Source: Bacteroidales bacterium
Lineage (GTDB): Bacteria; Bacteroidota; Bacteroidia; Bacteroidales; UBA932
Assembly (NCBI GenBank): GCA_017549145.1
Contig: JAFYVM010000016.1
Location: 1 to 35,712 of the forward strand
Direction of reading: 5' to 3'
Length of the DNA: 35,712 bases
How positions within the stretch are numbered: position 1 is the first letter of the stretch; every line of letters starts with the position of its first letter. A model generated the notes under the pieces. That model saw only the letters and a program-made list of their open reading frames with translations, did no database searches and was not told where the DNA came from. The position numbers and the translations under genes are program-made. Below are positions 1 to 35,712 of this stretch, piece after piece.

Positions 1-111
1 AATGAACTCGAAGAATATCTCGAATACTACAACCAGAGAAGAATCAAGGAAAAACTAAATGGAATGAGCCCGGTACAATACCGAGCTCATCAATATAAAT
101 CTAATTGTTAA
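1..111 (+). CDS. IS3-family transposase (OrfB), C-terminal fragment
   Basis: The open frame runs in from the window edge and stops with TAA at 109-111, giving 36 residues. The tail contains YYNQRRIKEKLNGMSPVQYR. This matches the end of the integrase core of IS3-family (IS150-like) OrfB transposases, where a tyrosine-rich segment is followed by NxxRxxxxLxxMSPxQYR. The DDE catalytic residues would lie upstream, outside the window, so activity cannot be judged. A candidate terminal inverted repeat follows directly at 114-138, as expected for the right end of such an element. Confidence 0.85.
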   Translation, partial: NELEEYLEYYNQRRIKEKLNGMSPVQYRAHQYKSNC

Positions 112-113
112 AC

Positions 114-138
114 TGTCCAATAAAAGGGGCGCACTTCA
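114..138 (+). mobile_element. Right terminal inverted repeat of the IS3-like element
   Basis: The sequence begins TGTCCAATAAAAGGGG and ends GCACTTCA, three bases after the transposase stop codon. IS3-family right ends usually have the form TGTCC...GGGG...ACTTCA, read outward, so position 138 is the likely element boundary. The left end is outside the window, so neither the match between ends nor a target duplication can be checked. Confidence 0.65.
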
Positions 139-149
139 TTTACTAATGG

Positions 150-180
150 TTGTCCACAAAACTGCCCATTTCGTGGACAA
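150..180. repeat. 8-bp inverted repeat TTGTCCAC/GTGGACAA
   Basis: Arms at 150-157 and 173-180 are perfectly complementary across a 15-nt loop. No T-run follows on either strand, so it is not an obvious terminator. It lies between two IS-end-like sequences and may be debris of another insertion. The TGTCC core is shared with the nearby IS end at 114. Confidence 0.5.
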
Positions 181-235
181 TGTGTTGTGCGCTACCTGTC
201 TTGCTGCCACTGTCTAGTATTAGACCCGATGTAAT

Positions 236-258
236 TGGAGTGACCCCAAAGAGGATGG
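236..258 (+). mobile_element. Possible remnant of an IS3-type left end
   Basis: TGGAGTGACCCCAAAGAGG resembles the outward end of IS3-family elements (TGAAGTGACCCC...). It also matches the reverse complement of the 114-138 end at about 9 of its first 12 positions. No transposase frame follows, so at most this is a solo end left by an old insertion or deletion. Confidence 0.3.
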
Positions 259-298
259 TTTATTATTACTAGGAGGTGCACTTAGATTGGAACAAATC

Positions 299-329
299 TT
301 GGTTAGGCGGATTCAGAACTTTAGATTTG
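299..329 (+). promoter_or_regulatory. Promoter of the DoxX gene (TTG-20-TAGATTTG)
   Basis: TTG at 299-301 and TAGATTTG at 322-329, separated by 20 nt, match the Bacteroidetes primary-sigma consensus (TTG, about 19-21 nt, TAnnTTTG). The -7 box ends 6 nt before the ATG at 336, so the transcript should be leaderless or nearly so. This decides the start codon of the DoxX gene. Confidence 0.65.
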
Positions 330-335
330 AGTGCT

Positions 336-770
336 ATGTTTTACAATTTCATGTTTCCGCAGACTTTCAGGGGGAAGGGAGTGTCCTTGCTGATTTTGGG
401 TCTTAGAGTCTTCTTTGGTGTGATGTTCTTCACACATGCTCTTGATAAGATGGAGAACTTTGAGCAACTGTCTTTGACTTTTCCGAATATTCTCGGATTT
501 GGCAGCTATATGAGCCTGATGCTGATAATCTTTGTTGAGTTTTGCTGTTCACTTTTCCTTATTGCAGGACTTATGGTTCGAGTCACGGTCATACCGATGA
601 TGATAGCAATGGCAGTTGCCTTCTTTGATGTACATGATGGCATGTTTCCAGCAGGAGAATTGTCACTTATTTACCTTATTATGTTCATAATTCTCTACAT
701 TACCGGACCTGGTAAATTCTCAATAGATTTTTTGATTGATAGGAAGATTCAGAAGGCTAGGAATGGTTAA
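336..770 (+). CDS. DoxX family membrane protein
   Basis: A 144-aa protein with four predicted membrane segments: LLILGLRVFFGVMFFTHAL, a second around YMSLMLIIFVEFCCSLFLIAG, a third around VTVIPMMIAMAVAFF, and a last LIYLIMFIILYITGPG. The RxxxGxxFxxHxxxK pattern in helix 1 and the closing GPGKFSID are typical of the DoxX family, inner-membrane proteins often linked to redox stress but mostly without a defined substrate. The frame stays open upstream to a GTG at 276 next to AGGAG. ATG 336 is preferred because a good promoter lies inside that extension and the first 20 residues look unlike the family. The upstream side has been reshaped by IS insertion. Confidence 0.8.
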   Translation: MFYNFMFPQTFRGKGVSLLILGLRVFFGVMFFTHALDKMENFEQLSLTFPNILGFGSYMSLMLIIFVEFCCSLFLIAGLMVRVTVIPMMIAMAVAFFDVHDGMFPAGELSLIYLIMFIILYITGPGKFSIDFLIDRKIQKARNG

Positions 771-2354
<1,584 letters not shown>

Positions 2355-2379
2355 TCCCCCAGCCACTCTAAATCATACA

Positions 2380-2406
2380 TGTCATTCTGAACAAAGTGAA
2401 GAATCC
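2380..2406 (+). repeat. Dispersed stem-loop repeat, copy 1 (atpD-atpC junction)
   Basis: TGTCATTCTGAACAAAGTGA followed by AGAATCC. It is related to copies at 13613, 22271 and 23169. Stem ATTCT (2384-2388) pairs with AGAAT (2400-2404) across an 11-nt loop. The GTG inside this copy (2396) is the only credible start codon of atpC. Confidence 0.85.
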
Positions 2407-2650
2407 CGATACCATATTCCTGACAATCCACTCCCCGGAGCGCACGATCCTAGAAAAGATGGTGTGTAAGGTGTCATTGCCTGGAACCAAGGGACGCTTT
2501 ATGGTCCTGAAAGATCATGCTCCTTTGATTTCTTCGCTTGAACAGGGACGTATTACTTTTGTCAGTGATGGAGTAGAGGAGAATGTGGATATTCAGTCTG
2601 GATTTGTGGAGATTGCGTTTAATAAGATAATTGTGTGCGTGGAGCTATGA
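2396..2650 (+). CDS. atpC: ATP synthase F1 subunit epsilon
   Basis: An 84-aa epsilon subunit with only the N-terminal beta-sandwich domain. The motifs LTIHSPERTILE, VSLPGTKGRFMVLKDHAPLISSLEQG and the closing QSGFVEIAFNKIIVCVE are clear. The C-terminal helical hairpin of E. coli epsilon (about 139 aa) is absent, as is common in Bacteroidetes. Epsilon binds gamma at the foot of the central stalk and regulates ATPase activity. The start is GTG 2396, which lies inside a dispersed repeat; the frame is closed by TAA at 2369-2371 and offers no ATG. The ancestral start was probably displaced, so the first four residues (MKNP) are repeat-derived. The stop overlaps atpB by four bases. Confidence 0.92.
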   Translation: MKNPDTIFLTIHSPERTILEKMVCKVSLPGTKGRFMVLKDHAPLISSLEQGRITFVSDGVEENVDIQSGFVEIAFNKIIVCVEL

Positions 2651-3705
2651 GGTGGTTGAAGGTCATATTTGTTGTTATGCTTTTGACAGCATCTTCTGTC
2701 ACCCTAAGTGCAACCGAAGGGACTGATGACCAGGAAGTAGATGTCGCCCACATGCTCTTCGGACACATCGGGGATTCGTATGGCTGGCATATAACAGATT
2801 GGAGCGGCAAGCATGTGACCATTCCATTGCCTTGTATCGTTTATAGCAGACAGAGCGGATGGCACGTGTTTATGTCCACAAAAATAGAGCATGGACACCA
2901 GTATCAGGGATTTTTCCTTGCCGAGGAAGGCAGGTATGAGGATAAGATAGTCGAGAAAGATGCGTCTGGCGAATTGGTAAGGCCATTTGATATCTCGATA
3001 ACAAAGAACGTTGCATCTCTGATGATTACAGCCTTGTTGCTGATTGCGCTGGTGCTTGGATCGGCAAGGTGGTATAAGAAACATGATGCTGTCCAGGAAG
3101 GCTCGCCGAAAGGTATTGCGGGCTTGATGGAGATGATGATAATGATGGTCAATGATGATCTTATCAAGGCGTCAATCGGAGAGAAGGATTATAGAAAATA
3201 TGCTCCTTACCTCCTGACTGTGTTCTTCTTTATCTTTTTGAGTAACCTGTTGGGAATTGTACCATTTTTCCCGGGAGGTGCGAATGTGACAGGAAATATT
3301 GCAGTGACGATGGTACTTGCGCTATGTACCTTCTTCGCTGTGAATGTATTTGGAAATAAGCATTATTGGAAGGAGGTTCTCTGGCCGGATGTGCCGTTGT
3401 TCCTGAAGTTCCCTCTTCCGATCATGCAGACGATAGAGCTGTTCGGATTGATATCAAAACCATTCTCGCTGATGGTGAGGTTGTTTGCCAACATTATGGC
3501 CGGACATGCGATGATATTGGGACTTGTTGCGGTGATATTCGTGACAGCTAAGTTGGGACCGGTGATAAATGGTTCCATGACCTTCATTACCTTGCTTTTT
3601 GGGGTGTTTATGGATTGCTTGGAGCTGTTGGTGGCATTCATACAGGCGTATGTCTTTACGATGCTTTCATCAGTATTTATCGGCCTCTCACGACAAGAAC
3701 ATTAA
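2647..3705 (+). CDS. atpB: ATP synthase Fo subunit a
   Basis: A 352-aa Fo subunit a, which forms the proton half-channels beside the c ring. It begins with a signal-like hydrophobic stretch (MRWLKVIFVVMLLTASSVTLS) and a ~110-residue periplasmic extension, both common in Bacteroidetes AtpB. Membrane segments start around residue 122. The conserved LMVRLFANIMAGH carries the essential arginine at residue 278, equivalent to E. coli aR210. ATG 2647 overlaps the atpC stop as ATGA, implying translational coupling; a GTG at 2635 is possible but less likely. The small atpI-like gene often found between atpC and atpB in Bacteroides is missing. Confidence 0.95.
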   Translation: MRWLKVIFVVMLLTASSVTLSATEGTDDQEVDVAHMLFGHIGDSYGWHITDWSGKHVTIPLPCIVYSRQSGWHVFMSTKIEHGHQYQGFFLAEEGRYEDKIVEKDASGELVRPFDISITKNVASLMITALLLIALVLGSARWYKKHDAVQEGSPKGIAGLMEMMIMMVNDDLIKASIGEKDYRKYAPYLLTVFFFIFLSNLLGIVPFFPGGANVTGNIAVTMVLALCTFFAVNVFGNKHYWKEVLWPDVPLFLKFPLPIMQTIELFGLISKPFSLMVRLFANIMAGHAMILGLVAVIFVTAKLGPVINGSMTFITLLFGVFMDCLELLVAFIQAYVFTMLSSVFIGLSRQEH

Positions 3706-3732
3706 AATGTATAACCACTAAATAAGAACATT

Positions 3733-3990
3733 ATGTTACTATCAACAATTCTACTTCAGGTTGCAGGTGCAGCTATCTGGGGAAAGGTCGCAGGTGCAAT
3801 TGGAGCGGCTGTAGCAGCTATTGCAGCAGCATGGGGTATCGGTAAGATCGGTCAGTCTGCTATGGAGTCAATTGCTCGTCAGCCAGAGGCAGCCGGAAAC
3901 ATCCGTACTGCAATGCTTATCATCGGTGCTCTTGTGGAGGGTGCCTGCCTTTTCGCAATCATTGCTTGCCTTATGGCAATCGTGATGTAA
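3733..3990 (+). CDS. atpE: ATP synthase Fo subunit c
   Basis: An 85-aa two-helix proteolipid that forms the rotor ring. Helix 1 is glycine/alanine rich (KVAGAIGAAVAAIAAAWGIG), the polar loop is ARQPEAAGN, and helix 2 carries the ion-binding glutamate E69 in GALVEGACLF. The residues that make a sodium site in Ilyobacter-type rings (Gln in helix 1, Ser directly after the Glu) are Ile and Gly here, so proton coupling is inferred. It lies 27 nt after atpB. Confidence 0.96.
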   Translation: MLLSTILLQVAGAAIWGKVAGAIGAAVAAIAAAWGIGKIGQSAMESIARQPEAAGNIRTAMLIIGALVEGACLFAIIACLMAIVM

Positions 3991-4002
3991 TAGCTTGCGG
4001 CT

Positions 4003-4497
4003 ATGAACTTAATGCTACCAGACAGTGGTCTTCTATTTTGGATGACCATAATCTTTGCAATCGTATTCTTCGTCCTTGCCAAATTCGGTTTTCCGATAAT
4101 TACTGGCATGGTGGAGAAACGAAACAAGCGTATCGCAGATTCGCTTGAGGCTGCGCGTATTGCAGAAGATGCAATCGCACATCTTACCGAGGAGCAGGAA
4201 AGGATAATTTCCGAGACTCGTGCCAGTCAGGCTAAGCTTCTGCAGGAAGCTGCCGCTGAGCGTGATAAGATGATTGCTCAGGCTCAGGATAAGGCGAGAG
4301 AAGAAGCGCAGAAGATTATGGATGATGCCCGTGTGCGTATCCAGGAGGAGAAGGAGGCTGCTGTGAGGGAAGTCAGACAGGAGGTGGCGAAACTCTCTAT
4401 TGCTATCGCTGAGAAGGTTATCCGCAAGGAACTGTCTACTGATGACGCTCAGAAAGCTCTGGTTGATAAACTCTTGAACGAGGTGACAGAACTCTAA
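4003..4497 (+). CDS. atpF: ATP synthase Fo subunit b
   Basis: A 164-aa peripheral stalk protein. One N-terminal membrane helix (LLFWMTIIFAIVFFVLAKFG, about residues 10-29) is followed by a long charged amphipathic helix rich in A, E, K and R (AARIAEDAIAHLTEEQERI and onward), the right-handed coiled coil of the b dimer. The length is normal. It starts 12 nt after atpE and ends one base before atpH. It holds the alpha/beta hexamer still through contact with AtpH. Confidence 0.95.
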   Translation: MNLMLPDSGLLFWMTIIFAIVFFVLAKFGFPIITGMVEKRNKRIADSLEAARIAEDAIAHLTEEQERIISETRASQAKLLQEAAAERDKMIAQAQDKAREEAQKIMDDARVRIQEEKEAAVREVRQEVAKLSIAIAEKVIRKELSTDDAQKALVDKLLNEVTEL

Positions 4498-4498
4498 G

Positions 4499-5053
4499 AT
4501 GAATAGCGGTCCTATTGCATATAGATACGCTAAGGCCCTTCTGAAATTTGTTCAGGAGACTGGTGCCGGGGAGGCAGTTTACTCCCAGGCTTGCGTTCTT
4601 GTACTCAGGATGCAGGAGATTACTGCACTTGCAGAAGCTGTGCAGAAGAATTCTGAACTTGCCTTGGACCGCAAGGTGCAGTTGCTGAATTCTGCTTTAG
4701 GAGAACCTATGCAGGAAGAATTGTGCAAGTTTGTTACTCTCGTTCATGACCAGAAGCGAATTGGATTTTTCTTGCGAATGCTGCATTCATTTATAGAGCA
4801 GTATCGCCAGGCAAATTCAATCAAGGTTGGAAGATTGGTTACAGCATCTGAAGTGTCTGGACTAAAGGAGCGTCTTCAGTCAATTCTGAGTGAAAGTTCT
4901 GGAGCAACAGTAATCCTTGAGGAAGAACACAATCCGGATATCCTAGGAGGCTTTGTCTTTGAACTTGATGGAAGCCGCCTTGATGCAAGCGTAGAGGGAC
5001 AACTTGCTAAAATCCGTCGCCAGTTAGTGCAAAACAATAATAGAATAGTATAA
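4499..5053 (+). CDS. atpH: ATP synthase F1 subunit delta
   Basis: A 184-aa delta (OSCP) subunit that links subunit b to the top of the F1 head. The N-terminal helical domain starts IAYRYAKALLKFVQETG. The C-terminal part has the family pattern FIEQYRQANSIKVGRLVTASEVSG followed by DPxxLGG-like NPDILGGFVFELDGSRLDASVEGQLAKIRRQL. ATG 4499 is one base after the atpF stop, and the TAA abuts the atpA ATG, so translation of the three genes is probably coupled. Confidence 0.95.
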   Translation: MNSGPIAYRYAKALLKFVQETGAGEAVYSQACVLVLRMQEITALAEAVQKNSELALDRKVQLLNSALGEPMQEELCKFVTLVHDQKRIGFFLRMLHSFIEQYRQANSIKVGRLVTASEVSGLKERLQSILSESSGATVILEEEHNPDILGGFVFELDGSRLDASVEGQLAKIRRQLVQNNNRIV

Positions 5054-6634
5054 ATGAATACAATAAAACCGTCAGAAATATCAGATGTGCTTCTTAGCCA
5101 GCTGAAAGATATTGATGCCGAACTCCAATACGAGGAGATCGGTAAGGTCTTGCAGGTGAGTGATGGAGTAGTCCGTATATATGGCCTGTTGAATGCAGAG
5201 GCGGGAGAACTTCTTGAGTTTGACAATGGTATCAAGGCTGTTGTGATGAATCTTGAGGAGGATAATGTGGGAGCTGTGCTTTTGGGTCCGACTGACAAGA
5301 TCAAAGAGGGTATGACAGTTAAGCGTACTCGTAGAATTGCTTCGCTGAATGTCGGTGAAGGAATGCTGGGACGTGTCGTAAATCCTCTTGGAGAGCCTCT
5401 TGATGGCAAGGGCAGAATCGAGGGTGAACTCTTTGAAATGCCTTTGGAGAGAAAGGCTCCTGGTGTTATTTTCCGTCAGCCTGTGACTGAACCATTGCAG
5501 ACAGGTCTAAAGGCTATCGACTCGATGATCCCTATCGGTCGAGGTCAGCGTGAGCTCATCATCGGTGACCGTCAGACTGGTAAAACTGCAATTGCTGTCG
5601 ATACGATCCTCAATCAACGTGCGGCGTATGAGGCTGGAGAGCCTGTTTATTGTATTTATGTGGCAGTAGGCCAGAAAGGTTCTACAATCGCAAGTCTCGT
5701 CCAGACTCTAAAGGAAAAAGGAGCGCTGGACTACACTATAGTTGTGGCAGCAACCGCTGCAGATCAGGCAGCTCTTCGTTACTATGCTCCGTTTGCAGGA
5801 GCTGCAATTGGAGAGTATTTCCGTGACACAGGACGTCATGCTTTAGTTGTATATGATGACCTGTCAAAGCAGGCTGTGGCTTATCGTGAGGTGTCGTTGA
5901 TTCTTCGTCGTCCGTCCGGTCGTGAGGCATACCCAGGTGATATTTTCTATCTCCACTCAAGACTCCTTGAGAGAGCTGCTAAAATCATTGGTCAGCAGGA
6001 GGTTGCCCAGAAGATGAATGATCTCCCTGTTTCATTGCAGGGAAAGGTTAAGGCTGGTGGTTCCTTGACTGCGCTTCCTATTATCGAGACTCAGGCAGGA
6101 GACGTTTCAGCATATATTCCGACTAATGTGATTTCTATTACTGATGGTCAGATTTTCCTTGAAAGTGACCTATTTAACCAGGGATTCCGTCCAGCTGTGA
6201 ATGTGGGTATTTCGGTTTCGCGTGTTGGAGGAAGCGCCCAGCTTAAGAGTATGAAGAAGGTAGCTGGTACGCTTAAGATTGATCAGGCTCAGTATCGTGA
6301 GTTGGAGGCCTTCTCAAAGTTCAGCAGTGATATGGATCCTATTACTATGATGACGCTGGATAAGGGACGAAAGAATACGCGACTTCTGATTCAGCCTCAG
6401 TATTCACCGATGCCGGTAGGGGAGCAGGTGGCTATACTTTATTGTGGTACAAAGGGCTTGCTGAAAGATTTGACTTTGGATCAGGTGGATGATTTCCAGA
6501 CTACGTTCTTCCAGAAGATGAGGGCGTTCCACTCGGAAGATGTCCTTGATCCGCTTTCTCAAGGCCGTACTGACCAGCAGATTTTTGATATAATAGAACG
6601 CGAAGCACTTTCAATAGTTAACGGTCTTATTTGA
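5054..6634 (+). CDS. atpA: ATP synthase F1 subunit alpha
   Basis: A 526-aa non-catalytic nucleotide-binding subunit that alternates with beta in the F1 hexamer. The Walker A sequence GDRQTGKT is at residues 171-178. Other family signatures are [49 protein letters not shown] (in part) and the alpha/beta signature region [14 protein letters not shown]. The length is as expected. It follows atpH with no gap. Downstream lies a 108-nt palindromic element before atpG, the only large gap in the operon. Confidence 0.97.
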
Positions 6635-6640
6635 TAATAG

Positions 6641-6748
6641 TATGGGCGGTGAGGGTTATAAAACTAAATCCCTCCCACGATAAGTCGTGGGCCCCTCCCG
6701 TTCACGAGGCCACGGGCGGCCACGGTTTTATAACCCTCACAGCCCATA
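6641..6748. repeat. 108-nt palindromic element between atpA and atpG
   Basis: The outer arms (6641-6664 and 6725-6748) are 24 nt each and complementary at 23 positions; the only mismatch is at the eighth base from the outside. Two smaller hairpins lie inside: CCCACGA-TAAG-TCGTGGG (6674-6691) and CCCGT (6697-6701) with ACGGG (6712-6716). As RNA this is a long stem ending in a multi-branch loop. GGCCACGG also occurs twice inside. The discrete boundaries suggest a small non-autonomous mobile palindrome. Its position could lower expression of atpG relative to atpA. Confidence 0.85.
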
Positions 6749-6765
6749 GCATATAATATAAAGGT

Positions 6766-7707
6766 ATGTCGTCATTAAATGAAATAAAGAGCAGGATAGC
6801 CTCCGTCAAAAATACGCTGAAAATAACTTCAGCGATGAAGATGGTGGCCTCTGCAAAGCTGCATAAGGCTCAAGTCGCTATTGGCGGCAAACTGCCTTAT
6901 GAGCAGCAGTTGCATCGTATCCTCTCTGGTCTTCTTCAGGATGATGAACTTCATAAGGCAATGCACGACAAACTGGGATTCGGCAATCCTGATGGTCACT
7001 CTGCAGTGGTTCTTCAGGACGTAGGCCTGGATCAGATACCGACAAAGGATGTTTATCCACGCATTGCAATTCTTGCAATATCCTCTAATAGCTCTCTCTG
7101 TGGTTCTTTTAATGCCAATGTCATAAAGAAGTATCAGGAGACAATTCAAATCCTTGAAGATCAAGGTTATGCAAAGGAAGACATAGATGTCTATGTGATT
7201 GGAAGGAAGGTTGGTGAGGCTGTCAGGAAGTCTGGATATACTATTAAGGAGGATCGTTCACAGGTTGCGGATAAGCCATCTTATGATGCTGCTTATGACC
7301 TTGCTACTAATCTGGTTGACAGTTTTACTTCTGGAGAGGTGTCTCAGGTAGTGCTGGTATATAGTCATTTTGCATCAGCTGCATCTCAGCCTGTCGTACG
7401 CGAGAACTATCTCCCTCTTCCGATACATGATTATGAGGATGATGTAGACGAACCGGTAGATTATTTGCTGGAGCCTGATCCTCTCACTCTTGTAAGACAT
7501 TTGCTTCCACAGGTGCTTCTATTGAAGCTTTATACTGTCCTTCTTGATGCAAATGCAGCAGAGCACGCAGCACGTACCCTTGCAATGCAGGTGGCTTCAG
7601 ACAATGCGAAGGATCTCATCGGCGAGCTTACATTAGCATATAATAAAGGCCGCCAACAAGAAATCACAGCAGAAATTCTGGACCTTATTGGCGGTACTAT
7701 GCAGTAA
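6766..7707 (+). CDS. atpG: ATP synthase F1 subunit gamma
   Basis: A 313-aa central shaft subunit. The N-terminal helix (EIKSRIASVKNTLKITSAMKMVASAKLHKA) and the C-terminal helix (EHAARTLAMQVASDNAKDLI...AYNKGRQQEITAEILDLIGG) form the coiled coil inside the alpha/beta hexamer. The middle has SSNSSLCGSFNANVIK, the local form of SDRGLCGGFN. It is somewhat longer than the ~290 aa usual for the family because of an insertion near residues 50-85. It is the last gene of the operon. It ends 6 nt from the convergent DUF1015 gene, leaving no room for a separate terminator. Confidence 0.95.
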   Translation: MSSLNEIKSRIASVKNTLKITSAMKMVASAKLHKAQVAIGGKLPYEQQLHRILSGLLQDDELHKAMHDKLGFGNPDGHSAVVLQDVGLDQIPTKDVYPRIAILAISSNSSLCGSFNANVIKKYQETIQILEDQGYAKEDIDVYVIGRKVGEAVRKSGYTIKEDRSQVADKPSYDAAYDLATNLVDSFTSGEVSQVVLVYSHFASAASQPVVRENYLPLPIHDYEDDVDEPVDYLLEPDPLTLVRHLLPQVLLLKLYTVLLDANAAEHAARTLAMQVASDNAKDLIGELTLAYNKGRQQEITAEILDLIGGTMQ

Positions 7708-7713
7708 AATGTG

Positions 7714-8952
7714 CTAAGCTAATTTGTGGATTGCGAGGCCGCTGCGGAGCTTCGGCTCGAACCATGTGGTCTTTGGAGGCATGATGTTGCCTGAATCTGC
7801 TATATCCACCAACTGCTTCATTGAAACAGGGTAGAGTGCAAAGGCTACCTTCATCTCACCGCTGTCAACTCTGCGTGAGAGTTCTCCAAGTCCGCGGATA
7901 CCTCCAACGAAGTCGATTCTCTTCGATGTTCGTAGATCCTTGATGTCAAGAATCTTGTCAAGAACAAGGTTCGAGAGGATTGTCACGTCAAGAACTCCAA
8001 TCGGATCGTTGTCGTCGTATCGTCCTTCCTTAGCTACAAGCGAGTACCATTTACCTCCAAGATACATTGAGAACTCATGGAGCTTAGAAGGCTTGTAGAT
8101 TTCTGTACCTTCTTCTTTCACCTCAAAATCCTCAGCGAGGGCTTCCAGAAGCTGCTCCTCAGTAAGACCATTGAGATCCTGAACTACGCGGTTGTAGTCA
8201 ATGATCTTGAGCTGGCTATCAGGGAAGGCAACTGTCATAAAGAAGTTGTATTCCTCGTCACCTGTATGGTTTGGATTCTGTCCGCGAAGCTCTGCTCCCA
8301 CACGTGCTGCAGCAGCTGTACGATGATGACCATCAGCTACATAGAAAGCAGGAATATCTGCAAAAATCTCTGTGATACGGTCGATATCTGCCTGCTCGTC
8401 AATTACCCAGAAATGATGTCCGAATCCGTCTTCTGCAACGAAATCATATTCAGGCTCACCAGCGATGTAACGTGCTACGATGCCGTTGATTTCCTCATTA
8501 TCAGGATATGCAAAGAACACAGGCTCAATGTTGGCATTCTGGATTCGTACGTGAATCATACGGTCATCTTCCTTGTCCTTGCGGGTCAGCTCATGCTTCT
8601 TGATTGCGCCTGATGCGTAATCATCAGTGTGAGCGCACATCACAAGGCCATATTGTGTACGGCCGTCCATTGTCTGAGCATATACATAGTAGTATGGCTT
8701 ATCATCCTGAACAAGCCATCCCTTCTCCTGCCATGTCTTGAAGTTCTCAACAGCCTTGTCATAAGCAGGCTGACTATGCTCGTCAATGATAGGATCGAAA
8801 TCGATTTCTGGTTTTGTGATATGAAGAAGTGACTTCTCTCCAGCCTCAGCCTTTGCTTCAACAGAGTTCAAGACGTCGTAAGGACGTGCTGCAACTTCTT
8901 CGATATATTGTTTCGGCGGACGTACCGCTGCAAATGGTCTGATTCTTACCAT
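7714..8952 (-). CDS. DUF1015 family protein
   Basis: A 412-aa soluble protein of the DUF1015 family. It begins MVRIRPFAAVRPPKQYIEEVAARPYDVLN, the usual family start, and contains the conserved VADGHHRTAAAARVG motif in the middle. The biochemical role is not established. In Bacteroidetes it commonly travels with serC and serA, as here (7 nt after serA), which suggests a link to serine or phosphoserine metabolism. That link is inference from context. It is the last gene of the minus-strand operon and converges on atpG. Confidence 0.9.
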   Translation of the reverse strand: MVRIRPFAAVRPPKQYIEEVAARPYDVLNSVEAKAEAGEKSLLHITKPEIDFDPIIDEHSQPAYDKAVENFKTWQEKGWLVQDDKPYYYVYAQTMDGRTQYGLVMCAHTDDYASGAIKKHELTRKDKEDDRMIHVRIQNANIEPVFFAYPDNEEINGIVARYIAGEPEYDFVAEDGFGHHFWVIDEQADIDRITEIFADIPAFYVADGHHRTAAAARVGAELRGQNPNHTGDEEYNFFMTVAFPDSQLKIIDYNRVVQDLNGLTEEQLLEALAEDFEVKEEGTEIYKPSKLHEFSMYLGGKWYSLVAKEGRYDDNDPIGVLDVTILSNLVLDKILDIKDLRTSKRIDFVGGIRGLGELSRRVDSGEMKVAFALYPVSMKQLVDIADSGNIMPPKTTWFEPKLRSGLAIHKLA

Positions 8953-8959
8953 AATTCTA

Positions 8960-9871
8960 TTATTTGTTTACCTGGAATTTGACACAGCCAATCTCGAAGT
9001 ATTTGACGATCTGATGAGCAGCTGCAAGACCTGCATTGATGTTTGCTTCAGATGTCTCAGCACCCATTTTCTTAGGTGTCGCAAATACTCTGTTGCCGAA
9101 TTTCTCTTTGAGTTCATTGATGCACTCAGGAGCGATATCTGTAGCGTATTTAAGGTCTGGTCTCTCTGTAAGAGCCTGCATCAGTCCTTCCTCGCAGATC
9201 AGCTCTTTGCGTGCTGTGTTGATCAAGCATCCGCCTTTAGGCATCTGAACAAGGTATTCATACTTAACAGAACCCTTTGTCATTGGGGTAGCCGGGATAT
9301 TGATAGAAATGAAGTCACATGAACTGTAGAGTTTATCAAATGAGAAAGTCATATTCCATCTCTGATGCTTTTCCTTGATTTCATCAGTCTTGATGATGAC
9401 GTCCATTCCCAGGGCGACTGCCTTCTTGGCTATGAGCTGTCCGATATTACCGAATCCGATGATGCCAAGTTTCTTGCCGCTCAACTCGCTGCCTGTGCCT
9501 GGGTTGAAGCAGTTTCTTGACATATAGATCATCATACCTATCGCAAGTTCTGCTACGGCATTGGAGTTCTGTCCAGGAGTGTTCATTACCACAATCTTGC
9601 GCTCTGTGCAAGCTTTGAGGTCCACATTGTCATAGCCGGCGCCAGCGCGAACAACCAGTTTCAGTTGTTTCGCTGCCTCTACAACTTCTGCTGTGACCTT
9701 GTCTGAGCGAATGATCATAGCGTCAACATCTGCTACAGCAGCGAGGAGTTCCTCTTTTGTCTTGTATTTTTCTAGTAGAACAAGTTCGTGACCTGCCTCT
9801 TCGAGTATATCACGAATGCCGCTCACAGCTTCTGCTGCGAACGGCTTTTCGGTAGCTAGTAGAACTTTCAT
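8960..9871 (-). CDS. serA: D-3-phosphoglycerate dehydrogenase, short form
   Basis: A 303-aa enzyme that oxidises 3-phosphoglycerate to 3-phosphohydroxypyruvate with NAD, the first step of serine synthesis. The NAD loop is GIIGFGNIGQL, the active-site Arg lies in NTARKELI, and the Glu in DIAPECI. Where most D-2-hydroxyacid dehydrogenases have the catalytic His (TPHxG), this protein reads ATPKKMGAET, so Lys takes its place. This matches the His-less, Lys-containing short PGDHs described from Entamoeba and many Bacteroidetes. There is no ACT or ASB regulatory domain, so serine feedback through those domains is not expected. It starts 2 nt after serC. Confidence 0.92.
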   Translation of the reverse strand: MKVLLATEKPFAAEAVSGIRDILEEAGHELVLLEKYKTKEELLAAVADVDAMIIRSDKVTAEVVEAAKQLKLVVRAGAGYDNVDLKACTERKIVVMNTPGQNSNAVAELAIGMMIYMSRNCFNPGTGSELSGKKLGIIGFGNIGQLIAKKAVALGMDVIIKTDEIKEKHQRWNMTFSFDKLYSSCDFISINIPATPMTKGSVKYEYLVQMPKGGCLINTARKELICEEGLMQALTERPDLKYATDIAPECINELKEKFGNRVFATPKKMGAETSEANINAGLAAAHQIVKYFEIGCVKFQVNK

Positions 9872-9873
9872 GA

Positions 9874-10947
9874 TTATTTATGCTGTTGTTCGAACTCTTT
9901 CATGCAGTCAACAAGTGCCTGTACGCTCTCCATAGGGCAGGCGTTGTAGATAGATGCGCGGAATCCTCCGACTGATCTATGTCCCTTGATTCCAGTCATG
10001 CCCTGAGCCTTTGCGTATGCCATGAACTCGTCCTGAAGAGCCTCATAGCCTTCTGCCATAACGAAGCATACGTTCATGATTGAACGGTCCTCTACAGCAG
10101 CTGTACCCTTGAATAATGGGTTGCGGTCAATTTCTGCGTAAAGGAGCTCTGCTTTCTTCTTGTTAATCTCATAAATAGCTTCAACTCCACCCTGCTCCTT
10201 GAGCCACTTCAAGGTCTCGTTCATTACGTAGATTGCAAATACTGGAGGAGTGTTGAACATTGATTCTCCGTTGATGTGAGTACGGAGATCAAGCATTGTA
10301 GGGATATATCTGCTTACCTTTCCGAGGAGGTCCTTCTTGATGATGAAGAATGCTACACCTGCAGGACCCACATTTTTCTGTGCACCACCATAGATCATAG
10401 CGTACTTGCTTACATCAACAGGGCGGCTCATGATGTCTGATGACATATCTGCGATAAGTGGAACAGGACAGTCAAGATCCTCATGTAACTCGGTTCCGTA
10501 GATAGTGTTATTTGTAGTTACATGGAAGTAGTCAAGGTCTGCTGGTATTTCGTAACCCTTTGGAATATAATTGTATACAGTCTCTGCAGAAGATGCTACT
10601 GCATACGCGTTTCCAAGTCCCTTAGCTTCCTTAAGCGCTTTCTTTGCCCAAACGCCTGTCTCGAGATAACCTGCCTTGTTCTCCAGGAAGTTCATTGCAA
10701 CATAGAGGAATCCCATGCTCGCTCCACCACCAAGGAACACAACCTCGTAGTCCTCAGGAATGTTAAGGAGTTCTTTCCAAAGAGCTCGGCATTCGTTCAT
10801 GACAGCTTCCCATTCCTTTGTTCTATGTGAGATAGATATTACAGGAACGCCAGTGCCTTTGAAATCTTTTAGAGCTTCAATTGCGCTATCAATCGCCTGT
10901 TGCGGGAGAATACAAGGGCCCGCAGTGAAATTGTGTACTTTTTTCAT
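9874..10947 (-). CDS. serC: Phosphoserine aminotransferase
   Basis: A 357-aa class-V PLP aminotransferase that converts 3-phosphohydroxypyruvate and glutamate to phosphoserine. The start [13 protein letters not shown] is diagnostic. LGGGASMGF and the Schiff-base lysine in [12 protein letters not shown] are present, and the C-terminus has [19 protein letters not shown]. The length is standard. It lies between pyrI (14 nt upstream) and serA (2 nt downstream), so pyrimidine and serine genes share a transcript. No serB is seen in the window. Confidence 0.96.
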
Positions 10948-10961
10948 GATGAATGAAGTTA

Positions 10962-11414
10962 TTAGAAAATACCTTTAGTGTCTGATATCTTTTCACAGAA
11001 GTGGCAGAGTAGAGAGACTTCCTTACCTTTAGCCTTAACTGTGAATCTGGTTTTAATTGGTTGGTGGTTAGTTACGCATTTAGGGTTCATACATCTTGCA
11101 ACGCCAATGATTTCCTCCGGCATGTCGATTTTCTTTTTCTCGACAACCTTGAAGTTGCGGATCACATTTACGGTAGCGTCAGGAGCAAGAAGAGCAAGCT
11201 TGTTAAGCTCGTCGTTTTCGAAGAACTTATTCTCAATCTTGATGATGCCTTTCTTACCATGGGCTTTGCTCGCAAGGTTGATACCGATGGTAATCTGATT
11301 TTCAATACCCTTAAGGTTAAGGATGTTGAGGGCCTTATATACGTTTTCCGCTGGAATATGGTCTAGTACGGTACCATTCTCCAATGCGCTTACTACTAAT
11401 TCCTTGTTTCCCAT
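10962..11414 (-). CDS. pyrI: Aspartate carbamoyltransferase regulatory chain
   Basis: A 150-aa regulatory subunit that binds CTP or ATP and joins PyrB trimers into the allosteric dodecamer. The N-terminal allosteric domain ([29 protein letters not shown]) is followed by the zinc domain with four cysteines in CMNPKC and CHFC. The length matches E. coli PyrI (about 153 aa). It starts 2 nt after pyrB. Confidence 0.96.
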
Positions 11415-11416
11415 AA

Positions 11417-12325
11417 TTATCTATATCCAAGTAAATATGAAATGATAGCCATTCTGACGTAGAGTCCGTTTTCGGCCTGCTTGAAATAATATGCATACTT
11501 AGTGTCATCCACATCCTGATCGATCTCAGTTACGCGTGGGAGCGGATGAAGAATCTTCATATTATCTTTCACGTTTCCAAGCATAGAAGCCTCAAGACGA
11601 TATACATCCTTAACTCTTTCGTACTCCATAGGGTCAGTGAATCTCTCCTGCTGTACACGAGTCATATATAGGATGTCGCAATCGTTGAGGTACTCGTCCA
11701 AAGAAGTAGTCTCAATATACTCAATGCCCTTAGCATCAAGGAATTCCTTGTATTCCTTAGGCATCTTCAGCTCCTCTGGTGCTGTGAAGATGAAACGAGG
11801 GTTGAAATGAGACATCGCCTGAAGGAGTGAGTGAGTTGTGCGACCATATTTAAGGTCACCTACCATGTTGATTGTAAGTCCTTCAAGTGTACCCTGAGTC
11901 TGGATGATAGAATATAGGTCAAGCAGTGTCTGCGAAGGGTGCTGGTTGGCACCGTCTCCTGCATTTACAACCGGAACATCCGCAACTTCGGAAGCGTAAC
12001 GTGAACTACCTTCCAACGGATGACGCATCACAATCATATCGACATAATTGTTCACCATCTTGATTGTGTCCTTCAAGGTTTCACCCTTGCTCTGGCTGGT
12101 GTTAGATGCATCGGAGAATCCGATAACCTTTGCTCCGAGTCTGTTGATAGCTGTTTCAAAGCTTAGTCTGGTTCTTGTCGATGGCTCGAAGAATAGGCTG
12201 GCGATTACCTTGCCTTCAAGGAAGTTCTGCTCCCTGTTCTGCTCGAATTCCTTTGCAGTTTCAAGTACGTGCAGGATTTCCTCTTTTGAGAAATCCCTGA
12301 TGGATATTAGACTTTTTCTGCTCAT
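11417..12325 (-). CDS. pyrB: Aspartate carbamoyltransferase catalytic chain
   Basis: A 302-aa enzyme that condenses carbamoyl phosphate and aspartate to carbamoyl aspartate, the committed step of pyrimidine synthesis. The carbamoyl-phosphate motif [13 protein letters not shown] is at about residues 48-60. Other signatures are [26 protein letters not shown], and the late [10 protein letters not shown] before the C-terminus. The neighbouring pyrI supports a class B (allosteric) ATCase. It lies 14 nt downstream of yigZ. No leader attenuator of the E. coli pyrBI type is seen. Confidence 0.97.
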
Positions 12326-12339
12326 ATTGTTGTTATTGG

Positions 12340-12954
12340 TTATATTTCATCCACTCTGCAGCCTTCGACGTCTCCCATCCTTTCCAGGAATGTGTCCACC
12401 AACGATAATCTGACACTGGTGTCTATGCTGCATTCCATGTCGAACTGCTGGTTTCGCTGTTCGAGGTTCATGTCTTTCATGACCTTCATCACCGAGTTCA
12501 TACTCATGTAACCAAAGTGTACTCTGTATAGCTTGGATGCTATCTTTTCGATGATTTCAGCATTTGCAAGTACATCTGCTGTGGAGGTCTTATATGCTCG
12601 TATCAGACCGGGAATTCCCAACTTGATACCACCAAAATATCTTACTACAACTACTAGAACATCGCTTAATCCCAATGAATCAATCTGTCCGAGAACGGGT
12701 CTTCCTGATGATCCGGAAGGTTCTCCGTCGTCATTTGCGCGGAACTTGTCTCCAAGATATCCGAGCCTGTATGCATAGACATGATGTCTCGCGTCGTAGT
12801 ACTCTTTTTTGAGTGCGGCGACGATCTCTTTTACTTCTTCTTCTGTTTCAACGGGATAAGCATGGGCAATGAATCGGCTTCCATTGTCCTTGAAGAGCCC
12901 CTTAGCCTTAGCGGCTATGCTCTTGTATGAATCTTTAATCTGAAAATCGTCCAT
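12340..12954 (-). CDS. YigZ/IMPACT family protein
   Basis: A 204-aa member of the UPF0029 (IMPACT N-terminal) family. The motifs are [47 protein letters not shown] and [21 protein letters not shown]. The exact function is unsettled; eukaryotic IMPACT affects GCN2 signalling. A frame-internal ATG at 12954 ([13 protein letters not shown]) is chosen over the far end of the frame at 13026, because those 24 residues overlap promoter sequence on both strands. It is the first gene of the yigZ-pyrBI-serCA-DUF1015 operon. Confidence 0.92.
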
Positions 12955-12962
12955 ACAAAAGC

Positions 12963-12970
12963 CAAATTTA
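12963..12970 (-). promoter_or_regulatory. Promoter -7 box for the yigZ-pyrBI-serCA operon
   Basis: On the minus strand this reads TAAATTTG, an exact TAnnTTTG match ending 8 nt before the yigZ ATG. The mRNA would have almost no leader. No clear TTG is seen upstream. Confidence 0.5.
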
Positions 12971-13014
12971 ATGTTTTTTGAAAGAAAAATGAAATAATCT
13001 GAAAGAAAAATTAT

Positions 13015-13022
13015 TACCTTTG
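13015..13022 (+). promoter_or_regulatory. Promoter -7 box for the pRiA4b-like gene and miaA
   Basis: TACCTTTG is an exact -7 match and is identical to the rrn promoter -7 box at 35490. It is back to back with the minus-strand box at 12963-12970. Transcription should start near 13028, at the foot of the hairpin at 13028-13048. Confidence 0.55.
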
Positions 13023-13027
13023 ACATC

Positions 13028-13054
13028 GCTTCCGAGTACCTCGGAGGCGTTTTT
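13028..13054 (+). promoter_or_regulatory. Leader hairpin with T-run (terminator-like)
   Basis: GCTTCCGAG (13028-13036) pairs with CTCGGAGGC (13040-13048) over 9 bp with one G-U pair and the 3-nt loop TAC. GTTTTT follows. This has the form of an intrinsic terminator but sits between the promoter and the gene at 13079. It resembles the DUF308 leader hairpin at 17138-17156. A five-codon mini-frame (MKEQF) at 13055-13072 lies between the hairpin and the gene. Confidence 0.6.
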
Positions 13055-13078
13055 ATGAAAGAACAATTCTAACTGTCT

Positions 13079-13612
13079 ATGATACTTAAATATAGAGTTT
13101 CACTCCCTGGACTGAAGGGATTTGCAAGAGTGTATGAGGTGAAGGATACCACCACGCTTTATAGCTTTCACAAGCAGATGAGAGCAGACATGGATTTCCC
13201 TCAGGATCAGATCGTACTTTTCAAATCATTCGACCCAGTCGGAAATGTAGCTGCAAGATATAGTATTACGGATCTTGGATTCGGTACTATCGATGATGTC
13301 ACTTGTGGTGCTTGTCATAAGCGCGAGGAGGATAAATTCATCTATTTCTACGACACAACTAACGTAAAGAGCGTTATTGTGACTTTCGAGGGAGAGGGTG
13401 AACCTCGTTTTAAGGCGATTTATCCATTGCTTGTCGAGACTAAGGGTCCGAACCCTATCGAGTTTGAGAATGGATATGTAGCATTTGAGGACCTTCCAGA
13501 TGATAAGAAGAAGGATCCGGAGGATGATGACGACGATGACTTCATTGACGATGAGGATGATGATGAGGGCATCGAGGATGACGAAACAGAGGAACTCTAC
13601 GACGAGGAGTAA
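13079..13612 (+). CDS. Plasmid pRiA4b ORF3-like protein
   Basis: A 177-aa protein whose first ~140 residues fit the pRiA4b ORF-3-like family (MILKYRVSLPGLKGFARVYEVKDTTTLYSFHKQM...). It has WxF-like beta strands and the segment IDDVTCGACHKREEDKFIYFYD. The C-terminus (about residues 143-177) is almost entirely Asp and Glu and is probably unstructured. The function is unknown; despite the plasmid-derived name, it is a chromosomal gene often found beside miaA in Bacteroidetes. It is separated from miaA only by a dispersed repeat. Confidence 0.8.
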   Translation: MILKYRVSLPGLKGFARVYEVKDTTTLYSFHKQMRADMDFPQDQIVLFKSFDPVGNVAARYSITDLGFGTIDDVTCGACHKREEDKFIYFYDTTNVKSVIVTFEGEGEPRFKAIYPLLVETKGPNPIEFENGYVAFEDLPDDKKKDPEDDDDDDFIDDEDDDEGIEDDETEELYDEE

Positions 13613-13639
13613 TGTCATCCTGAACGAAGTGAAGGATCT
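13613..13639 (+). repeat. Dispersed stem-loop repeat, copy 2 (upstream of miaA)
   Basis: TGTCATCCTGAACGAAGTGA followed by AGGATCT. It starts directly after the TAA of the preceding gene and ends 5 nt before the miaA ATG, so it fills the whole gap. Stem ATCCT (13617-13621) pairs with AGGAT (13633-13637). Compared with copy 1, one stem position has changed on both sides (T-A to C-G). Confidence 0.85.
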
Positions 13640-13644
13640 CTCCA

Positions 13645-14562
13645 ATGAACCGTAAACTGATTATCATACTAGGCCCCACAGCTGTAGGCAAGACTGACTA
13701 CAGCATTGAGATGGCGCTTAAATATGATTCTCCGATTATTTCTTGCGACTCGCGTCAGATATATAAGGAAATGAGTATTGGCACAGCTGTGCCTTCTGCT
13801 GAGCATCTTGCAGCTGTTCAGCATTATTTTATTCATTCCCATACAGTTACAGAGCTCTATACGGCTGGAAAGTATGAGGTTGAGGCTCTGGATTTAATCA
13901 ATAAGCTTTTTGATCAGGGACATGAGACTCTGGTTATGGCAGGCGGTTCCGGATTCTATGTTGATGCCCTCGTAAACGGATTGGATGATTTCCCTTCTGC
14001 AGATTTGAAGTTGCGTGATGAGCTTATGCGCAGGCTCAAGGAAGAAGGGGTTGAAGAGCTGAGATTGGAGCTCAAGGCATTGGATCCTGAAAGTTATGAG
14101 ACAATCGACATTGCCAATGGACAGCGTGTCGTGCGTGCTCTGGAGGTGTGTCTGATGACAGGAAAGCCATTCTCTTCATTTAAGACAGCAGAGAAGAAGG
14201 CACGCGATTTTGAGATTGAGAAGATTGGTCTTACGCGTCCACGTGAAGTGCTCTATGATAGAATCAACCGTCGTGTCTTGCAGATGATTGATGAGGGGCT
14301 GGTCGATGAGGTGCGCTCGGTTGAACAGTATCGTGAACTTGCTGCTCTTCAGACAGTTGGCTATAAGGAAATCTTCGATTGGTTTGACTATCAGAACGGT
14401 CTGGTCTCGACTGAGGGATGGGGACCGACATCACCAGGAGACGGACCTGTCACTTCATTGGACAGAGCAATCGAACTGATTCAACGTAATACACGCCATT
14501 ATGCCAAGCGTCAGTTGTCTTACTGGAAGCGTGACAAAGATATAAAATGGCTTGAGTTATAA
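13645..14562 (+). CDS. miaA: tRNA dimethylallyltransferase
   Basis: A 305-aa enzyme that transfers dimethylallyl to A37 of tRNAs reading codons that begin with U. The P-loop GPTAVGKT is at residues 10-17. It is followed by the substrate motif ISCDSRQIYKEMSIGTAVP and, later, ANGQRVVRALEVCLMTGKPFS and LQTVGYKEIFDW. The length is normal. It is the second gene of a two-gene transcript running from 13028 to the hairpin at 14572-14598. Confidence 0.96.
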   Translation: MNRKLIIILGPTAVGKTDYSIEMALKYDSPIISCDSRQIYKEMSIGTAVPSAEHLAAVQHYFIHSHTVTELYTAGKYEVEALDLINKLFDQGHETLVMAGGSGFYVDALVNGLDDFPSADLKLRDELMRRLKEEGVEELRLELKALDPESYETIDIANGQRVVRALEVCLMTGKPFSSFKTAEKKARDFEIEKIGLTRPREVLYDRINRRVLQMIDEGLVDEVRSVEQYRELAALQTVGYKEIFDWFDYQNGLVSTEGWGPTSPGDGPVTSLDRAIELIQRNTRHYAKRQLSYWKRDKDIKWLEL

Positions 14563-14566
14563 AGAC

Positions 14567-15397
14567 TTACAACGGCAGCTGAACAAGCTGTCGTTTTTCG
14601 TAATGAGCGCTCCAGCGGAAGCCGAGAGACTTGGCCAGATCAGCATATTTCGCAAAGTCGGTACCTACAACAAAATCATCATGTGAGTCTGATCCGAAGC
14701 TGATGATTTCTCCTCCCATTTCTTTGTATCGAAGGAGGACATTGGTGTCCAATGATGCCTGACGGCCTTTGTAGTTCTGGTAACTCTTTGTGTTGATTTC
14801 CAGTGCCTTACCATTATGGATGAGGTAGCGGAAAATCTCATCGAACACATCGCTGAAGTGCTTGTATAGAATATCGACCTGCTCGTAATTACAATAGCGG
14901 ACAATGTAGTCGTAGTGTCCCATGATATCGAAGTCTCCCCATGCTGACATCTCGTTGTAGAGAGTCTCCAGATAGCACCTGTACGCTTCCTGCCAGCTTT
15001 TGCCTTCAAAGAAGCTCCCGAAGAACGGATCTGTATCCTCGATGTAGTGAATGGATCCGATGACCTGATCGAAATTATGCTTGGACATTACCTGCGCCAC
15101 CTGCTCTCTGCAGCGTGGGTGCATTCCGATTTCGATTCCTTTGAGAATCTTGATTTCTGGGTAAAGGCCCTGAACTCTGTCTATTTCATTCTGCTGCGCA
15201 TCGACATCCACAAGGTCGTTACTTCTTGGGGACAATGTCAGAGTCTGCTCTGGAACAAAAATGTCGCAGTGGTCTGCGAAGCACAGACCACCGAGACCTT
15301 TTTCTACTGCTGCTTTAGATGATGCTTCGACTGTCGTTCTTTTGCCGTCGAAAGAGAATTCGCAGTGATTATGATTATCAAAAAGATTTCTGAGCAT
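14567..15397 (-). CDS. PHP-domain phosphoesterase (histidinol-phosphatase type)
   Basis: A 276-aa PHP-family metallo-phosphoesterase. The metal ligands are visible in order: DNHNHCEFSFDG, FADHCD, KGIEIGMH, GSIHYIED, MGHYDYI and GSDSHDD. The layout matches HisJ/HisK-type histidinol-phosphatases, which release phosphate from histidinol phosphate. No other histidine genes are nearby, so the real substrate is uncertain. Its ATG overlaps the fhs stop by one base (TAATG), implying translational coupling with folate one-carbon metabolism. Confidence 0.82.
   Translation of the reverse strand: MLRNLFDNHNHCEFSFDGKRTTVEASSKAAVEKGLGGLCFADHCDIFVPEQTLTLSPRSNDLVDVDAQQNEIDRVQGLYPEIKILKGIEIGMHPRCREQVAQVMSKHNFDQVIGSIHYIEDTDPFFGSFFEGKSWQEAYRCYLETLYNEMSAWGDFDIMGHYDYIVRYCNYEQVDILYKHFSDVFDEIFRYLIHNGKALEINTKSYQNYKGRQASLDTNVLLRYKEMGGEIISFGSDSHDDFVVGTDFAKYADLAKSLGFRWSAHYEKRQLVQLPL
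14572..14598 (+). terminator. Intrinsic terminator of miaA, inside the convergent PHP gene
   Basis: ACGGCAGCT (14572-14580) pairs with AGCTGTCGT (14586-14594), with one G-T pair and a 5-nt loop, followed by TTTTT. It starts 10 nt after the miaA stop but lies within the last codons of the minus-strand gene at 14567-15397, so one sequence codes on one strand and terminates on the other. Confidence 0.75.
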
Positions 15398-17064
15398 TAG
15401 CTTAGTCCTTCGATTTCACCGTTTACAATGTCAATCTTCATTGCCTGAGGTACTTTCGGAAGTCCTGGCATTCTGATGATGTCTCCTGCGATTGCAACAA
15501 TCATTTCAGAACCTGTGTTGATCACGATATCCTTGATGTCAAACTCAAATCCCTCAGGTGCTCCGTATGCCTTAGCGTCTTGTGAGAATGAGTACTGAGT
15601 CTTGGCAATACATACCGGAAGGTGTGAAAGGCCGATCTTTTCAGCCATCGCAATCTTCTGACGCGCCTTGCTTGAGAATGTTACGCTGCCTGCACCATAG
15701 ATGTTCTTAGCGACGCTCTCGATTTTGCTGCAGATATTCTGCTCGTCGCTATATGTAAACTGAAGCGGACCAGATGGGTTGTTATCAATTGTCTCTACCA
15801 CGAGGTTTGCAAGGTCAACTGCTCCTGCTCCTCCCTCTGCCCATGCATTGTTAAGAGCGAATGGAACCCCCATTGAAGCGCAATGCTCCTTTACCATGTT
15901 GATCTCTTCTTCTGTGTCAGACGCATACTTGTTGAAGCATACGATTACGGTCTGACCGAAGCTCTGTAGGTTCTTGATGTGCTTGTCGAGGTTTGCAAAT
16001 CCTTTGCGTACGCCCTCTGCATCAGGTTTCTGGATATCAGCCAATGCAGTGCCTCCATGCATCTTGAGACCGTTTAGAGTGGCTACGAGCACTGTAAGTT
16101 CTGGCTTGAGTCCGCTCTTGCGGCACTTGATGTTGAAGAATTTTTCAGCTCCGAGGTCTGCACCGAAGCCGGCTTCTGTGATGACATAGTCTCCGAAGCT
16201 CATAGCTGTCTTGGTGGCAAGGATTGAGTTACAACCGTGTGCGATGTTTGCGAACGGACCTCCGTGGATGAATGCCGGGCTGCCTTCTGTTGTCTGTACA
16301 AGGTTTGGCTGCACTGCGTCAAGCATGAGTGTGAGAATTGCTCCTGTGACTCCAAGGTCTTTTACCTGGAATGGAGTGCCGTCGAAGCGGTATCCGAGAA
16401 GGATGTTGTCAATTCTTCTTCTCATGTCTTCCAAGCTTGTTGACAAGCAAAGGATTGCCATGATTTCTGAAGCAGGTGTGATATCGAAGCCTGACTCCTG
16501 AGTGAGGCCGTTTGTACGTGGACCAAGTCCTGTGACGATGCTTCTGAGTGAGCGGTCATTCACGTCGAGGACGCGTTTCCACAAAATGTCCTTCAGCGCG
16601 AATCCTTCCTCCTGGTGCTGATAGATATAGTTGTCCAGAAGGGCTGATATCATATTGTGTGCAGATGTGACTGCATGGAAGTCTCCTGTGAAATGAAGAT
16701 TGATCTTCTCCATCGGTACAACCTGAGCGTAACCACCTCCGGCAGCTCCTCCCTTCATACCGAAACATGGACCCAAAGATGGCTCTCGAAGCGCTACAAC
16801 TGCTTTTTTGCCGATCTTGTTAAGACCAAGTGCAAGTCCTACTGATACTGTTGTCTTACCTATGCCGGCCTTTGTTGCAGTGATGGCTGTCACTAGAATG
16901 AGCTTACTCTTGGCCACCTTCTCTTCGTCAATTAGCGAAAGTGGAACCTTGGCCATATAATGACCGTATTGTGCGATTTCTTCCTGCGGAATACCAATGC
17001 TTTCAGCAATTTCTGTAATCCTGCGCATCTTGACGCTTCTTGCAATTTCGATATCAGACTTCAT
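15397..17064 (-). CDS. fhs: Formate--tetrahydrofolate ligase
   Basis: A 555-aa enzyme that makes 10-formyl-THF from formate, THF and ATP. The signatures are [37 protein letters not shown] and [15 protein letters not shown]. The nucleotide loop reads TKAGIGKTT, where the clostridial consensus is TPAGEGKTT; the GKT core is kept. This may be a Bacteroidetes form. ATG 17064 ([10 protein letters not shown]) is preferred; an ATG four codons earlier at 17076 is possible. No clear promoter box was found on this strand. Confidence 0.96.
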
Positions 17065-17116
17065 GGCGTAGTGCAACTTATTATAATAATGAACGCGAAA
17101 ATAGCGAAAAAAATCT

Positions 17117-17124
17117 TATTTTTG
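17117..17124 (+). promoter_or_regulatory. Promoter -7 box for the DUF308-dnaG gene run
   Basis: TATTTTTG matches TAnnTTTG exactly, 42 nt upstream of the DUF308 start, in the divergent gap with fhs. No TTG is found at -33. The hairpin 17138-17156 lies in the leader. Confidence 0.5.
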
Positions 17125-17137
17125 CATTCTATGTGTA

Positions 17138-17156
17138 CTTCACTTTACAAGTGAGG
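17138..17156 (+). promoter_or_regulatory. Leader hairpin of the DUF308 gene
   Basis: CTTCACTT pairs with AAGTGAGG over 8 bp (one G-U pair) with the 3-nt loop TAC. An A-run (CTAAAAAAAT) then leads to the ATG. It has the same outer sequence (CTTC...GAGG), stem length and TAC loop as the hairpin at 13029-13047. Confidence 0.55.
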
Positions 17157-17166
17157 CTAAAAAAAT

Positions 17167-17802
17167 ATGACAATGATAACTTTTGGTTACAAAAACAAAT
17201 TCAGCGGTCTTATCCGCTCAGTTTTGGCAATTGCTGTCGGTGTGGTGATGGTTGCAAGCAGAGCTAATGCTCTAGAACTTGCTGTACAGATAATTGCAGC
17301 GTTTCTGGTCGCTACTGGAGTCGTGACATTTTTACTTGGATTCAAGACAAAGGAGGGTGGTGAGAATAAGTTGATGCTTGTAAATGCTGCCGTAGATGTT
17401 TTGTTGGGAGTACTGCTGTTCTTCTTCCCTGGTTTTGTTGTAAACATCATGATCTATATCATCGGTTTTGCGCTTATCGCATTCGGGCTATTCCAGATTG
17501 CTGCTTTGGTAAGTGCCATCCGAGTGTCGCAGGTTGGATACGGGTCCTTTGTCTTGCCGGTACTTGTTGTTATCGCTGGATGTTTTCTTGTGGCAAGACC
17601 ATCTTTCATTGGTGAAGCGATAGGTATTGTTGCTGGTGCAGCGTTGATCGTATATGGTGCATCTGAGCTTTTCTCTACTTGGAAAATGCGCAAGGCAATT
17701 GATGAGTATGAGATAAAGGAGGCTCCTAAGACTGAAGTGAAAGAGTCTGAAGTGGAGATTGAGGCTGAGGATGTAGAATATCAGAAGGTTGACGAACAGT
17801 AA
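17167..17802 (+). CDS. DUF308 (HdeD-like) membrane protein
   Basis: A 211-aa inner-membrane protein with about six hydrophobic segments between residues 15 and 175, in pairs typical of DUF308/HdeD (for example LIRSVLAIAVGVVMVA, VDVLLGVLLFFFPGFVVNIM, GFALIAFGLFQIAAL and LPVLVVIAGCFLVARPS). The last ~40 residues are soluble and acidic (EVKESEVEIEAEDVEYQ). HdeD is linked to acid resistance in E. coli, but the function here is unknown. It lies 2 nt before dnaG and is probably co-transcribed with it. Confidence 0.82.
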   Translation: MTMITFGYKNKFSGLIRSVLAIAVGVVMVASRANALELAVQIIAAFLVATGVVTFLLGFKTKEGGENKLMLVNAAVDVLLGVLLFFFPGFVVNIMIYIIGFALIAFGLFQIAALVSAIRVSQVGYGSFVLPVLVVIAGCFLVARPSFIGEAIGIVAGAALIVYGASELFSTWKMRKAIDEYEIKEAPKTEVKESEVEIEAEDVEYQKVDEQ

Positions 17803-17804
17803 AA

Positions 17805-19853
17805 ATGATTCCTCAGGAGACAGTAAATAGAATCCTTGACGCCGCGCAGATTGTTGACGTGGTCAGGGATTTTGTTACCTTGAAGAAGGCAGGAGCTGAT
17901 TATAAGGCTTGCTGCCCTTTTCACAATGAAAAGACTCCGTCGTTTTCTGTGTCTCCATCTAAGGGAATTTACAAATGCTTCGGTTGCGGAAAGTCCGGCA
18001 CAGCTGTCGGCTTCGTGATGGAGCATGAAAATATGACTTACGTCGAGGCTCTCAGATATCTGGCAAAGAAGTATAATATTGAGATTGTGGAGAAGGAGGA
18101 GTCGGCAGAGGAGATTGCCAGCCGTCAGCGTCACGAAAGTCTTCTTCTGGTATCTGAGTTTGCGGGGAAGTTTTATCAGGACAGTCTTCAGACCCCGGAT
18201 GGTCAGGTGATTGCCTACCAGTATTTCAGAAGTCGTGGCCTTACCGATGAAACTATCCAGAAGTATGGTCTCGGATGGGCTCCGGTTTCACGTACTGATT
18301 TTTCACAGGCTGCCAGAGCTGCAGGATATAAGGAGGAGTTCCTTATTGATGCAGGCCTCTGTATGAAATATGAAGACGGACGTCTTGTCGACCGTTTCCA
18401 TGACAGGGTGATGTTCCCGATCCACTCACACATCGGACGTGTCATAGCTTTCGGTGGACGAACCCTCGCTAAGCCTGTTCCGGGCAAGCCGTATGCAAAA
18501 TATAAGAACTCTCCGGAGACAGAAATATATGTAAAGAGCAGTTCTTTATACGGAATTTACTTCGCTAAGAGCGAAATCTCGAAAAAAGATAATTGTATCC
18601 TCGTTGAGGGCTACCTCGATGTGCTTCAGATGCACCAGTTAGGTCTGAAGAATGTCGTGGCTTCAAGTGGAACATCGCTTACTGTGGATCAGATACGAAT
18701 GATCCGCAAGTTTACTAACAATGTTACAATCATCTACGACGGTGACGGCGCAGGTATCAAGGCAGCCCTTAGAGGTATTGGCCTGATTCTGAAGGAGGGG
18801 TTGAATGTGAAGATTGTACTCCTGCCTGATGGCCAGGACCCAGATGATTTTGCACGTAAACATACTTTAGATCAGGTTCAGGACTATATTGATCAGAACA
18901 AGCAGGATTTCATCGGCTTTAAGTCAGACTTGTTGTTGGGTGAGGCGGGAGATGATCCATTGAAGAGAGCTGGCCTGATTAACGATATCGCCGATACAAT
19001 TGCTTTGATTCCAGATGCTGTGATCAGGGCGATGTATGTACGTTCAACAGCTTCTAAGTTCGAGATTGATGAACGCTTGTTGGTGGAGAGAATATCCTCT
19101 ACGAGAACTGAAATGCTGGAGGATGAGCAGAGGCAGCGACAGCGCGAGATAGAACGCAAGAAGGTAGTGATGAGCTCTGATGATCAGGTGCCTCCTCCTG
19201 AGTATGTCGATTATGGCATGGAATATCCGGATGAAATGCCTCCGATGGATGAAGTGCCGATGCTGGAACCAGAGCCGGTCGTAGAAGGCTCTATTGTCAT
19301 AAATGCTCCGGACTTTGCTCCATGCGAACATGAACTTCTGAAGTTTATTCTTGAATATGGATGCTCGGATTTGATGTTTGACAGAGACTCGAAGTATTAT
19401 GTTGCTGGTGAGACCATAAATGTTGCTGAGTTTATTGATGGCACTCTGGCAGATGATGAGCATGATTTTGAAAATCAGTCATACAGAAAGGTCTATGAGG
19501 AGTATTTCAGATTGTATGATGAAGGACTCACTCAACAGCAGATTCAGACACGTTTGCTCAATAGCATGGATCTGGAGATCGCGGAAGTTGCAAAGGAATT
19601 GTTGATCGAAAAACATCAGCTTACTGTTGCAAACTATGAAAAATCAATGACTTCTGCTGCGACTCTACTTGTACAGTTCGTCCCTAAGTCTTTGATGATT
19701 TACCAGGTGAAGAAACTGGATAAGATGATAAGCGAACTGATGGCCGGGCTTACATCAAATGATGATTTAGAGGCTCAGGTGGAGACTCTTACCAAAATAA
19801 GTGATCTGACCCGTACCCGTACAATGCTTAACAAGGAGCTTGGTCGAGTGTAA
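17805..19853 (+). CDS. dnaG: DNA primase
   Basis: A 682-aa primase that makes RNA primers at the replication fork. The N-terminal CHC2 zinc finger has ligands C37, H40, C58 and C61 (CPFH...CFGC). The TOPRIM catalytic core has ILVEGYLDVL near residue 268 and IIYDGDGAGIKAALRG near residue 310. The linker around residues 430-500 is rich in Glu, Pro and Met. The C-terminal domain, which binds DnaB helicase, is divergent as usual. The protein is slightly longer than the E. coli enzyme (581 aa). Confidence 0.96.
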   Translation: MIPQETVNRILDAAQIVDVVRDFVTLKKAGADYKACCPFHNEKTPSFSVSPSKGIYKCFGCGKSGTAVGFVMEHENMTYVEALRYLAKKYNIEIVEKEESAEEIASRQRHESLLLVSEFAGKFYQDSLQTPDGQVIAYQYFRSRGLTDETIQKYGLGWAPVSRTDFSQAARAAGYKEEFLIDAGLCMKYEDGRLVDRFHDRVMFPIHSHIGRVIAFGGRTLAKPVPGKPYAKYKNSPETEIYVKSSSLYGIYFAKSEISKKDNCILVEGYLDVLQMHQLGLKNVVASSGTSLTVDQIRMIRKFTNNVTIIYDGDGAGIKAALRGIGLILKEGLNVKIVLLPDGQDPDDFARKHTLDQVQDYIDQNKQDFIGFKSDLLLGEAGDDPLKRAGLINDIADTIALIPDAVIRAMYVRSTASKFEIDERLLVERISSTRTEMLEDEQRQRQREIERKKVVMSSDDQVPPPEYVDYGMEYPDEMPPMDEVPMLEPEPVVEGSIVINAPDFAPCEHELLKFILEYGCSDLMFDRDSKYYVAGETINVAEFIDGTLADDEHDFENQSYRKVYEEYFRLYDEGLTQQQIQTRLLNSMDLEIAEVAKELLIEKHQLTVANYEKSMTSAATLLVQFVPKSLMIYQVKKLDKMISELMAGLTSNDDLEAQVETLTKISDLTRTRTMLNKELGRV

Positions 19854-19861
19854 ATTGAAAC

Positions 19862-19877
19862 GAATAATTTATAAAAA
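19862..19877 (+). repeat. A/T-rich leader repeat, copy 1
   Basis: GAATAATTTATAAAAA occurs here, 11 nt before the EEP lipoprotein ATG, and is repeated exactly at 20672-20687, 6 nt before the metG ATG. A/T-rich unpaired leaders aid initiation in Bacteroidetes, which make little use of Shine-Dalgarno pairing. Confidence 0.7.
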
Positions 19878-19885
19878 ACTATATC

Positions 19886-20677
19886 ATGAAACTTACAAGA
19901 ATTATTGCGGCTGCGTGCCTGCTTATGGGAGTCTTCGCATGCAAATCTCAGGAAACAAAGACTATTACATTGGTACAGTACAATGTTGGTGTATTTGCTA
20001 AGTATGACAGCAGTAGTGTTGACGCTGTAAAGCGTGCAGTGCTCGAAATGGGTGCAGATGCTGTAACATTCAATGAGGTGGACAGCTGCACTACCAGAAC
20101 AGGATCGGTAGACCAGATGGCTGCTTTTGCAGAGGCAATGGGTGGCTGGAATCAGCATTATGCTGCGGCTATGCCTTATAAGGGTGGCGCTTATGGTGTT
20201 GGTGTTGCCGCTAAGCCAGAGCTTGAGGTTGTACGTGTGGACAAGATTGCTCTTCCTAAGCTTGATGGTAGAGAGCCAAGAGCAGTTGCTGTTGTAGAGT
20301 ACAATGATTTCGTTCTTTGCTCGACTCATCTTGACCTTACTTTGGAGTCTCAGCTTGGCCAGGTGGCTGCTATCAATCAGTATGTTGACAGCCTCTACGC
20401 TGACTCTACAAAGCCAGTTTTCATTGGTGGAGACTTTAACTGCTTCCCTGATAGCGAGCCAATTGCCGAGTTCCAGAAGACTTGGACTCTTTTGACTCCA
20501 GTAACAAACTCATTCCCTTCACATGCTCCAGACAGATGCATTGACTATATCTTCGTAAGAGAGAACGGCCGCAAGGTGAATGTAGTTGCTACATCAATCC
20601 CTGAGACATTGGAGACAGCTGATCTTGCAACAGCATCAGATCACCTTCCAGTTGCTCTTACTGTGACAATTGAATAA
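19886..20677 (+). CDS. Endonuclease/exonuclease/phosphatase-family lipoprotein
   Basis: A 263-aa exported lipoprotein. The signal peptide MKLTRIIAAACLLMGVFAC ends in the lipobox GVFAC, with the lipidated Cys at residue 19. The EEP metal-dependent hydrolase motifs are complete: QYNVG, NEVD (catalytic Glu), STHLDL, GGDFNCFPDS, CIDYIFV and the closing SDHLPV. The substrate could be a phosphodiester, nucleic acid or sphingolipid-like molecule; the sequence does not decide. The mature protein should face the periplasm or cell surface. It lies 32 nt after dnaG and 16 nt before metG. Confidence 0.88.
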   Translation: MKLTRIIAAACLLMGVFACKSQETKTITLVQYNVGVFAKYDSSSVDAVKRAVLEMGADAVTFNEVDSCTTRTGSVDQMAAFAEAMGGWNQHYAAAMPYKGGAYGVGVAAKPELEVVRVDKIALPKLDGREPRAVAVVEYNDFVLCSTHLDLTLESQLGQVAAINQYVDSLYADSTKPVFIGGDFNCFPDSEPIAEFQKTWTLLTPVTNSFPSHAPDRCIDYIFVRENGRKVNVVATSIPETLETADLATASDHLPVALTVTIE

Positions 20678-20687
20678 TTTATAAAAA
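20672..20687 (+). repeat. A/T-rich leader repeat, copy 2
   Basis: An exact 16-nt copy of GAATAATTTATAAAAA from 19862. It overlaps the stop of the EEP gene and ends 6 nt before the metG start codon. Confidence 0.7.
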
Positions 20688-20693
20688 GATAAT

Positions 20694-22886
20694 ATGAGTA
20701 AGAATTTCAATAGAACACTTGTAACCTGTGCGCTTCCATACGCAAACGGTCCTGTCCACATCGGTCACCTTGCCGGTGTGTATGTACCTGCAGATATCTA
20801 TGTGAGATATTTGCGTATGAGAGGTGAGGATGTGCTTTATGTGTGTGGCTCGGATGAGCATGGTGTGCCTATTACAATCAAGGCACAGAAGGAAGGATGC
20901 ACTCCACAGGATATCGTAGACAGATATCACAAGATCATCAAGGATTCTTTTACAGGCCTTGGTATCAACTTCGATATATATTCTAGAACTTCATCTAAGG
21001 TTCATCATAAGAATGCTGCGGACTACTTCCGTAAGTTGTATGATGAGGGCAAGTTCATCGAGAAGGTGAGTGAGCAGTACTATGATGAGGAGACAAAGAC
21101 ATTCCTCGCTGACCGCTATATTACAGGTACATGTCCACGTTGCGGCGCTGACGGAGCCTATGGTGACCAGTGTGAGAAATGTGGTGCAACTCTTAGCCCG
21201 GATGAACTTATCAACCCTAAGTCAGCTCTTAGCGGTGGTGAACTCGTAAAGAAGGAGACTAAGCATTGGTACCTTCCTCTTGATCAGTACGAGAAGTGGC
21301 TTTCAGAGTGGATTCTTGATGGACACAAGGAGTGGAGAAGCAACGTATATGGCCAGTGCAAGAGCTGGATTGATGGTGGCCTTCAGCCACGTGCGGTGAG
21401 CCGTGACCTTAACTGGGGTGTTCCAGTACCTGTTGAGGGTTCAGAGGGCAAGGTCCTCTATGTTTGGTTCGATGCTCCTATCGGATATATTTCTAACACA
21501 CAGGAACTCCTCCCTCAGAGTTGGGAGAAATGGTGGAAGAGCGAGGATACCAAGCTCGTTCACTTCATTGGAAAGGATAATATCGTATTTCACTGCATCG
21601 TATTCCCTTCAATGCTCAAGGCAGACGGAAGCTATATCCTTCCAGATAACGTTCCTGCAAATGAGTTCCTTAACCTCGAGGGTGATAAGATCTCGACTTC
21701 ACGTGGATGGGCAGTATGGCTCCACGAGTACCTCGAGCAGTTCCCTGGACAGGAGGACGTCCTTCGTTATGTTCTTACTGCTAATGCTCCTGAGACAAAG
21801 GATAATGACTTCTCTTGGAAGGACTTCCAGGCACGCAATAATAGTGAGCTTGTTGCCATCCTCGGTAACTTCGTGAACCGTGCTGTTGTCCTTACGCACA
21901 AATATTTCGAGGGTAAGGTTCCTGCAGACCTCAAGCCAGAGGCTGTGGATGCAGAGACACTTGCTCAGATCAAACCGCTTCGTGAGGCCATGGAGAAGTA
22001 TCTTGAGGGATACAAGTTCCGTGAGGCTCTTAAGGAGGCTATGAACATCGCTCGTCTTGGTAACAAGTACCTTACTGACACAGAGCCTTGGAAGGTGGCA
22101 AAGACAGATATGGACAGAACAGCTTCTATCTTGAATGTTTCTCTCCAGATCTGTGCGTCTCTTGCAATCGCATTCGAGCCATTCCTTCCTTTCTCAGCTG
22201 AGAAGCTCCGCAATATCCTTAATGTCGGTATCGTAGCAGGTGCTGACCACCGTGCAGGTGAGGAGTTTACTGTCATCCCGAGCGAAGTCGAGGGATCTCT
22301 CTACGTAAACCGTTATACTGCAGCTGAGGGCGCAGCTCTTCATACAGGTGTTGCTTACGATGGTCTTTCACTTTCATGGGATGACCTCGGAAATGCAGTT
22401 CTTCTCCCAGCAGGTCACCAGCTCAACCCTGCAACTCTCCTCTTCGGAAAGATCGAGGATGAGGTCGTAGATGCACAGATTGCACGTCTTGAGGCAATTC
22501 GCGCTGAGCGTGAGGCTGCAGCAAAGGCGGCTGAGGCAGCAGTTGTGACTCCACAGAAGGAGGAGTGCACATTCGATGATTTTGGTAAGATGGATATCCG
22601 TACTGCGACAGTTCTTGAAGCAGAGCGCGTTCCAAAGACTGATAAGCTTTTGAAGCTTACTATCGACACCGGAATCGATAAGAGAGTCATTGTTTCAGGT
22701 ATCGCTGAGCATTATTCTCCAGAGGATATGGTTGGTAAGCAGATCTGTATTTTGGCCAACCTTGCTCCTCGTAAGATTCGTGGCATCGAGTCTAAGGGTA
22801 TGATTCTCATGGCTCGTCAGAATGACGGCAAGATGAGATTCATCACTCCACAGGAGACTCTTTGCAATGGCGCAGAGATTGGATAG
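20694..22886 (+). CDS. metG: Methionyl-tRNA synthetase
   Basis: A 730-aa class I synthetase that charges tRNA-Met. The HIGH motif is HIGH at residues 22-25. The zinc knuckle has C147, C150, C160 and C163. The KMSKS loop reads KISTS at 332-336. An anticodon-binding helical domain follows, then a C-terminal Trbp111-type tRNA-binding domain from about residue 621 ([23 protein letters not shown]). Between these, residues 526-535 ([10 protein letters not shown]) are encoded by a dispersed repeat inside a ~45-residue loop (residues about 515-560) not expected in the family. The frame stays open, so the enzyme should be functional. Confidence 0.97.
22271..22298 (+). repeat. Dispersed stem-loop repeat, copy 3 (inside metG)
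   Basis: TGTCATCCCGAGCGAAGTCG followed by AGGGATCT. Stem ATCCC (22275-22279) pairs with GGGAT (22292-22296) across a 12-nt loop. Two stem pairs differ from copy 1, each changed on both sides. The loop is one base longer than in the other copies. It is read in-frame as VIPSEVEGS. Confidence 0.85.
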
Positions 22887-22913
22887 TCTATATTAACTGA
22901 TAAGGATGAAGTT

Positions 22914-23999
22914 ATGATCAAGACGGAATACTATAAGGATTTGACCAAGATGAACACCTTCGGAATGAAGGTGAAGGCCAGGTGTTTTATGGAATATGAC
23001 TCTGTAGCAGACTTGGTTGATATTGAGTTCGAGGAACTTGCACGCCCGGTGCTTCATATCGGTGGCGGAAGTAACTTGCTCTTTACTGATGACTTCAAAG
23101 GCACAGTCCTTCATTCAAATATTAACTTCATCGAAATTCTTGACACCCCATGTCATTCTGAGCCTTCTTGTCATTCTGAGCGAAGCGAAGAATCTTCATC
23201 CCCTGTCCTGGTTTCAGTCGGCTCAGGAGTAGTCTTCGACGATTTCTGCGACTGGGCTGCAAAAGAGGGCCTTTGGGGCGCTGAGAACCTTTCATATATC
23301 CCTGGTGAGGTCGGAGCATCAGCTGTTCAGAATATCGGAGCATACGGTGTTGAGGTAAAGGATATTATCCACAAGGTTTATTGCTATGACACCGTAGAAG
23401 AGGAGTTCGTAAGCTTCTCACTTGAGGAGTGTGGCTACGGCTATCGCGACTCTATTTTCAAGAAACCGGAGATTAAGGGCCGTTATATCGTCACTCATGT
23501 TGTGTTCGCACTTTCTCGTGAGGCTAACCCTCAGCTAGGATACGGCCATTTGCGTGATGCGGTAATGGAGGCTGCTAATCAAAACATTACTCCGGCGGCG
23601 ATCAGGAAGGTGATTATCAAGATCAGGAAGGAGAAGTTGCCAGAGCCATCAGTGATGGGTAGTGCAGGAAGCTTCTTTATGAACCCGGTAATCAGCCTTG
23701 AGCATTATCAGAAGATAGAGGCTGCAGCAAAGGCAGAGTTCGGACCTGATTATAAGGTGCCGCATTATGACCTTCCGGACGGAATGGTCAAGGTTCCGGC
23801 AGCCTGGATGATCGAGCAGTGTGGCTGGAAGGGTAAGAGAAGCGGAGGTGCTGCGGTTTATGACAAGCAGCCATTGGTTATTGTGAACTATACCGGTGAT
23901 GCTTATCCGGAAGAGATTATCGGTCTTGAGCGCAGGATAATCGCTTCAGTAAAAACAAAGTTCGGAGTTGAACTTCATCCTGAAGTAGATCACATCTAA
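22914..23999 (+). CDS. murB: UDP-N-acetylmuramate dehydrogenase
   Basis: A 361-aa FAD enzyme that reduces UDP-GlcNAc-enolpyruvate to UDP-MurNAc for peptidoglycan. The start MNTFGMKVKARCF and the FAD loop HIGGGSNLLF are clear. Further motifs are GWGAENLSYIPGEVGASAVQNIGAYG-like sequence (here GLWGAENLS...), the catalytic serine in GSAGSFFMNPV, and the final glutamate in ELHPEVDHI. Residues 80-97 (CHSEPSCHSERSEESSSP) come from one truncated and one full dispersed repeat. They fall in a surface-type loop after the first FAD subdomain strands. The longer open frame and intact downstream motifs argue that the protein works. Confidence 0.95.
   Translation: MIKTEYYKDLTKMNTFGMKVKARCFMEYDSVADLVDIEFEELARPVLHIGGGSNLLFTDDFKGTVLHSNINFIEILDTPCHSEPSCHSERSEESSSPVLVSVGSGVVFDDFCDWAAKEGLWGAENLSYIPGEVGASAVQNIGAYGVEVKDIIHKVYCYDTVEEEFVSFSLEECGYGYRDSIFKKPEIKGRYIVTHVVFALSREANPQLGYGHLRDAVMEAANQNITPAAIRKVIIKIRKEKLPEPSVMGSAGSFFMNPVISLEHYQKIEAAAKAEFGPDYKVPHYDLPDGMVKVPAAWMIEQCGWKGKRSGGAAVYDKQPLVIVNYTGDAYPEEIIGLERRIIASVKTKFGVELHPEVDHI
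23151..23195 (+). repeat. Dispersed stem-loop repeat, truncated copy plus copy 4 (inside murB)
   Basis: A 13-nt truncated copy (TGTCATTCTGAGC, 23151-23163) is followed by a full copy at 23169-23195 (TGTCATTCTGAGCGAAGCGA then AGAATCT). Stem ATTCT (23173-23177) pairs with AGAAT (23189-23193). It is read in-frame as CHSERSEES, a different frame from the metG copy. Neither frame contains a stop codon; the third frame does. Confidence 0.85.
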
Positions 24000-24024
24000 T
24001 ACTAAATTTCAGGGGAATCATATT

Positions 24025-25209
24025 ATGAAACGATTAGTGTCCCTTGCTATCTTGGCATTTTCTGCATTCTTGTTAAATGCTCAGCCACATTTCAAGGTGG
24101 CATCAAACCCTGATATCTTGAGGCATGATGGTGCTATATTCCCGTCAAGGGTCAATATAGTGCTTCCTCAAGTCAACGGCTACAATATCTACAAGGCGGA
24201 TCTTCATATCCATACCTTTTATTCTGATGGACATGTTTCTCCAGAGTTTCGTGTGATTGAGGCATGGAACGATGGTCTTGATGTGCTTGCAATTACCGAG
24301 CATATCGAGTATCGAAGCCTTGAGAGAGATATGATGGAATTTATGAAGGGATATGTGAAGGAGGGTGCAGAGGCTATAAACTGGAGTATTGTCAGCACGC
24401 CTGCAGATAAGAGGGGAATACAGACTGATCTTGATATGTCTGTGAGACTCGCGCAGAAGGAGGCAGAAAAGTATGGGCTGACAATAATTCCTGGTGCCGA
24501 GATTTCCAGAGCTCCTGAAACAACCGGCCACTTTAACGTCTTGTTTACGACTGATAATGATGCAATCTATCATCCAGATCCTATCGAGTCAATGAAGAAG
24601 GCAAAGGCTCAGGGTGCGTTGCTGATTCACAATCATCCGGGTTGGAAACGTCCTTCCCTTGATATGATCGATTTTGAGAAGAAACTCTATCCAATGGGAC
24701 TTCTTGATGGAATCGAGGTGATGAATCAGTTGGATTTCTATCCGAGAGCAATTGAAAGGGCTAAGGAATATGGTCTCTATATGACTTCAAATACTGATAT
24801 GCATACCTCTACATATGAGTATTATCGTCTGAATGGTGCTTTGCGAAATATGACACTGATCTTTGCCAAGGATAAGTCTCTGGAGTCGTTGAAGGAAGCT
24901 TTGAAGGCGCGTCGAACATTGGCTTATTCATTCGGAACGCTCGCTGGTGAAGAGCAGCTTCTGGTGGATTTCTTCAATGCATCAGTTTCATATCAGTCTG
25001 TTTCTGTAGATGCAAAAGGCATCAGGACTTATGAACTTCGCAACAATACATCTCTTTCTTATACGCTTAGTTTTGGAGCAGATCCAATAGTATTGGAACC
25101 GTTCTCTGTAGTGCGAAGAACAGTGGAAGATGGAAAGAAGATTGAATTTGAGGTTTTGAATATGTGGTGTGCCCAGGATGAGCATCCCACAATTGAGATC
25201 AAATATTAG
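24025..25209 (+). CDS. Exported PHP-domain phosphodiesterase (Sb-PDE-like)
   Basis: A 394-aa protein with a signal peptide (MKRLVSLAILAFSAFLLNAQ, signal peptidase I type, cut near residue 20). The PHP metal ligands appear in order: KADLHIHTFYSDG, ITEHIEYR, PGAEIS, LIHNHPGW and NTDMHTST. The layout fits the Sb-PDE group of PHP phosphodiesterases, known from Sphingobium, where haloalkyl phosphate diesters are hydrolysed. The natural substrate here is unknown. The last ~70 residues form a likely beta-rich C-terminal domain (YELRNNTSLSYTLSFGADPIVLEPFS). Its 3' end overlaps the convergent membrane-protein gene by 4 nt. Confidence 0.8.
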   Translation: MKRLVSLAILAFSAFLLNAQPHFKVASNPDILRHDGAIFPSRVNIVLPQVNGYNIYKADLHIHTFYSDGHVSPEFRVIEAWNDGLDVLAITEHIEYRSLERDMMEFMKGYVKEGAEAINWSIVSTPADKRGIQTDLDMSVRLAQKEAEKYGLTIIPGAEISRAPETTGHFNVLFTTDNDAIYHPDPIESMKKAKAQGALLIHNHPGWKRPSLDMIDFEKKLYPMGLLDGIEVMNQLDFYPRAIERAKEYGLYMTSNTDMHTSTYEYYRLNGALRNMTLIFAKDKSLESLKEALKARRTLAYSFGTLAGEEQLLVDFFNASVSYQSVSVDAKGIRTYELRNNTSLSYTLSFGADPIVLEPFSVVRRTVEDGKKIEFEVLNMWCAQDEHPTIEIKY

Positions 25210-25592
25210 TTAAAGAACACTCCTGGAGCAGGGAGGAATTTACCCAATATCAGACCTACTGTCAGCAAGATTACAAACAACAGCAGTAGGTTTGCTGTTC
25301 TAGAGGTAATATCAGCTCTGAGATGCTCGGCATCCTCTCTTGAATTGCGCATTGTCTTGCAGCATGCAATTGCTATTGGAAGAGTCATGAAGACGAGAAC
25401 AGTAGAATATGGAAGCTGCTTTGCAATTGAGAAACCTGCCACCCAAAGATACGAGAAGGCGATTTCCAATGTGTAGATTAATGCAGAAATCTTTCTGATG
25501 TTATCATTCTTCTTTGTTCTGCTTGCATGTACTACGCTGATGGCCAATGATGCAACAGGAACAAGTGTAACAATTGGTAGTATATTAGTCAT
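25206..25592 (-). CDS. Small membrane protein, unknown function
   Basis: A 128-aa protein with four likely membrane helices: LPIVTLVPVASLAISVVHA, ISALIYTLEIAFSYLWVAGF, TVLVFMTLPIAIACC and LLLLFVILLTVGLILGKF. A charged loop (RNSREDAEHLRADITSRTAN) precedes the last one. I do not recognise the family. A good promoter box lies 29 nt upstream, so it is probably a real single-gene transcript. Confidence 0.7.
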   Translation of the reverse strand: MTNILPIVTLVPVASLAISVVHASRTKKNDNIRKISALIYTLEIAFSYLWVAGFSIAKQLPYSTVLVFMTLPIAIACCKTMRNSREDAEHLRADITSRTANLLLLFVILLTVGLILGKFLPAPGVFFN

Positions 25593-25620
25593 AATGCGCT
25601 TTAATTCTTATTCCGGTCAG

Positions 25621-25628
25621 CAAAGATA
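25621..25628 (-). promoter_or_regulatory. Promoter -7 box of the small membrane protein gene
   Basis: On the minus strand this reads TATCTTTG, identical to the atp operon -7 box. It lies 29 nt from the start codon, giving a leader of roughly 20 nt. Confidence 0.6.
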
Positions 25629-25640
25629 GTAAAAATAAAA

Positions 25641-25694
25641 GAAATGAACGACTTTCGGTATCCCATCGAAAGTCGTTCGCAATTCTAACCAAAA
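25641..25694. ncRNA. Structured intergenic element, copy A (12-bp hairpin)
   Basis: GAACGACTTTCG (25646-25657) pairs perfectly with CGAAAGTCGTTC (25667-25678) and is followed by GCAATTCTAACCAAAA. The same flanks and a homologous stem recur at 27014-27066, with compensatory changes. On the minus strand the hairpin is followed by CATTTCTTTTATTTTT, so it could act as a minus-direction terminator, but no minus-strand gene ends here. On the plus strand it sits in a short frame (MNDFRYPIESRSQF). Confidence 0.6.
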
Positions 25695-25759
25695 GCATAG
25701 AATCCTAAAAAGGTAAGAAGTGTATAAGTATTTTGCCAAATGGGGTTACAATATATTGA

Positions 25760-25948
25760 AACCTTTTATATATTTCACGCATTGAGAACGGAGTGATAAT
25801 ACCTAGCGTAGCTGTTTTCTATCAGATGGTTGCAGCCCTTGGCATGGCAGTGGAAATCGTCAGACCAACAGTTTCCGGATATGAATATAGACCGCAGGCA
25901 AAATACTTAAGCGAACCGGAGCAAGCTCCTTATGGTAAAAATAAATAA
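25760..25948 (+). pseudogene. XRE-type helix-turn-helix regulator, C-terminal remnant
   Basis: The frame between TGA 25757-25759 and TAA 25946-25948 encodes YISRIENGVIIPSVAVFYQM followed by VAALGMAVEIVRP. This is the recognition-helix end of an XRE/Cro-type HTH domain (xISRIEnG...PSl...ialALGm). The first helices are missing and a stop lies just ahead, so it is a truncated gene. A tail of about 29 residues (TVSGYEYRPQAKYLSEPEQA and on) follows. It lies directly upstream of the merR-type gene promoter. Confidence 0.7.
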
Positions 25949-25961
25949 TTTATCAAAAGAC

Positions 25962-25994
25962 TTGACTCGTACCTTAGGGCATAGTGTATATTTG
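25962..25994 (+). promoter_or_regulatory. Promoter of the MerR-family gene
   Basis: TTG at 25962-25964 and TATATTTG at 25987-25994 are separated by 22 nt, slightly longer than the usual 19-21. MerR regulators typically act at promoters with overlong spacers, which would fit autoregulation, but no clean operator dyad is seen within the spacer. A 12-bp palindrome, ATAACGCGTTAT, follows at 26002-26013. Confidence 0.5.
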
Positions 25995-26001
25995 CCGACA
26001 A

Positions 26002-26013
26002 ATAACGCGTTAT
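26002..26013. promoter_or_regulatory. 12-bp palindrome overlapping the MerR-family start codon
   Basis: ATAACGCGTTAT is a perfect palindrome covering the first two bases of the ATG and the expected transcription start region. It could be an operator or chance. Confidence 0.35.
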
Positions 26014-26836
26014 GAATAGAAATGGATTAAAAATCGGAGAGTTTTCTCGCCTTTGTCGTGTCACTGTAAGGGCTCTGAGGCATTATGAGAAGATTAGGCT
26101 TCTTGTGCCGGAAATTATTGATTATAGAACTGGTTATCGGTATTATGCAGTAGGGCAGATGCAGAAGGCATTGACTATTGTCAAGCTGAAAGGGCTGGGA
26201 TTCAGTCTTGAGGAGATTCGTGCTATGTACGATTCCGAGACGCAGCGTCCTACTATTGATATGCTTGAAGAAAAGATATGCCGTTGCCAGGAGCAATTGC
26301 AGCTTCTTATCGAATGCAGGGACCGGCTGACAGCGATGATAACTTTCCAAAAGAAACTTAATGAAATGGAAAAGATTTACATTGACTCATTGCCTGCAAT
26401 CATTGTTGCATCACATCGTGCCGAGATACCATCGTATGATGATCTTGGGAGGTTGTGCTATATGACTATCGGCCCTGAGATGTCTCGTCTAGGATGCGAG
26501 TGTCCAGAGCCTGGTTATTGCTATACTATCGAACACGGAGACTACAGACAGGAAAATATAGATATCGAATATTGCGAGAAGGTGGCAGCTATGGGGAAGG
26601 ATTCCGATATTATCACCTTTAAGCAGATTCCGGAAGTCGCAGAAGCAGTATGCATGAAGGTTTATGGTCCATACGGACGCCTGAACGAAAATCTTCGCGA
26701 AGTCCTTGAATGGATTGCGTCAAACGGATATGTGATCACATCACCACCACGTTATTCATATGTGGACGGTATTTGGAATCAGGAAGACCCAGAGAAATGG
26801 TTGACCGTCATTCAGGTCCCAGTTGAAAAAGCGTAA
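26012..26836 (+). CDS. MerR-family regulator with GyrI-like effector domain
   Basis: A 274-aa BmrR-type activator. The N-terminal winged helix reads LKIGEFSRLCRVTVRALRHYEKIRLLVPEIIDYRTGYRYY, where the usual MerR start is IGxxAxxxGVSxxTLRxYE. A dimerising coiled coil covers residues about 75-118. The rest is a GyrI-like small-molecule domain ending VDGIWNQEDPEKWLTVIQVPV, with acidic and aromatic residues that in BmrR relatives contact cationic drugs. No transporter gene is adjacent, so the target is unknown. Confidence 0.9.
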   Translation: MNRNGLKIGEFSRLCRVTVRALRHYEKIRLLVPEIIDYRTGYRYYAVGQMQKALTIVKLKGLGFSLEEIRAMYDSETQRPTIDMLEEKICRCQEQLQLLIECRDRLTAMITFQKKLNEMEKIYIDSLPAIIVASHRAEIPSYDDLGRLCYMTIGPEMSRLGCECPEPGYCYTIEHGDYRQENIDIEYCEKVAAMGKDSDIITFKQIPEVAEAVCMKVYGPYGRLNENLREVLEWIASNGYVITSPPRYSYVDGIWNQEDPEKWLTVIQVPVEKA

Positions 26837-26917
26837 AGAATGGAGTCATCTCATTTCCCAACTAGATGACAATGTTGAGGTGTTGACCTTGTGCAAGGCA
26901 TATTTAGTATGTCAAGC

Positions 26918-26995
26918 GTCCGTAAAATAGGGATAATTACGGATGACACGTGTCAATGTGCAGTTGCTGTCCGTAAAAAGGCCTAATTTACGGAC
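26918..26995. repeat. Tandem TCCGTAAA hairpins with a central palindrome
   Basis: Hairpin 1 has GTCCGTAA (26918-26925) and TTACGGAT (26937-26944). Hairpin 2 has GTCCGTAAA (26969-26977) and TTTACGGAC (26987-26995). Both read GTCCGTAAAA...TAATT(T)ACGGAYGAC, so they are direct repeats as well as palindromes. Between them lies the perfect 12-bp palindrome TGACACGTGTCA (26944-26955). The start spacing is 51 nt. Confidence 0.75.
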
Positions 26996-27013
26996 GACCT
27001 AAGAAAAACTAAA

Positions 27014-27066
27014 AGAATGACGGCCTCTCGATTCACATCGGGAGGCCGCCGCAATTCTAACCTAAA
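27014..27066. ncRNA. Structured intergenic element, copy B
   Basis: Hairpin CGGCCTCTCGA / TCGGGAGGCCG (27021-27031 and 27038-27048, 11 bp with one T-G pair) is followed by CGCAATTCTAACCTAAAA. The flanks match copy A at 25641-25694. On the minus strand it reads hairpin then TCATTCTTTTAGTTTTTCTT, about 100 nt downstream of the HAD gene stop, so here it could be that gene's terminator. Confidence 0.65.
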
Positions 27067-27096
27067 ACTTAACCTATGAAAAAACTATTCGGTTAA
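27067..27096 (+). repeat. 7-bp inverted repeat CTTAACC/GGTTAAG
   Basis: Perfect arms at 27067-27073 and 27090-27096 flank a six-codon mini-frame, MKKLFG, that begins at ATG 27076 and stops in the right arm. It continues directly from the structured element copy B. Confidence 0.45.
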
Positions 27097-27150
27097 GAGA
27101 TATTGCCAATACCGTGCCAAAAGTGGAACTCGGTATGAAAAAATCAAAAA

Positions 27151-27846
27151 TTATAGTAGAAAATCTAGAACTTCGCGGATATTGTTCAGCTCTATGATTC
27201 TGTCGGACTGAGGCATATCCATCATTTCATGCACCCAAACCACTTCGTGAGGAGTGTGGAATGCGACTCCACCGATGTTTACAACTGGAGCGATGTCGGA
27301 TTTGACGGAGTTGCCTATCATCAAAATCTGTTCCGGCTGCAGGTTGTTCTTTTGGGCAAGTTCAAGATAGTTCTTCTCGTCCTTGTTTTCCATCACTTCG
27401 CAATGGTGGAAATATTTGCTGAGACCTGAGATGCGATATTTGTTCATCTGCTCGGTCAGGTCACCCTTTGTCGCTACCACCAGAGTGTAATGTCCCTGAA
27501 GTGCCTGGAGTGTCTCTTCAACGCCCTCAATCAGTTGAAATTCATGAAAGGCCAGATCTGTAATAATCTTTTTAATGCCGTAGTAGATGTGCTCTGGCAG
27601 CTGGCCTTCACAAAGGTCCATTGCTGCATCGGTCATTCCAATCATATAAGTCTTGGAGCCATAACCGAACAATGGAATATTGTCTTCCTGCTTTCTCCAA
27701 AGCATTTCCTGAACGCCTTCCGGACTGGTGTAGTCTTTCAGGAGTTCAGTGAACTGTGCCTCAGCATCCCTGAAAAACTGCTCGTTTTCCCAGAGAGTGT
27801 CGTCTGCATCAAAGAAAATATGGGTGAATTTTCCTTTCAGATCCAT
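27151..27846 (-). CDS. HAD-superfamily hydrolase
   Basis: A 231-aa phosphatase-like enzyme. Motif I is FFDADDTLW, with the nucleophile and acid Asp pair near residues 12-14. The helical cap covers residues about 20-95. Motif II is the Thr of VVATKGD, motif III the Lys in ENKDEKNY, and motif IV GNSVKSDI. It resembles the HAD-IA (YjjG/phosphoglycolate phosphatase) group; the substrate is unknown. ATG 27846 is one base after the PPIase stop, so the two are coupled. A longer frame to 27897 would overlap the PPIase gene and is rejected. Confidence 0.87.
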   Translation of the reverse strand: MDLKGKFTHIFFDADDTLWENEQFFRDAEAQFTELLKDYTSPEGVQEMLWRKQEDNIPLFGYGSKTYMIGMTDAAMDLCEGQLPEHIYYGIKKIITDLAFHEFQLIEGVEETLQALQGHYTLVVATKGDLTEQMNKYRISGLSKYFHHCEVMENKDEKNYLELAQKNNLQPEQILMIGNSVKSDIAPVVNIGGVAFHTPHEVVWVHEMMDMPQSDRIIELNNIREVLDFLL

Positions 27847-27847
27847 A

Positions 27848-28576
27848 TTATTCGTTGATGAGCATTGTTTCTGGAAGGATTGCTGGCTTTGCTTCAATGC
27901 TATCCTTTGCAGCAGTGTCTTTAACAGCTGTAGTGTCCACCTGTACAGTGTCTGCAGCTACTGGACGGATGCTCTCGATGATTACATCCTGAAGAGGTCT
28001 GTCGTATGGGTCGGTCTCTACTGCAGCAATCTTGTCAATGATCTCAAGGCCCTCAACAACCTCACCGAAGATTGTGTACTGACCATCGAGGTGGAGGCAG
28101 TTGTTTTCATCGTGAACAATATAGAACTGTGAACCAGAAGAAGCCTTCTTAGGGTTAGCCATGTCGCCCTTTCTAGCAGCAGCGAGTGCTCCTTTCTTGT
28201 GGTAGTACTGGCTTACGAACTCTGCTGGAATAGTATACTCCGGACCACCTGTACCCCAAGCATTTGCCATAGCGAGGTCTCTTGAATAAGGGTCACCTGT
28301 CTGAATCATGAATCCCTCGATTACTCTGTGGAATCTGATACCGTCATAATATTTCTCACTAACAAGCTTTGTGAAGTTCTCTCTGTGCTTAGGAGTCTTG
28401 TCGTAAAGCTTGATTTTCATTGTACCAAAGTTTGTAACGATGTTGAACTCTGGTTCGTACACTGTTGTCTCTGCCATATCTGTATTGTTTTGTTCTGCTT
28501 TTTTACGGTTGCCGCATGAAGTGGCGATAAGTCCGATGCTGAGGACTACGATCAATGCTGTAAATATTCGTTTCAT
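27848..28576 (-). CDS. Cyclophilin-type peptidylprolyl isomerase, lipoprotein
   Basis: A 242-aa lipoprotein. The signal MKRIFTALIVVLSIGLIATSC ends in the lipobox IATSC. The cyclophilin fold follows, with MKIKLYDKTPKHRENFTKLV, GIRFHRVIEGFMIQTGDP, SSGSQFYIVHDENNCLHLDGQYTIFGEV-like core motifs and LEIIDKIAAVETD. It catalyses cis-trans isomerisation of prolyl bonds and probably helps fold envelope proteins. The last ~40 residues are low complexity (Val, Asp, Thr, Ala). ATG 28576 is chosen because the 23 upstream codons of the open frame cross the divergent promoter. Confidence 0.92.
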   Translation of the reverse strand: MKRIFTALIVVLSIGLIATSCGNRKKAEQNNTDMAETTVYEPEFNIVTNFGTMKIKLYDKTPKHRENFTKLVSEKYYDGIRFHRVIEGFMIQTGDPYSRDLAMANAWGTGGPEYTIPAEFVSQYYHKKGALAAARKGDMANPKKASSGSQFYIVHDENNCLHLDGQYTIFGEVVEGLEIIDKIAAVETDPYDRPLQDVIIESIRPVAADTVQVDTTAVKDTAAKDSIEAKPAILPETMLINE

Positions 28577-28584
28577 AGCTTTTT

Positions 28585-28616
28585 TTGTTTTAACCCGACA
28601 AAAATAACTATTTTTG
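28585..28616 (+). promoter_or_regulatory. Promoter of the flippase gene
   Basis: TTG at 28585-28587, a 21-nt spacer, and TATTTTTG at 28609-28616. The ATG at 28625 follows 9 nt after the -7 box, so the mRNA should have almost no leader. The spacer holds the opposing -7 box of the PPIase gene. Confidence 0.65.
28599..28606 (-). promoter_or_regulatory. Promoter -7 box of the PPIase-HAD operon
   Basis: On the minus strand this reads TATTTTTG. It lies 23 nt from the start codon. A possible TTG (complement of CAA 28629-28631) is 22 nt upstream, inside the flippase coding start. It is nearly symmetric with the plus-strand box 2 nt away. Confidence 0.6.
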
Positions 28617-28624
28617 CTCTCATT

Positions 28625-30112
28625 ATGGCAAATCCACTGAAACAATTGGCCGGCCAGACTATGATATATGGTCTGAGCACAATCCTGGCCCGTATTATAA
28701 ACTTCCTTTTTGTTCCGATTTATACCAGACTTCTCTCGCCTGAGAGTTATGGTGTGGTTACGGAGTTCATGGCATATATTGCAGTTCTTCAGGTCGTACT
28801 TGTACTTGGACTTGAAACAGGCTGCTTCAGGTTCGCAAACAAAGAGGGTGTTGATCCTAAGAAAGTCTATTCCAATGCTTTTGTAACGGTATTTTGCATT
28901 AGTGCGACCTTCTTGGCATTGATGATTGCCTTCGCTAATCCGATCTCAGCTGCTTTGGGGTATGATGGCTATGGCTCTTGCATCATGTATATGGGAGGTA
29001 TTCTTTCATTGGATGCCATCACAGCCATACTTTTCGCGAAGCTCCGTCAGGAAGGCAAGGCATTGAAATTTGCCATCTTCAAGACAATAAAGATCATTAC
29101 AGAGACCGGAGCGAATCTCTTCCTCTTCTTGTGGTTCCCTAAGCATGTCGAGTCAGCGCAGTGGCTGCTTCACTTTATCCCTGAGACACCTGACTTCAGC
29201 TATGTGATTTTTGCAATCTTTATAAGTTGTGTTGTCTGTGGCCTGCTCTTCATTCCAGACTATCTGAGATTGAGCTTCAGCCTTGATCCAAAGCTCCTCA
29301 AGCAGATGCTTGCATACTCGCTTCCATTGATGATTGCGTCATTGCCAGGAGTAGTCAATGACTTCCTTGACAGAATTCTTTTCCGATATTTTGATACAAA
29401 TGCAGAGGCGTGGCGTTCAAGCCTAGGTCTCTATCAGGCAGCGGTGAAGTTGGCGGTGATCATGAACCTGTTCATCCAGATGTTCCGCTATGCTGCTGAA
29501 CCATTCTTCTTCAAGAGGGCACGAGAGAAGGATTCTAAGGACCTATACGCCCTTGTGCAGGAGTATTTTACTGCATTCTGCGGATTAGTCTTCCTTGGTG
29601 TAATCCTTTATATCGATATCATTGCTCTTATTCTTGGACCTCAGTTCCGTTCCGCAGTAGGTGTTGTGCCAGTGATGCTGCTTTCCTATATGATTCTGGG
29701 AATGCTCTTCAATGTGTCAATGTGGTACAAGCTGTCTGGAAAGACTAATATGGCCATCTGGATTACGCTTGCCGGTCTAGTGGTAACAGCTATAGTTATC
29801 GTTCTGTTCATGCCTAAATATTCATATTGGGCAGCGGCATATGGCCACCTTGCCAGCTATATCGTGATGTTTGCAATCAGCAGCATCTTGGGCGCAAAAT
29901 ATTATCCGATTCCATATCGTTGGGGACGCCTGGCAGCTATCGTAGGCCTTATGTTCGTCGTTTATGGCGGATCAATGCTCCTGGATGCAAAATGCTTCGC
30001 CAATGTTGTTATCGGCGAAGCATCATATGGTGCTGTAGCGGCCAAACTTGGCGCTCATACTCTTTTAATCTTTGCTTATCTGGCAGGTGCCTGGAAGCTT
30101 ATCAGACGATAG
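28625..30112 (+). CDS. Polysaccharide biosynthesis flippase (Wzx/MATE-like)
   Basis: A 495-aa integral membrane protein with about 12-14 predicted helices. The start, LKQLAGQTMIYGLSTILARIINFLFVPIYTRLLSPESYGVVTEFM, is typical of the polysaccharide-synthesis (Polysacc_synt) branch of the MOP superfamily, which flips lipid-linked sugars across the inner membrane. Later segments include LLKQMLAYSLPLMIASLPGVVNDFLDRILF. No glycosyltransferases are nearby, so the glycan is unknown; a peptidoglycan or exopolysaccharide precursor is possible. It is a single-gene transcript ending at the 30160-30193 hairpin. Confidence 0.9.
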   Translation: MANPLKQLAGQTMIYGLSTILARIINFLFVPIYTRLLSPESYGVVTEFMAYIAVLQVVLVLGLETGCFRFANKEGVDPKKVYSNAFVTVFCISATFLALMIAFANPISAALGYDGYGSCIMYMGGILSLDAITAILFAKLRQEGKALKFAIFKTIKIITETGANLFLFLWFPKHVESAQWLLHFIPETPDFSYVIFAIFISCVVCGLLFIPDYLRLSFSLDPKLLKQMLAYSLPLMIASLPGVVNDFLDRILFRYFDTNAEAWRSSLGLYQAAVKLAVIMNLFIQMFRYAAEPFFFKRAREKDSKDLYALVQEYFTAFCGLVFLGVILYIDIIALILGPQFRSAVGVVPVMLLSYMILGMLFNVSMWYKLSGKTNMAIWITLAGLVVTAIVIVLFMPKYSYWAAAYGHLASYIVMFAISSILGAKYYPIPYRWGRLAAIVGLMFVVYGGSMLLDAKCFANVVIGEASYGAVAAKLGAHTLLIFAYLAGAWKLIRR

Positions 30113-30159
30113 CGCGTTCGAGCGTAAAATGCACCCCAGTGATTATCAGTAAGTTACGC

Positions 30160-30193
30160 AAAGTGCGTGCCGCCAAAGGGGAGCACGCACTTT
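30160..30193. terminator. Hairpin between the flippase and GH20 genes
   Basis: AAAGTGCGTGC (30160-30170) pairs perfectly with GCACGCACTTT (30183-30193) over 11 bp, with a 12-nt loop. It lies between two convergent stops (30112 and 30215). The arms end in AAA/TTT, so either strand has a short T-run, consistent with a bidirectional terminator. Confidence 0.7.
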
Positions 30194-30214
30194 CTGTAAG
30201 TATCTGGTTTGTAA

Positions 30215-32551
30215 TTAGTTGTGTTTTACGATGATTTCGTCTACGAAGATGAAACCAGGGTATCCTGCGCCCGGGTGCCATTCAGGGAGCTCTGTGTAAG
30301 TATCTGCTACCATCTTGAGGTATTTTGCAGATGTCTCAGTGAATGTCAATGTATAGTCCTGGCAACCGTTACCGTCTGTCATCTTACCATTGTCTTCAAT
30401 AGTCTGTGATGCAATCTCTGTATATGTGACTCCATCCTCTGAAGTGTAGGCAGCTACTTTCTTAGGACCGAAGATCCAATCTCCCTTGAGGACATAAGTG
30501 CTTAGAGTCACTTCATTATAGCTGTTGCCATTCATCTCGATAACCACTTCCATAGGCTGGTTGTACCATCCTGCGTAGTCTCCGCTATTATATGGACCTT
30601 CGCCTGTGATACCGTCTGTGAGCATGTCAGGACAACTGAATGTGTAGTTTGGATGAGACGTTGTGATCAAAGTTACAGGACGTCCCATTGCTGCATGGCT
30701 TTCAAATGTTCTGCAGAAAACTCTGCTGCCTTCGATGTCGCTCTTAGCTTTCAATGTGCAGCTTTCGCGAATCTCTACGGGCTCAGTATAAAGAGGGGAG
30801 TCTGAAGTAGGCTCACTACCATCGAGGGTATATCTTACCGGAGTTTCGCCCTGTGCATGGAGGATTACTTCTACACAGCCTTTTTCTTTATTCACGCACA
30901 CTTTTCCCTGTGCGTTGAACATATGTTTGCCGTGGTTGTATCCCATGGTATCATAGATCGCGCAGAAGTTATCTGCACTGTCAAAGAATCTTTCCCAATT
31001 CTTATTTTCAGGCTGACACCACTGAACCTCGCTGAGAGCTGCCATACGTGGAAGAAGCATATAGTGGAGCTGGCTTTCATTAGGGATGTACTCTGTCCAG
31101 AGGTTTGCCTGTACTCCAAGAATATGTGCCTTCTCTTCATCAGTCATATCAGCTGTAAATGGCTCATAAGAGTAGCATTTCTCAATCGGGAGGTATCCAC
31201 CGATAGCAAGTGGCTCGTTAGCTTTATCAACAGACTGATAATAGTCTAGGTAGAAGAATGTGTTAGGTGTCATGATTGCATCATGGCCCATTCTGACTGC
31301 CTCAAGACCTCCGGCAACACCTCTCCAAGACATGATTGTTGCATTTGGAGCAACCTCTCCTTCAAGGATTTCGTCCCATCCGATGATTCTCTTGCCCTTG
31401 TTGTTTATGACTTTCTCCATTCTGGAGATAACGTATGCCTGAAGGAAATGTTCAGGCTTATATTTATCGTTTGCCTTGAGTCCGAGTTCGCGAATCTTAG
31501 CCTGGCAACGAGGACATTTCTCCCAACGAACTTTAGGACACTCGTCACCACCAACGTGGATATATTCAGAAGGGAAGAGATCGCAGACCTCAGAAAGCAC
31601 GTCCTCAAGGAACTGCATGGTCTTTTCTTTACCTGCGCAGAGAACATCATCAGAAACGCCCCAATCTCCCCAGACATTATATGGCCCACCTGTACATCCA
31701 AGTTCGGGATATGCAGATAGCGCAGCCAGCATGTGACCCGGAAGATCAATCTCAGGAATAATAGTGATTCCCTTTGCTGCAGCATACTCAATGATCTCGC
31801 GAATCTGCTCCTGTGAGTACCACATGCCTTCTCCGTAAGGAGTGTGGTCGTACTCCTTGCTTTCAGCTATGTGGCCGATCACGGTTTTCTTTCTGATAGA
31901 ACCAACCTCTGTGAGTTTAGGATATTTCTTTATCTCAATTCTCCATCCCTGGTCATCAGTGAGGTGCCAGTGAAGAGTGTTGAGCTTGTGTATTTCCATG
32001 ATGTCGAGGTATCTCTTGACTGCATCCATTCCGAAGAAGTGTCTAGACTCGTCAAGGTGCATACCACGATATCCGAATCTTGGTGCGTCATCAATCTCGC
32101 AGCAAGGTAGGGTCCACTCCTTCTCAGTAGCTGTTGATTTAGCATAAATCTCCACAGGAAGCATCTGCTTCAATGTCTGGATTGCATAGTTGAAGCCATT
32201 CAATCCAGCAGCCTCTATTCTGATTCCATTCTTGCTGATGTTGAGCTTGTAGCCTTCTGCTGGCACGTCGTTAGAGAGAACAAAGTTGACTCCGCTGATT
32301 GTCGCACCTTCGGTAACAGCTGATTCTGCTCCAGTAACAAGTGACAACTGCTGAGCAAATGCAGTTACCAGGTCCTTTGATCTCTGATCAAGGGCAGCCT
32401 CATAATTGAATGCTGCTCCTTTGATGTCGAAGTGTCCGCATTTGACTTCTACTGAATTTGGATAAGGAACAACTGTGATTTCCTCCTTAGAGAGGTTGCA
32501 GCATGCCGTTGTTGCGAAAATGGCAATTGCCAGGATTGATAGATATCTCAT
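30215..32551 (-). CDS. GH20 beta-N-acetylhexosaminidase, lipoprotein
   Basis: A 778-aa exported enzyme that removes terminal GlcNAc or GalNAc from glycans. The signal MRYLSILAIAIFATTAC has lipobox ATTAC. The GH20b domain (residues about 25-150) precedes the TIM barrel, which starts near FGYRGMHLDESRHFFG. The catalytic pair D336-E337 sits in HVGGDECPKVRW. A chitobiase-type C-terminal module (PVRYTLDGSEPTSDSPLYTEP) and an F5/8-type carbohydrate-binding domain (about residues 630-778) follow. It is probably on the outer membrane, acting on host mucin or bacterial glycans. It lies 32 nt after the transporter gene; no separate promoter box was seen. Confidence 0.95.
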   Translation of the reverse strand: MRYLSILAIAIFATTACCNLSKEEITVVPYPNSVEVKCGHFDIKGAAFNYEAALDQRSKDLVTAFAQQLSLVTGAESAVTEGATISGVNFVLSNDVPAEGYKLNISKNGIRIEAAGLNGFNYAIQTLKQMLPVEIYAKSTATEKEWTLPCCEIDDAPRFGYRGMHLDESRHFFGMDAVKRYLDIMEIHKLNTLHWHLTDDQGWRIEIKKYPKLTEVGSIRKKTVIGHIAESKEYDHTPYGEGMWYSQEQIREIIEYAAAKGITIIPEIDLPGHMLAALSAYPELGCTGGPYNVWGDWGVSDDVLCAGKEKTMQFLEDVLSEVCDLFPSEYIHVGGDECPKVRWEKCPRCQAKIRELGLKANDKYKPEHFLQAYVISRMEKVINNKGKRIIGWDEILEGEVAPNATIMSWRGVAGGLEAVRMGHDAIMTPNTFFYLDYYQSVDKANEPLAIGGYLPIEKCYSYEPFTADMTDEEKAHILGVQANLWTEYIPNESQLHYMLLPRMAALSEVQWCQPENKNWERFFDSADNFCAIYDTMGYNHGKHMFNAQGKVCVNKEKGCVEVILHAQGETPVRYTLDGSEPTSDSPLYTEPVEIRESCTLKAKSDIEGSRVFCRTFESHAAMGRPVTLITTSHPNYTFSCPDMLTDGITGEGPYNSGDYAGWYNQPMEVVIEMNGNSYNEVTLSTYVLKGDWIFGPKKVAAYTSEDGVTYTEIASQTIEDNGKMTDGNGCQDYTLTFTETSAKYLKMVADTYTELPEWHPGAGYPGFIFVDEIIVKHN

Positions 32552-32583
32552 AAATATGGTTGGTAGTTTAGTGTTTATATTCT

Positions 32584-34254
32584 TTATAGGAATGCAAGCA
32601 TGATGATCTGTGCGGAAATCACGCGTAAGAAGATGCTGATAGGATATACTGTTGCATACGCTACAGCTGGCTCGTCTCCCTCTGTTGTTGAATTGGCATA
32701 GTTGAGGGCGATAGGGTTAGCCATGCTTCCGCAGAGCATTCCGACATTCTTTGCATAATCAGTCTTGAACATCTTGGACGCGATGAATCCTACAATCAGA
32801 ACTGGTACAATAGCGAGAGCGCAGCTGATAGCAACCCATTTTAGTCCTTCTGCCGAGAATACAGTTTCAAAGAATCTCGCTCCAGCGCTTAGTCCAAGAC
32901 CAGCAAGGTATATCGTAAGTCCGAGCTGGCGAAGCATAAGGCTGGCACTCTGACTGATGTATGTTGCAAAGTGGAGTCTCGGACCGAATGCTCCCATAAT
33001 GATACCTATGATGATAGGACCTCCTGCGATACCGAGCTTGACAGGCATGCTCATTCCTGGAATTGCGAATGGAATGCTACCGAGTATAAGTCCTACTACG
33101 ATGCCGATGAATACTGAAGTAAGGTTAGGTGTGCGGAGCTGCTTTGCCTCATTACCAAGAATCTGGGCTGCGTTCTCTATAGAACGAGCTTCTCCCACGA
33201 TGGTAAGGCGGTCTCCAAGCTGAAGACGCAATGAACGCGAAGGGAGCAGGTCAATGCCGGCACGGTTTACTCGTGTAATGTTGATTCCGAATGAGTTACG
33301 TAGTCTGAGGTCTCCGAGTTTTGTTCCGTTGATACCAGGTTTTGTTACTAGAATCTTACGAGATATCAGCTGGTTGTCAATTGCGTTCCAATCGATTCCC
33401 TTCTTGTTCCAATCCACGTTTTCCTGCGGACCGAAAAGTTCTGTCAACTTCTGAACATCGCTTTTTCCCGAAATTACGAGTATGTGTTCGTTCTCTTCTA
33501 TGACGGTTTCGCCGGTCGGGATTATCACCTTGCCGTCCTTCCAGATTCTGGAAATCACAAATTGGCATTTTGCATTGCTGCGGATTTCCTGTATGCTCTT
33601 GCCGATGATTCCTGCATTGCTGACTACATACTCTGTAATGAAGGTGTTGTCAGAGTTGTGATTCGCTCTTCTCCTGTTTGTTTTACCTGCTGTCATCTTC
33701 TGGATAATGGCAACACAGATTACCATTCCTACAAGACCGAAAGGATATCCTACAGCACAAGCCATAGCCATATCGTTAGCCTGGCTGGCGTTTTCAGGAT
33801 AAACCTGAAGGAGTGCCTGCTGGGCAGAACCGAGCATTGGGGTGTTGGTTACAGCTCCGGAGAATAGACCCATCAGATTCGGAAGACCGAGGTTTGTGGT
33901 CCAATGAAGAATGAGGAGCATAAGTGTACCAACAAGCATCAGCAAGGTGGCCAACATGTTCAATTTGAATCCTCCCTTCTTGAAAGAAGAGAAAAATCCG
34001 GGACCAACCTGTACACCAAGTGCATATATGAATATGATGAGTCCAAAATTCTGTAGGACGGTGAGCATATCCGGATTTACGACCAATCCGAGATGTCCCG
34101 CCAGAATTCCTGCAAAGAAGACGAAGGTCGCTCCAAGGCTGACGCCGAAGATTCTTATTTTACCCAATGCCAATCCTACTCCGCAGATAAGCGACATCAC
34201 AAGCACGGCTTGGGTAAAGTCAGGAGTTGTTATAAGTTCTTTTAACCAATTCAT
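32584..34254 (-). CDS. YidE/YbjL (AspT)-type transporter
   Basis: A 556-aa membrane protein of the AspT/YidE/YbjL group. The first membrane half (residues about 15-190) includes FGVSLGATFVFFAGILAGH and GLIIFIYALGVQVGPGF, the family duplication signature. Two cytosolic TrkA_C (RCK_C) domains follow around residues 205-285 and 295-370 (second: ILVTKPGINGTKLGDLRL). The second membrane half runs to the end (PVKLGIAGGPIIIGIIMGA). The substrate is unknown; AspT itself exchanges aspartate and alanine. It lies 3 nt after the second chromate-transporter-like gene. Confidence 0.9.
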   Translation of the reverse strand: MNWLKELITTPDFTQAVLVMSLICGVGLALGKIRIFGVSLGATFVFFAGILAGHLGLVVNPDMLTVLQNFGLIIFIYALGVQVGPGFFSSFKKGGFKLNMLATLLMLVGTLMLLILHWTTNLGLPNLMGLFSGAVTNTPMLGSAQQALLQVYPENASQANDMAMACAVGYPFGLVGMVICVAIIQKMTAGKTNRRRANHNSDNTFITEYVVSNAGIIGKSIQEIRSNAKCQFVISRIWKDGKVIIPTGETVIEENEHILVISGKSDVQKLTELFGPQENVDWNKKGIDWNAIDNQLISRKILVTKPGINGTKLGDLRLRNSFGINITRVNRAGIDLLPSRSLRLQLGDRLTIVGEARSIENAAQILGNEAKQLRTPNLTSVFIGIVVGLILGSIPFAIPGMSMPVKLGIAGGPIIIGIIMGAFGPRLHFATYISQSASLMLRQLGLTIYLAGLGLSAGARFFETVFSAEGLKWVAISCALAIVPVLIVGFIASKMFKTDYAKNVGMLCGSMANPIALNYANSTTEGDEPAVAYATVYPISIFLRVISAQIIMLAFL

Positions 34255-34257
34255 ATT

Positions 34258-34818
34258 CTAATATAATAGTAGTCCGGCGAGTGCGCCCAGCCCGATGGCT
34301 GCAAGAGGACCGATTTTTTTGAGGAAAAGTGCGATACCTGCTACAATGAAGATCGCGAAGCTCTTCCAGTCAATAAAGTTCTCAGGTGTTGCAAGTCCTA
34401 GGGCTGCAGTACCGATAAGGCCAAGCGTGGCTGGCTTCAGACCTGTCATCACTCCCTTGAACAGGTAGTGGTTCTTGAATTTGTCATATACCTTGCAAAT
34501 TGAGAGCACAATGATAAATGACGGGAGAACGACAGCAAAGGTGGCAGTGAAAGAACCTAGGATACATAGGATTTCCGCTGCTCCGGCATTAGCGAGAACC
34601 TCATATCCGATGTAGGTAGCCGAGTTGATGCCGATAGGACCTGGGGTCATCTGTGAGATTGCGACAATATCTGTAAATGTTGTCTCGTCTATCCAATTGT
34701 GGCTAGTGACCACTTCGTTCTGGATAAGCGACAACATTGCGTATCCACCTCCGATGGTGAACATGCCGATCACAAAGAATGACCAGAATAATTCGATATA
34801 CATTTCCGCCAGCATCAT
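34258..34818 (-). CDS. Chromate transporter family protein, half-size, second of pair
   Basis: A 186-aa membrane protein equal to one half of a full ChrA (CHR family). It has the family motifs FTIGGGYAML and ISQMTPGPIGINSATYIGY, then about four hydrophobic segments ending GPLAAIGLGALAGLLLY. Short CHR proteins work as pairs encoded side by side; chromate export is shown for some, while others have unknown substrates. ATG 34818 overlaps the stop of the first half (ATGA), so equal expression is likely. A second ATG at 34815 is possible. Confidence 0.9.
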   Translation of the reverse strand: MMLAEMYIELFWSFFVIGMFTIGGGYAMLSLIQNEVVTSHNWIDETTFTDIVAISQMTPGPIGINSATYIGYEVLANAGAAEILCILGSFTATFAVVLPSFIIVLSICKVYDKFKNHYLFKGVMTGLKPATLGLIGTAALGLATPENFIDWKSFAIFIVAGIALFLKKIGPLAAIGLGALAGLLLY

Positions 34819-35387
34819 TTCTCCTCCTCCTTTATATCATTAGGTTTCCTGTTTCTCCACCAGCTGATGGCAAGGGCCGCCACAATTACACATATCAATA
34901 TATATATAGGCGACACTTCAAGGAAACATACCAGTACCATGGACGAAATTACGATTATCCAGGACCACCACCTCATTTTAGTTGCCTTGATCATATCGTA
35001 CATAGGAACACCGATAAGTGCGACAACCACAGGTCTGATTCCCTTGAATGCTTTGATGACATATTCGTTGTCTTTAAAGCCTGTAAAGAAAATCGCAATC
35101 AGCAATATAATAAGGAAAGGGGGGAGACAACTTCCGATAGTTGCGACAACGCTTCCTGCTGTTCCGCGGAGTTTATGACCTGTCAATATTGAAATATTTG
35201 CAGCGAAAAGTCCGGGAGCCGCCTGGGCAAGGGCAATAATCTCTAAAAAGTCTTCGTCGTTGAGCCATTCTCTCTTGACGAGCTCACTTTTTATTGCAGC
35301 AATCATCGGAATTCCTCCGCCAATTGTGAAGGCGCCGATCTTTCCGAAGATTAGAAATATTTCCCAGAGCGAAACTTGTTTTTTCAT
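34815..35387 (-). CDS. Chromate transporter family protein, half-size, first of pair
   Basis: A 190-aa CHR-family half protein: FLIFGKIGAFTIGGGIPMIAAI, EIIALAQAAPGLFAANISILTGHKLRG, and four or more hydrophobic segments. The PGP motif of its partner is replaced by PGL, so the two halves are not equivalent. ATG 35387 (MKKQVSLWEIF) is chosen; the frame is open for 50 more codons to 35537, but these run through the promoter and rrn leader. It ends in a charged tail (RNRKPNDIKEEEK). Confidence 0.9.
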   Translation of the reverse strand: MKKQVSLWEIFLIFGKIGAFTIGGGIPMIAAIKSELVKREWLNDEDFLEIIALAQAAPGLFAANISILTGHKLRGTAGSVVATIGSCLPPFLIILLIAIFFTGFKDNEYVIKAFKGIRPVVVALIGVPMYDMIKATKMRWWSWIIVISSMVLVCFLEVSPIYILICVIVAALAISWWRNRKPNDIKEEEK

Positions 35388-35428
35388 AAAAATTGAGCGA
35401 AAAATGTGGTTTTTGACCCTTTTCAAGG

Positions 35429-35436
35429 CAAATTTA
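35429..35436 (-). promoter_or_regulatory. Promoter -7 box of the CHR-transporter operon
   Basis: On the minus strand this reads TAAATTTG, 41 nt from the start codon, back to back with the rrn promoter. No clear TTG is seen. Confidence 0.45.
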
Positions 35437-35467
35437 TGAAAAATATTGAAAAAAATGTGAAAAAAAT

Positions 35468-35497
35468 TTGGAGGTTTAAAAATAATGCGTACCTTTG
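35468..35497 (+). promoter_or_regulatory. rRNA operon promoter (TTG-19-TACCTTTG)
   Basis: TTG 35468-35470, a 19-nt spacer and TACCTTTG 35490-35497 make the best consensus match in the window. Upstream are phased A-runs (35440-35468), like an UP element. Transcription should start near 35503, about 170 nt before mature 16S. Confidence 0.75.
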
Positions 35498-35502
35498 CAG
35501 CC

Positions 35503-35670
35503 CGTTTGAGAGAAAACACATCCTCAAACAACAACAAAGTTCATTGAAAAGATTGAAGGAAAGTACAAGAAGCAAGTACCGAGAAACAAAATAAATTTAT
35601 CGAGAAGCGTTAATTCTTTTAGAAGAGATTATACGTGTCAGTGACAAGCTAAGAATTATATAGACATTAT
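35503..35670 (+). other. 16S rRNA leader
   Basis: A non-coding leader with A-rich sequence first, then an 8-bp stem TAATTCTT (35611-35618) with AAGAATTA (35651-35658) just before 16S. It could form part of the processing region. No tRNA or coding frame of note is present. Confidence 0.6.
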
Positions 35671-35712
35671 ACAATGAAGAGTTTGAGCCTGGCTCAGGAT
35701 GACCGCTAGCGG
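35671..35712 (+). rRNA. rrs: 16S ribosomal RNA, 5' end (partial)
   Basis: ACAATGAAGAGTTTGAGCCT, then GGCTCAGGATGACCGCTAGC, aligns without gaps to positions 1-42 of 16S rRNA. The gene runs off the window. Against the usual Bacteroidales sequence there are two differences: G for T at position 17 (35687) and C for A at position 33 (35703), by E. coli numbering. Confidence 0.93.

Follow-up and report, generated by a model that had tools for sequence, protein, structure and literature searches.

The window analyzed here is a stretch of 35,712 nucleotides from a Bacteroidales bacterium (assembly GCA_017549145.1, contig JAFYVM010000016.1), a placement that its gene families also suggest. It carries four full copies of a short hairpin-forming repeat, all on the plus strand. 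The first (positions 2380-2406; stem ATTCT/AGAAT, loop AAA, inner pair A-T) is intergenic and lies 25 nt past an open reading frame (ORF) at 783-2354. The second (13613-13639; stem ATCCT/AGGAT, inner pair A-T) adjoins the stop codon of the ORF at 13079-13612, and the next ORF (13645-14562) begins 5 nt downstream of it. The other two copies are inside genes and keep the reading frame. One (22271-22298; 28 nt, with an extra base in the 3' arm; stem ATCCC/GGGAT) is found in the methionyl-tRNA synthetase gene metG (20694-22886, plus strand). It belongs to an odd CCC/GGG subtype and is not among the covariance-model matches described below. The other (23169-23195; stem ATTCT/AGAAT, loop GAA) is found in murB (22914-23999, plus strand), where it reads CHSERSEES and falls inside the FAD_binding_4 match. 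Immediately 5' of it is an 18 nt 5' half-unit, TGTCATTCTGAGCCTTCT (23151-23168, plus strand). All four copies and the truncated fifth one abutting the murB copy had been proposed from the sequence, and positions, strand and stems are as proposed. In addition, an orphan 5' half, GTCATCCTGAGC, lies on the minus strand at 35692-35703, beside the end of the contig, and an array at this point may be where the assembly broke.

Could such matches arise by chance or from low-complexity sequence? The element is short, but the pattern GTCATYCYGARCRAAG matches four times in the window, whereas 100 shuffled windows give 0.00 matches on average. The motif of the original prediction has 49 matches genome-wide while its reversed pattern has none, and a looser pattern (up to two mismatches) has 82 matches while its reversed control again has none. 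These controls rule out the chance reading, to which we attach practically no probability. The 82 looser matches divide evenly between the strands (41 plus and 41 minus), and the claim that all copies are on the plus strand is thus true only of the full copies in the window.

The unit is 27 nt long and can be written as TGTC, AT-N-C-Y, GA, R-C, a GNA loop, G-Y, GA, R-G-N-AT and CT. After the TGTC tag, the hairpin consists of five pairs, two conserved G·A mismatches, two further pairs (seven in all) and a GNA or GNNA loop, the loop being mostly 3-4 nt; CT follows. Of 91 copies, 89 have T as the base 5' of GTC, and 86 have a tail of C followed by T. GTC itself was fixed in the search patterns and departs in 2 of the 82 copies where mismatches were allowed. 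The stem starts with AT in 29 of 30 distinct copies. The mismatches are conserved as G9·A19 in 109 and A10·G18 in 110 of 119 distinct sequences, a set that includes some partial or array hybrids. At loci of the window's genome (G000) and of another genome of the genus (G129), fetched by searches that favoured xAAG loops, the 25 nt form has GNA loops in 73 copies and ANA in 9 (n = 82), and the variants one base longer (26 nt) have a GNNA loop in six of seven cases, with a pyrimidine as third base in six of six. GNA and GNNA loops closed by C-G give very stable DNA mini-hairpins. Because their third base is a pyrimidine, the GNNA loops here are outside the GNRA rule for RNA, and we lean towards a constraint at the DNA level. 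A table in PMC10527192 lists a 2 bp hairpin melting at 76.5 C, without showing its sequence.

Does the stem change in a coordinated way? We aligned 30 of our 34 distinct sequences from G000 and G129 (GTC required; four that look partial or hybrid and all 26 nt variants excluded). Pair 6-22 is C-G in 17 of the 30, U-A in seven, G-C in four and something else in two; pair 11-17 is G-C in 16, A-U in 11 and something else in three. Three measures exceed all 500 shuffles: 95.2% of stem cells are paired (shuffled mean 86.4), two-sided changes occupy 23 cells (shuffled mean 7.5), compared to three cells with one-sided changes, and the covariation score is 0.302 (0.137 in shuffles), which is also above every slid version. 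Two other measures are unremarkable, namely the number of pairs with two-sided change (three, reached by 48 of 500 shuffles) and the number of further pair types (six, reached by all 500). In corrected mutual information across the 119 sequences, the top three of 300 column pairs are 6-22, 11-17 and 8-20, in this order, and all three are stem pairs. Among the listed matches from viral contigs and named genomes, found with both bases of the third pair left free in the pattern, this pair is Watson-Crick (T-A, C-G, G-C or A-T) in 290 of 295 copies, wobble in four and mismatched in one. Fold stability as such was rejected as a signal, the predicted folding energies being ordinary compared to shuffles, with weak z-scores. 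The original prediction held that the stem changes are coordinated and that the fold matters. Neither of the outcomes that it named as a refutation, one-sided changes as frequent as two-sided ones or a lack of further copies, was seen. The covariation supports it: the fold of this repeat is real and under constraint.

A genome scan with a covariance model, which the original prediction had proposed, gives 97 matches at E-values up to 0.01 (150 of 2008 candidates scored) in an assembly of 2.35 Mb, 78 contigs and 83% completeness. The copies are near-identical, lie scattered through the genome and have flanks that look unrelated to one another. They are mostly single, with nine close inverted pairs among the 97 matches as read by eye. 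Twelve of the family's 149 genomes contain exact copies of the 25-mer pattern: 66 in G000, 86 in G129, 53 in G121 (a genome of another genus) and 1 to 13 in nine others. Nine of the 11 genomes of the genus contain no exact copy of this pattern. In G121, eight of 18 loci (L383-L390; the 18 loci hold 26 of the 53 copies) have inverted pairs 25-39 nt apart, whose inner arms are mostly TCAAGTT / AACTTGA-like, forming a REPIN-like unit. A similar pattern matches at least 119 stretches in named genomes; the 80 matches listed come from Bacteroidota, Acidobacteria, Chloroflexi, Nitrospirae, Planctomycetes, Firmicutes, Proteobacteria, Omnitrophota, Verrucomicrobia and Patescibacteria, and include isolates. 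It also matches at least 120 stretches of viral contigs, and variant copies occur on cyanobacterial plasmids. In no pair of strains did we find a single copy present in one and cleanly missing from the other, so transposition itself was not observed.

We are interested in what the copies do to the genes that they enter. Among 75 copies in G000 whose gene context was classified (each more than 300 nt from the ends of its locus), 24 lie within ORFs, 20 of them sense and four antisense; the metG copy is additional. The in-gene copies keep the reading frame and the host genes stay open. As 27 nt make nine codons, many predicted proteins carry a nine-residue insert with the frame kept. The insert reads CHPERSEGS-like in 18 of the 20 sense copies and VILSEAKDL-like in the other two, and EILRCAQDD in all four antisense copies. 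In G129, where contexts cover 16 of 86 copies, three sense in-gene copies are VILSEAKDL-like and two antisense ones are unlike each other. Pfam domains were found in 18 of the 20 host proteins submitted, out of 21 host genes (20 plus metG); L040, with an insert 7 amino acids from a doubtful start, was excluded. The matched hosts include methionyl-tRNA synthetase, MurB, a TsaD-fold protein (TsaB by eye) and a PP-loop protein (TilS by eye). Further hosts are a Mur-ligase-type protein (FolC by eye), chorismate synthase, EPSP synthase, MutS-type and MetH-type proteins and an aldehyde dehydrogenase. MetG has nine residues more than the 95%-identical MetG of genome G155, in a linker of variable length across the genus, and the MurB insert sits in a loop that is of different length in the two aligned relatives. 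The boundaries of both inserts are known to within a few codons, since the nearest relative, G155, has just 81% DNA identity here. The Rickettsia palindromic elements (RPEs) likewise are palindromes in frame within many unrelated protein genes, but they differ in sequence and host; the repeat described here adds nine residues, and within a species it is mostly read in one frame. A mobile palindrome can thus add nine-residue inserts to many conserved proteins, as predicted from their genes, outside Rickettsia as well.

Is the repeat read as RNA? In G000, 54 of 68 orientable copies are sense. A subtype with a CCT stem and an NAA loop, defined after seeing the data, is sense in a ratio of 33:1, whereas the three other subtypes combined show no bias (18:13). 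A second gene caller agrees in 69 of 75 cases and gives 34:1 for this subtype compared to 22:13 for all others (Fisher p-value 0.0006). Between co-directional genes, 34 sense copies lie at a median of 16.5 nt after the stop and 28 nt before the start, and three forms of the repeat have sense RNA with folding energies between -4.6 and -7 kcal/mol. A cis-acting RNA element, selected near starts and in operon gaps and acting on mRNA stability or translation, would account for such a pattern. However, the sense excess is not significant in other phyla (21:15, p-value 0.41) or in viral contigs (27:15, p-value 0.09), and the ratio is 7:5 in G129. For all of these ratios except that of G129, and for the 33:1 and 18:13 above, the loci used had a GC content of 56% or less and the copies lay 400 nt or more from an end. 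A general sense-strand rule is therefore rejected. The lack of bias in the other subtypes and the choice of the biased one after the fact also weigh against an RNA element, and a conserved role is made less likely by the in-gene copies and by the lack of exact copies in 9 of the 11 genomes of the genus. Rfam gives no match in three repeat-bearing loci at E-values up to 1. We consider a cis-acting RNA element distinctly unlikely. The bias of the CCT-NAA subtype may come from transcription-coupled insertion or from selection.

If the repeat is mobile, which enzyme might move it? The original prediction suggested looking for a RAYT/Y1 transposase in the genome, and RAYT-like genes are indeed present. 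Three proteins of 305-318 amino acids match Y1_Tnp, one of them over the Pfam cut-off; all three match NF047646 (REP_Tyr_transpos) weakly, below its cut-off of 80 bits. They keep the HUH and tyrosine motifs (by eye), and further paralogues occur. It is tempting to suppose that these proteins move the repeat, as GTAG REPs are thought to be moved by theirs. A Y1 match is found in 10 of the 12 repeat-bearing genomes, and in one more of the 12, G091, two of the RAYT-like proteins find a match. However, 85 of the 137 repeat-free genomes have a Y1 match as well (odds ratio 3.1, Fisher p-value 0.21, with only 12 repeat-bearing genomes), and no copy of the repeat occurs within 1.5 kb of any of the three genes. 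In a set of 27 RAYT loci (25 distinct places), a single one, in G129, has a 26 nt copy about 100 nt beyond the match, which the high copy density there could explain. G121, 77% complete and rich in exact copies, gives no match in the Y1/RAYT searches. On flanks and co-occurrence, the RAYT association is rejected, and movement by the genome's own RAYT-like proteins seems to us unlikely. The result agrees with the description of CGTC repeats in PMC3733652, in which they are reported as not associated with transposase genes. As a side observation, one RAYT-like gene is followed directly by a 15 bp perfect hairpin (approximately L032:2334-2370); this may be a terminator, or a palindrome that goes with the RAYT gene and has no relation to the repeat.

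We compared the repeat with known palindromic families. The CGTC superfamily (Di Nocera et al. 2013, PMC3733652) is described there with a CGTC tag, TGTC being a listed variant, a stem of 8-9 bp starting with AT, a loop of 4-5 nt and a short unpaired tail that is mostly CCA. It has Bacteroidetes members, HH dimers, intragenic copies and complementary stem changes; RPE-6 and RPE-4 equal CGTC-1 and CGTC-4, and what spreads these repeats was left open in 2013. The repeat in our genome shares with this description the TGTC tag, the AT stem start and the lack of flanking transposase genes (Y1/RAYT in our case). It differs in its two conserved G·A mismatches, its GNA or GNNA loop, its CT tail in place of CCA, its mainly single copies and its occurrence beyond the five phyla listed in PMC3733652. 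It differs, too, in its half-unit arrays (see below); the word "half" does not occur in the main text of that paper. We class it as a variant and not as an ordinary CGTC member: the tag and the AT start agree, the tail does not, and the stem and loop do not clearly do so. The GTAG REPs with RAYT (TnpAREP), according to PMC8266576, are also tagged short dispersed hairpins, and TnpAREP needs the 5' tetranucleotide and, in E. coli, stem mismatches; in our case the tag is TGTC and the RAYT-like genes are not generally flanked by the repeat. The inverted pairs of G121 resemble REPINs (PMC3116915), whereas the copies in the window's genome are mostly single. In the literature searched, 15-mers of the repeat and the peptide CHSERSEE were not found in any paper; the matches listed for 11-12-mers and one 15-mer look, by title, like unrelated primers. 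The element is a REP-type palindrome, nearest to the TGTC variant of the CGTC superfamily, with RPE-like in-frame insertion.

Truncated units accompany some of the copies, mainly on their upstream side. We examined 91 copies (75 from G000 with at most one mismatch and 16 from G129, no 26 nt variants). Truncated 5' halves lie within 60 nt upstream of 23 of them (36 halves, full copies excluded, one or two perhaps due to chance), while truncated 3' halves lie within 60 nt downstream of three. The spacing is mostly 17-21 nt. In the six cases inside genes the offsets are all multiples of three, which is not so outside genes. Of 148 copies among the matches listed from named genomes, 13 have 5' halves within 70 nt upstream and none has 3' halves downstream; among those from viral contigs, the counts are 10 of 147 upstream and six downstream, some of these being tandem full copies. 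No half-unit array was found at the 26 copies of G121. One locus of the window's genome (G000:C24:44661-44774) has four GTCATCCTGAGC halves with a 22 nt period, followed by a 26 nt full copy. By eye, the distal half-units look more decayed, which suggests that arrays grow next to the full copy. Placed copies would seed 5' half-unit arrays on their upstream side, and the arrays probably grow by slippage of a half-unit against the 5' half of the full copy, which it matches.

The explanation that we favour, and consider reasonably probable, is a 27 nt non-autonomous REP-type mobile palindrome that seeds half-unit arrays and that travels as a folded single strand of DNA, with the help of an enzyme acting in trans. 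The folded TGTC strand would be recognised and moved as single-stranded DNA, and the enzyme supplied in trans would most likely be an HUH-type nuclease. The 97 matches, the covariation, the G·A mismatches, the GNA and GNNA loops, the patchy distribution, the many phyla, the one-sided half-units with their differing number on two Planktothrix plasmids, and the needs of TnpAREP for a tag and stem mismatches all speak for this mobile palindrome. Against it stand the lack of any enzyme linked to the repeat, the RAYT-like genes without general flanking copies, the ordinary folding energies, the absence of a clean filled and empty strain pair, and G121, with arrays at none of 26 copies and no Y1/RAYT match. 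A bolder reading, which we regard as unlikely, is a pan-bacterial family of TGTC-tagged single-stranded DNA hairpins with GNA or GNNA loops, served by an enzyme that is neither RAYT nor a known transposase. Under it, one subtype, which in this genome would go into the coding strand of transcribed genes with hardly an exception, would insert in a way coupled to transcription. Returning to the mobile palindrome, a near-identical hairpin that occurs in many phyla and is patchy within one genus (66 and 86 copies in two genomes compared to none in nine) offers a practical system for finding the enzyme.

The number of units in the one-sided arrays can differ between strains. Two Planktothrix agardhii plasmids have, at one place with a matching outer flank, two half-units and one half-unit, respectively, before the full copy. 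On these plasmids (L381:15456-19231, L380:4875-8164), repeats and arrays lie inside a gene annotated as MmeI and also beside genes annotated as DISARM. The plasmid strains differ at these loci in the numbers of both copies and half-units.
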